This document shows, one piece after another, positions 1 to 64,000 of a stretch of 64,000 nt of DNA. A program made the position numbers and the translations under genes. Source of the stretch: Sipunculus nudus (taxonomy: Eukaryota; Annelida; Sipuncula; Golfingiida; Sipunculidae). Below the pieces are notes generated by a model, which was not told where the DNA came from, ran no database searches, and saw only the letters and a list, made by a program, of their open reading frames with translations. The stretch covers positions 57,646,300 through 57,710,299 of the forward strand of contig CM049314.1 of the NCBI GenBank assembly GCA_026874595.1, written 5' to 3'. Positions within the stretch are counted from its first letter, which is position 1; the number at the start of each line of letters is the position of its first letter.

Positions 1-2445
1 GTATTTCATGCTCGAAGGGTTAGGGTAAACCGTACCAGGGATATACCATATATTTATTGTGACAAATACTTACTGGAGTATTTCATGCACAGAGGGTTAG
101 GGTAACCCGTATCCCGGATATAGCATAAATTAATCGTCACAAACACTTACTGGAATACTTACTGGAATATTTCATTCCCGAAGGGTAAGGCTAACCCGCA
201 TCCCGGATACAGCAAATATTAAATGTGACAAACACTTTTTGGAATATTTTATGCCCGAAAGGTAAGGGTAACCCGTATCCCGGAAATAGCATATATTAAT
301 AGTGACAAACACTTACTGGAGTATTTCATGTACACATTGTCAGGGTAACTCGTATCCCGGATATAGCATTTTGCTCATAGTGACTAACACAAAATAGAGT
401 AATTCATGCCCTAAGGGTTATGGTAACCCGTATCCCGGATTTAACATATATAAAAAGATATTAACACTTGCTCCGGATAGGGATATAGCATATATTAAAA
501 GTTACAAACACATAATGGGGCATTTCATGCCCGAAGGGTTATGATAATCCGTATCCAGGACATATCATATATTAAAAGTGACAAACACTTACTAGAGTAA
601 ACACTTACTGGTGTATTTCATGCTCGGAGGTTAAGGTAACCCGTATCCCGGATAAAGCATATATTAATAGTGACAAACCCTTACTGAAGTATTCCATGTC
701 CAAAGGGTTAGGGTAACCCGTATCCCGCATTCACCAGATATTAAAAGTAACAAAGACTTACTGGAGTATCTCATGTCCGAATGCTTAGTGTAACCCGTAT
801 CCCGGATATAGCATATATTTATAGTGACAAACACTTATTGGAGCATTTCATGCCCTAAGGGTTAGGGGAACCCGTATCCCGGATATAGCATATATCAATA
901 GTGACAAACACTTACTGGAGTATTTCATGCCCGAAGGTATTCAAACACTTACTGGAGTATTTCATGCTCGAAGTGTTAGGGTAACTCGTATACCGGATAT
1001 AGCAAATACTAATAGTGACAAACACTTACTGGAGTATTTCATTCCCGAAGGGTAAGGCTAACCCGTATCCCGGATATAACATATATTAAATGTGACAAAA
1101 ACTTATTGGAATATTTCATGCCCGAAGGGTTAGGGTAACCCGTATCCCGGAAATAGCATATATAAATAGTGACAAACACTTACTGGAGTATTTCATGTAC
1201 AAAGTGTCAGGGTAACTCGTATCCCTGATATAGCATATTACTAATAGTGACTAACACTTGCTGGAGTATTTCATTCCCGAAGGGTAAGCTAACCCGTATC
1301 CCGGATATAGCATATATTAAATGTGACAAACACTTTTTGGAATATTTCATGCCCGAAGGGTTAGGGTAACCCGTATCCCGGAAATAGCATATATTAATAG
1401 TGACAAACATTTACTGGAGTATTTCATGTATAATGTGTCACGGTAACTCGTATCCCTGATATAGCATATTACTAATAGGGACTAACAATTAATGGAGTAT
1501 TTCATGCCCTATGGGTTAGGGTAACCCGTATCCCGGAAATAGCATATATTAATAGTGACAAACACTAACTGGGGTATTTCATGTACAAAGTGTCAGGGTA
1601 ACTCGTAACCCGGATATAGCATATTACTAATAGTGACTAACATATAATGGAGTATTTCATGCTCGAAGTGTTAGGGTAACTCGTACACCGGATATAGCAA
1701 ATACTAATAGTGACAAACACTTACTGGTGTATTTCATTCCCGAAGGGTAAGGCTAACCCGTATCCCGGATATAGCATATATTAAATGTGACAATCACTTA
1801 TTGGAATATTTCATGCCCGAAGGGTTAGGGTAACCTGTATCCCGGATATAACATATATTAATAGAGATTAACAATTGCTCCGGATAGGGACAGACACATA
1901 ATGGGGCATTTCATGCCCGAAGGGTAAGGGTAACCCGTATCCAGTATATACCATATATTAAAGGGGACAAACACTTACTAGAGTAAACACTTACTGGTGT
2001 ATTTCATGCTCGAAGGGTTAAGGTAACCCCTACCCCGGATAAAGCATATATTAATAGTGACAAACACTTACTGGAGTATTCCATGTCCGAAGGGTTAGTG
2101 TAACCCGTATCCCGCATTCAGCATATATTAATAGTAATAAAGACCTACCGGAGTATCTCATGTCCGAATGCTTAGGGTAACCCGTATCCCGGATATAGCA
2201 TATATTAATAGTGACTAACACTTGCTCTGGATACGGATTTAGCATATATTAATAGTTATATCCAGGATATGCCATATATTAATAGTTATAAACACTTACT
2301 AGTGTAAACACATACTGGTGTATTTCGCGTTAGAAGGGTTATGGTAACTCGTATCCCGGATATTGCGTATATTAATAGTGACAAACACTTACTGAAGTAA
2401 ACACTTACTGGTGTATTTCATGCACAAGGGTTAGGGTATATACAT
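1..2445. repeat. 77-bp tandem satellite array
   Basis: About 31 head-to-tail units of about 77 bp fill the left edge and run off the window. Each unit starts near TATTTCATGCCCGAAGGG, continues with TTAGGGTAACCCGTATCCCGG, then an AT-rich stretch and a conserved GTGACAAACACTTACTGG. The core GGGTTA-GGG-TAACCC can fold as a 6-bp stem with a 3-nt loop and contains the TTAGGG telomere word. Some units are truncated or fused (for example near 460, 590 and 2280). Short ORFs here on either strand are by-products of the repeat. The array decays after about 2430 into unique sequence. Confidence 0.95.
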
Positions 2446-3045
2446 GTACCACATTAAGCAAAGGGTGCCCAGTAGGGCAATCATGTGCACATATTAACTC
2501 CCTGTCTGAATCAAATGAATAAATAATATTTGAATATAAAGTGAATAAAATGTTATTTTATTCGATCGATATAGTTGATGGCTTTTGTACGGCTGAGTAT
2601 GAGGCTTCCATCCAACGAATATGATTCATTTTCCAACTTCCATTTCACTATCACAGCAAGGCATCATTTGACTGGTAATTATTAATCCTTTGGACCTCCT
2701 TGTTCCCTATGTAAAACTACCTTACCCAAAACGGCCTCGCCCAATTTAACTTCAGCTAAATAATTAGGAAGAGCCATTGATCCTATACTTTTCCTTTACA
2801 TCCTAGAGTCACACTGTGCCTGGCAAATATCTAAACTCCCTCACTGTGTTCATATTTTTTGTTTAATCACTGTTTTTCCCGTCTTCATCACAAATGCACA
2901 TTTCCACGATTTTCACTGTTTTGGTGCCTCACCTTTCATTTTCAGCTCAGATGACTCTTAGTCATTTTAGGTACATATGGTCTTTGTCGGTCGTCATTCC
3001 ATCCGTAGACTAGCAAGTGGTAACACCATTACTGCTACTTAGGCC
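2446..3045. other. Intergenic spacer, nothing recognised
   Basis: AT-rich single-copy sequence between the first satellite and a dispersed repeat. I see no ORF with family resemblance, no RNA gene and no repeat unit. Confidence 0.6.
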
Positions 3046-4025
3046 TATACGAGTAGGGGAGGGTATTATCTAACAAATTTGGGAAATCCGATACTCTCAC
3101 CCCTGAATTTATGTACCTGCATATAAAACCTTGGAAAAATATTCTTTTCCAAATTTTCATTCAAGTGTAACCCCCTTGTACACCCCACTGAAGTTTGCAT
3201 AAAATATATAAAAATCCTTTCTCAGTTTTTCTCATAGATTCTTCATCCCACCCCCTCCCCCTCTATAAATTGGGCTTAAAACTGTTTGAAATTGTGCCAA
3301 ATGTACTGACATGATCATATTAACTGGTATTGTATTATAGCCATAGTTCATTGATATAATTAGTGTATGGCCTTAGCTTTGCCTCAAAATGTGAATAAAT
3401 CATACAAATGAGGAAATGACGCACATATAGCCGTTAAGTCATAGGTGACATTGATATTATCAAAACATATTAGGGTATACTGCTGATTAAAAGCTGGACT
3501 ATAACATCAGACTATGAAAAACATGTTAAACACACTGCTGTTAAATATTTTTGGACTTGTGTTAAGTTGGAAATGCTGTCAGAAAAGTAAAGGGCTCAAC
3601 ATATAACGATTAATGCCTTCCTGTAAAAATTTATTATGAAGACATGGTTTTGTTAGTCCACACTTTTGTCCTATAGCCTAGTCTTCCAGTGAATGTGTTT
3701 ACAACTGTATAGCAAAATATATATTAAACAGAAAAATACACAAAATATATTCTGCTTGTAAATATTTCCTTTAAGTGCTACAGAAAAGACTCGCAGGTTC
3801 AGGGCGCCCTTTACGAACATTTCTTTCCTATATGGATTGATGGCCATACTTTTGCAGATGGGAACACCTTTTCAATTATAACTATAAAATAAATGTACAG
3901 TATTTCCCTCACAAAATCCCTTACCAGTTGTGTTTGTGGGAAAGTCTTTATATTTATGAAGAAGTAATGATAATCTGTTTCTTTCAGCTGAAGAATGTTA
4001 AGCAAAGAAATATGGCAACATCAAA
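3046..4025 (+). repeat. Dispersed ~1-kb repeat, copy 1 (pairs with 61975-62990)
   Basis: This stretch aligns collinearly and in the same orientation with 61975-62990. Shared landmarks are the AGGGTATTATCTAACAAATTTG-like start, the CAAGTGTAACC block, GTGAATAAATC plus AAATGAGGAAATGA, the GATATTATCA(A/G)AACAT block, and the end GCAAAGAAATATGGCAAC versus GACAAAGAAATATGGGAAC. Divergence is high with many small indels, so the copies are old. The largest ORFs are under 75 codons and are not conserved between copies, so it is probably non-coding. It could be an old non-autonomous transposon or a fragment of an old segmental duplication. Confidence 0.75.
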
Positions 4026-5559
4026 CACTAGGTCACAGTACAAGATGTTTCTTGAGGGAGATCATGCTTCCAAACAAGTCCTGGTGAATCATGTAGGAAA
4101 CCCCAAATTAAGTCATAATAACCTATATTCTATGAGCTATATGTGACTGTAAAAACCTTGACAGCCAGACTCATCTGAATCATAATCCCTGCTGCATTAA
4201 AATTGATTAAAGGGTCATAAATTGAAAATAATAAATATCATGTACTCATACATTCCTGTTGTTAATCATACATTTGAACAAAATTTACCCAAGTTTTACA
4301 ATGATCTTATCATTTGAAGTTCATGAGGAATTCCATTTTGCAATAATTAATCCATACATTGCTTTGAAATTTGCTATGCTTATCCATCTTAGATAAATTT
4401 ATCTTTTGTATATAAGCCACACATATTTAATATTTCTTGTAGTGAGTACTTTTCAATTTAAGTAGAAATTCCCATTTAACATTCAACTGATATTTATAAC
4501 TCAGTTATTTGTCTTACTATGAAAACAAAATTCATCCGGCATACCCATTTTCTGGTCATCATTCAAAGATTTAACAAAATTAGGAAAAATAATGCTTATA
4601 AAAAAAACTATCAGATGTGAAATTTCCCTTCTCATGGTCTATTTCAAGTAAATATTCATACGATTTCTCCATGGTTATTTCATGGATTATCTTATTATTT
4701 GTTACACATGTTAATTTTGGATATCTTAAGATATGGTGCCAGATTGGTTGGAATGATCTGTACAAGCAGGTAGTATCTTTGGACAGTTTTATGAAAGATT
4801 AATGGTCAATTTGTGAGTGAGATTCCAAACTTTAGCAATCATATACAGCATCAATTGATAAAGATGTTTCAGTTAAACGTACATCATGTTTTTATTTTGT
4901 GAGAATAAAACCTTTTGAAAAATTAATCTGGAGTCATGAACTTTTGTTTTTATAGAGCCTGTTCCGTTCTTTATTTTATAAAATCATACCTCCCAAAATA
5001 TTTTAAGTATGGTGGTTTACATGTCCGTAAATAAAGAAAAACTAGATGTTTCTTATCAGTCTTAGGATCACTGGCGTCCCGCCCAACTGAGCGATAATTT
5101 TGAATCAGCTATGGAGTGTATGACCATGGATATCAGGTCAAGGTCCAAAGTAAATATCAGGTGCAACTCTGTCACCTCAGACTAATATTACGCAAGAAGG
5201 TTGTTTTTTTTAAATCAGCCATATGTGAGATATAGCACAAACATGACAGAAGAAAGAAAAACAGAAAAAACTAACCCCCAAAAAAGGAGAAAAAAATTAT
5301 TAAATGGTTTTATACTCTGGGGAACCTGACAAAGTCCATACACAAACAATAGAACAATAATATTGGTATAGTAATAAACTCATCAACCCCTGTAAGCCTT
5401 GTATCCTTATAGGAATTGGCTTAATGATGATTTTTACGTTTTTCACGACATCACAACTTTAACAGGCCATGTACAAGGGGGGTTACACTGCTTACAGGCA
5501 GTGGACTTGTGCTCCAAAGCAAGTATACAGTCAATTGGGCATCAGCGTATAAGTATTTA
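4026..5559. other. Spacer, no gene recognised
   Basis: AT-rich sequence. Overlapping ORFs of about 61 codons on both strands near 4580-4800 mirror each other and show no family resemblance. I see no clear repeat or RNA gene. Confidence 0.55.
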
Positions 5560-8500
5560 ATCAGGCAGACCAGGGTTGCTTAATTGCCGGCAAATTGTGG
5601 AATTGCTAGAAGAGGGCCCCTCAGTGTATGGCCGCCCGGGCTCCCTCTACCAGTGGATTCAGAAAACTGCAAAGTTGCTAAATTGCCGGCAATTTGCAGA
5701 ATTGGTAGAAGGGGTCCCCTCAGTGTATGACCGCCCGGGCTCCCTCTACCGGAGGATTCAAAGAACTCCAAAGTTGCTTAATTGCCGGCAATTTGCGGAA
5801 TTGCTAGAAGGGGTCCTCTTAGTGTATGACCGCCCGGGCTCCCTCTACCGGTGGATTCAGAAAAATGTAAAGTTGCTAAATTGCTGGCAATTTGCGGATT
5901 TACTAGAAGGCCCCCCCCCCTCAGTGTATAACCGCCCGGGCTCCATCTACCGGTCGATTCAGAAGACTGCAAAGTTGCTAAATTGCCGGCAATTTGCAGA
6001 ATTGCTACATGGGGACCCCTCTATGTATAGCCGTAGTTGGCTCACCCTACCGGAGGATTCTAAGAACTACAAAGTTGCTTAATTGCCAGCAATTTGCAAA
6101 ATTGCTAGAAGGGGACCCCTCTGTGTTTGACCAGATGGGGCTCACTCTACCGGGGGATTCAGAGAACTACAAAGTTGCTAAATTGCCGGCAATTTGCGGA
6201 TTTGCTGGATGGGAGCACCTCAGTGTATGATCCCCGGGGCTCACCCTACCGGAGCATACAGGGAACTACAAAGTTGCTAAATTGCCGGCAATTTGCAGAA
6301 TTGCTAGATGGGGACCCCTCAGTGTATGATCCCTGGGGCTCACCCTACCGGAACATTCAGGGAACTACAAAGTTGCTAAATTGCCGGCAATTTGCAGAAT
6401 TGCTACATGGGTACCCCTCTATGTATAGCCGTAGTTGGCTCACCCTACCGGAGGATTCTAAGAACTACAAAGTTGCTTAATTGCCAGCAATTTGCAAAAT
6501 TGCTAGATGGGGACCCCTCTGTGTTTGACCAGATGGGGCTCACTCTACCGGGGGATTCAGAGAACTACAAAGTTGCTAAATTGCCGGCAATTTGCGGATT
6601 TGCTGGATGGGAGCACCTCAGTGTATGATCCCCGGGGCTCACCCTACCGGAGCATACAGGGAACTACAAAGTTGCTAAATTGCCGGCAATTTGCAGAATT
6701 GCTAGATGGGGACCCATCAGTGTATGATCCCTGGGGCTCACCCTACCGGAACATTCAGGGAACTACAAAGTTGCTAAATTGCCGGCAATTTGCAGAATTG
6801 CTACATGGGGACCCCTCTATGTATAGCCGTAGTTGGCTCACCCTACCGGAGGATTCTAAGAACTAAAAAGTTGCTTAATTGCCAGCAATTTGCAAAATTG
6901 CTAGATGGGGACCCCTCTGTGTTTGACCAGATGGGGCTCACTCTACCGGGGGATTCAGAGAACTACAAAGTTGATAAATTGCCGGCAATTTGCGGATTTG
7001 CTGGATGGGAGCACCTCAGTGTATGATCCCCGGGGCTCACCCTACCGGAGCATTCAGGAAACTACAAAGTTGCTAAATTGCCGGCAATTTGCAAAATTGC
7101 TAGATGGGGACCCCTCAGTGTATGATCCCCGGGGCTCACCCTACCGGAACATTCAGGGAACTACAAAGTTGCTAAATTGCCAGCAATTTGCAAAATTGCT
7201 AGATGGGGACCCCTCTGTGTTTGACCGGCGGGGGCTCAACCTACCGTAGGATTTAGAGAACTACAAAGTTGCTAAATTGCCGGCAATTTGCGGAATTGCT
7301 ATATGGGGACTCCTCTATGTATAACCGTAGTTGGCTCACCCTACCGGAGGATTCTAAGAACTACAAAGTTGCTTAATTGCCAGCAATTTGCAAAATTGCT
7401 AGATGGGGACCCCTCTGTGTTTGACCAGATGGGGCTCACTCTAACGGGGGATTCAGAGAACTACAAAGTTGCTAAATTGCCGGCAATTTGCGGAATTCCT
7501 AGATGGGGAGCACCTCAGTGTATGATCCCCGGGGCTCACCCTACCGGAGCATTCAGGAAACTACAAAGTTGCTAAATTGCCGGCAATTTGCAAAATTGCT
7601 AGATGGGGACCCCTCAGTGTATGATCCCTGGGGCTCACCCTACCGGAACATTCAGAGAACTACAAAGTTGCTAAATTGCCGGCAATTTGCGCAATTGCTG
7701 GATGGGAGCCCCTCAGTGTATGATCCCTGGGGCTACCCTACCGGAGCATTCATTGAACTACAAACTTGCTAAATTGCCGGCAATTTGCGGAATTGCTAGA
7801 TGGGGACCCCTCTGTGTATTACCGCAATGGGCTCACCCTACCGGAGGATTCTAAGAACTACAAAGTTGCTAAATTGGCGGCAATTTGCGGAATTGCTAGA
7901 TGGGGACCCTTCTGTGTTTGACCGGTGGGGGCTCACTCTACCGGAGGATTCAGAGAACTACAAAGTTGCTAAATTGCTGGCAATTTGAGGAATTGCTAGA
8001 TGGGAGCCCCTCAGTGTATGATCCCCGGGGCTTACCCTACCGCAGCATTCAGGGAACTACAAAGTTGCTAAATTGCCGGCAATTTGCAAAATTGCTAGAT
8101 GGGGACCCCTCTGTGTTTGACCGGCGGGGGCTCACCCTGCTGTAGGATTTAGAAATCTACAAAGTTGCTAAATTGCCGGCAATTTGCGGAATTGCTGGAT
8201 GGGAGCCCCTCAGTGTATGATCCCCGGGGCTCTACCTACCGGAGCATACAGGGAACTACAAAGCTGCTAAATTGCCGGCAAATTGCGGAATGCTAGGTGG
8301 GGACCCCTCTGTGTATGACCCCGGGGGCTCCCTCTACCGGTGGATTCAGAAAAATGTAAAGTTGCTAAATTGCTGGCAATTTGCGGATTTTCTAGAAGGC
8401 CCCCCCCCCCCCTCCAGTGTATAACCGCCCGGGCTCCATCTACTGGTCGGTTCAGAAGACTGCAAAGTTGCTAAATTGCCGGCAATTTGCGGAATTGCTA

Positions 8501-10240
8501 CATGGGGACCCCTCTATGTATAGCCGTAGTTGGCTCACCCTACCGGAGGATTCTAAGAACTACAAAGTTGCTTAATTGCCAGCAATTTGCAAAATTGCTA
8601 GATGGGGACCCCTCTGTGTTTGACCAGATGGGGCTCACTCTACCGGGGGATTCAGAGAACTACAAAGTTGCTAAATTGCCGGCAATTTGCGGATTTGCTG
8701 GATGGGAGCACCTCAGTGTATGATCCCCGGGGCTCACCCTACCGGAGCATACAGGGAACTACAAAGTTGCTAAATTGCCCGCAATTTGCAAAATTGCTAG
8801 ATGGGGACCCCTCAGTGTATGATCCCTGGGGCTCACCCTACCGGAACATTCAGGGAACTACAAAGTTGCTAAATTGCCGGCAATTTGCAAAATTGCTAGA
8901 TGGGGACCCCTCTGTGTTTGACCGGCGGGGGCTCACCCTACCGTAGGATTTAGAGAACTACAAAGTTGCTAAATTGCCGGCAATTTGCGGAATTGCTGGA
9001 TGGGAGCTCCTCAGTGTATGATCCCCGGGGCTCACCCTACCGGAGCATTCAGGGAACTACAAAGTTGTTAAATTGCCGGCAATTTGCGGAATTGCTACAT
9101 GGGGACTCCTCTATGTATAACCGTATTTGGCTCACCCTACCGGAGGATTCTAAGAACTACAAAGTTGCTTAATTGCCTGCAATTTGCAAAATTGCTAGAT
9201 GGGGACCCCTCTGTGTATAACCGTAGTGGTCTGACCCTACCGGAGGATTCTAAGAACTACAAAGTTGCTAAATTGCCGGCAATTTGCAAAATTGCTAGAT
9301 GGGGACCCCTCTGTGTTTGACCGGCGGGGGATCAACCTACCGGGGGATTCAGAGAACTACAAAGTTGCTAAATTGCCGGCAATTTGCGGAATTGCTGGAT
9401 GGGAGCCCCTCAGTGTATGATCCCCGGGTCTCACCCTGCCGGAGCATTTAGGGAACTACAAATTTGCGGAATGGCTAGATTGGGACCCCTCTGTGTATAA
9501 CCGTAGTGGGCTCATCCTACCGGAGGATTCTAAGAACTACAAAGTTGCTAAATTGCCGGCAATTTGCGGAATTGCTCGATGGGAGCCCCTCAGTGTATGA
9601 ACCCCGCGGCTCTCCCTACTGGAGCATTCAGGGAACTACAAAGTTGCTAAATTCCCGGCAATTTGCTGAATTGCTAGATGGGGTCCCCTCTGTGTATGAC
9701 CGGCGGGGGCTCACCCTACCGGAGGATTCTGAGGAATACAAAGTTGCTAAATTGACAGCAATTGCGGAATTGCTAGATGGGAGCCCCTCTGTGTATGAAC
9801 GTCAGTGTCTCACCCTCCCGGAGGATTCAGGGAACTACAAAGTTGTAAATTGCCGGCAATTTGCGGAATTGCTACATGGGGACCTCTCTGTGTATAACCA
9901 AAGTGGGCTCACCCTATCGGAGAATTCTAAGAACTACAAAGTTGCTAAATTGCCGGCAATTTGCGGAATTGCTATAGGGAGCCCCTCACTGTATTATCCC
10001 CGGGGCTCACCCTGCCGGAGCATTCAGGGAACTACAAATTTGCCAAATTGCCGGCAATTTGCGGAATCGCTGGATGGGAGCCCCTCTGTGTATGACCGTC
10101 GGGAGCTCACTCTACCGGGGGATTCAGGGAACTATAAAGTTGCTGAATTGCCGGCAATTTGCGGAATAGCTATACGGGGACCCCTCTGTGTTTAACCGCC
10201 AGAGGGTTCACCCTACCGGAGCATTCAGAGAACTTCTTGC
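5560..10240. repeat. ~99-bp satellite array with 398-bp higher-order repeat
   Basis: About 47 units of 99-100 bp. Each carries AAGTTGCTAAATTGCCGGC, AATTTGCGGAATTGCTAGAT, GGGGACCCCTCTGTGTATGA and CTCACCCTACCGGAGGATTC. Within the unit lies AAATTGCCGGCAATTT, a perfect 16-bp palindrome. Between about 5994 and 7190 the monomers repeat as blocks of four with a 398-bp period (homologous points at 5994, 6392 and 6790). Because the unit is near 3x33 nt, frames stay open over several units, as at 5576-6082 and 9506-10195. The frame drifts where units are 100 bp and both strands stay open, so I do not call these genes. Poly-C tracts at about 5910 and 8400 mark variant monomers. The right edge decays near 10240. 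Confidence 0.95.
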
Positions 10241-10560
10241 TACACGAAGGCCCTTCCTTTCATTCTCGCCTGGTGCTCCCTCTGACAGAGGATTAATATA
10301 ACCGTTGGTCTATTAAAGAGAAAATGCACTGCAGAAAATCTGAAATCCCCATAAGCTTAAGTACAGGCCCTTCCTCAAAACCGACAGCTCCCCACCTCCC
10401 TCTGGTACTGTAAATTTTGATTGTTTTACTGTGTAATTCTATTGATTAAGTGTCCAGGAGGCTTAATAGTTTAGACATTTATTAGGCCTTGACCTAGACA
10501 CATTGTTTACATTATAATGTTAACAGGATTTATCTCAGTGGTTATTTTGCTATTGTTTTT
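10241..10560. other. Spacer between satellite and gypsy remnant
   Basis: The first bases still look like degenerate satellite. The rest is unique, with nothing recognised. It may include leader or LTR sequence of the retroelement that follows, but no LTR pair is visible. Confidence 0.4.
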
Positions 10561-10570
10561 ACATCTTAAC

Positions 10571-11206
10571 ATGACAGATTTCAAACTTGACGCATTTGTT
10601 GAAGAACCAGACCCTGGTCAATTTGAACAGTTGACAAAAGATCAGTTGTTGCGTTTGGTACAACACTTAGGGCTAGGTGTGAAAAAAAGCTTTGAGAAAG
10701 CCTGATGAAAAACATTTGCTATAATCATGCAAGATCTAGTTATCATAGGTTTAATTGAAGAGAGTGAAGTGGAAACATCAAGAAATGATAGCTTTGCTAT
10801 GCAGTTAGCATTAAAAAGTTGGAAATGTAACATAAACTAGCATTAAAAGAGAAAGAAAAAGAAAAAGAAATTGAGTTAAAACGACTGGAGGTAGAAAGAC
10901 AAACTAAAACACAGTCTAGATGAATACGCTGATGATGAGTGGGCCATCAAACATCAAATAGTAATGCCAGAAAACTATCGCAATCAAATTGATATTTCTC
11001 AAGAAAGTTTAATGCAAACCAGAAAAAAAACTACTAAACTATTGAAAAAAATGTTTGACTTTGATTTTGGCATTGCAACATTTTGAAGTTTATGTTACTT
11101 CATCGATCAAGCCTATCATTGTCTTCAGTGATCACAATCCCCTCACGTTCATGAACAGGTGGAATTGTAAAAAGCAAAGATTGTTGAGATGGAGTTTTTT
11201 TTGGTA
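10571..11206 (+). pseudogene. Ty3/gypsy-type LTR retroelement remnant (gag start plus RNase H piece)
   Basis: Two pieces of one element survive in order. From the ATG at 10571 a peptide begins MTDFKLDAFVEEP and continues through a short helical stretch around LTKDQLLRLVQHLGL. This resembles the N-terminus of Gag-like proteins of invertebrate gypsy elements. After a frameshift near 10700, an acidic stretch and a charged helix rich in K and E (about 10835-10920) follow, as is usual in those Gags. At 11082-11206 the translation contains IIVFSDHNPLTF and then KKQRLLRWS, the RNase H signature that follows the reverse transcriptase in Ty3/gypsy Pol. The protease, most of the reverse transcriptase and the integrase are missing, and stops separate the pieces. 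It is a deeply decayed copy and cannot be functional. The family call is from motif memory. Confidence 0.75.
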
Positions 11207-11303
11207 AGGTCTATTTAACGACTTTTATATTTGGTTCGGGTTTCTGAAGAATCAGAAATTACAACAAAAAAAATATATGTATATATATATGTATATTCAC
11301 AGG

Positions 11304-12000
11304 TCTTTTTATATAATCCGACTGGGCCTTGGGGTTATAATACCAGTCACAGTTGAACATCTGCTCCATAGGTCAGATCAAAATATTGCCTGAATGGAAG
11401 TATTTCAAATAAAAACATGCAAAAGTCAGGTTATACTTGTACTGTGATTGAACATATACCTCAATATTGGGTGGTGCAAAACACCTCCTCTCTATTCTTC
11501 AACACCAGCTTTGTCGTGAGAAAGCGATCATTACGTTATTACCCGAGCGCTGTTATGAACAATTTATTCTTCTTTGACCATACAGTGGGTGAAACTGCGC
11601 TGGTTCTATGTGTACGGCAGTCTTGCATATCGTTTCTGAGGACACTTTTAAAGCTGAAGTGATATTTTTGTTCATTTGTGATGAAAACGCCTTTACTTAT
11701 CACAACATGTAAGTTTACTTGAGATGTGATATCTTTTAGTTATTTTTTTTTATTTCTCTACTATCGATGTCTCAGTATTTTATTTTCTTATTATTCTTTT
11801 CATCATTGACATCGGAGAAAAAAGAATGTGATGTCAACAGTCGTAACACTAAAATTACATATGACAGCATGTTGACAAAAAAATACTTCTTACGATCATC
11901 AGGACATGATAGGACTACCGTTCACGTGACAAATGTAAACAGAAGAGCGAGCGTGAAGTGGTGACAAATTATCTCGCTTCATACTAAAACGCTGCTGAAT
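11304..12000 (+). repeat. Repeat block shared with 32435-32895 and 34054-34740
   Basis: Three copies of this block exist in the window. All contain CCGACTGGGCCTTGG, ACCAGTCACAGTTGAACA, CTGCTCCA(T/A)AGGTCAGATC and GAAGTATTTCAAATAAAAAC. It lies directly upstream of the L1-like ORF1 remnant in both segmental copies, so it may be that element's 5' untranslated region (inference). ORFs in it differ in frame between copies, so I do not call a protein. Confidence 0.7.
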
Positions 12001-12160
12001 TTCAAAGTATAAATGTGCATATTTAATTCAAGTACTGTAGGGGCCTAAAACTGTGAAAGAAACCAAGCGAGAAAGTTTGTTTTAGCGAGTTAACATAGGG
12101 AGAAATCCGATTCGCTCCGATCCGATCAGCCACAAGAAGCCATCACGTCGCATAGCAACC

Positions 12161-12840
12161 ATGGAACCGGCAAACGACTCCAAGGTAACGCTTGAAGCTA
12201 TCTGGAAAAAAACTCTCACTTCGTGATAGAATGGAACATAAAATTGATAACTTGCACATGTAAGAGAAAAACGCTGGAGGCAAGAATAAGCGCCTTGGAA
12301 ATGGACAATGACCCACATACGAGAAAAACTGAATTGGTTCAAGCTGAAGTAAGACTTGGCAATAGTCCATGAAGCCGGCTCCAGCAAATAGCCTGACAAA
12401 CGAATTGAATATTAAGAAAATAAAGAAAAAAAAACAAGCTCCACAACCTACCGGAAATTCACGAGGAAACCAAAACAAGCCTGAAAACAAGAGTGACAGA
12501 GGTTTTGAAACATAAAAACAAACATCTTGATTCAGACCATGTACAAAAAGCGTATCGGCTCGAAACAAAACAGCAGCCAGCATTAAGTTAAGGCCCAAGC
12601 GACCCAAAAAGGGGATCGACTGTGTTGGTCACACTGTCAGCCGAAGAGCTCGTTGACGGGATATTAAAACATGGAAACAGAGCACTTAAATCCTAAAAAC
12701 AGGTAAATACAGAGTTGTTTACGATGTCTGTAAATATGCACAGGAGAAAAGAAGGGGCGACCATAGAAACCGGGCTTCAGCCTAACGCCGGTACCGATCA
12801 TAAGATATGCATGAAGTCATACTTATATTGTTCAATAGTA
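12161..12840 (+). pseudogene. L1-type LINE ORF1 remnant, copy 1
   Basis: Starting at ATG 12161 the sequence encodes MEPANDSKVTLEAIWKK and then, after frameshifts, pieces matching the copy at 34816. In that copy RIEHKIDN and KRIEYLENKGRSKNIKLLNL are readable. The second piece matches the signature after the coiled coil of L1/Tx1-group ORF1 proteins (RI..LE.R.R..NI...GLPE), which form trimeric RNA-binding chaperones. It continues into a C-terminal block with TLSAEELVDGILKHGNRALK. Several stops and frameshifts are present, so it is dead. It lies on the strand opposite the Tx1-like LINE just downstream, which has its own zinc-knuckle ORF1 in copy 2. This is therefore probably a separate element. 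Confidence 0.7.
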
Positions 12841-13079
12841 CATATTTAGTCAACAACGTGTATATTAAAACATGCAGGTCTACCTCGTTCGCAATAATTT
12901 AGTATCCACCCACGCTATAAGTACTGGGAAGTATGTCGTCAACATTACCAAATGTTTACATGCGACTCCATGTAACCCCGTGTGCACAAGGTATACCTAC
13001 CTCAAGCACAGTTCTTTTAAGGGGGTGGATTATAGCGTGGGTGTGAGGGCGCTAGCCCCCATTTCATTTTGGTTCTTAT

Positions 13080-15985
13080 TTTGAAATATTCGCATTATAT
13101 TTATTTTCATGTACACTTTTTTAACCTTTATACAGTGATACATTTCAACAGTCATATAAGATTTCATTTGAAAGGTACATCACATTCAAGATGTATGGGG
13201 CAATTCATGTGCAAAAGGTATATCGGGTTTGTTAAATTATCATATTTGTACTTGCTGATACATTTTTTTGCTATAAATATATATTCGTTTATAATGTCTA
13301 TGTAATGTTGTGTAAGTATTTCTGTTTTCTTTTACCCTAGCATTGTTTCTCTTTCTATTAGTGTTATCCTTTTGCATAGTTTAACACATCTGTCTTAGTT
13401 TCACACAGTGAAAGACGAAATGTCCCACAAATTCTATTTCACTGCAATAGAAACACCTGTTTGTTTCAGTCACACCACATTTTGGCAACATGATACGGGT
13501 AGGTTAGATGTTGAGGACGATTTTCCACTGTAAGACTCTTAATCTGGTTTCTTTAGTACAACTGTATATGTTTTTCCATAAAGTACTTCTCCAATTATAA
13601 TTTTTATATTTTTTGGTTCAAGAACTTTTGAATTTGGGGATTTAGGTCATCATTCGATAAAGATATTCTTATAGATCTCGGGGTCCAGTTACTAATTTCT
13701 TTATCTCTTAATAGAATAGGTGAATTTAGCGCCACCTGGAGGCTAAATGAGCTATGCAAGACATCTGTCTTTACTACGTTATATTTCTGCTTGACCCACA
13801 ATGATAAAATCTGTCCGTTTTGAAATATATCTTCAATGTAAATAACATTTGCTTTAATCCAGTCTCTGAAGAACAGAACCGATTATTTATGAGTAAATGC
13901 CTTATTATTCCATATAACCCTCGATCCATAATCATTTTCTCACATTATACTAGCTTTAGTTTATGTTAGACATGTGTTCCATCAATTTCTGTAGAAATTT
14001 TATTTTATTGGGTGTGTCCCTTTCATATTAATGGGTTTGATACTACTTTGAAATACAGAGAGATTGTTTCTCATTTTCCCAAAGTAGTATAACGGAATGT
14101 TTTTCATAGTTGTTTTATCTTTGCTCAATAATAATATTACCCATTTTTGGAGTAGGGCATGTTTTATATCATTTGCGTTAATACCTCCAGAGTCCACCAT
14201 TTTCATAATCAGATGACATTATTTTCCGTTCTACTTTTTCATATGCCCTTTGGTACTGATTTTTTTTTCTGCCAAATAAATTTGAAAATCATTTTATTAA
14301 TGGTATTTATAACCTTTTTAGGCATATACAAAGCTTGCATAATGCATACCATCTGGGATATAAGGAATTTTTTCACAAAAATTATTTTCCCTACCATCGA
14401 GAGATTTCTCTTTTCCCATTTCCTAATTTCTTCAAATATTATTTTACTCGAAGCTCTCAGTTGGTTTTTAATATCAGATGCCGGCTAACAGCTGCCAAAT
14501 TTGACTCCTTAAATTTTGATTACACAGTTTGGATAGAAATTCCATTTAATTTCTTCATATTTTTCTTGTTTACGTTTTAAGATCCCTACCCATATAGCTT
14601 CCGTTTTATTTGGTTTTAACGCCGTTCTAGAGACTTCTGTAAATTTCTTAATTTGTCTTAAGCATAATCTGATATCTGCTTGATCTCTCATGAACAAATT
14701 AACATCATCAGCATACAATGCATTTTTAACATTGTTCACCGAGTAATAGGTCAACGGTAATTTAATACCTTTTATTTCAGTTGTCTGTCTGATTTAAATT
14801 GCTATCAGTTCCAGGCCAAGAACAAAAAAAAAAAAAAAACCAGGAGAGAAAACACACACCCCTGTCGGACCTAACCATGAACTTGGAACATTTGAAAAGC
14901 CAGCCGTTGAGAGATATACAGTTTTCACTGCCATTGAATAAAACTGACACCCAATGAGCTGTATGAACTGCCAACCGAAACCTAATATCTTCATTGTCTC
15001 GAGTACATTTGTATATACTCTTTGTTAATCGAATCAAAGACGCTTTTAAAATCTAGCGTTATTACAGCACCAGAAATATTTTGTTTGCGTAATTTATGAC
15101 ATCGTCCATTTTTCGGATTATTGTAACAATGTTGCGAACTCTAATAAAACCCACGTGGTCTCGATTTACTATATCACTGATTACGGACTGCAACCTCATA
15201 GCGAGCACTTTCGCCAATATTTTATAATCGGTGTTGCAGAATTACACAATTCACCCTTTGGTTATTTTCCCCTTTATTCAGTAAATTAACACCCCCCCCC
15301 CTTTTTGTTGTGAAAATAACATTCCTGTTTTATATGCAGAGTTAACAGAAAAAGCACTAGGTATTTCACAGGTGGCCAAACAAATTATAAAAGAATCCGT
15401 TGTAAGTCCATGTAATCCCAGACTTTATCCTGTTTCATTTTTCTTAAGGCACTTGCAACTTCAGCCGAGAAAATGAAACCTTCACATTTCCCTTTCTTTC
15501 TTCATTAAGCCTTGGAATTATAAGGCCATCTTTAAATGAATTACTCTTGTAATTAAGTGGCCTGACTTCTCGTTCACTGTTATCTTTGCCTGATACAATG
15601 TCCGGAGAGTTAGCCATTACTGAATTAAAATCTCCTAACACTGCTATATAATCAGAGTCAGTTTCCTTAGATGCTATATTATCCTGTATTCTACGTAAGA
15701 ATTCGACATTTTCTTTATTTTCACAGGGCGCATATATATTAAATATTTTTCTCATCTGCCTATTTTTCTTGGAAGCATGCGATATTTATTTTGTTGCGTT
15801 TAATTTCGTTTATAATTGTGTTTCTTCTTATTTTGTTATATCTCAAACCATGACAATTTAAAATTACACTTACAACTGCAGTCCATGTATTAAACAAGTC
15901 CGTATAACTTTAATGCAAAGTCCGTACCAACAGGCAATGTTAGAGAAACGAAGCGTACAGCCGCTAAGCTGGCGAATCCTGCATC
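13080..15985 (-). pseudogene. Tx1-like non-LTR retrotransposon ORF2 remnant, copy 1
   Basis: Reading the minus strand, the order is endonuclease, then reverse transcriptase, then C-terminal domain. The apurinic-type endonuclease piece at 15444-15755 contains IFNIYAPCENKENVEFL and then AVLGDFNSV (about 15621-15635). The reverse transcriptase catalytic box reads ALYADDVNLFMRDQ at about 14680-14715, followed by LKPNKTEAIWVG. Further down, VSVLFNGSEN and LDFKSVFDSIN-like pieces lie near 14900-15060. The C-terminal part near 13080-13480 matches a short cysteine-containing tail. Many stops break it. The 5' end is cut at about 15985, where a DDE transposase pseudogene begins. Copy 2 (35690-39000) continues through the zinc-knuckle ORF1. 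Tx1 assignment is from motif resemblance; an L1-clade relative is possible. Confidence 0.8.
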
Positions 15986-15989
15986 AAAT

Positions 15990-17111
15990 TTAGTTTCTGT
16001 TCATATATTATGAATGAAACTGGTAATGTAGTCTTCTTTCTGGTGGGCCTCGTAACATCACAAATCACCAGGGCTGTCTGTTTTGCTTCCCCAGCACTTG
16101 GCATTGATGCGTCATTTACGGCACGAGGATTTTCTCGACAAATTCCACCATGGTCTAAGAAGTGCTCCAGTGATCGGGTGAGCATGTCACGTTACAGTTA
16201 CCTGGGAATGGGGCTGTAAGTAAACATCTGTTTGTTTTGCCGGCGTAGATGAGCTGGGGCAGTAAAAGTGCGCCCGTTTATGTCACGGACAAGAGGAGGG
16301 GGATCTGCTGTTTGCCATCTTTCCCCGCTATGGTCACCTACCTGTGGCACCTCTTTCTCTATTGTCCAATCTCCTCCAGGTTTGAGCTGGCAGCCTGTAC
16401 GGTCAAAGTTGATGAAAAGCTCATCAGTAAATATCGCCATCCTTTGTCGCTTTATCAATGCGCTGGAGGTACTCTGCCTTGATGGAGTCGAAATCGCTTG
16501 GTAGGTGTTTGACGTCCTTAGTTCCCTTCCGCTGAAAAAATCCCATACGGCGCAGCACCGTCCGGACCCAGCTCTATGTGATGACAATGGGGCCTCCATT
16601 ACAACCCAGCCGGGATGGTGCTTCTTTGCGGACTATTCCATCAGCTGCGGCTATAACCAATTTCGATGTAACGGCAGCACCATTATTAGGACATGCATTG
16701 ATGTAACGTTGCACTTTAACATTCAGATCTCCGAGCATCAGGTGTTGTCCTCGCAGGCTGCGTTAAAGGGTAGTTGGCTTACTGTAGAGCTGTTTTTTCA
16801 GCTTGACGTAGAGGTCACGAATGCTGCGCACGGTAGTCCCTGAAAGCCTTTCCCCCAAAAATTTGTGAACATGTCCTCTCAGTTTTGGCTACACCGATCT
16901 CGACTGCAGACCGTCCAATTTTGACTCTGTCACCGGCTGAGTAGTGTCCGCTTGCTGGTAGATGTGACAAACTCGCTGGACTCGACAGCGTTGTTTGCAG
17001 CCTCGAACAGGAGAGCACCCTGTTTTGTGTCGCAGTCCTGTGGATTTGGCAGGCATGACGAATTTGGTCGTTTACTGGCTTTGGGGATTTCAGCCAATTA
17101 AGGAGAGACAT
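15990..17111 (-). pseudogene. DDE-superfamily transposase pseudogene
   Basis: On the minus strand, three pieces in order match a DDE transposase family common in invertebrate genomes. An N-terminal helix piece GDRVKIGRSAVEIGVAKTE (about 16880-16950) resembles its DNA-binding start. A catalytic-core piece DELFINFDRTGCQL, then DWTIEKE (about 16360-16440), corresponds to the first-aspartate motif (NWDQTG...WT...G). In another frame, LLLPQLIYAGKTNRCLL (about 16220-16270) and TMVEFVEKILVP (about 16120-16160) match the next blocks. Frameshifts and stops separate them, so the gene is dead. It interrupts the Tx1-like LINE of copy 1 at 15985 and is absent from copy 2. The family is related in fold to pogo/Tc1-type enzymes; the exact superfamily name is uncertain. 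Confidence 0.65.
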
Positions 17112-17734
17112 CGTAGGCTATCTAGCAGAGATTTAGGCTGTAAACAAATGACGTAGTACAAAGTTGAGGTGATCGAAGTATGACTGACCAGGGCTATCAG
17201 GGGGATGTATTTATATTAAAGGGCCGTGCAGGTAGTCTCTGGTTCAAGTGATTGTGACAAAACACCCCGAAAAGAGCACATCTTTGCAATGATTGCAGGG
17301 GTGGGGGGGGGGGGGGTTCATAGTGGGGTTCCTTTATTGTCTTCGTTTTTAATATTGTGGGTTTCTCGGGATGCACGAGGGTTCCGATCAACATTAAAGC
17401 ACTGGGCTTCTTTGGGGTTTCACTGAGTTTCTTTGACCTGTTTATCAATTCGTGCACACGTTAGGGTGTAGGTGTCCCTCACAAATTAATCACTAGGACA
17501 AACACGGGATGAAACTACCACGGCCGAAAGGTAAGTTTTGTGTGGACGATATTATGAATTTAGATAGCAGCTGTCGACGTAAAATCATAATAATGTTATA
17601 AATATTTGACGTACTTCTGATTAATTTACATCCTCATTTCTGTTATTCATTAACTGTTGTTATCAATTATTTCTCGTAAAGTACAATTAAAGAATAAGGG
17701 GACGATAAGCTTAGGAGGATAAATGGATCAGCAC
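17112..17734. other. Flank of DDE pseudogene, no gene recognised
   Basis: Probably transposon flank plus unrelated sequence, including a poly-G run near 17300. Short ORFs on opposite strands (17197-17457 and 17226-17426) mirror each other. No terminal inverted repeat for the DDE element was found by eye. Confidence 0.45.
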
Positions 17735-18037
17735 GCGCACATCACGGCTAATTAATCTCTGTATAGAAGGCACAGAGGAAGCGGGCGTTCCTTGTTTGTA
17801 CAACACTTATGTAATGATTGCGCGGGAAGCACATAGTGTAATCTGGTAATACGTACCTAAATTGAGTTGCCGATGTATATGCCGATAATAAGCTCTTTTC
17901 TAAAGTATGTACGTGAAGATTTATTAACCACAACTTATAAAAATTTTCAGTCTCTTCCCACGATTTCAAAAACCACACGATATGCTTTTAGCACATAAAC
18001 CACGAAATTTTAAGCCGTGAAAATATCTGAATTTACA
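17735..18037. mobile_element. Partial TA-target inverted-repeat element (same family as 40200-41477)
   Basis: This aligns with the last 300 bp of the 40200-41477 insertion: TCACGGCTAATTAATCTCTG versus TCACGGCTGATTAATTCTTTG, then ACGATATGC, ACCACGAAATTTTAAGCC and the terminal ATCTGAATTTACAG. The end abuts TA and then the (TA)n tract. The other terminus was not located, so it looks truncated. No ORF is evident. Confidence 0.7.

Positions 18038-18105
<68 letters not shown>
18038..18105. repeat. (TA)n microsatellite
   Basis: Uninterrupted TA dinucleotides over about 68 bp, directly after the TA-target element terminus and before the fold-back sequence. Confidence 0.98.
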
Positions 18106-18106
<1 letters not shown>

Positions 18107-18141
18107 TTATAAGTGGTATAGCCGTGTTAGTCTGTAGTTGA

Positions 18142-18257
18142 AGCGAAAGTTAAGATAAACAGTGACGCCTTTTAGATAGACTAACTAGTTTATTAATAAA
18201 CTAGTTAATAAACTAGTTAGTCTATCTAAAAGCCGTCACTGTTTATCTTAACTTTCG

Positions 18258-18259
<2 letters not shown>
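18142..18259. repeat. Fold-back inverted repeat, 50-bp arms
   Basis: The left arm (18142-18191, starting AGCGAAAGTTAAGATAAAC) is the reverse complement of the right arm (18210-18259, ending TTATCTTAACTTTCGCT) with one visible mismatch in the CGCC/GCCG region. The spacer is 18 bp and itself repeats part of the arm (AATAAACTAGTT). The whole sits between two (TA)n tracts. It could be a hairpin-type miniature transposon or a snap-back product. Confidence 0.93.

Positions 18260-18302
<43 letters not shown>
18259..18302. repeat. (TA)n microsatellite
   Basis: A second TA tract of about 44 bp, immediately after the right arm of the fold-back repeat. Confidence 0.97.
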
Positions 18303-18306
<4 letters not shown>

Positions 18307-19079
18307 GATTCTCCTTATTATATACTTTTTAAATGAAATATACATATCTTCGTATTATTAAAAGTTTTTATATATATATATTACTTTTTATATTTATGTT
18401 TTTTTTAATTATGCAAATATTTTTCATTTGTTATACTTGCTTTATCTATTTCTTATTGCGCACCACGCTTGACTTGAACAAATATATGTATGTTCATCAC
18501 TCACCTCTCCACCATTTCTGCTTTCCCTCCCTTAACTGCGACTTTAATGTTAAGTTAATCCTCCTTCACATCCTTTTGTTTCCACCTACCGGTACTCGCT
18601 GTCTGTTATACTTTTTTCCATGTCACTTTAACCTCATTGTATCCACATCTCTCTCTATTTTGGAAAGGACGTTTGAAGACACTCCGTTCATTTCAACAAA
18701 TCTCATCCCACCTTAGTCAGAACATAGTTCTTTGTAAATAATATATTTCTTAATTCTTCTTCATAATAACATTTTTCTTTTTCCATTCAGCACCACAGTT
18801 TTATTCTCATTATCTTCCTATCATTATCACTCCCTTTCAACCCTCGTTTTACACGTTTGTTTCCCAAACTTACTTTTTCAAATCGAAAGATCTTTTAACC
18901 CCAATGTCACCCACGACTCTCACGGGAATGTCCGCCCCTCCCATGTTACACAAAATTAGTACCTATAAAGTCCAATAGGGGTCGCAACCGGTTCTAATTA
19001 CGTCACCACATTTCCCATGTGCTTTCACATATGATTTCACTGACAATAGAGTTAAATACCCCACTTTTCGCTTGCTTGT
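18303..19079 (+). other. Collinear non-coding block shared with 39607-40195
   Basis: Matches copy 2 through TTATGATTCTCCTTATTATATAC, the TCACTCACCT...CCATT block, CCCAATGTCACCCACGACTC and the CATTTCCCATGTGC block. The longest ORF (18333-18716) is low-complexity and not conserved in copy 2, so I do not call it. Confidence 0.7.
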
Positions 19080-19160
19080 AATTTGCCTTCGTGACTCAGT
19101 TGGTTACGCAGACGGCTTCTGGGCATACGGTCGGTGGTTCGAGTCTCCTTCTGTCTTGAT
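19080..19160 (+). repeat. tRNA-derived SINE head, copy 1
   Basis: An A-box-like TGACTCAGTTGG (19092-19103) and a B-box GGTTCGAGTCTCC (19136-19148) lie about 33 bp apart, the usual spacing of an internal RNA polymerase III promoter. The intervening sequence does not fold into a proper anticodon arm and no acceptor-stem pairing is evident, so this is a tRNA-like SINE head or tRNA pseudogene, not a working tRNA gene. The copy at 41515-41585 has the same boxes. Confidence 0.6.
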
Positions 19161-20330
19161 ATCATTGTTATTGATATATCACGTTATGCTCTATATACCA
19201 ATGAGTCATGTCTCTATTCAATTCCAGATTAGCAACTTCAGGGTTACGCTAACAATGGTGATCAGGGAGTTTAGAAATGACATAGATATATAAGCCTTAA
19301 CGAAATATACGTTTCCCCGAAAAAAACTAAAACTCAAGTTTTACTCTATCCATATCAATTATATCGCCCTCTTTAGCTAGTTCCTTGAACCAAGATGAAG
19401 CAAGCGTACTATAGTCGCTCCCAAATCAGATATAACGCAACCTCAGCACGCCAGGAAATACCTATTATTTATACCGGTATGTCATTCATTCATTAAGTTT
19501 TTATCATTGAAGTGACTCGGACATTTATTTTCAAGAATATACATCCTTTTAATTTAAGTTTAGATTCATATTCAGAATATCCTTCGGTTAGATTTTCTCG
19601 AGGCCATAAGTTTTACAATACACATATAAACTGTAAATATTTATATGAATTTACCTTACATATCACATCATCATTTATTAGGCGGGCAATATGCAAAATC
19701 ATAAAAAAAAACCATAAAGAGGCACATCCAGTATTAAAGTATTAATAACTTATATCATATCATTTTTATACGTTATGCAGTAATTCTGTATAAATCATTA
19801 ATGATAAAAAGGACACTCAGCTTCAAATTCAAGAATCCCTTTTAATTTGAACAATGATAGGTTATCAGTATAAATTTCCAATACTATGTGTGAATGTGCA
19901 TGACATCAGTAAATATGTAAGAAGCAAGAAACTTTTTAACTTTTTTACCAAAACACAACCTTGAGAGAGATGTCAGTTTCATACAGGAAACTCATTTAGT
20001 AGAAAAGAGATTCATTCTTTCCACAGACCCTACTATTAATTTGTTTATAACTGTCACTTCATGATTTCTCTTTTCAAGATTTAAGAAATATTTTGAGCTG
20101 CGCTCACCCTGCTCATACCACTGCTCATACAACTGGTAAGGCTGAATGGTCTGTTTCCACACAAGGTATTATCTCACAGTTCGTAACAGAGGGTTGCAAA
20201 GTCACTGATATAAGAAAATTGTCTAATATACGTTATGTAAGTGGATTTAATCTCCTCCAAGTAAATCCTTTAATATTTGGGTTACGTAGTCGGCATTTAT
20301 CACACAGATCAAATGTTTGAAGTATTGTTT
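19161..20330 (+). other. Collinear non-coding block, probably SINE tail and old repeats
   Basis: Aligned with 41586-42700 in copy 2 (for example CACTCAGCTTCAAATTCAAGAAT, GATTTAAGAAATATTTTGAG and CTGCGCTCACCCTGCTCATA). ORFs in it are short and not conserved. Some text near 19950-20030 (GAAACTCATT, AGTAGAAA) may be eroded LINE sequence. Confidence 0.5.
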
Positions 20331-21300
20331 CCATGGAGTCAATACTTGAATCTTTAAAAAGTATGCTAAATTAAAAAAAAAACACCAGAGAATGATGGAA
20401 TATCAAAAGAATTGTACTTTAGTATTTTTAATGAAGTAGGTTTAAAAATGACTGCTGGTTTAAATGAAGGGTGTCAATCAGGGAGAGTTATCAGAGAGCA
20501 AAAACAAAAAGTAATTAAGGTTTTAGAAAAACCAGATAAGAACAAAAGATATATAGAATCCTTGAGACCAATAAGCTTAATAATTGTTGACTGTTAGGTG
20601 TTATGTAAAATTCTTGTTTCACAATTGCGTAAGGTTTTGCAAAACTTGGTCCACTAAGTTCAGAATGCTTTTGTTCTAAATATGTTTATGATATATTGAT
20701 GGAACAAAAATCAACTGCAACCTCTTCATTGGTCCAATTAAGAGATACAATACAGGATGATAATATCAACTGGGAGAGTTACTTTGGAGCAACCCAAATA
20801 ATGTCATGTGATATGTTCTCAGAGGAATTCTTATTTAAAATACTCTACAACTATTAACCAACCAACAGTTTACTATACAATTGAATTTTAGTTGATAGTT
20901 GCCGATGTTCTTATTGCTTCATAAATTTTGAGACCAAGGAACACATATTTTTATGAATGTTTTGTAACAAAAAGTCTGTATTTTAGAATTGTGGATTTGA
21001 TGAAAACAAATGGAGTGATAATGCCACCATTAACCTTGTCCACAGTATTGTATAGAATGTTTTCAATTGAGAATAACCTTTTAAATCAGGTGCTCCTTAC
21101 ATTTAAAATGTGTGTATATCAAAGTAAAAAGGACTTTTTACTTTTGATCAGAACACAAGCAATTTAAAGCCAGAATTTTTAAGGAGGTTGAAATATATAG
21201 AAGAAATTATAAGGGTAAAACAGAAATATAAGATTACTGCACATTTGGAAAAATGGGAAAAAATAAGGAAAACAATTAAAAATACAGCAGCATTGTAGTT
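20331..21300 (+). pseudogene. LINE reverse transcriptase/C-terminus remnant (+), internally deleted, copy 1
   Basis: A plus-strand remnant encodes the start of a LINE reverse transcriptase: KMTAGLNEGCQSG, then KRYIESLRPISLI (20412-20597), the ESWRPISL-type block. At about 20680 it jumps to the LINE C-terminal part, where CSYCFINFETKEHIF and the following block (about 20900-21167) match the zinc-binding tail of copy 2 (44905-45132). Compared with copy 2 the segment equivalent to about 43270-44700, including the FADD catalytic box, is missing. It ends in an A-rich stretch near 21250. Stops and frameshifts show it is dead. Confidence 0.75.
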
Positions 21301-21369
21301 TTAGTATTGCAAGAAAAATCAAGGGGAAAATATGTTCTGTAAAGACCACTAAAATATATGTATATTGTG

Positions 21370-21640
21370 GTATATTGTGCTAAGGCGATGAGTTCCGGAA
21401 TCGACCAGAGTTACCTCCAGGTTTTGGTAGAGAAGAGGCCAGACCTTGACCTCAGAGAAAAAGACCAGGATGGTGCTAAGCACACGGAGCTGAGCATTTG
21501 ACCGAATAAGCACGTCTTCTCACGCTGGGGATCGATGTTCTTCAGTCTCAGGAGTGAGTACCTTTGTAGAGTAAGATACGCTGTACTCAAACTGGCGGCT
21601 AGTCTATTTGGAGCAGGATAATATTTCATAAACGAGGTCG
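21370..21640. repeat. Conserved GC-richer block shared with 45370-45640
   Basis: This block is better conserved and more GC-rich than its surroundings. The minus strand is open for 72 codons in both copies with mostly conservative differences (21411-21629 and 45412-45630, both starting MKYYPAP). I do not recognise the peptide. It could be an exon of an unknown gene, a transposon leader or a promoter region. Confidence 0.4.
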
Positions 21641-22679
21641 ATATTAATCGGGGGTGTCAATTTCGTTCTGGCTTGTACCCAGCTCGCTACATCGTCTGTT
21701 ACTCGGCCCATCCTAGATAGTCCGCTGTGACTGTTGCTAATTTTAGATGCAACAGCAGACACGGACGGTTTTGTAGTAATTTGCCCGCAACCTGTAAGTA
21801 GAACAGGAAGGTTGACTTTCTTATAACTACTGCCTTAATTCAGTCACGTTACGTTTCGTGGGAAATTGTAGCAGTCAAAACCTCAGTTACTGTAAATTTC
21901 GTACACAACCAATTGGCGCACCTCGTATAACAGTCCACTTATTCTCATAATTTGATCAACTCTCAGTATCTTATACTTGGTCCATTATTAAAGGAACTTA
22001 ATTACCATTGTATTCATCCTAATAAAGAATATTTCTCCACCCATAGAAACCTGCTTATTGAATATATTATTTATTTTTTTCCAAGTGTTTTGGGAATATT
22101 CTTCATGTGACTTGACATTATACTCAGTCGTCTGTGTACTTTCTTAATTCTTTCTTATTTTATTCCAAAGAGTATTGAAGGTACTAGACAAGCAACAAAA
22201 GCTCTTTTTATAAGTAGTTTTGTAGGCTGATTAGCAAAAAAAATAGTGACATCATGATAGAAATTACTGTTGCTTGGGACTTCAAACACTCGCTTTCATA
22301 GTGCATTATATATATCTATGAGCGTGTGTAAGTCCATACACATGCCCCCTTGATGTTTATTTAAAGTTTCACTTAATGGCCATACGCAACTTTGAATACA
22401 TTTACAGTAAAATATAGATGTTTTAACATTACATACATCCATTAAGGTGGTCCTAATTGGCATTGTTTTATCAGTTTGGTTATAGTTTATTAATGTGATA
22501 ATTCTTATCTACAGATTATTATACTTCTGCTTATTCATATTTTATCTGCCTTTTGCTTGTGACTTGACATTCTGTTAGCTCTGCTAATTTACCTTTGCTT
22601 TTGGCCTCACTGTGCATTCCGCTTGGTTTCAACGATCTCTCTTGTAATTGTTGCTAGTATAAGAGAATTTACTGACCCT
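21641..22679 (+). other. Collinear block, no gene recognised
   Basis: Aligned with 45641-46240 of copy 2 (CGGCCCATCCTAGATAGTCC, TTTCGTACA(C/T)AACCAATTGGCGCA, ATTGAATATATTATT). Copy 1 has about 450 bp more here, around 22200-22640. No conserved ORF is visible. Confidence 0.45.
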
Positions 22680-22686
22680 ATTCATC

Positions 22687-23300
22687 ATGGCATTGAACGT
22701 GTGCACGGCAACTGTTCCGGAACTGGTTCTTGGCTGCCATTTGCTTTGACTTGTGATTCAGTTCAAGCCTAAGTTACCATACGCAAGGTTAAGCCTGAAT
22801 TTCTTGTTCAAGACCTGGAGAAGGTTACCAACTACCCTTCCTCTGCTTGGACAAAATTGATCTATGATGGTTCCGTCATTATAACTCCTGTGCATACTCC
22901 AGGAGTTTGAAGCATAAAGTCAGAGATCTCAGTCCTTCAAACCAATCTGTACCCGGGTAATGAATGTGAAACAAATGTTATGCGCTCCCATGCTGCTGTT
23001 ATATGGGGCAGAGACAGAACTGTGGCGTCAAGTCAAGCTGCAAACTCCAACTCTGATAACAAAAATGACCAAATTATGTATGCTTTGCCAAGAAGCAATA
23101 TTTACCACCGGCGGCCAGATGAGCCACCACCAGTTAAGCAGGCTACAGGATATTCAAATGGCATGCAATATAATTCTGAATTTGTCCTTGACAGAACATG
23201 GCCACCTGTTGGAAACATAGATTATTGTCTATTCCAGTTTGCTTGTGGGGCCACTGAGTCCGTAGAATTGTCAGTGAAAAATCTTGCGGATTAGTCGGCC
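22687..23300 (+). pseudogene. Unidentified coding-like remnant, copy 1
   Basis: The translation here and at 46298-46910 keeps the same peptide text across copies, although frames are broken: VTI(R/H)KVKP..FLVQDLEK(V/I)TNYP, then a threonine/proline turn, KSEISV.QTNLY.GNE, TNVM(R/H)SHAA, LTKLCMLCQEA and GPLSP. That fits a formerly coding segment of about 200 residues. I do not recognise the family. The LCMLCQEA segment places two cysteines as CX2C but no full zinc finger is evident. It could be a transposon ORF1, a gag-like protein or an exon of a host gene. Confidence 0.4.
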
Positions 23301-24099
23301 CTTATTCTCAGGAATGTTGAGGTTACATCTTTTCTCATTTACCAACATTGCTGCAAACATGTTGTTGATAAACAAGTTCAAGGAACCTTCACTGAGGCCT
23401 TATAAGAACTTTCAATGACCAGGATTCCCCTTAGTTCATTTATATATACACAGAGGAAGCCAGAAAGCACATGTATTCTTTCTTTTATTTAATTATTTTT
23501 TTGTACTACATGTGTAATTGTTATTGAGAAACCAATATTTTCAAAGTACTTCTTATTTTTTTTCTCAGATTTTTTACACCTTGGTTTGAAGCATGGATTG
23601 ATCGGAAGACGGGTGAACCTTACTTTGATCGTCAAAGTTAGAAATTTTCATAAATAAAGAAATGAATGATTTATCCTTTTCTTTATTCTGTTTAAGTACT
23701 ACATATTTTCTCTTAAAATTTGATATACAAATTTTTAAGCAACGATTTCGAAAGAGTTTGAAAGAAATGTTGCCTTGAATTGGCAAAGGATTAATTTATG
23801 CTTCAGATGAAGGGGACCTTTTGTAAAATGGGTTATGCCCAATGTCTAGGGATACAATGGGATACTGAGTGCCAGAAATGTCTAGGTTTTAATTTATTTA
23901 ATTTCGGATTCATGAAAATGAAATTACCATTAAAAATATTTCTAACAATATTTCGTATTCTCCTTCATAGAAAGACAAAAATTGAGAAGAGTAATGAGAT
24001 AAATATCTGTTCATATAAAAACAGTCATTATCTGACAATTAAATTAGTGTTTATGGTGTAGGCACAATTCTTTTTATTTTCTTTGTTTTTAAAAGAGCG
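23301..24099 (+). other. Upstream flank of synthetase copy 1 with a candidate 3' splice site
   Basis: Collinear with copy 2 apart from the 3.6-kb insertion there. Just before the ATG at 24100 there is a pyrimidine-rich run ending AAAAG; copy 2 has a better CTTTATTTTCAATGTTTCAG. This suggests an intron end, so a 5' exon (leader or transit peptide) may lie further upstream. It was not located. Confidence 0.4.
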
Positions 24100-25748
24100 A
24101 TGAACCTGAAGAGCTACATCAATTATCCATCATCAGTTCCTCTCCTGTATACAACATGGCCGGAACTGTTAGATGATCATGTCAAGAAAAAACCCAACAA
24201 GGTGGCGCTGAAGATTTACACACAAGATATGAATTCCGATTCGCTGACATACGCCGAACTCCAGCAGAAATCCCTGGAGGTTGCTACTGTTCTCCGACGC
24301 TTGGTGCCTGAAATGAAATATGGGGACATGGTAGGCATTATCGGTGGTAACACGTGCGAACTGCTGATAAACATACATGCAGTATTCGCTCTAGGCGCGG
24401 TGATTGTGTCTATTCCACATTATGTTAAAACAGCTAAAGACCTACGTCCCTTCCTACAAACAACACAGTGTAAAATATTGGTTTTCCAGCACGGTAGTTT
24501 GGATTCCTCCACATTGGGTCCAATAGAGGAGCAGGGTACCAGGCTAATTCGTTATGGAGATAATGGTGAGGAGGGCATCAATGGGATTAGATCCCTTCGC
24601 AAACTTCTGGAAGATGTGACTTCATCATATGTGAATGATACTAAGAAGTTGAAAAATGAAATTTGCTCCGATTTGGCAGCCGCATTATGTTTTACTTCGG
24701 GGAGTACTGGCGTGCCTAAAGCTGTCACTTACTCACATTTCCAGCTGATTAACAATGATATGTTTTCGGAAAAAAACTGAAGCTTACGCAAAACGATATT
24801 TTCTTCATCGACAGGGCCATTGTCCATATTGCGCCATTCCTATGCATACATTGGTTTCTGGTTCCAGGCCTGTGCTCTGTCTGTCTGGACACTCATCTCA
24901 CAAAAACCGACATAAAGACAATATTTAAAATCATTAAAAGAGAAAATTGCACCGTTTCTCTGGCGTTTGGTTACGTTCTCTTCGATATGCTAAACGCCGA
25001 AAAATTAACAAAGCAATACTTTATTTGCCTAAGGCTTCTCATCACATCGGGGCAGACGTTGAACGAAAGAATAGCATCAGAGTTACGACGGGTGCTACCA
25101 GATATTTTTCTGGTTAATGGGTTTGGGTCGACAGAAACAGGATGGACCCTGATGAATCAGGAACGATTGGAGGAACAGGAAGACGGCTTCATAGGGCCGC
25201 CCCTGCCGTACTATGAAATCAAAATTGTTGGAGATCATGGTGAGACATTACGACTTGGCGAAATTGGCGAGCTGTATATGAGAGGCCTTTTAATTGCGAT
25301 GGGGTATATGCATGGAGACAGCCTACAGGATCTGAAGTCACGGGAGGGGTGGTTTGCCACCGGTGATATGGCCGTGTTGAACGCTAGCGGTCATATAAAG
25401 ATCGAAGGCAGATGCATCGAAATAATCAAACGTGCTGGGATTAAAATATATCCAGCAGAAGTTGAAAATGTAATTTGTGAACATTCTGAAATCAGTGCTG
25501 TCCAAGTGTTTGGCGTCCCCGACGAGCGCCTAGGAGAAGAGATCTACGCATGTGTGATTCTGAAGCAGGGCAGCACGATGAAGGAAGCGGATTTGTTGGA
25601 ATGGTTTGTTGAAAGATTCAAAGATTCCAAAATTGGAGATTACAGGGCCCCTAAGTATGTGGAACTATTTGAAGATTTTCCACGCCTTCCTTCTGGAAAG
25701 GTATTCCGAAAAGAACTTAAGGCAGAAATCCTTGGGCGTATGGGCTAG
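24100..25748 (+). pseudogene. AMP-binding acyl-CoA synthetase, ACSF2-like, one frameshift (copy 1)
   Basis: An intronless coding region of about 549 residues, the usual length for acyl-CoA synthetase or ligase enzymes, which activate fatty acids through an acyl-adenylate and then transfer to CoA. The N-terminal half (24100-24780) opens MNLKSYINYP and contains LTYAELQQKS and the ATP-binding loop CFTSGSTGVPKAV. A 1-bp deletion near 24757-24770, seen against copy 2, shifts the frame and creates a stop at 24778. The shifted frame then stays open to 25748. It carries VNGFGSTETGW (adenine-binding motif), GWFATGDMAVL (ribose-binding aspartate), the hinge block GRCIEIIKRAGIKIYPAEVE and the C-terminal PRLPSGKVFRKEL, whose lysine is the catalytic one. 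All core motifs are intact, so only one lesion separates it from an open gene. Either it died recently, or the missing base is an assembly error. A splice-like AG precedes the ATG, so an upstream exon is possible. ACSF2-like is a resemblance call. Confidence 0.85.
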
Positions 25749-26241
25749 AACAAGTTCATATTACTTGTATATCTGACATTTGCATTACAGCTAAGAAAGG
25801 ATATATATTTAAAATGCTAATATGATATATAAAACATGAATATCACTGTGGATATCTGCGAAATGCGCCTCTAATGCAGCTGTGAATATCAGCTTTTGCT
25901 ATTATTTGTCAAATATATTATTAATATTATATATTATAATGGGCAAAGGAAGCATTACATGTTCTTTCAAATTCTAAACCAAATTCTTATTCAGCGAACG
26001 TGTTAGCTTATGTGATGGTGTGTGGCGTTATCCCTCGTCGGAATCTTAATTTCAAGTAATATTCCGGTTGTCTCAAAGATTTAATGAAAGGGGTCTGCGG
26101 TTTATTCCGTATAGAATGTAAAGATTGAACATAATGACCTTTAAAATCTTTAAAATTACCTGACACAATATAAATATTTTAAATTCTAACCTGATTGTAA
26201 ACATTAAAATGTGACAATATACCGATACATATACGATAAAA

Positions 26242-26284
<43 letters not shown>

Positions 26285-26553
26285 TTTTATGAGGCAATAA
26301 GATTTATGCTGATAATGGTTTTCAGATTAGAGCGTTATTGTTGTTTATCAAGTTCAAGAAAGATTAATGATATACCCAATCAAGTGTCCGTGTGTGCGAA
26401 AAAATGCAAAGTGTCACCAGAAAGAATATCACTTTATAATCTCGTCAGGTTTGATTATGTGTGGACAAAAAATTGCCGGGCTCCGCTTGTCATTTAGTCG
26501 AACTAATTGGATGGCTATAACCGTTTTGCGTATCTAGGCGCAATGCATTTTTA
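25749..26553 (+). other. 3' flank of synthetase copy 1
   Basis: Aligned with 52986-53816 of copy 2 (ACAAGTTCATATTACTTGTATAT, GTCAAATATATTATTAATATT, CATTTTATGAGG). It includes a (TA)n tract. No clear AATAAA signal lies close to the stop, so the transcript end is undetermined. Confidence 0.55.
26244..26281. repeat. (TA)n microsatellite
   Basis: TA dinucleotides, at the position equivalent to 53497-53538 in copy 2. The tract therefore predates the duplication. Confidence 0.95.
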
Positions 26554-27820
26554 GCTCAGCTGACCATAGATCATATTAGCTTTAAGGATCACCCTTCGTC
26601 CGTCGTGCGTAATGCCGTCTCTCCGGTCGTCCGTACATAAACAAAGCACATATCGTAACCGTCTGACCTAGAGACTTCTTACTTGATATCAAAGTAAGCC
26701 CTTGGTAAATCTCCTTGCAAACTAAATGTAGATCCCTGTGACCTATATTTAACGAGTTAAGTTTGCACTCAACCCTTAAACTAAATCATAATAGATCAAC
26801 TGCACATATTACGTTGTAACCATGCAAAAATTAAGAACATCGTCCTAGCCAGTTCTTCTGAACTGCTGTGGACACATTGCAAACATTTTAACATTTTCAG
26901 ATTTTGATGTAAGAAATTCATACTTAAGAAAAAAATATCTCAGTAATGATTGTATGAATCTTTCTGAGACTCGGCAAGCTTTTTGATCATTGAAAGTCCT
27001 TTCTACTCTGAAAGGTGATGTAGACTAGCTGTAGAAGATTGTTGGCAGGATCTACATTTTCTTTATTTTTGCCCATTTCTTTATTGTATTAATTGTACAC
27101 AGAAATAATGCAAGCCAGTTAAGCGGTTAATAAGGCACAAATCGATACCGACCTAAAACCTGTTCACCTAATATTTGGGTAGGTCCTTTGTAAGGCTCCT
27201 GTTATCCTGTATAAGGCTATTTATGTGTTTTAAGTACTTTTAGTTTTTAGTAAAATCAGTCTCATATTAGTGTTGTAGGCTACATAACAAAACACTTGCA
27301 CTCAACCCTATACCTAAAACATTGTGCATCATCTGCCCATATAACATTGTTACCATGCACAACATTAAGAAGATCCGCCCAGCCGGTTCACCAGAGGTAT
27401 TTCAGACACAGTTTCAAAATGTTTACATTTTCAGCTGTTTATGTATGAAATTAATACTCATCGGTAACATCTCAGTAATACTTGCATGGATCATTCTGAA
27501 ATTCGACAATCTAATTAGGCATGGAAAGTCCTTTCAACTTTGAAAGACTGGTTGCTATATTTTCTATATTTTTACACAATTTTTAATGTAATTTTATTTA
27601 GAAATTACGGACGGCCAGATGTTAACGAAGCTCAGCTTGTAACCGCTTGACCTATAAACATCTTACTTTAATTAGGTCCTTAGTAAATCTCGGAGCATAC
27701 CAAAACTTAGGCCATTGTGACTTAAATTTTGCAAGTTACACCAGTTTTTGTGTGATTTTCACACAATAATTTACACACTGTTCAAGTCAGCTGAGCGTCA
27801 TAACCAGTGGGTCACTTGTT
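26554..27820 (+). mobile_element. Non-autonomous element with GCTCAGCTGA ends and two internal repeats, copy 1
   Basis: It starts TTTTTAGCTCAGCTGA (26554-26563) and ends TCAGCTGAGC (27787-27796), a 10-bp inverted match, followed by GTGGGTCACTTGTTG. After the head comes GGATCACCCTTCGTCCGTCGTGCG. The interior has two related segments of roughly 535 bp, each with ACATATCGTAACCG- or TTGTAACCGCTTGACC-like text, CACTCAACCCT, ACCATGCA, ACATCTCAGTAAT and GAAAGTCCTTTC. No transposase is present. I recall this head-and-core architecture from bivalve repeats (pearl or Helentron-like), but the class is inference. A second copy lies in the segmental duplicate, and head-only fragments occur at 30410-30500. 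Confidence 0.7.
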
Positions 27821-29215
27821 GTTTGGTTTGTTGAATATCTGCTGCTATTAAATTCTGTGTTTTTGTTTGAGAAAAGAGAGATTCATGTACATTTATATTT
27901 GATTAGTGTAAGAAATAAAAGTAGAAGGGCTCCATAAAATTTTGTTTTAATTTACCTTCATATGTAATATCATACAAAGTTCAAGTGTAAAGAAATCTGT
28001 TTTTAGAATATTCCTCCTCGTCAGTGACAAATTTACGGCCTTGTAATCCGGTATAAATATGAGGGTTTTTTAAAATTATGACTATATATGCAAAATTATC
28101 TGCATATAAACACAACTTGCTTGATACATAATTGTACCATGCATGAATCAGGAAAAGGATTACGTAAAAAATCATCTGGACCTGTGTCTTTAAACTGCGA
28201 CGCCTACCAAGATTAAATGAAATAATTTTAATAAAAGCAGTCAGATATAGGCCACACCAAGCATAGCGCTATATCGCCACATTACGACCGGAATAAGTAG
28301 GCTTATAAGCCCAATTATCATTGCCTAAGGAGTCGGGTTGTTACGGCTACACCGAACATTAATTGTTGTACTGATTCTGGGAACAAAAATATGGTGCGAA
28401 AGGGAATTTTGAAAATTTACAAGGAAACGTTCAAAGATACACTTTAGTTCTCGGATTGCTGCATATAATTTACACAAAGAAAGTTAGTTTCCCATCACTT
28501 TAAAGTTATTTGAGCAATACCCGCAACATTACCGAAGACCTGGTCTTCATTAAAAAAATGATATCTATAGAAAATGGAAGCAGCGAATCCGTAGACACCT
28601 ATGTGTCTAAGTGTACACTAAGATACTGAGTATGTTGCAACGAACTCTATTAACATAACATGAAACCCTGTTGTGCTGCCAAAATTGATACGGGCATTAG
28701 TCTTATGACTGGAACTTCACTAACTTCAAGTAGAGATGCGGACCAGAACCGTCCGGCCCATCACATAAAGGGTCCGGTTCTCGTCCACTGGAGTTGCTTT
28801 TGGCGGTCAATCCGAGGAGGTAGACCGGTCAAAGCGACCCGATTCATTTATTGAAATATCATTGAAATAAATTTAAATCGTAGATTTATTTTGCTTTTAT
28901 TGTACATAATTGCTCTTTACATATATTTGTTCGAATATTTATTAAAAACCGAATATCATTTACATAGCGAACCGAGTAATAAGTGATTATTATAATCCAT
29001 ACGTAAATCGTAAGATCTGGGTTTGAATTTTTAGTGAAAAAAATCAGAATTACAATCTTTGTAAAGAATGTGACAACAGTGGAGTATTTTGTGATACTGA
29101 GCGAGGCGTTATGGTTTTGATATTAACCAAATGGTGCATGATGCGCAGGGGCGTCAATACAGCGGTGGGGATAAGTGGTCTGGTATTTTGTATCAGCGGT
29201 CCTGGAACGGTCCAG
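27821..29215 (+). other. Collinear 3' part of segmental copy 1, no gene recognised
   Basis: Aligned with 55110-56522 in copy 2 (GAAAAGAGAGATTC, GTCAGATATAGGCCACACC, GAGTCGGGTTGTTACGG, CCGCAACATTACC(G/A)AAGACCTGG, ATACAGCGGTGGGGATAAG). ORFs are short and not conserved. The duplication ends at 29215. Confidence 0.65.
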
Positions 29216-30077
29216 CCCAAAATTGTGGACTGGACGTGCCCAAGCGGTTTAGTCTGCACCCCTTCTACCTTGTGTACGGAATGTCATCTCGTAAACAAGA
29301 AAACTTTGCACAATGTGTGTGTATGTGTAAGAACAGTGTTTGTTATAATACAATGATTCAGACCTAGAACCTTTACCTTTCAATCAGAAGTTTTATTTAA
29401 TTACACATGGAATTAATGTTAACAAATATATATGTTATGTTCGACAATATGTTTCATCCCTTGTCTCAGCTTAACATGCAGAGTGGAAATGAACTATTGT
29501 ATAATATAGTGGTTATGAAAGGTGATTTCCCGAGAAAGGGGAGATACCTTATAGCTTGGGACACAGGGCCCATGCCAGTATATTACAAACGAGAACGCAC
29601 CGCTGGCCAAGTCCCACGAGGCGGACTTCGTGCACATTAACCTCATTACAATATATAATGTGACAATTAAACAAGATAATAAAAAAAAACACAGACAGAA
29701 ATCCCAGAAAAAAAGTCCTTTACCTTGAAGGTCGCATTGCTCTGTCTTTTTTATTAACTTATATAGTGTTAGATTTTCAACTGATTGCCCAGTCATGACT
29801 GCAAGTGTTCCGACTAAGCAAGCATTTTAGTGTGTTACTGTAATTTGCCAGTGATAAAAATGTGGCTCATATCGAGTCATGCTTTACACACCCAACGAGT
29901 CATGAACACTTGACGGATGATTTTTAATTTTAATTTTTTTTTTTGGGGGGGGGGGCAAGGTCATTATAATAATCACCAAACGACCCCTCTGTTAAACGGT
30001 GTTTTGTGCAACCTTGGCGTTCCTGTACTTTTTCGTTGCAGGGGCGGATCCAGGATTTTTCAACTGTGGGGGTGGCG

Positions 30078-30135
30078 TCATATATATATTTATAGATATA
30101 TATACCCCAAGAATAATATATGTATACATACATAC

Positions 30136-30185
<50 letters not shown>

Positions 30186-30205
30186 GTATATATATATATA
30201 TTTAT
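30078..30205. repeat. Imperfect (TA)n / (CATA)n microsatellite
   Basis: Interrupted TA and ACATA repeats, directly downstream of GGGGCGGATCCAGG. Confidence 0.93.
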
Positions 30206-30409
30206 TTATCAAACGTGAACGGCGAAATTCATGGAAGGGAAATCATTTAGCTATAGTAATGATATCTGGATCCATCATGGGTATATAACCAAATTAATTA
30301 TTCTTCAGAGACAAATAGATATCAGCATGGCAAAGACACATGCTTATAGCCCGGTGTTTCTTTGTTTATTTTTCAGCTTTAGTTTTCTAATTGATTTGGT
30401 GGTCTTAAC

Positions 30410-30500
30410 GCTTAGCTGACTGAAGGTCATATGAGCTATAGGGATCACTCTTTGTCCGTCGTCCGTAGGTCCACCCGGCACTCCGGCCGAGTGAGACCTG
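30410..30500 (+). mobile_element. Head fragment of the GCTCAGCTGA-type element
   Basis: CTTAGCTGACTGAAGGTCATATGAGCTATAGGGATCACTCTTTGTCCGTCGTCCG (given as positions) parallels the head of the elements at 26554 and 53821, especially GGATCAC(C/T)CTT(C/T)GTCCGTCGT. The body is absent, so this is a truncated copy or a diverged relative. Confidence 0.55.
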
Positions 30501-31154
30501 GAATCTTCTCACTTGACATCCGACACTCTCGACATCGACATACGTTTGATCGAATTGATAAACATATTGAGTGAATAGCATCTGTCCTATAATTTGTGTT
30601 ATCCATTTAATATCATACATGGAAAAAAGGCTATCGATAAAGGAGCGATAACAAAAAGCGAGCAAGATAAATTCTAACCTCTGTTATTATACCGGTGTTC
30701 CTAAGCGGTGTTCCTAGAGACACTTGCCCATGTAACACGCCGGCGTAATAAGGAACTACACTTTTATACTTACGTTTTTCCCTGGAACCTGGACGCTGAT
30801 GCGCACCTTGCGATATCACGGAACAGATTTTGGGTCCACGAATGAGGAGAAACACACAATTTCCAGTTGTGCACAGTACCCTGCATTCTAACCTGATTTG
30901 TCAGTGAATAGTGCAATATCTTTCCGATATCACTTGCGTAAGTGATGGCACCCTGTATATGGTGCATTACAATACCGAGAACACTGTCAGAAAAACTGAC
31001 TTGGTGTTTTACTCACAAGTAACATGAATTGACATAAACAAGTGAAACAAAATTATCACGGCATAGTAACCAATGATGGAATTTACTTGGCACCCTATTC
31101 TACTTCCAATTTTTTTCTGGCTGGCAGATCAAGGCTTTTTTAGGTACAACAATA

Positions 31155-31407
31155 CCTCTGACACAGCTTTAGAAGTAAACAGCTGACATGTCATGGCATG
31201 TCAGTTTTTTTGTATTAGAATGGTGACTGATCATCTTATTCAGTGCATGACTACTTGTCCGCTGGAACACTTATTTGTTCATATGCCAATACAATTATGC
31301 CCGAGATAACGCTAACTGGTTTTGTATGGAGAATTTGACACATTCAGTTTCAGCGAGGTGGTGATAATTCCACCCCTGTCCATTCACCTAGGGGCGTAAA
31401 TACATAT

Positions 31408-31481
<74 letters not shown>

Positions 31482-32895
31482 TAATGTTTTGGCCTTCTTT
31501 GCATGACCTAATAACCATATTCCGATATACTTGCACTCTCCTTTAACATATTTCTGGCCTGATTATGACCCCTCCAAAAAACCCCAAACAAACATTCAAA
31601 ACCACAGGTCACAGATAAAACAAATATTGGCCAACGTAGTCCATTTTGTTTGAAACAATCCTGAACACCTATAAAACCAAACAACTGTTTTAAATCCAAA
31701 AAGAGCTGACCAAACTATTCAATACTCTGCTGTATCCTTAAGACTCTTTTCTCCCTCCCAAATACGGCTGAAATTCCACGGACGTGTCCCAACGCAAGAC
31801 GTGTGTATAATGAGTTGTACTGGTAATTTAACTGAAAAAAAAGACAGAATATATTTCTTCAATACAAATATGATGAATGGAAAGCGAATGGACAAAAAGG
31901 ACGAAAAAATATATCATTTCAATATCTATGTTATAATTGGTCTTGATGGCACTAAATCGCTGTCCCGCAATACCTTTTGCGCTACGTTTGGGAAATGCAC
32001 GTTTAGGACCTGACGTAATGAAAAAGACATCAAGTGTGTCCTAAGAATGCGTTTCAATCTTGAGGAATTCGGGATAATTTAGCGAAAGGTCTATGGCAGT
32101 GCCATCAATGAGAAACCAGAGCAATTGTGTGTATGCAAAAGGTAAACTCGGCCCATGGCCATCCAATCCCCAACTGGAAACTCTTACATCACAAGAACTG
32201 GTAATATGCTCGTTACATTGAAAAAAAATGAAAAAGAAATGGTTACCCTCATTTCAATTTATCCAGGTCTCCCGGATGCATTTGTTCCTCAAACAAACAG
32301 TGAAGAGTACCTCCAAAGGATAATACTGTTATTTGTACAATTCAGCTGAGATAAATATGTTCAACCTAACTCTCAGGGTTATTGCATTAGGTTGAATGCA
32401 TTTCATACTTCCCATTAAAACATGACTCAAGGGATCTTTTTATATATACCGACTGGGCCTTGGAGTTTTGATACCAGTCACAGTTGAACAACTGCTCCAA
32501 AGGTCAGATCAAAATTTTAGCTACGCGGAAGTATTTCAAATAAAAACATAAAAAAAAATCATGTTGTACTTGTACTGTGATTGAACATATACCTAAATAC
32601 TGGCTGGTGCCTCTCTTCAGCACCAGCTTTTCTTGGGAAAGCGTTACGTTCAACTGCCGCCATGGAGGTACCCGAGCGCTATTATGAACATAGAATTGGT
32701 TCTATGTCTACGGTAGTCTTGCTTTCCGTTATTAAGGAGAAATTATTTACTGAAGAGATATATTTAGGCACATTTGTGATGAAAAGGCCTTTGCTATCAA
32801 TTATCACAGCAAGTAAGTTTACTTGAGATGTGATATATTTTAGTTTCTTTTATTTAACTTCTACCGATGTCTCCGTAATTTTATTTCTTATTCTT
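31155..32895 (+). repeat. Recent tandem duplication, unit 1 (1741 bp)
   Basis: The segment from CCTCTGACACAGC to TTCTTATTCTT recurs immediately as 32896-34511 with only a handful of substitutions. The offset is 1741 bp at the start and 1616-1619 after a length difference near 31345-31475. That stretch, GTTTCAGCGAGG...(TA)n, is present only here. Two ORFs of 64 and 81 codons (32155-32349, 32581-32826) are nearly identical in both units, but so is everything around them, so this does not show coding. Confidence 0.95.
31385..31481. repeat. (CATA)n-(TA)n microsatellite
   Basis: CATACATACATACATA runs into a long TA tract. It lies inside the segment that unit 2 of the tandem duplication lacks. Confidence 0.95.
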
Positions 32896-34511
32896 CCTCT
32901 GACACAGCTTTAGAAGTAAACAGCTGACATGTCATGGCATGTCAGTTTTTTTGTATTAGAATGGTGACTGATCATCTTATTCAGTGCATGACTACTTGTC
33001 CGCTGGAACACTTATTTGTTCATATGCCAATACAATTATGCCCGAGATAACGCTAACTGGTTTTGTATGGAGAATTTGACACATTCAGTATATATACTAA
33101 TGTTTTGGCCTTCTTTGCATGACCTAATAACCATATTCCGATATACTTGCACTCTCCTTTAACATATTTCTGGCCTGATTATGACCCCTCCAAAAAACCC
33201 CAAACAAACATTCAAAACCACAGGTCACAGATAAAACAAATATTGGCCAACGTAGTCCATTTTGTTTGAAACAATCCTGAACACCTATAAAACCAAACAA
33301 CTGTTTTAAATCCAAAAAGAGCTGACCAAACTATTCAATACTCTGCTGTATCCTTAAGACTCTTTTCTCCCTCCCAAATACGGCTGAAATTCCACGGACG
33401 TGTCCCAACGCAAGACGTGTGTATAATGAGATGTACTGGTAATTTAACTGAAAAAAAACAAGACAGAATATATTTCTTCAATACAAATATGATGAATGGA
33501 AAGCGAATGGACAAAAAGGACGAAAAAATATATCATTTCAATATCTATGTTATAATTGGTCTTGATGGCACTAAATCGCTGTCCCGCAATACCTCTTGCG
33601 CTACGTTTGGGAAATGCACGTTTAGGACCTGACGTAATGAAAAAGACATCAAGTGTGTCCTAAGAATGCGTTTCAATCTTGAGGAATTCGGGATAATTTA
33701 GCGAAAGGTCTATGGCAGTGCCATCAATGAGAAACCAGAGCAATTGTGTGTATGCAAAAGGTAAACTCGGCCCATGGCCATCCAATCCCCAACTGGAAAC
33801 TCTTACATCACAAGAACTGGTAATATGCTCGTTACATTGAAAAAAAATGAAAAAGAATTGGTTACCCTCATTTCAATTTATCCAGGTCTCCCGGATGCAT
33901 TTGTTCCTCAAACAAACAGTGAAGAGTACCTCCAAAGGATAATACTGTTATTTGTACAATTCAGCTGAGATAAATATGTTCAACCTAACTCTCAGGGTTA
34001 TTGCATTAGGTTGAATGCATTTCATACTTCCCATTAAAACATGACTCAAGGGATCTTTTTATATATACCGACTGGGCCTTGGAGTTTTGATACCAGTCAC
34101 AGTTGAACAACTGCTCCAAAGGTCAGATCAAAATTTTAGCTACGCGGAAGTATTTCAAATAAAAACATAAAAAAAAATCATGTTGTACTTGTACTGTGAT
34201 TGAACATATACCTAAATACTGGCTGGTGCCTCTCTTCAGCACCAGCTTTTCTTGGGAAAGCGTTACGTTCAACTGCCGCCATGAAGGTACCCGAGCGCTA
34301 TTATGAACATAGAATTGGTTCTATGTCTACGGTAGTCTTGCTTTCCGTTATTAAGGAGAAATTATTTACTGAAGAGATATATTTAGGCACATTTGTGATG
34401 AAAAGGCCTTTGCTATCAATTATCACAGCAAGTAAGTTTACTTGAGATGTGATATATTTTAGTTTCTTTTATTTAACTTCTACCGATGTCTCCGTAATTT
34501 AATTTCTTATT
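32896..34511 (+). repeat. Recent tandem duplication, unit 2 (~1616 bp)
   Basis: Nearly identical to unit 1 apart from the missing ~125 bp (unique text plus microsatellite) and a few changes, such as an extra CA near 33452. The right junction continues into CTTTTCATCATTGACATCGG, which is also the continuation in segmental copy 1 at about 11797. Unit 2 therefore carries the original right junction. The breakpoint sits at a short CTTATTCTTC-like homology. Confidence 0.93.
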
Positions 34512-34815
34512 CTTCTTTTCATCATTGACATCGGAGAAAAAAAGAATGTTATGTCCATTGTTTTAACACACAAAAGACATATGACAGAATGTTAACAAAA
34601 CAATACTTCTTAAGAACATTATTGAGATGACTTCTGTTTGCGTGACAAATTTAAACAGAAGGACGAGCGTGAAGAGGTGAAAATAATCTTGCTTCATACT
34701 AGAAAGCTGCTCTGTTTAAAATGTTTAAATGTGCATAGTTAATTCAAGTACTGAAGGGGTCTTGCACTGTAATTAGCTGATCAGCCACAACGAGCCATCA
34801 CGTCGCATAACAACC

Positions 34816-35460
34816 ATGGAACCGGCAAACGACTCCAAGGTAACATTTGAATCTATCTTAAAAAAACTCTCTTCTTGACAGAATAGAACATAAAATTGAT
34901 AACTTTTGAAACGCTGGAGACCAGAATAATCCCCTTGAAAATGGACAATAACAACCATACGGGAAACATTGAACTGGTTAAAGCTGAAGTCAGACTTGGC
35001 AATATTCAGAGAACCCTGGCTCCAGCAAACAGCTTGACAAACGAATTGAATATTTAGAAAATAAAGGGAGAAGCAAGAACATCAAGCTCCTCAACCTACC
35101 GGAAATTCACTGGGAAACCAAAAACAGGCCTCAGAGTGACAGAGGTTGTGAAACCTTTGATCTTGATCAAGACCAAGTGCTAAATGCGTATCGGCTCAAA
35201 ACAAAGCAACAGCCGGCATCAGGTCTAGGCAAAAGCGACCCAGAAAGGGGATCGCCTATGTTTTTCGCACTGTCAGCCGAAGAGCTCGTTGACGGGATAT
35301 TAAATATAGAAACAGAGCACTGAAATCCTACAAAACAGGTAAAATAGAGTTGTTGACGATGTCTGTAATTATACACATGAGAAAAGAATATACGAATATA
35401 GAAACCGGACTTCAGCCCAACGCCGGTATTGGTCATAAGATATACATGAAGTCATACTTC
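34816..35460 (+). pseudogene. L1-type LINE ORF1 remnant, copy 2
   Basis: Begins ATGGAACCGGCAAACGACTC, as in copy 1. The readable pieces are RIEHKIDN, then KRIEYLENKGRSKNIKLLNL with PEIHWETK, then a C-terminal stretch with LSAEELVDGILN. This is the coiled-coil plus conserved-block layout of L1/Tx1-group ORF1 proteins. Frameshifts at about 34870 and 34910 and later stops kill it. As in copy 1 it faces the minus-strand LINE, so the head-to-head arrangement predates the segmental duplication. Confidence 0.7.
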
Positions 35461-35689
35461 TATTGTTCAATAGTACATATTTAATTAATAACGAGTATAT
35501 TAAAGCTTGTAGGTCTACCTCGTTTGCAATGATTTAGTACCCACCCACGCTATAGGTACTGGAAAGTCTGTCGTCAACATGACCAAATGTTTACATGTGA
35601 CTCCATGAAGCCCCGTGTGCACAAATTATGCCTAAGTCACACACAGTTCTATGGGGGTAGATTATAGCGGGGGTGTAGCCCCCATTTCA

Positions 35690-38628
35690 TTTTATTCTTA
35701 TTTTGATAAATCCGCATTCTATTTATTTTCATCTACATTTAATAACCTTTATACAGTGATACATTAGTACGGTTATAAAAGATTTCATTTGAAAAGTACA
35801 TCACATTCAAGATCTATTGTGCAATTCATGTGCAAAGAGGTTTGTCGGTTTTGTTAAGTTACCGTATTTGTACTTGCTGATACATTGTTTTGCAATCAAA
35901 ATATATTCGCTAATAATGTCTATGGCATGTTGCGTAAGTATTTCTGTTTTGTCATACCCTAGCATTTATTTTTTTTTCTGTTATCTTTTTGCATAGTTTA
36001 ACACAGATGTAGGATTCTACTGTGTTCCAAAACTGTCTTAGTTTCACACAGTTAATGAAGAAATGTCCGACAATCCTATTTCATTGCAATAGAAACACCT
36101 GTTTGTGTCAGTCACACCACATTTTGCAAGTGGATACCATCTGGGATCTGAGAAAAAATTTCACAATTATTATTTTCCCTATTACAGAGAGGTTTCTATT
36201 TTCCCCTTTTTTTAATTTCTTGAAATAATATTTTTACTAGGAGCTCCCAGTTGGTTCAATATCTGATGCCGGCTTACAGCTGCTAAATTTGACCCCTAAA
36301 ATTTAATTTCACAGTTGGGATAGATATTCCATTTAATTTTGTTCATATTTGTCTTGTTTACGTTTAATGTTCCCTCTCCATATAGATTCGTGTTATTTGG
36401 GTTTAACGCCATTCTCGAGTTTTCTATAATTTGCTCTATTTCTCTAAAGCATAATCTGATATCTGTTACCTATCTCATGAACAAAGTTACATCATCAGCA
36501 TTCATAGTAATTTTAACATTGTTTACAGAGTAATAAGTCAACGGTTGTTAAATACCTTTTGTTTCAGGTGCCTGTCTGATTTTAATTGCCATCAGTTCCA
36601 GGCCAAGAACAAAAACCCGGGGGAGAAAACGGACACCCCTCTCTGACCCCAGACTGAACTTGAAACATTTGAGAAAGCCAGACTTAGAGTTGTATACAGT
36701 ATCACTGCCATTAATAAAACTGACACCCAATGCATTAACTGCGAACCGTAACCGAATATCTTCATTGTCTCTAGTATCTACTTGTTGTTAATCGATCGAA
36801 AGGCGCTTTTAATATCTAGCGTTATTACAGCACCAAAAATATTTTCTTTGTTTGCGTAATTTATGGTGTCATCTATTTGTCTGATTATTGTGGCTATGTT
36901 GCGACCTCTAATAAAACCCGTCTTGTCTGAATTCACTTTATCACTGTTTACGGACTGCAACCTCATAGCGAGCACCTTCCCCTGTAATTTATATCCGGTG
37001 TTGCATACACTAATAGGCTGCAAATTACACAATTTATCCTTTGGTCATGTTTCCCCATTGCGAAGTAAAGTAACAACCCTTCTTTTGTTGTTGTGTGGAT
37101 AACAGTCCTGTTTTATATGCACAGTTAAAAGACAAAAAGTGTTTTCACAGTTGGCCAAGGAAAATAAATAAATCAGTAAATAAATAAATTCCGTTGCAAG
37201 TCCACCTTATCCGTTTCATTTTCCTTAAGGTACTTGCAACTTCAGCCGAGACATCGAGACCTTCACATTCTCCTTTCTATTCTTCATTAAGTCTGGGGAT
37301 TATCAGACCATCTTTAAATGAATTAATCTTAGTCGGCATGCATTCATCTGAAAACCCATGTTTGCCTCTTTATAGATCCCTGTAATAAGTTATTTGGGCA
37401 TTTAAAATATCGGCCTGTTATGTTAGCACATTACTATTTGTAGTTTTGAGACTTGTTTTCGTTTTTCTTTGTTCCCTTGACTTCTCTAAGAAAATTAAGA
37501 AAACAAAGAAAATATTTCTTGCTTCTTTCCCCTTGCTCGCACCATTTGGCCCTTGCTCTTGTTCGTACGCTATATATCAAGTTCCCATTGGATCTGAATG
37601 AATTTATTTTGTATCAGTTTATGTCTCATGTAATAGTTTGCTTCTATCTGTTAAAGTTTATTTAACATGTCATTAAGGGCCCTGTCCTCCCTTTTACTGT
37701 GATCTTTGCCTGATACAATGTCAAGAGAGTTATTCCATTACTGAATCAAAATCTCCTCACACTACGATAAATCAGTCAGAGTCCGGAGATGCTAATAAAT
37801 CCTGTATTCTACTGAAGACTTCTAACTTTTCTTTACTTGAACTAGCCGTATATATGTTAAATATCTTTTTCTCATCTGTGTATGTTTCTTGTAAGAATGC
37901 AATATTTATTTTGTTGCGTTTCGTTTCATCAATAATTGTGTTTCTTCTTATTTTGACCTCAAACCATGTATATTTAAACTTACAGTTTTTACAATTGAAT
38001 TTGACGTATTTAATAGGCAGTATACCTTTAATGCAAAGTCTGTGGACAATCCGTACCAACAGGCAAGGTCAGAGAAACGAAGCGTACCTCCTCTTGGCTG
38101 GCGAATCCTGCATCAAATGTCGATTTTTTGTTCTTGGTTGTCCACAGGGGAGAGAGCGTTTGCCTTACGTTTCTTGGAGCCTGAGCGGATGTCGGCGAGG
38201 TAGTCGGTAAATGGATTCTTTATTCTTTACCCCTGAGCGTGATAATGATCTTGGGCGATTTTGGTCTGATTTTCCCCTTGTGTTTTTTGTTCCCTCTCTC
38301 TCTTCGAGGTTGGCGTTTGTCTTTGTATGTTAGTGTGTTAGCTGCCTCAGTGTCTTGTGCCTGTAACTCGGGGTCTGGTTGCTGAGTTGGGTGGAATATG
38401 ACTTCACCCATTTCTGGTATCTCACATTCTGGGTCATCAGTCCTGTGTCCAATCTTTCGACAAGAATTACATTTTATAGGAGCGTCACATTTATGTTTGT
38501 ATTGTCCCACGTTCCGAAAATTTCCACAGCTTATATTTTTTCTCTTTTTTTTCCCATTTCCTTTTGTGGTTCACTTTGGCGTCGAACATTCCGATTCGTA
38601 TTTTCCTAGGGAGGCATTTATTTGGTTT

Positions 38629-38674
<46 letters not shown>

Positions 38675-39000
38675 CTTTCCAGTTTTCCAACTTATGAGCT
38701 GACCATTATCATCACGGTCACATTCACCATATAGTTTTGATCTCAGTTGGCATCCTAAGTTTTCTTGCGCTCGCTTTATTTCGTCATTTGAAAACGAAAG
38801 TGGAATGGCCCCAATCGTAACGCGAGTGGTGGGGTTTTCCTCTGTTCCCTCGGAGTCCGTCTGTTGCCTTACAACATAGGGATTAACAGCATGAGGTATA
38901 ATGGTGAGGCTCCTTAATTGTAAGACCTCTATAAGCAAGCGAGCCCTAGCGTCACTTGATTTTGGATATAATCAAGACGCCCCTGATCCGCTGAGCGTCC
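35690..39000 (-). pseudogene. Tx1-like LINE remnant with ORF1 and ORF2, copy 2
   Basis: On the minus strand, ORF1 comes first. 38627-38938 encodes TIGAIPLSFSNDEIKRA and NGQLISWKTGKR, then runs into a (TA)n tract read as repeated YI. After it, 38220-38510 carries the zinc-knuckle text CNSCRKIGHRTDDPEC (CX2CX4HX6C) and a basic tail. ORF2 follows: endonuclease pieces INIAFLQETYTDEKKIFNIY (37772-38059), then reverse transcriptase pieces LQGKVLAMRLQSV, TGFIRGRN and ITLDIKSAFRSINN (36778-37032). An eroded catalytic box follows near 36470-36500 and a C-terminal tail near 35700-36200. The order is the normal one for a Tx1 or L1-type LINE with two ORFs. Multiple stops make it dead. It is more complete at its 5' end than copy 1, where a DDE element cuts it. 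Confidence 0.82.
38634..38672. repeat. (TA)n inside LINE ORF1
   Basis: A TA tract interrupts the LINE ORF1 remnant between its RRM-like part and its zinc knuckle. Confidence 0.95.
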
Positions 39001-39606
39001 TCCATTGTCCCGTATCCCGCGACAACCTCGCCGGCAGCGCACAGCTCTCTTTTTGATATGTAACCTGGTTTTGAGCCTTGGCCTTTGCGCCTTTGCACCG
39101 AGTGAATACAGTTTCAACTCTGGTTGATTAGTTCTTGCTAGCAACGCTAGATGCAGGTCCTTGTTTACTGTTTACATGTTTTTTCGCTATCCATTCTTAT
39201 AATTTAGCTCTTTTATCCGGCCAAATTACAGTCCACAACCTGCAATCACGATGCACGGATACAATACTCACAAACCGACAGTCCACCGAGCCACAAATCA
39301 AAGAAAAAACTCTTGAAAGCGAGAGCCCTAAAAAGTCCTGCCCAGCCGACATCAATCGGAATCGGAACTGTCTACATTTTCTTTATTTATTAACAATATT
39401 AGCAGGGGTGTCTTTTCTCAATTTCTCTCATTGTATAGAAATATATATACGTTTTGATTCTATTCTGTATATTCGATCGCCTAATATCAATACACGTACC
39501 TTTCTTATGATCTTTTGGTTATGTTCATTGACGTATTTCGGTTGTATTCCCTTTTTAAAATTTTTTTCATCTATATATATATATATATATCTATGAATAT
39601 ATATAT
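39001..39606. other. LINE 5' flank, no gene recognised
   Basis: Moderately GC-rich to about 39350, possibly the LINE 5' untranslated region, then AT-rich with a short (TA)n near 39572-39590. It has no counterpart in copy 1. The 153-codon open frame at 39135-39596 is compositionally biased and ends in the TA tract, so I do not call it. Confidence 0.45.
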
Positions 39607-40199
39607 AAATATTATGATTCTCCTTATTATATACATTTTATCAACTTTATATATCTTCGTATAATAAAACGTTTTTATGGATATTACTTTATATTTATTT
39701 TTTTAAACTTTTCAAATATTTTTAATACATTTGTTTTACTTACCGTATCTATTTCTTATTGCCTACGACGCTCCACTTGTACAAATATATGTTTGTACAT
39801 CACTCACCTTTCGACCATTCTTGCTTTACCTCCCTTAACTGCAACTACAATGTTGAGTTTAACTGTGCACAAATCTATTTGTTTCCTTTAACAAACACAC
39901 AGACTCCAATCTACCACTATCACCATTCTTTCAATCTTTCTGTTTCTCTCTACCGGTACTCTTCCTATCATTATCACTCTCTTTCAAACCACGTCTTTAC
40001 ACGTTTTTTCCAAACTTACCTTTTCAAATCGAAAGTTCTTTTAACCCCGATGTCACCCACGACTCTCGCGGGAAAGTCCTCCCCTCCCGTTTTACACAAA
40101 ATCAGTACCTATTAAGTCCAATTCGGGGTCGCTACCGGTTCTTATAACGTCACCATTTCCCATGTGCGTTCACACGGGATTTCACTGACAATAAAGTTA
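39607..40199 (+). other. Collinear non-coding block (matches 18303-19054)
   Basis: Shares the blocks listed for 18303-19079 up to the insertion point GTTA at 40196-40199. Confidence 0.7.
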
Positions 40200-41477
40200 C
40201 TGTAGATTCAGAAATATAAGTTGGGATTTTATTTCGTGGTTTTCGTGGATCAAGATAATCCACGAATTCATCATTCCAACGATCAAAAAATCTCACGGTC
40301 AGAGGATATACGGTATCTCAACGGCAGCTGGTGGTCGACTTTATATTTATTTTCAATAAAGATACAAAAATTGTTTATTACTTTTTTATGATTGTTTTTG
40401 ATACAATCATTAAATGCACTGAATTGCTTTTCGTAAATTACTATCAAAATACGGGATTAATAAATATTCTTTTGTCAATTAAATTATTTCCCCTAATATC
40501 GTACGAACACGGCCCCCTGATATCTTTACAATAAAACAATACCAAAGTATAATTTAAACTGAAAACGTATTTTCCTCTTATCAGCATTTCGGATGAAAAG
40601 TTCAAGAACAATACCACATTTCTGTCGAGCAAAGCGGTAGTTCTGACACGCCAAGAACGGTACACAAGTTCCAATGTTCGTAACCATAGCTACCGAGGCA
40701 CGGCTTTTTCGGAACCGGCCTTTTCAACCTTCTTTCAATAGATATTAAACGAGACTTACGCTACCTATTGGTCCAAAAGACAAGGGCCGTGTAAACTCAT
40801 TTGCATTACCGCGGGACGCGAAAGAGCACTTATTCCGAATAAGGCGGTACTTTTCCGAATATTGCCGATAGTGGTACATATATATGTTAGCGTAAGTAAG
40901 CGTCACCGAATACTATTAGGCAAATTATTTCTTTATAATCTCCAAATATAGCTGACATGATGAATGACGAACGAACCGTGTCTCGTCTCACCGCCCCATC
41001 AGGGATTTACAGGCACCACATGTGACTACCGCCTAGATAAAAAAAGTTAAAAACCTTCATGTGGACGGTCCCGTTTATTTTTTTCCTCCGGTCAAGTGTT
41101 GATTTACGTTTTCTGTGAACGTGGTGTGATCGGGTGTTATAACTGATAGCCGATGTATCGGGTGTTACAACTAACAGCCGATGTATCGCCCAGCACGTGT
41201 CGGTCACGGCTGATTAATTCTTTGTTAGGCTCGCGTCGGGCGGAGCATGTTTGTTCAACACTGACCTGATTGACCGCGGTACAGGCGCACCGTGCGATAA
41301 GCATCTGAGCCAAACCACCTGTGTACATCGGGCTCGTCTTCCTTGCGCATATGGAGGTTTTATAACCATAATTTTCTAAAGTTTTCTTTGTCTTTCCACG
41401 AATTCAAATACCCCACGATATGCGTTTTGTACAAAAACCACGAAATTTTAAGCCCACGATATTATCTGAATCTACAG
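40200..41477. mobile_element. 1278-bp non-autonomous element with TA target duplication
   Basis: Copy 1 reads GAGTTAAATACC (19050-19061) without the element. Copy 2 reads AAGTTA, the element, then TAAATACC, so TA is duplicated. The ends CTGTAGATTCAGA and TCTGAATCTACAG form an inverted repeat of about 13 bp, and both ends continue into similar TTTCGTGG-rich text. TA duplication and such ends fit a Tc1/mariner-type element or MITE. No ORF over 76 codons and no transposase motif is visible, so it is non-autonomous. Around 41115-41190 a short internal repeat (CGGGTGTTA...GCCGATGTAT) occurs twice. A relative lies at 17735-18037. Confidence 0.9.
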
Positions 41478-41514
41478 TAAATACCTCCACTTTACGCGTG
41501 CTTGCAACTTGCCT

Positions 41515-41585
41515 TAATTGCACAGTTGGTTACGCAGACGGCTTCTGGACATGCAGTCAGTGGTTCGAGTCTCCTTCTGTCTTGA
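41515..41585 (+). repeat. tRNA-derived SINE head, copy 2
   Basis: GCACAGTTGGTTACGCAGAC (A-box region) and GGTTCGAGTCTCC (B-box, 41562-41574), the same structure as copy 1 at 19080. The A-box is more eroded, so this copy is probably inactive. Confidence 0.6.
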
Positions 41586-42700
41586 TAACATTGCATGTTA
41601 CTCTCTATATACAAATGAGTCATGTCTCTATCCCTTTCCTGATTAGCAGCTTCAGGATAACGCTAACAACGGTAATCGGGGTGTTAAAAAATGACATAGA
41701 TATATATACGTCTTTATCAAAATATACGTATGCCCCCGAATAAAACTGAACCCAGTTTAACTCTATCCTCATCGAATATATCGCCCTCTTTAACTAGTTC
41801 AAAGTCGAAGGCACATCCAGTATTATAGTATTAATAACCTTTCTCATATGACGTTCATACTTTATGCATTTCAGTGAAATTATAAATGATAAAAAGAACA
41901 CTCAGCTTCAAATTCAAGAATCACCTTGAATTTGAATAATAGAAGGTGATCATTATAAATTTCCAATAATAAGGGTCAATGTGCGTAGCATTAGTAATTA
42001 TGAAAGACGCAGGAAACTCTTAAATTTGTTAACAAAACACGACATGGATAGAGATGTAAGTTTTATTCAGGAAACTCATTCAGTAGGAAAGAGAGCCAAT
42101 ATTTCTACAGACCCTACTATTATTTTTTTATAACTATTATTTCATGATTTCTCTTTTCAAGATTTAAGAAATATTTTGAGCTGCGCTCACCCTGCTCATA
42201 CCACTTAGCACTGAGTCTTACAATTAAACCTCTGTAATTAGGTCCTAACATTCTTCAAGTTTCTTCTTTAACTCTTTGTATTTTCAAGAATACTTATATC
42301 ATAACACTCTTTAATATTACTCTCTACCTGCTCCACTTCATTTTGCTAAGCTTACCCGCTTTATTCTGTTAGCTCTGCTTTTATTCTTTTGAGTGTGCTA
42401 ATTTTAATTTGGTGATATATATGGTGTCTTCAGCTGATGAATTATTAAATTTCCATTACGATGGTCCACTCCTAGGCGTTTCAAAATAACAGAGCTTAAG
42501 AAGTACCGCTGAATGGTCTGAAAGGTATAATCTCACAGTATGTAAAATAAGGTTGCAAAGTCAGTGATATAAGAAATATTCAAATCTTTGTCGTGTAAGT
42601 GGATTTAATCTCATCCAAGTAAATTCTTTAATAATTGGGATACGTATTTTCAATTTATCACACAGATGAAATGTTTGAAGTAATGTTTTCACGGAGCCAA
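41586..42700 (+). other. Collinear non-coding block
   Basis: Aligned with 19161-20330. It has an extra stretch near 42200-42510 not seen in copy 1, and lacks some copy 1 text around 19500-19700. Confidence 0.5.
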
Positions 42701-45300
42701 TTGTTTATATTTAAATGTTGAGTTACTACCTGGAGCATCCATGGAGGAGAAACAGAAATTCCGGTCTCCTCCCCAGGATAACAAAATAATGTCGCACATT
42801 CATGAATACTATATGCAACGGTTTTCAAGAGCTTCAGATATAAAACCTGAGGATTGTGATCAGTTGTTGGAAGTATTTATAGGTTACCAGAACTGACTGA
42901 ACATGAGCCCTTTTTGAAGTGTAATGTTATCATCACTGTAACAGAGGTACTTGATTCTTTAAAAAGTAAGCAAAATAAAAAAAAATCATCAGGGATGATG
43001 GAATAACAAAAGAATTATATTTTCTTAAGGAAGTATGTTTGAAAATGACAGCTTGTTTAAATGAAGGGTATCAATCGGGGCAGTTATCAGAGATCCAAAA
43101 ACAAATAGTTCTTAAGCTTTTAGAGAAACCGGGTAAGGAAAAAAGATATATAGAATCCTGGAGACCAAAAAGCTTTATACATGTTGACATGTTAGGTAAA
43201 ATTCTAGTGTCATGATTGCGAAAGTCATGTTTTGCAAATATTAGTCGACTCAGATCGGAATGCTTGTGTTCGAGGCCGCTATATTGGAAATCCAGTTCGA
43301 TTAATCAGCGATATGATAGAATATTGGGATACAGAACAGGAATAAGCAATTCTCTCTGTAGCGGACTTTAAAGTAGTGGTGATTCGTTAGATCAGGTCTT
43401 CATGTTAAGTTTTCTAAAATAGGCTTTTGCCCAATGTTCATTAACTGGATAAAAACTTTGCATAATAACATGAAACGCTGTGTTATTAACACTAGTTTTA
43501 CAACACCATACAATTCTTTTTCTATGGGTACTAAATAATGGGATACAATATCCCCATATTTGTTTATATTTGTTTTGTAAGCGTTAACAAATCAAGATCG
43601 TATAAATAAAAATATCCAAGGAGTCCATGTTGATGCATATGGACTAAAGATAATATGTTTTGCAGATGACATCATTTTTTTCATCAGGAACACAACTTTA
43701 TTTGAAACTTTGATTAGCCCTATAAATGGGTTTTCACAATTTCTTCCCTTCATGTCAATTATAATAAATCTGAGGCAGCCTGGATAGGTGCAAGTAAACA
43801 GAGTATACAAGAACCAGTTTCATGTAAATTGGTGAAACTGGCAAAAGAAGCAAAAAATTCTTGGGATATGGCACTCCTATTATCAAGATAACAGTAGGAA
43901 CTTATTTTTGAAAATATGAGAGGAAAGGTGAGAAAATCTTTACTGTGTGGTCAAGCAGAAATTTAACATTGTTTGGAAGGGCAGAAATTTGTAGAACACT
44001 TGCTTTATCCAAAGTTATTTATGTGTGCAATATGCACGTACCACCTAAGTCATTCATAGATATTGTTATGTCAATGATGACACGTTTTGTATGGAGAGTA
44101 AAAAAGTCAGATATAGTACACTGATAGGACCATACCATAAAGGTGGTATAAACTTTGTAGACTTAGCAAGCAGACTGAAAACTGAAGGAATAATTTGGAT
44201 TAAATGGTTGATCCTATGTAATAATGCTTATGCATGGAAAGCAGTACCAAGGTTTTATCTTTGGAGAATCACTGGGGTTACCAATGTGACTTCAGACTTT
44301 AAACCCAATAGAATACCATAAAAGAAACAAACAATGTTTGGAAGATAGGTCACAATATGTCTCAAAAGAACCAACCCTAAAAAATGAGTTAAAACAGCAA
44401 ACTCTCTGAAACAATAGGTGGGTTAAAGTGGATGAAAAGTCAGTTTATTGAAAACATTTGGATTTATGTGGAATAAGGTTTGTAAAAGACTGTATCAAAG
44501 GAAGAAAAAACGCTAAAATGGTATGAATTGATTAAAAAATATCCAAATATTAGATCTCATATGGGGATCCAATTTAGCCGCAATACCATGTTACTGTTTA
44601 AAAATATTGCAAAAAGGAGGTATCGAATCTAATAAAGGTATATCAGAGGAGCATAGCATTATTACAACAAAGGTTATAATAAATAAACAATCTTTGTCTT
44701 CTTAATATGTTTATGATATATTGCCTGAAAAAAAATCATCTGCACTCGATCAATGGTCAAATTAAGACATACAAAACAGGATGATAATATTAACTGGGAG
44801 AGTTACTTTGGGGCCATCCAAAAAATCTCATTGGATATGTTCTCGAGGGAATTCTTATTTAAAATACTCTAAAACTATTTAACAAGCAACAGTTTATTAT
44901 ACAAATGAAGTTGGTTCATAGTTACCGATGTTCTTATTGCTTCATAGAATTTGAGACAAAGGAACACATTTTTGATGAATGTTTTGTAAAAAAAACTCTG
45001 TATTTTAGAATTGTGGATTGGATGAAATCAAATGCAGTGATATTGCCACCATTAACCTTGTTCACAGTATTGTATAGTATGTTTCCATTTAAGAATAACC
45101 TTTTGATAAAATTTATGTGTCCTTACATTTAAAAAGTGTCTATATCAAAGTAAAAAGGAATATGGTCAGAACACAAACATTTAAATGCCAACTTTTTAAG
45201 GAGATTGAAATATATAGAGAAAATAAAAAAAATAAAAAAATGGGAAAAAATAAGAAAAAAAAAAATATAAAATACAGCAGCATTGTCGTTTTGCATTGAA
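42700..45300 (+). pseudogene. LINE ORF2 remnant (+), reverse transcriptase and C-terminus, copy 2
   Basis: Pieces in order on the plus strand: a linker with EEKQKFRSPPQDNKIMSHIHEYY, then GYQSGQLSEIQKQIVLKLLE and KRYIESWRP (about 43070-43165), the block before the palm. ICFADDIIFF at about 43650-43680 is the catalytic box (YADD type), followed by HVNYNKSEAAWIGASKQ. Then LALSKVIYVCNMHVPPKSFID, TLIGPYHKGGINFVDLASRL (44091-44321) and a zinc-binding tail CSYCFIEFETKEHIFDEC at about 44929-44985. This is the standard order of an L1/Tx1-group ORF2. Frameshifts are frequent, so it is dead. It ends in an A-rich tail near 45220-45270, which marks the likely 3' end of the insertion. Copy 1 (20331-21300) lacks the middle. 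Confidence 0.82.
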
Positions 45301-45369
45301 AGAAAAATCAAGGGGAAAATGTGTTTAGTAAAGACAAATAGAATATATGCATATTGTGGTAGATTGTGC

Positions 45370-45640
45370 TCGAGGGCGTTCTTAGCCGATGAGTTTCCGA
45401 ATCGACAAGAGTTATCTCGAGGTTTTGGTAGAGAAGATCACCATCCTTGACCTCGGAGAAGAAGACCCGGATGGTGCTAAGCACGTAGAGCGGAGCATCT
45501 GACCGAATAAGCACGTCTTCTCACGCTGGGGAATCGTGGTTTTCAGTCTCAGGAGTGAGTATCTTTGTAGAGTAAGATTCGCTGTACCACAAATGGCGGC
45601 GAGTCTAGTTGGAGCTGGATAATATTTCATAAACGAGGTT
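45370..45640. repeat. Conserved GC-richer block, copy 2 (matches 21370-21640)
   Basis: The minus-strand 72-codon frame (45412-45630) matches copy 1 with mainly conservative changes. Function unknown. Confidence 0.4.
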
Positions 45641-46288
45641 GTTATTAATTTGGTATGTCAATTTCGTTCTTGCTTTTATCCTGCTCGCTACATCCTCTGT
45701 AACTCGGCCCATCCTAGATAGTCCGCTGTGAGTGCTGCTAATATTGTATGCAGCAGCAGACACGGACCGCTCTGTTATTTTGCCAGCAGCCTGTTCTTTA
45801 CAGGAAGGTTGTCATTATTATATATTTGTTTAATTGATACAGTCACGTTACGATTTTACGTCACTCGTGTGTATTTTGTAGCAGTCAAAACGTCAGATAC
45901 TGTCAATTTCGTACATAACCAATTGGCGCACCATGTACACCAGTCCCCTTATTATTATAATCTGATCAACTCTCAGTATATTAAACTTGATAAATTATTA
46001 AAGGAACTAAATTTCAATTGTATTCATACTAATAAAGAATATTTCCCCTTCCATAGAAACCTGCTTATTGAATATATTATTTTTTTTCCAAGTGTGTTTA
46101 GGAATATTCTTAATGTGATTTGACATTATTCTTAGTACATCTGTATACTTTCTTAATTATTTCTTACTAGACAAGCTACAAAGGCCCTTTTAATAAGTGG
46201 TTTTGTAGGCTGATTCGCTAAAAATTAGCCTCTTGGTTTCAAACGATCTCTCTTGTAATTGTCTATAGCATAAGAGAATTTATTCACC
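45641..46288 (+). other. Collinear block, no gene recognised
   Basis: Matches 21641-22680. The 131-codon frame at 45728-46123 is not kept open in copy 1, so I do not call a gene. Confidence 0.45.
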
Positions 46289-46910
46289 TTGTTCATCATG
46301 GCAATGAACGTGTGCACGGCAACTGTCTCGGAACTGGTTTCATGGCTGCCATTTGCTTTGACTTTTGATTCAGCTCAAGCAATAGTTACCATACACAAGG
46401 TTAAGCCTTTGCAATTTCTTGTTCAAGACCTGGAGAAGATTACCAACTACCCTGCTCCTGATTGGACAAAATTGATCCATGATGGTTCCATCATTATAAC
46501 TCCTGTGTATACTCCAGGACTTTGAAGCATAAAGTCAGAGATCTCAGTCCCTCAAACCAATCTGTACTCGGGTAATGAAACTGTAACAAATGTTATGCAC
46601 TCCCATGCTGCTGGTATATGGGCAGAGAAAGAACTGTGGGGTCAAGTCAAGCTGCAAAATCCAACTCTGGTAACAAAATTGACCAAATTATGTATGCTTT
46701 GCCAAGAAGCAAAATTAACCATCAGCGGTCAGATGAGCCAGCACCAGTTAAGCAGGCTATAGGATATGCATATGACATGTAGAATCATTATCAATTTGTC
46801 CAAGACAGAACATGGTCACCTGTTGGAAGCAGAGATTATCTGCTCCAGTCAGCTGGCGGGGCCACTGAGTCCGTAGAATTGTCAGTGAAATATCTTGCGG
46901 TTTAGACGGC
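46289..46910 (+). pseudogene. Unidentified coding-like remnant, copy 2
   Basis: An open frame from 46289 to 46525 reads NVCTATVSELVSWLPFALTF, then IVTIHKVKP and FLVQDLEKITNYP, ending PVYTPGL at a stop. The same and neighbouring frames continue with KSEISVPQTNLYSGNE, VKLQNPTLVTKLTKLCMLCQEA and a GPLSP end. Copy 1 keeps the same peptide text with its own breaks. Family unknown. It lies 1.4 kb after the LINE tail and about 5 kb before the synthetase. It may be a separate element or a lost exon. Confidence 0.4.
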
Positions 46911-47186
46911 CCATATTCTCAGGAATGTTGAAGTTACATCTTTTCTCATCTATCAACATTGCGGTGTTTACAACAATGTTGTTGTTAAACAAGTTCAGAG
47001 AACCTTCATGGAGGCCTTATAAGAACTTTCAATGACCGGAATTCCCCTTAATTCACTTATATATACACGCAGAGGAAGTCAGAAAGCACATGAATTCTTT
47101 CTTTTATATCATTCTTTGTACTGCATGTGTAATTGTTATTGTGAAACCCATATTTTTAAAGTACTTCTAATTTTTCTCAGTTTTTT
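46911..47186 (+). other. Collinear flank up to the 3.6-kb insertion
   Basis: Matches 23300-23575 (AGGAATGTTGA(G/A)GTTACATC, GAGGCCTTATAAGAACTTTC, AGTACTTCT). The shared sequence breaks at TTTTTCTCAGTTTTTT. Confidence 0.7.
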
Positions 47187-50100
47187 GCTTGCCGGAAATC
47201 TTCGATTTCTGCAAGCAGGTTGGTCAGTCGGGGATGTCTGTTTGTCTGTTTGTTGCTTGCCGGAAATCTTCGATTTCTGCAAGCAGGTTGGTCAGTCGCG
47301 GATGTCTGTTTGTTTGTTTGTTTGTTTGTCTGTCTGTGTACTCTCTACAGGCCACAATTTTCCAGCAATTGCTTTCAAACTTATACAGCTGGTAGACAAG
47401 CAAAAGTCCTCGAGGCCTATTGTTATTGGGCGACATAGGTCCAAGGTCAAGGTCAAGGTCATCAAAACTTCTCAAAACGGTTTTTTCTTCATATCTTTGT
47501 AACTGTTAGTGGTATCTTCTTCAAACATAGCTCATTTTAAACGTCATTCCAAGGCCTTTCTTCTGGTGTGTAGCTCTTTCAAATTTTTCGTAACCATGGT
47601 TACACATTTTGGGGAAAAAGTCGTGATATTCTGAAATAAGGGGTCTTATTTTTCTAACTTTGTCAGTTTTAAAGCTAGAGAGGTCTAGTTTTTTGCATCA
47701 GGTAGCATTTAACAAGTACTGCAAGATTTTATTAAAAGTCTTGCGATATCTCGTGCAATATCTCGTCAAACGAGATATTTTCGAGATTTCAGTAATCTTG
47801 CCCTGGAGGCCACAGTTTTGCAGGAATCTTTTTGAAACTGGCATATCGTAAGTCCTACTCTATTATCTCGAAATTAATTTTTCATTTTTTTAATTCGGCC
47901 GCTAGGGGGCGCTGGGTGAAAACCTCTACAACATATCATGTTTTGGCAATATCTCCAAAATTATAAGCCTCAATTACAAAAACTATAGTTTATTTTTTTC
48001 ATCTAAGTCTTCTTCATGAACTCGTTTAGTCATCTGGTCTCAATCTTGTGTCACTTTGTCTGTGTGTCCGTCTGTTTCTTAGTTGTCCTCAAATTCGCTT
48101 GCTTGCCGGTTCTTGCGTCTCACATATAGCATTCTACAGGACACAGTTTTGAAAGAATCTTTTTAAAACTATTACATCTTATGTCTCACACTAATATCTC
48201 GAAACCGATTTTTCATTTTCAAGAATTGGCCGCTAGGGGGCGGTGCACTCAAACTTGCACAACATATCATTTTTTGGCCATATCTCCAAAACTGTTAAAC
48301 TCATTTACATAAACTATAGCTTATTTTCTTCCTCTGGGTCTTTCCAAAAACCTGGTGTATTCATTTGGTCTCAATCTTGAGTCACTTTGTCTGTGTGTCC
48401 GTCTGTTTCTCAGTTGTCCTGAAATCCGCTTGCTTGCCGGTTCTTGCGTCTCACATATAGCATTCTACAGGCCACAGTTTTGAAAGAATCCTTTTAAAAC
48501 TATTACATCTTATGTCTTACACTAATATCTCGAAACCGATTTTTCATTTTCCAGAATTGGCCGCCAGGTGGCGGTGCACTCAAACTTGCACAACATATCA
48601 TTTTTTGGCAATATCTCCAAAACTGTTAAACTCATTTACATAAACTATAGCTTATTATCTTCCTCTTAGGTTTCTTCATAACATGATTAAGTCATCTGTT
48701 CTCAATCTTGGGTCAGAATGTTTGTCTGTTTGTCAGTTTTCCTCAATTCGCCTGCTTCCTGGTTCTTGCGTCTCACATGTAGCATTCTACTGGCCACAGT
48801 TTTGCAGGAATCGTTTTGTAAATTACACTTGTCATATATCGTGATGATATCTGGAAGTCCTATGTTTATTATTCAAATAAGTCAAAGGTCAAGGTCAAGG
48901 TGATCAAAATATATCACAATCTTATTTTCTTAAGAACTTAGTTAATATTGGTTCTTTCTTCACAAACTATGGATTATTTTCTTTTACTTTGACACTGCTC
49001 GTTCATCTGACTAACTTTACATCATTTCCGGCAAGCGCGTGACCTCAGGTCATCTAGTTTGTTTGTTTGTCTGTCTGTGTACCCTCTACAGGCCACAATT
49101 TTGCAGCAATTGTCTTTAAACTTATACAGCTGGTAGACAAGCAAAAGTCCTCGGGGCCTATTGTTTTTGGGCAATACAGGTCAAAGGTCAAGGTCAAGTC
49201 ATCAAAACTTCTCAAAACGGGTTTTTCTTCATATCTTTGCCACTATTAGGCATATCTTCTTCAAACATAGCTCATTTTAAACGTCTTTCCAAGGCCAGTC
49301 ATCTGGTGTGTAGCTGACTCAAATTTGCCGTAACCATGGTTACGAATTTTTGGGAAAAAGTCATGATTTTCGAAAATAAGGGGCCTTATTTTTCTAACTT
49401 TGGCAGTTTTACAGCTAGAGAGGTCTAGTTTTTTGCATCAGGTAGCATTCAACAAGTACTGCAAGATTCTTTATAAGTCTCGTGATATCTCGTATAATTT
49501 CTCGTCAAACGAGATATTTCAAGATTTCAGTAGTCTTGCCCTGGAGGCCACAGTTTTGCTGGAATCTTTTTGAAACTGACATATGGTAAGTCCTACTCTA
49601 TTATCTCGAAATTGTTTTTCCATTTTCTGAATGCGGCCGCTAGGGGGCGCTGTATGCAAACCTCCCCAACATACAATGTTTTGGCCATATCTCCAAAACT
49701 GTAAGCCTCAATTACAAAAACTATAGCTTATTTTCTTCCTCTGGGTCTTTCCAAAGACCTGGTGGATTCATTTGATCTCAATCTTGAGTCACTTTGTCTG
49801 TGTGTCCGTCTGTTTCTCAGTTGTCCTCAAATTTGCTTACTTGCCGGTTCTTGCGTCTCATATATAGCATTCTACAAGCCAGTTTTGAAAGAATCCTTTT
49901 AAAACTATTACATCTTATGTCTTACACTAATATCTCGAAATAGATTTTTCATTTTCCAGAATTGGCCGCTAGGGGGCGGTGCACTCAAACTTGCACAACA
50001 TATCATTTTTTGGCCATATCTCCAAAACTATAAACCTCATTTACATAAACTATGGCTTATGTTTTTCCTCTGGGTCTTTCCAAAAACCTGGTGTATTCAT

Positions 50101-50801
50101 TTGGTCTCAATCTTGAGTCACTTTGTCTGTGTGTCCGTCTGTTTCTCAGTTTTCCTCAAATCCGCTTGCTTGCCGGTTCTTGCGTCTCACATATAGCGTT
50201 CTACAGGACACAGTTTTGAAAGAATCCTTTTAAAACTATTACATCTTATGTCTTACACTAATATCTCGAAACGGATTTTTCATTTTCCAGAATTGGCCGC
50301 TAGGGGGCGGTGCACTCAAACTTGCACAACATATCATTTTTTGGCCATATCTCCAAAACTATAAACCTCATTTACATAAACTATAGCTAATTATCTTCCT
50401 CTGAGGTTTCTTCATAACATGATTAAGTCATCTGTTCACAATCTTGGGTCAGTTTGTCAGTATGTTGTCTGTTTGTCAGTTGTCCTCAATTTCGCCTGCT
50501 TCCTGGTTCTTGCGTCTCACATGTAGCATTCTACTGGCCACAGTTTTGCAGGAATCGTTTTGTAAATACACTTGTCATAAATCGTGTTGATATCTGGAAG
50601 TCCTATGTTTATTATTCAAATAAGTCAAAGGTCAAGGTCAAGGTGATCAAAATATATCAAAATCTTATTTTCTTTAGAACTTTATTAATATTGGTTCTTT
50701 CTTCACAAACTATGGATTATTTTCTTTCACTTTGACACTGCTCGTTCATCTGACTAACTTTACATCATTTCCGGCAAGCGCGTGACCTCAGGTCATCTAG
50801 T
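47187..50801 (+). mobile_element. 3.6-kb repeat-built insertion with GCTTGCCGGAAAT ends (Helentron-like candidate)
   Basis: Present only in copy 2; copy 1 reads straight through at about 23573. The left end is GCTTGCCGGAAAT and the same word appears inverted as ATTTCCGGCAAGC near the right end (about 50767-50779), followed by GCGTGACCTCAGGTCATCTAG. The left 75 bp is itself repeated (47187 and 47262) and folds as GCTTGC.GAAAT...ATTTC.GCAAGC. The body is two tandem units of about 1.74 kb (from about 47331 and 49071), each holding subrepeats of about 330 bp with GTCTGTGTGTCCGTCTGTTTC and GGCCGCTAGGGGGCG. AGGTCAAGGTCAAGG tracts recur. A T-tract borders both sides. No protein is encoded. Class is inference. 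Confidence 0.8.
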
Positions 50802-51338
50802 TTTACATCTTGGCTTGAAGCAAGGATTGATCTGAAGACTGGTGAACTTGACTTTGATCGTCAAAGTTAGGAATTTTCGGAAATACAGAAATTAATGTTT
50901 TATCATTTTCCTTATTCTTTTAAGTACTACATATTTTCCCAAAAAAAATGATATAAAAATTTTAAAGGAAACGGTTTTGGAAGAGATTGAAAAAAAAATG
51001 TTGCCGTGACCTGGCAAAGGATAAACTTATTCTTCAGATTCTTATAAAAAGTGTTATACCCAATGTCTAGGGTTAAAACGGGATATTTTGTGCCAGAAAT
51101 GTCTAGGTTTTAATTTATTTAAATTCGGATTAATGAACATGAAATTACAATTAAAAATATTTCTAACAATATTTCGTATTCTCCTTCCATAACAAGACAA
51201 AAATTAAGGAGACTAATGAGTAAAACATCTTTTCATATAAAAAAATCATTATCTGACAATAAAATTAATGTATATGGTGTAGTCTATGATGATAACACAT
51301 TTTTCTTTATTTTCAATGTTTCAGTTTTAAAGAGCGAT
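50802..51338 (+). other. Upstream flank of synthetase copy 2 with candidate 3' splice site
   Basis: Resumes the match to 23575-24099. At about 51304-51325, CTTTATTTTCAATGTTTCAG is a strong pyrimidine tract plus AG just before the ATG region. Confidence 0.5.
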
Positions 51339-52985
51339 GAACCAGAAGAGCTACATCAATAATCCACCATCAGTTCCTCTCCTTTATACAACATGGCCGG
51401 AACTGTTAGATTAACATGTCAAGAAAACCCCCACAAGGTGGCGCTAAAGATTTACACAGAAGATATGAATTCCGATTCGCTGACATACGCCGAACTCCAG
51501 CAGAAATCTCTGGCGGTTGCTACTGTTCTCCGACGCTTGGTGCCTGAACTGAAATATGGGAACACGGTAGGCATTATCGGTGCTAACTCGTGCGAACTGC
51601 TGATAAACATACATGCAGTATTCGCTCTAGGCGCCGTGATTGTGTCTATTCCACATTATGTTAAAACAGCTTAAGACCTACGTCTCTTCCTGAAATCAAC
51701 ACAGTGTAAATTATTGGTTTTCCAGCACGGTTGTTTGGATTCCTCCACATTGGGTCCAATAGAGGAGTAGGGTACCAGACTAGTTCCTTATGGAGATAAT
51801 GGTGAGGAGGACATCAATGGAATTAGATTCCTCCGCAAACTTCTGGACGATGTGACTTGATCTGTTGTGACTGATACTAAGAAGTTGAAAAATGAAATTC
51901 GCCCCGATTTCGCAGCCGCAGTATTTTTTACTTCAGGGAGTACTTGCGTGCCTAAAGCTGTCACTTACTCACATTTCCAGATGATTAACAATGTCCAGGT
52001 TTTCGGAAAACAACTACAGCTTGCGCAAAACGATATATTCTTCAACGACAAGGCCACTGTCCATATCGCGCCATTCCTATGCATACATTGGTTTCTGGTT
52101 CCAGGACTGTGCTCTGTCTGTCTGGACACTCATCTTACAAAAACCGACATAAAGACAATATTTAAAATCACAAAAAGAGAAAATTGCACCGTTTCTCTGG
52201 CGTTTGGTTATGTTCTCTACGATATGCTGAACGCCGAAATATTAGCAAAGCAATACCTAAGTTCCCTAAGGCTTCTCATCACATCAGGGCAGACGTTGAA
52301 CGAACGAAAAGCATCAGAATTCCGACGGGTGCTACCAGATATTTGGCTAGTTAATGGGTTTGGGTCAACAGAAATAGGATACGCTCTGATGAATCAGGAA
52401 CGATTGGAGGAGCAGGAAGACGGCTTCATAGGGCCGCCCCTGCCGTACTATGAAATGAAAATTGTTGGAGATCATGGTGAAACATTACGACTTGGCGAAA
52501 TTGGCGAACTGCATATAAGAGGCCTTTTAATGGCGACGGGGTATATGCGTGGAGACAACCAACAGGATCTGACGTCACGGGAGGGGTGGTTTGCCACCGG
52601 TGACATGGCCGTGTTGAACGGTAGCGGTCATATCAAGATCGTAGGCAGATGCACTGAAATAATCAAACGTGCTGGGATTAAAATATATCCAGCAGAAGTT
52701 GAAAATGTAATTTGTGAACATTCTGAAATCAGTGATGTCCAGGTGTTTGGCGTCCCCGACGAGCGCCTAGGAGAAGAGATTTATGCATGTGTGATTCTGC
52801 AGCATGGCAGCATGATGAAGGAAACGGATTTGTTGGAAAGGTTCGCTGAAATATTCAAAGATTCCAAAATTAGAGATTACAAGGCCCCTAAGTATGTGGA
52901 ACTATTTGAAGATTTTCCACGCCTTCCTTCTGGAAAGGTATTCCGAAAAAGATCTCAAGGCAGAAATCCTTGGGCGTGTGGGCTA
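51339..52985 (+). pseudogene. AMP-binding acyl-CoA synthetase pseudogene (copy 2)
   Basis: Second copy of the ACSF2-like enzyme. The start MNQKSYINNPPSVPLLYTTW is kept, but a stop follows (about 51411) with a 1-bp deletion just after it. Three more in-frame stops lie near 51672, 51767 and 51858. From 51867 the frame is open to the end and is not shifted where copy 1 is. Motifs: FTSGSTCVPKAV, where the loop glycine is cysteine; VNGFGSTEIGY; GWFATGDMAVL; GRCTEIIKRAGIKIYPAEVE; PRLPSGKVFRK. A 1-bp insertion right after that lysine motif (about 52945-52952) replaces the normal C-terminus and runs the frame to 53063. With four stops, a P-loop change and two or more indels this copy is clearly dead as a full enzyme. 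The 398-codon open part could at most encode a headless protein. Confidence 0.9.
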
Positions 52986-53490
52986 GAACAAGTTCATATT
53001 ACTTGTATATGTGACATTTGCATCACAGCAATGAAAGGATATACATTTAAAATACTAATATGATATATAAAACATAAATATCACTGTAGATAACTCTGAA
53101 ATGCGCCTCTAATTCAGCTGTGAGTTTCAGCTTTTGCTATTATTTGTCAAATATATTATTAATATTATATATTATTTTGGGCAAAGGAAGCATTACATGT
53201 TCTTTTAAATTCTAAAACAAATTCTTTTTCAGCGAACGTGTTAGCTTATGGGATGTTGTGTGGCCTTATCCCTGGTCAAAATGTTAATTTTCAAGTAAGA
53301 TTCCGGTTGTCTCAAAGATTAAATGAAAGCGATCAGCGGCTTATTCCGTATAGAATGTAAGGATTGAACATAATGACCTTTAAAAATCTTTAAAAATACC
53401 TAAGACAATATAAATATTCAAATTCTAATTTGATTGTAAACATTAAAATGTGACAAATATACCTATACATATATGATAAAAGTAGAGATA

Positions 53491-53541
<51 letters not shown>

Positions 53542-53816
53542 TTTTATGAGGATAATTATCAATAAGATTTACGCTGATAATGTTTTTCAGGTTAGAGCGT
53601 TATTGTTGTTTATCAAGTTCAAGAACGATTAATGATATAACCAATCAAGTGTCCGTGTTTGCAAAAAAATGGAAAGTGTCACCAGTAAAAATCTCACTTT
53701 ATTATCTCGTGAGGTTTGATTATGCGTGGACAACAAATTGCCGGGCTCCACTTGTCATTTTGTCGGACTAATTCGATGGCTATAACCCTTGTGCGAATCA
53801 AGGCGGAATGCATTTT
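52986..53816 (+). other. 3' flank of synthetase copy 2
   Basis: Collinear with 25749-26553, including a (TA)n tract at 53494-53538. No gene is seen. Confidence 0.6.
53494..53538. repeat. (TA)n microsatellite
   Basis: TA tract at the position equivalent to 26244-26281. Confidence 0.95.
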
Positions 53817-55115
53817 TAGATCAGCTGAACATAGATCATTTGAGTCCGTGGTACGTAATGCCGTCTGTCCGGTCGTCCGTACATAAACAAAGCACATATC
53901 GTAACCGTATGACCTAGAAACTTCTTACTTGATATCAAAGTAAGCCCTTGGTTAATCTCCTTGCATACTAAATGTAGGTTCCTGTGACCTATATTTTACG
54001 AGTTAAGCGCGTTTTTCTGTGTTTTCCGCAGTTAAAAATCAGAATTTTTTTAGTCTTTTTGGATGCAACACAAAAATTTTGCACTCAACCCTTAAACTAA
54101 AATATATTGGATCATCTGCACATATTACGTTGTAACCATGCAAAATGAAGAACATCGTCCTAGCCAGTTCTTCAGAACTGCTGTGGACACATTGCAAACA
54201 ATTTAACATTTTCAGCTTTTTATGTAATAAGTATGAAATTCGTACTTAAGATAAAATATCTCAGTAATGATTGTATGAATCTTTCTGAAACTCGGCAAGC
54301 TTTTTGACCATTGAAAGTCCTTTCAACTCTGGAGACTAGCTGTAGAAGACTGGTGTCAAGATCTACATTTTCTTTATTTTTGTCCATTTCTTTCTTGTAT
54401 TAATTGTACACAGAAATAACGCAAGCCAGTTAATCGGTTAATAAGACACAAATCGTTACCGACCTAAAACCTGTTCACCTAATATTTAGTTAGGTCCTTT
54501 GTAAGGCTCCTGTTATCCTGTATAAGGCTATTTATGTGTTTTAAGTACATTTAGTTTTGGGTAAAAATCAGTCTCATGTTAGGGTTGTGGGCTACATAAC
54601 AAAACACTTGCACTCAACCCTATACCTAAAACATTGTGCATCATCTGCCCATATAACAATGTTACCATGCACAACATTAAGAAAATCAGCGGGGCTTGTT
54701 CACCAAAGGTATTTCAGACACAGTTTCAAAACGTTACATTTTCAGCTGTTTATGTATGAAATTCATACTCATCAGTAACATCTCAGTAATACTTGCATGG
54801 ATCTTTCTGAAATTATTATTAGCCATGGTAAGTCCTTTCAACTTTGAAAGACTGGTTGCGCCATCTTCATTTTACACAATTTTTAATGTATTTTTATTTA
54901 GAAATTACGGACGGCCAAATGTTAACGAAGCACAGATTGTAACCGCTTGACCTATAAACATCTTACTTTAATTAGGTACTTAGTAAATCTCAGAGCATAC
55001 CAAAACTTAGGCCATTGTGACTAAAATTTTGCAAGTTACACCAATTTTTGTGTGAATTTTACACAGAATAATATACACACTGATCAAGTCAGCTGAGCGT
55101 TATTACCAGTGGGTC
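53817..55115 (+). mobile_element. Non-autonomous element with TCAGCTGA ends and two internal repeats, copy 2
   Basis: Same element as 26554-27820, inherited with the segmental duplication. The head TAGATCAGCTGA has lost the exact GCTC. The end TCAGCTGAGCG is at about 55088-55098, followed by AGTGGGTCACTTG. Compared with copy 1 it has a small extra stretch near 54008-54070. No ORF with family resemblance. Confidence 0.7.
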
Positions 55116-56522
55116 ACTTGTTTTTTGGTGTGTTGAATAACTGCTGCTATTACATTTTGTGTTTTTGTTTGAGAAAAGAGAGATTCCTGTACATTTATAT
55201 TTGATTAATGTAAGAAATAAAAGTAGGAGGGCTCCATAATATTTTTTTGTTTTATTTTACCTTTATAGGTAATATCATACAAATTTCATGAAGTTTAAAG
55301 AAATCTATTTTTTTAGAATATTCATCCTCCTCCATGACAAACTTATGGTCTTGTAATACGACATAAATATGAGGGTTTTTCAAATTATGACTATATATGC
55401 AAAATTATCGGCATATAAACTTTACTAGCTTGATACATAATCGTAGCATGCATTATTTAGGAACAGGATGAAGTAAAAAATCATCTGGACCTGAGTATTT
55501 AAACTGCAACGCTTACCAAGATTAAATGAATTAATTTTATTAAAAGCAGTCAGATATAGGCCACACCAAGCATAGCGCCATATCGCCACATTACGACCAG
55601 ATTAAGTAGGCTTATAAGCCAAATTATCATTGCCTAAGGAGTCGGGTTGTTACGGTTACACCAAGCTTTAATTGTTGAACTGATTTTGGGAACAAAAATA
55701 TGGTGCGAGAGGGAATTTTGAAAGTTTACAAGGAAACGTTCAAAGATTCACTTTAGTTCTCGGATTGTTGCATATCATTTGCACCAATTAAGTTAATTTT
55801 CCATAACTTAAAAGTTATTTTAAGGAATTGAGCACATACCCGCAACATTACCAAAGACCTGGTCTTCATTAAAAAAATAATATCTATAAGAACGGAAGCC
55901 GCGAATCCGTAGACATCTGTGATGTTCCTAAGTGTACACGGAGATACTGAGTATGTTGCAAACAACTCTATTTATATAACATCAAACCCTGTTGTGCCTT
56001 GCCCGCTGCCATAATTGAAACGTGCTTCAGTCTTATAACTGAAACTTACTAACTTCAAGTAGAGATGCGGACCAGACCAGTCTGGCCAGTCACATAAAGG
56101 GTCCGGTCCTGGTCGAATCCAATAGGTATACCGGTCAAAGCGGACCGATTCATTTATTAAAATATCATTAAAATAAATTTAAATTGTAGTTTTTTTAATT
56201 CTGTTTTATTGTACATAATTTCTCTTCATATATATTTGTTCGAATATTTATTAAAGCGGAATATTATTTACATAGCAAACCGTTAAATGAATGTAATATT
56301 ACAATCTGTACGTGAATTGCAAGATCTGGATATGAATTTTTATTAACAAATTGAAATGACAATCTTTGTAAAGAATTTAACAGCAGTGGAATAATTTGTG
56401 ATACTGTGTGAGGCATTATGGTTATAATATAAACAAAATGGTGCATGGTGGACAGGGGCGTCAATACAGCGGTGGGGATAAGCGGTCTGGTATTTTGTGT
56501 TAGCGGTCCTGGAACGGTCCAG
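55116..56522 (+). other. Collinear 3' part of segmental copy 2
   Basis: Matches 27821-29215 with moderate divergence. The stretch at 28730-28860 is shortened here (about 56060-56160). No gene recognised. Confidence 0.65.
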
Positions 56523-56579
56523 GTCTGCCCATAAAACATTTTTTAAGAAATATTTATCGAGGTATAACCCAAAGACGTT

Positions 56580-57335
56580 CATGGGATGGCTTAATCGTTT
56601 GAACCCGTGAAGGGGCTAACTTGGTGGCGAGAAGCTATTGGTAATTGAAACGCCCCCCCCCCCCATACGAGTAAAACCAAAAGATATTCAGGTTAGTAGG
56701 GATACAAGTAGCTTTAGTTTGGGTGCTTGTATTGAGGCTTTAAATCTTGAAACTCCAGGACAATTGGATAACCGGGTCGTCGACATGCCTTCCAACTACA
56801 AGTAGCCTCTTAGTCGTAGGGCTGGCTCCGATGTCATTTGGACCCGAGCTCTGGGAGAAATAGACATAACACTAGTTGCATATATCAACCGTTTGTACAG
56901 CCCGATTCAGGAAATGTGGAACTAAATTCAAAGAGTTTGGCTCGAACTCATTTATGTGATATAAATCTACAGGCCAAATACCTTGCCGGAAAACAGAAAC
57001 ACCACGCAGATATATTGAGCCGAAATTTGTCCCCTTACGAATAGAAACTAAACTCAAGTCTATTCCGTTTTCAAGACTTAATGTGTGGACCTCACGTTGT
57101 TTAACAGGTGACAGCGAAGCTTTCCCGTTCCAACAGCCTGTATCATCACCCGCTCTCGTTCAGTATCGATGCATCGCCCCACATTTGGATGGTAGAAAAC
57201 GTATAGGTTGATTTCAGAGGTTCTGGAATCTGATTGCATCTGAAATGATGGAGGCAACCCTGATAGCACCTTACTGGCCAGCACAACCTTGGTTTCGTCA
57301 GCTAGTGCAAATGTTAACGGTTCCACCTTTTAGGA
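56580..57335 (+). pseudogene. DIRS-like retrotransposon Pol fragment
   Basis: Broken plus-strand frames carry the C-terminal part of a DIRS/tyrosine-recombinase-type Pol. VSRDTSSFSLGACIEAL (about 56690-56745) resembles the start of the RNase H domain (first aspartate). LQAKYLAGKQKHHADILSRN (about 56970-57030) matches the end of that domain, where these elements typically read LPG..N..AD.LSR. MEATLIAPYWPAQPWFRQLV (about 57248-57305) matches the conserved block that follows (VAP.WP...WY..L). Stops separate them. The reverse transcriptase core and the tyrosine recombinase were not found. The assignment is from motif memory. Confidence 0.65.
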
Positions 57336-57589
57336 CCTAAAACAACCCCAGTCAATTTGGCAATTAGGTGTCCAGAGCCACTCAAGAACCAAAGGTAGAA
57401 ATCAACGCCTAGAGAATTGCTCGCGGTTAAAGCTTGGGACCGAGGGTTGGAGTGATAGGGCCCCACAACATTTTTCATATTACATGGCTAAAAGCACACT
57501 TTACTTATACATCAGACTACCAGTTAAGTGGAAGTCTTCTTGCGTTCCGTTCCATGTCATGTTCCCCGTAGATATAGGATATTTCTGAG

Positions 57590-58083
57590 TTTTTGTGTGT
57601 ATGGGCTGATAATTCCTCATATCCACGATCACTTATGTGTTCGGCGTCAAGTTTGAATGAAGCACTTGACAATGATTATGTGATGCCCCGGCCTCACATT
57701 CAGACATTTTGTACTGCTTTAATCAAACCAGGTACACAGGCCCCCAGGACCTGGACGGCAATACTGCCAGTTGACCAATTCCAGGAACTTTTCATGTCCT
57801 GGCTGGACAATGACGAACTTACCACCAAACATAGTTTTTGGCATTAAGAATGACTTTTACAGGGGTCGATTATCTGCTCATGTGCAACGCTGTTCTGTAG
57901 TTGAGATCTGTTGCATCGAGAAAACCTCAAAGTACAGGAAAGTCTCAAATGGAGCGTTAATTTTAGCTTTGAACAAGCCACATAATGCTTTGTGCAGTAC
58001 TTCATTTGGCAGAATTCTTGAGAAGCCAATTAAAATGGCAGGATTAGGAGGTAAGGGTGAAGGTGTTTACGTTCGTGATTAGA
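57590..58083 (+). pseudogene. Unidentified coding-like fragment downstream of the DIRS piece
   Basis: The frame 57593-57847 reads RSLMCSASSLNEALDNDYVM, PRPHIQTFCTALIKPGTQAP and RTWTAILPVDQFQELFMSWL. After a frame change, 57850-58083 reads RGRLSAHVQRCSVVEICCIE, KTSKYRKVSNGALILALNK and SFGRILEKPIKMAGLGGKGE. The two halves read as one former protein of about 165 residues, with balanced composition unlike the surrounding AT-rich sequence. I do not recognise the family. It may belong to the DIRS-like element (for example a gag-type ORF) or to a different one. Confidence 0.45.
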
Positions 58084-60185
58084 TCTCGAAGAAAATGAAG
58101 CGAAATTAGCAGTTTTACAGGTATAGCTTACGTGTTATTCATGTGGGTTTAGAGCATCAGACTGACGCCATATATCTTCATATATATCTATGATATCTTC
58201 AAAGAATACCCAGGGTTGGCAGGTCTTTTATTTTATTTATTATTAGAGCATCACTAAGCATGATAAGCTCCATACTGACCAGGTTTACAACAGTTTTCCT
58301 GTAGGACCTCATAAAACCAATAACTCTTTAGTGCAACGCCACGCGGATCACAGTAAAATGGGCAACCAATATATATAGGTTTACTCTGCTTGCTTAGGTA
58401 GTTTCTGGATTAATTCTTGCTATGCTGATTCAAGGGTCGAGGAAACTGTTAATGCAACTAGTTATGGCGGCCATATACCGTTACTCGGTTAATTCAATCT
58501 TGGGGTATTTGTGCCGTTTTCCAACACGAAAGTAACAGCTACTGGATTAACAGCTGGCACATTGGATCAAAGATGGGTTATTGTTGGACCTCTAAGCATA
58601 AACCATCCCTAGCTAAGTTCACATGTTTGAGTGTTTAGAAACACAACACATGGGACAATCATCGCAATGAACGCAACAAATGATTTGTAAACCGTCACTG
58701 ATTAATTTTGAACATTGCGCAAAAGGCATTCATTGGTGCTGGTTTCAATTTACCTTGTGTACTGTGCAAAGTAGTATCCGTTGATGTGGCTGCGCTTTTC
58801 TGTTTACTTTTACAGTAAGGTGTCTATTAGTGGGGACCCTTCTTCACTGTAGGCTCCTACCTTTTTTATGTCGGTTCCCCATCCCGCTCAATGCTGTTCG
58901 CAAGCTATTTTAAGCAATAAACGTAATGGCGGATACATAAGAATGTGTGTGTGTGTGGGGGGGGGGGGGCTCATTCGCAATGGTTTGTAAATGATATTGG
59001 GGCTATGCATGTACGTCTGTGGCTTACGAGGACAACTGTCAGACAAGCTCACTAGGCATGATCTATTACTTAAAATTTCTGATAGTACACGTTAACAACA
59101 AATAATATCACATATGCTTATGTTATATGGCGAGACCTGTTCCTACAACTCTTATTCACATTCCTCGCCACATAACACTGTTGTTCTTATTGTGTGATTG
59201 AGTGTATTTTCGTTCAAAGATTAGGATTAGCTGCATCACCCACATAACCTTCTTTTTCTCTTGACAAGATATGCTAAATTATAAGCACATAATATCTCCG
59301 CCAGCAAAGCCTTGGGGTAACCGTCCCCTGACTGTTTACCATTTGCCCGTTAAAAACTATAGAAAACTTAAAAAAACAAGAGAATATTAATAATACATTC
59401 ATTTTGTTTAAAAGAAACATTCAGGAATTCTACCAACAACGCCTTATTTGTTAACATGAGACAAATATAATAATTAAGCCATTACAGCATTTACCTCTAA
59501 TCTTTAATAAGTAAATCTAAACCAAGAAGATTTACAACTTTGCACTAAAAACAATATACCAAATTCGGTTACGGGTTCTTAATAAGCATTGTTATATTAG
59601 AATATGTAAATTATGGTAAGCTTTTTATACATTAGCCATTTAAGTAGAAAATGAAATTTCAATTTACGATGTTCTGTAAATCTATCATTCATATTGTTTT
59701 TTAAATCATTTGGTTTGGATATATGCCATCTGTTTCTGATTGGTAGAATCAAATTTTCAGTAAATTCATTATTTGATGAATAGTGGGTGTCAAGGTGTTC
59801 TAGTGAACTCTGTTTATACTGGGTTACTGATCTGTATATTTTGGTGATAATATAAATATGTAAAAAATATATAAAGTGTGTGACACAGGCCAGAGGTATG
59901 GTTATATAACAAATTGTTACACAAACATGATCTAAGTCGGCCCTCTAATGACTTTATAACCGGTAATTACATGCAAATATTTACCGAGTGCGTAAAACCA
60001 TTATGTAAATTCAGAGTTATGAGTCCTTACCAGATGACCATACGTACCATTGTTTCTGTCTGTCCCTGCAGTGGTGAACAAAAGTAGAAAATGATAGCCT
60101 GCAGATTACATTAAAAAGCGGAAATAAACAAACTTTATTTCTCCAGAAAGAAGCACCGTTAAGCAATATCAGCATCAGTGCCAAA
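58084..60185. other. Upstream region of the LRR-Ig gene
   Basis: No gene recognised. The part 58240-58700 has a coding-like but broken texture. There is a GT/G run at about 58947-58970. TATATAAAG at about 59868 is a possible TATA element 310 bp before the ATG; this is weak evidence. The remainder is AT-rich and unremarkable. Confidence 0.5.
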
Positions 60186-61535
60186 ATGAGATATCTCCAT
60201 ACAAGGCAACTGCTTGTTATGACCATTAGTGCATTTATAACTAGGGCTTTGACCGTAGGACCCAGTTCTGGATGTCACGGAAATCGCACCTCCCTCAATT
60301 GTTCTGGGCTGGGATTAAGCAGACTTCCGTTCAAGAACTTAACAGCTTCTGTGTCTAAGGATATGTTCATGGGTAACCTCACGGTGCTGAACGTTTCAAG
60401 TACGAATCTGTCTACTCAACAACTGTATACATGGGACTTTGCTTCAGATATTGAACTTTTGGACCTGACTAATAATAAAATCGGTGACTACACAGAATTT
60501 GAATGTCTTAAGAAATTAGTGTGGCTGCTAATTGGCAACAACGGTATTTGCCAACTTAAGGAAAATTTACTTGGTGGATTAAAAAGTCTGCAAGGTCTGA
60601 ACGCAGAGAACAATTGCCTGGAAACAATAAACTTTTCACATTTCCGTCATCTGCACGACCTGAGATATCTGATATTGCGGAATAACCGGATAACTGAGTG
60701 TGTTACTTCAGAAGGTGCGGGTTGGATGGACCAACTTTTGTTTTTAGACTTGAGTAATAACCGCCTGGTTCTTCCCTTTGATCTGGAGTCGTTTCCAAAA
60801 CATCTTTCCCTTCTTCATAATCCTGTTTTCTGTGGCTGTAGGGTCAGATCCTTTGGAGAACAATTTGGAAGAAGTGTCTCAGCGTCTTGCAAAAACCCAG
60901 ATGATATGACTAGCCTTGCATCAGATACGTGTTTTTACAGGTATGAAAATAATTTAAGAGCCCTAATACCACAAAGGTGTAAAAATGCCCCTGAAAATAA
61001 AACAGTCGTTAAGTTAAATCTGTACAAAGCTTTTCCTGAATGTACAATACCTTATGTGTATTTGAACAAGGTCAACAACGGGAAAAGTGTTACGTGTGTC
61101 GCCATCGGGGGACCGGGTATTCTGGTAAACATGACAACACCAGACAAGAAAACAATCATCTCTCCTCGCAAAGACATGTTTGCAATAGTTACGATACCTG
61201 TACAGCATGATGGCGAGTACATTTGTACAGTAAGAAGTCAAATTAAAAAGGAAACGGTGGTCAGTAAGTCTACCTTGGTTATCGATCCTACGAATTCTTT
61301 TATTTCAAGGTTCGAGAAAGACGTTTGTTCGATGGCACCAAACTGCTCTTGTATTCTTTTTTTCCATTATCAGCTTATTTTGGTTATTGCTGCATTAAGT
61401 ATTATTTTGAATGTAATTCTTTTAAGCTTTCGCTGTCCATCATGTATAAAGAAGAAAACCAGTGATGGGAAGGCAAATCTTGTTGTCCTTGTTCATGTGC
61501 GCACCCCAGAAGTTAATGGCTTTAATCCAAGCTGA
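60186..61535 (+). CDS. Leucine-rich repeat and immunoglobulin domain type I membrane protein
   Basis: An intact 449-residue single-exon gene. Residues 1 to about 24 are a signal peptide. A short N-terminal cap has Cys30 and Cys39. About six leucine-rich repeats run from about 64 to 206, for example IELLDLTNNKIG, LRYLILRNNRIT and LLFLDLSNNRLV. A C-terminal cap follows with Cys216, Cys218, Cys235 and Cys249. An Ig-like domain lies at about 285-366 with Cys304, Cys347 and the typical DGEYIC. A transmembrane helix at about 396-416 (LILVIAALSIILNVILLSF) is followed by CPSCIKKK and a tail of about 30 residues with no TIR or ITIM motif that I can see. Ten or so N-glycosylation sites dot the ectodomain. 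The layout recalls AMIGO, LINGO and LRR-Ig proteins, which act in adhesion or, in molluscs, in recognition of microbes. It likely sits at the cell surface, with a ligand-binding ectodomain. The ATG is preceded by GCCAAA, a fair start context, and no earlier in-frame ATG with a signal peptide is seen. Base composition is less AT-rich than the flanks, as expected for coding sequence. Confidence 0.92.
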   Translation: MRYLHTRQLLVMTISAFITRALTVGPSSGCHGNRTSLNCSGLGLSRLPFKNLTASVSKDMFMGNLTVLNVSSTNLSTQQLYTWDFASDIELLDLTNNKIGDYTEFECLKKLVWLLIGNNGICQLKENLLGGLKSLQGLNAENNCLETINFSHFRHLHDLRYLILRNNRITECVTSEGAGWMDQLLFLDLSNNRLVLPFDLESFPKHLSLLHNPVFCGCRVRSFGEQFGRSVSASCKNPDDMTSLASDTCFYRYENNLRALIPQRCKNAPENKTVVKLNLYKAFPECTIPYVYLNKVNNGKSVTCVAIGGPGILVNMTTPDKKTIISPRKDMFAIVTIPVQHDGEYICTVRSQIKKETVVSKSTLVIDPTNSFISRFEKDVCSMAPNCSCILFFHYQLILVIAALSIILNVILLSFRCPSCIKKKTSDGKANLVVLVHVRTPEVNGFNPS

Positions 61536-61974
61536 AACCGCGGGCCATGGATGCAAATTATGAAAAACCTTTCGACTGATACGTTATTAGCCCTGTTTGA
61601 ATCCCATTCCAGTTCAGCGTTTAAATGAGGAACCTATCCATCTTATGTGGAGTCATAAAAATTATAATAACGAAAATAAATTATATATGTAATATTTGAG
61701 ATAAGAATGCTGGATGCAGATAATTTTTGTAGAAATATTTCCCCTAATGTTTCTATCAAAGTAGTCTGTTCACCTCCTCCAAAGTTTGCATAAACTATAA
61801 AATATTTTCATGAAAATAAATTACAGAAGTACATTTGATATGGTTGTAATGCTGGATACTGATGATCTGTTGCAGTAAGCAGGTTATACTCTGACGCCAT
61901 GGCTCAGTGGATTAAAAAAAATACCAACTTTAAATCTACTGTATATGGCCTTGTTAGCTTTGGAGTATATTCGT
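61536..61974 (+). other. 3' flank of the LRR-Ig gene
   Basis: A presumed 3' untranslated region follows the TGA. It contains the AATAAA candidate at 61675 and a second AATAAA at about 61817. No gene. Confidence 0.6.
61675..61680 (+). promoter_or_regulatory. Candidate polyadenylation signal of the LRR-Ig gene
   Basis: AATAAA about 140 bp after the stop codon, the first such hexamer downstream. In AT-rich sequence this can occur by chance. Confidence 0.4.
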
Positions 61975-62990
61975 AAGAGTTAAGGGTAGGATTGGGTATT
62001 ATTTTACAAATTTTTGAAATCTGATACTGTAACTACCCGAATTGATGGTCCTGCAAAATTTTTTTCCAACATTTTCTGTCAAGTGTAACCTTTTGCACAC
62101 CGCTTCTAAAATTTGCATAAAGATAAAAAAATACCTTTTTCCTTTTTTTATAGATTCTCAACCTCTTTATAAACAAGGCTATATAACAGCTTGGAATTGT
62201 GTTTAAACTGACATGATAATATTCACAGATGTATTATTATCATATTTAATTTAAATAATTTGCGTATGGCCTAAAAATGTGAATAAATCGTGCAAATGAG
62301 GAAATGAAGCATGTATAGCCATAAAGTCATACGCCATATTGATATTATCAGAACATTTACTGGTATACGGCATTATAAAAGCTGAACTATAGATACCGAG
62401 TCTGAAATAGATGTTCAACACTGCTGTGAAATATTTTTTGACTTGTGTCAGGATGAAAGTGCGATCAGAAAGAAATATTTTCTCCACAAAATCTACATTA
62501 ATCTTAAATAGTACGGTTGCTGCTTTCATATCCCAGATTGTTCACGCCGATATGGTTTGGTTTGCCCATTTCTTTTGTTCTATTGCCTACCATTTAAAAT
62601 TATCTTGCAGTGAATATGTATAAAATAGTATCAGACAGGAAAACATCCAAAATATAATTAGCTTGTAAGTATTTGAGTGGTACAGATAAGGACTCTAGGG
62701 TTCAGGTCATCCGTGTCTAATTCTTGTATGGGCTGTAACAAATACCTTTTCAGATGGGAACAACTTTTCAGGTTTTGGACTGTTTCTCGCGCCCGATAAC
62801 TCAACAACAACCTACTGCAGCTTTCCCAAAAACTTTTCAGGTTTTGGACTGTTTCTCCCTCACAAAACTCCATAGTGTTTATGTTTGAGGGAAGATGTTT
62901 TTAGACTCTGCTAAAATCTGTAAGAAGAAATGTTAATTATGCTTTTTTCAGCTGGAGAAATTTAGACAAAGAAATATGGGAACTCCATGA
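61975..62990 (+). repeat. Dispersed ~1-kb repeat, copy 2 (pairs with 3046-4025)
   Basis: Collinear with 3046-4025 as described there. It carries a 42-bp insertion (62789-62830) flanked by a 27-bp direct duplication (62762-62788 and 62831-62857). The inserted text CGATAACTCAACAACAACC is shared with the repeat at 63781. Confidence 0.75.
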
Positions 62991-63097
62991 AATAATGTTA
63001 ACGTCTCTTTAGAGACAATGCTTTATATAAATAGTTGCATCATTTGATTTCTTACGTATCAAAGATAGTATGGTGATATTTATTATCTTATAGGGCA

Positions 63098-63151
<54 letters not shown>

Positions 63152-63689
63152 AATATATATATATATAATACATTAAATAATCTAATATATACATATAACA
63201 ATACACTAAAAATTATTTCTTCCAATAAAATTGCCAATAAACAATGTTTTTGGCCTTTAAGCATTAAATAATTCAAATTTGCAATGTTAGAGACAACTTA
63301 AAAATTAAAAAAAAAAGTTTACTGGCTTTCTCTAAACGGCAACACACTAACCTCATTCAAACTGTAAACCGGGTTTTCTTCCAACAATGTTATTTATCAC
63401 TTTAATCGTTCTTGGTTGGTTTAAAGGAACGTACATTACTCACTGCGTTGTGTGCTGCCAACTCTGTCCGATGTAGTTTGTATTAGTTACGCAAGGAGGC
63501 ATCCATCTGTGGTAACTATTGTTACGGAACCTAATAATAACATATCACGATATCGTGACGAGCACAATCCCTTGTTATTGAGACAAAACAATTAGATTTC
63601 GCAGCACTAGGCAGCGTGCAATGTCTATGGGAATAAAGAAGTCAGTGGATTTTTTTTATAACAAATAATTATAATTTATTCTTTTTATT
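62991..63689. other. AT-rich spacer with a long (TA)n tract
   Basis: Contains a (TA)n tract at 63102-63168 with a small ATTTATATAAATAT break. No gene or recognised repeat otherwise. Confidence 0.6.
63102..63168. repeat. (TA)n microsatellite
   Basis: TA dinucleotides with one short AT-rich interruption. Confidence 0.96.
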
Positions 63690-64000
63690 TTATTAGGGGC
63701 CCGCTTGACAAGCGGTGTCCTATAGTGATCACCGTGTCAGTCCTTCCGTCCATCCGTCCTTCCTTCAGTGACACTTTTTTTTTCGTGCGCGATAACTCAA
63801 CAAAAACATACTGCGGCTTTACCAAATTCACAGGGATGATTGGTACCTATAAGGGCTCCAGACCTATCGAATTTCAGACATGTCAGAATTCCAATATGGC
63901 TGCCACAGCCCGATCCCTTATTTTCTTTCGTGCGCAATAACTCAACAACAACCTACTGCAGCTTTCCAAATTTGCAGGGATGATTTGATACTATGAGTGC
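63690..64000 (+). mobile_element. Repeat head with CCGCTTG-A-CAAGCGG hairpin and ~145-bp units
   Basis: After GGGGC comes CCGCTTGACAAGCGG, a perfect 7-bp stem around one base. GTCAGTCCTTCCGTCCATCCG follows. Then a unit beginning TTTCGTGCGCGATAACTCAAC starts at 63781 and again at 63926 (about 145 bp), running off the window. The design (hairpin, GTCAGTC, pyrimidine-rich CCGTC run, tandem cores with ACTCAACAACAACCTACTGC) parallels the 47187-50801 element. Confidence 0.65.

Follow-up and report, generated by a model that had tools for sequence, protein, structure and literature searches.

A probable old tandem segmental duplication with tiered divergence and a disrupted synthetase gene in each copy

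Two collinear copies of one segment

Two blocks of the window, by which we mean the whole 64-kb stretch of DNA that was analyzed, are copies of one segment lying 4.8 kb apart in the same orientation, and they probably descend from an old local direct (tandem) segmental duplication. The two copies are as follows.

11295–29215, + strand: block A, the left copy of the duplicated segment (self-BLAST, sensitive alignment and MAFFT)
34044–56522, + strand: block B, the right copy of the duplicated segment (self-BLAST, sensitive alignment and MAFFT)

Self-BLAST of the 64-kb window yielded 14 main-diagonal anchors longer than 200 bp between A and B, all on the same strand and with their order kept, running from 11304/34054 to 29215/56522. 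MAFFT aligned the blocks as one collinear chain. The initial annotation had described more than ten ordered anchors in the same orientation in two collinear blocks, and this description holds. Self-comparison had been set beforehand as its test, and the result was one broken diagonal, not scattered repeat matches. At E<=1e-5, BLAST of block B against block A returned 117 matches, with subrepeats and TA runs counted; when block B was dinucleotide-shuffled, matches to block A at this threshold were found in 0 of 20 shuffles. Off-diagonal A-to-B matches of at least 100 bp in the self-BLAST numbered three: one (17914–18044 to 41352–41483) adjoins a TA run, while the other two join subrepeats near 27 kb and 54 kb. 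No third copy of the block was seen within the 64-kb window by self-BLAST or by the sensitive run.

Identity between A and B was 83.2% across all 14,904 aligned sites. It was 87.0% at the 13,490 sites that exclude a replaced segment (A about 15997–18270 versus B about 38126–39560), where ten aligned pieces are 43–52% identical. The MAFFT chain contains ten A/B indels of 156–3614 bp; the largest of these is a single insert according to BLAST but appears in the MAFFT chain as two gaps, 2966 and 648 bp long. The copies have thus diverged both by substitution (7–16% by zone) and by large indels (ten of at least 156 bp), as was claimed at the outset.

The blocks are two collinear copies of at least 1 kb, in the same orientation, close together and on one chromosome, and in their direct orientation and proximity they resemble tandem segmental duplications of animals. 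They differ from these in two respects. The classic definition of a segmental duplication calls for at least 90% identity, whereas A and B, at 87.0% overall, are 13% diverged and lie beyond it; and in place of a spacer-free head-to-tail junction there is a spacer of 4.8 kb.

Edges of the copies and the spacer

The following features lie at the edges of the blocks and between them.

29198–29215, + strand: right-edge 18-mer GGTCCTGGAACGGTCCAG of block A
56505–56522, + strand: right-edge 18-mer GGTCCTGGAACGGTCCAG of block B
29216–34043, no strand assigned: spacer between the blocks
31155–34515, + strand: recent tandem duplication, with units from 31155 and 32896 that are 99.4% identical over 1427 bp, repeating the left end of B

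The right edges given initially, 29215/56522, did not move with the more sensitive alignment, but the left edges shifted from 11304/34054 to 11295/34044. The reported sharing of sequence at both right ends was also found, in the form of the 18-mer listed above, which holds the inverted repeat CTGGA-ACGG-TCCAG. The common left end of both copies starts with TCTTTTTATATA.

Ends that are sharp on both sides, an inverted repeat within the right-end 18-mer and a left end that begins alike in both copies could be the marks of a single large mobile element, such as a giant rolling-circle or cut-and-paste element with a captured synthetase, that was inserted twice. The edges themselves argue otherwise. 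Words of at least 9 bases shared by both ends of a block, direct or inverted and lying within 100 bp of its edges, were absent from block A; block B had a single inverted one of 9 bases. Neither terminal repeats, nor a target-site duplication, nor Helitron ends were found at the block edges, in a search that covered words of at least 9 bases and, by eye, shorter duplications. Helitrons are expected to end in CTRR, whereas the block ends in CCAG. Moreover, no transposase or helicase family was matched at E<=0.01 in the 135 scanned ORFs of the 256 listed, and the common orientation and 4.8-kb spacing would be a coincidence under two independent insertions. Since this search found no terminal repeats at the block edges, the giant element was rejected as a candidate, and we regard such an origin as highly improbable.

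Outside the blocks, the flanks of A and the flanks of B have no common match except TA runs. This bears on whether the pair is a false duplication, in which the assembler placed two haplotypes of one locus in succession. The blocks are 4.8 kb apart with many large indels between them, and the 99.4% tandem copy at 31155–34515 could well be an error of this kind. For A and B, however, we consider it very unlikely: divergence of 13–16% would be extreme for alleles, and the pair has 13% overall and 16% in its left part; alleles of one locus should also have common flanks.

The spacer has no counterpart to the left of A or to the right of B apart from TA runs, and its one weak match is to A 26217–26629 (56%, 422 bp). 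It leaves no clean head-to-tail junction, which is evidence against a local duplication. The initial reading of an old tandem or near-tandem duplication, as opposed to an assembly echo of one sequence or of two ordinary alleles, is favored by order, orientation, proximity, 7–16% divergence and many indels; the 4.8-kb spacer without an outside counterpart qualifies it. The duplicated unit may originally have included the spacer and have lost one end afterwards, or the spacer was inserted later.

The inner edge of B is unstable, as its start has been copied in tandem at 99.4% identity, and the left edge of A also matches 32435–32896, within this recent tandem copy. At the right edge of A, the peptide reading across the boundary (29101–29364 and 29152–29364) had no Pfam match, so a cut of B within an exon is speculative. 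A plasmid search with positions 29120–30000 found nothing.

Retroelement relics and block-specific inserts

Several relics and inserts distinguish or unite the two copies.

14512–15241, − strand: reverse-transcriptase relic of copy A, with RVT_1 in two of the four ORFs scanned, both below the gathering score
36781–37044, − strand: reverse-transcriptase relic of copy B, with RVT_1 in one of the three ORFs scanned (E 1.2e-7), above the gathering score
13485–14338, no strand assigned: A-only sequence of 854 bp (MAFFT)
40199–41479, no strand assigned: B-only sequence of 1.28 kb, with a 16-bp perfect inverted match across both ends, flanking TA included
43269–44698, no strand assigned: B-only sequence of 1.43 kb, with a FADD motif in a reverse-transcriptase-like setting (by eye)
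47187–50800, no strand assigned: B-only sequence of 3.6 kb, made of two tandem units of 1741 bp that are 92% alike, each with subrepeats of about 330 bp

Because the reverse-transcriptase relic occupies collinear places in A and B, it predates the duplication. No terminal repeats were found in the A-only sequence of 854 bp. The B-only insert of 1.28 kb, which we take to be Tc1/mariner-like in form, had no identified transposase, and the B-only sequence of 1.43 kb had no Pfam match among the ORFs scanned. The blocks had originally been labeled transposon-rich. The reverse-transcriptase relic in both copies, the B-only insert with inverted ends and the tandemly repeated B-only sequence of 3.6 kb document this label in part.

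An acyl-CoA synthetase gene broken in both copies

Both blocks carry an acyl-CoA synthetase-like gene.

24100–25748, + strand: copy A of the acyl-CoA synthetase-like gene; domains AMP-binding and AMP-binding_C; one frameshift near 24757
51337–52985, + strand: copy B, an acyl-CoA synthetase-like pseudogene broken by four in-frame stops and by two frameshifts, one near 51420 and the other near 52950

The ends of copy B were set by alignment to copy A, and no intron was seen in the coding part. In Pfam, AMP-binding (PF00501) and AMP-binding_C (PF13193) scored well above their gathering scores in both copies, and the gene belongs to the ANL superfamily. Like ANL acyl-CoA synthetases, both copies have both domains; unlike them, both have a broken reading frame. 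With the C-terminal part of copy A as query, the top solved chains among the best 60 of 184 were luciferases along with acyl- or aryl-acid ligases. No NCBIfam model reached its cut-off among the best 25 for each of three pieces of the synthetase, and a viral search with the synthetase found no relative.

Between the copies, dN was 0.066 and dS 0.103 (ratio 0.64); dN/dS fell from 1.0 over the N-terminal part to 0.50 over the C-terminal one. To judge by these ratios, the pattern fits two pseudogenes, one of which perhaps died late. The single frameshift of copy A could be an assembly error. A search for further conserved exons by codon-position periodicity of substitutions had a convincing signal in 0 of 215 scan windows, and the best chi-square, 9.3, fell inside the synthetase gene.

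Divergence along the copies

Alignment identity along the blocks had been named as a check on the duplication. The overall value of 87.0% conceals a pattern that is not uniform but tiered by zone, with identity above 90% on average only in A 22007–28458. Divergence by zone was as follows.

A 11295–15996: 16.3% (591/3626 sites)
A 18800–22006: 16.0% (447/2787 sites)
A 22007–24099: 11.5% (192/1672 sites), intermediate
A 24100–25748, synthetase gene: 7.4% (122/1648 sites)
A 25749–28458, non-coding: 7.8% (207/2665 sites)
A 28459–29215: 14.3% (104/729 sites)

These zones take in 13,127 of the 13,490 sites; the 363 sites at A 18271–18799 are omitted from the table. Two features follow from them.

22007–28458, + strand: low-divergence stretch of copy A, 8.7% versus about 16% on the left and 14% on the right; proposed gene-conversion tract
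46017–55768, + strand: region of copy B that corresponds to this stretch, with the B-only 3.6-kb insert inside it

The best changepoint fell at A 22007, with a log-likelihood gain of 81.3. With block sizes of 100, 250 and 500, none of the 1000 permutations run for each size attained this gain, the largest permuted gain being 66.3 (block size 500). The step persisted when the gene was removed, again unmatched in 1000 permutations for block size 100 and in 1000 for block size 250. Evidence for the renewed rise in divergence near A 28459 was weaker: out of 2000 permutations each, 9 matched it at block size 50, 13 at 100 and 47 at 200. Small gaps per aligned kb across four zones (14.6, 11.1, 7.2 and 13.6) followed the same pattern as the substitutions. 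Gaps of at least 30 bp in the four zones numbered 4, 6, 4 and 0, a contrast that is not clear.

We rejected coding constraint as the chief reason for the similarity of this stretch, since non-coding DNA is equally similar there. By Fisher test, the non-coding zone A 25749–28458 did not differ from the gene (p 0.68), but it contrasted with the left part (p 2e-31) as well as with the far right (p 3e-7). Some of the stretch may nevertheless have been constrained for a time, given that dN/dS is 0.50 over the C-terminal portion of the gene. Because the core non-coding DNA (7.8%) and the gene (7.4%) are equally similar between the copies, gene conversion is a likelier cause than coding constraint, and we lean toward the view that interlocus gene conversion reset divergence within roughly A 22.0–28.5 kb to about half. 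Divergence in this stretch lies below that of both flanks and is not explained by coding constraint; its right flank is short (729 sites), and its left 2.1 kb are intermediate. This intermediate divergence (11.5% over 2.1 kb) suggests that the left edge of the stretch is not one clean step.

Other histories can produce tiers as well. Regional differences in mutation rate, or duplications of different age, would do so, and a complex crossover history can explain the similar stretch as an alternative to gene conversion. The strong step at A 22007, joined to weaker evidence for an opposite step near A 28459, is also what a two-step history would leave, with an old duplication whose right part alone was later replaced, through a second, younger duplication or through unequal crossover, without gene conversion; we judge this unlikely, as the last 729 sites are 14% diverged (104/729) and the younger part is flanked by older sequence on both sides in one chain. 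Conversion is the simplest reading precisely because the younger part lies between older flanks in one collinear chain, of which the right one is short.

The length of the proposed tract counts against conversion, as 6.4 kb is long, though not unheard of. In the available text of a study of human segmental duplications (PMC3790853), conversion tracks have a median of 198 bp, 1.6% of them exceed 5 kb and the maximum is 15 kb, all these being tracks of full identity. The present locus resembles interlocus gene conversion between paralogous segments in having a stretch of reduced divergence, non-coding DNA included, inside an older duplicate pair. It differs in that the tract is about 6.4 kb, against that human median in the same text, and in that the stretch is itself old, at about 8% divergence. 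A single very long (about 6.4 kb) and ancient conversion between ageing tandem copies, centered on a synthetase gene that was perhaps still constrained at the time, is conceivable but rather doubtful. If it did occur, events of several ages would be preserved at this locus: the duplication, the exchange and the resumed tandem growth at the inner edge.

Proposed history and its meaning

In the history that we propose, an ancestral segment of about 18–23 kb already held the synthetase-like gene and the old retroelement relic, and it gained a second copy beside itself in direct orientation, presumably by local recombination or a replication error. The copies would then have drifted apart by substitutions, ten indels of at least 156 bp, the replacement of about 2 kb and the decay of the synthetase in both. 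Later ectopic exchange within A 22.0–28.5 kb (interlocus gene conversion, perhaps in several events) may have followed, and the B-only 3.6-kb insert would have arrived after this exchange. The latest event was probably the tandem duplication of 1.6 kb at the inner edge of B.

The A/B duplication is an ordinary kind of genome event. In the available text of a survey of vertebrate genomes (PMC13431229), tandem duplications are favored over interspersed ones and tend to be larger, and most duplications are about 1 kb; compared with that typical size, the one described here is large. To the initial annotation, the analysis adds that divergence is tiered, with a likely conversion tract, that the synthetase is broken in both copies, and that the inner edge holds a recent tandem copy. 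General understanding is unchanged by the pair, which serves as a worked example of an ageing tandem duplicate: the gene has died in both copies, large indels have accumulated, a later exchange has likely reset part of the clock, and tandem growth has begun afresh. A date based on the most similar part alone would make the duplication look about half as old.

Other observations in the window

By base counts, the 64-kb window has 37.6% G+C. It appears eukaryotic in character, with long minisatellites, retroelement relics and only five ORFs of at least 200 codons, and its general look suggests an animal, probably an invertebrate. The Pfam set comprised 135 stop-to-stop ORFs, hand-picked from the 256 listed (262 before the low-complexity filter; satellites omitted). 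Across these, matches at E<=0.01 were RVT_1 twice, AMP-binding once and three weak matches (E 0.0016–0.0089), which were taken as chance. The ORF at 16201–16632 (− strand) seemed transposase-like by look, an identity that was dropped when Pfam was empty for it. Similarly, the sequence to the right of 56522 has what we took for the look of a DIRS-type retroelement interior; this was rejected, as 0 of 4 ORFs there had a Pfam match. A larger duplication including 3048–4344 and 61981–63285 (63% alike) had no collinear support, so we take this pair for a dispersed repeat. No hits came from Rfam at its gathering threshold or from a tRNA scan. In a viral search the one match, 26 residues long, was to an LRR ORF. 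To the left of A, at 11046–11204, lies an RNase H relic of a retroelement (RT_RNaseH, E 1.6e-8).

Other repeats and an open reading frame in the window

Within block A, the left copy of the duplicated segment, window positions 18142-18259 hold an inverted repeat whose 55-bp arms match almost perfectly across a gap of 8 nt. It is flanked by TA runs and sits inside the replaced segment, where the alignable pieces of block A and of the right copy, block B, share 43-52% identity. The tandem duplications at 31155-32896 and 47316-49057 have the same offset of 1741 bp. No BLAST match between the two was found when the window was compared with itself, and the equal offset was taken as a coincidence.

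Two minisatellites are located to the left of block A: one of a ~77 bp unit at 1-2438, and another at 5575-10234, in which a unit of 99-100 bp recurs about 47 times. The latter has a higher-order period of 398 bp, corresponding to four units, and one of its reading frames runs without a stop across several units (173 and 238 codons). An unclassified 1.3 kb repeat, treated as dispersed, has two copies, 63% alike and both outside blocks A and B:

3048-4344, first copy
61981-63285, second copy, on the same strand as the first

To the right of block B, the ORF at 60186-61535 is intact, spans 449 aa and contains leucine-rich repeats (LRR_8 match, E 1.1e-11). Inspection by eye suggested that part of it is Ig-like and that it also has a membrane helix.
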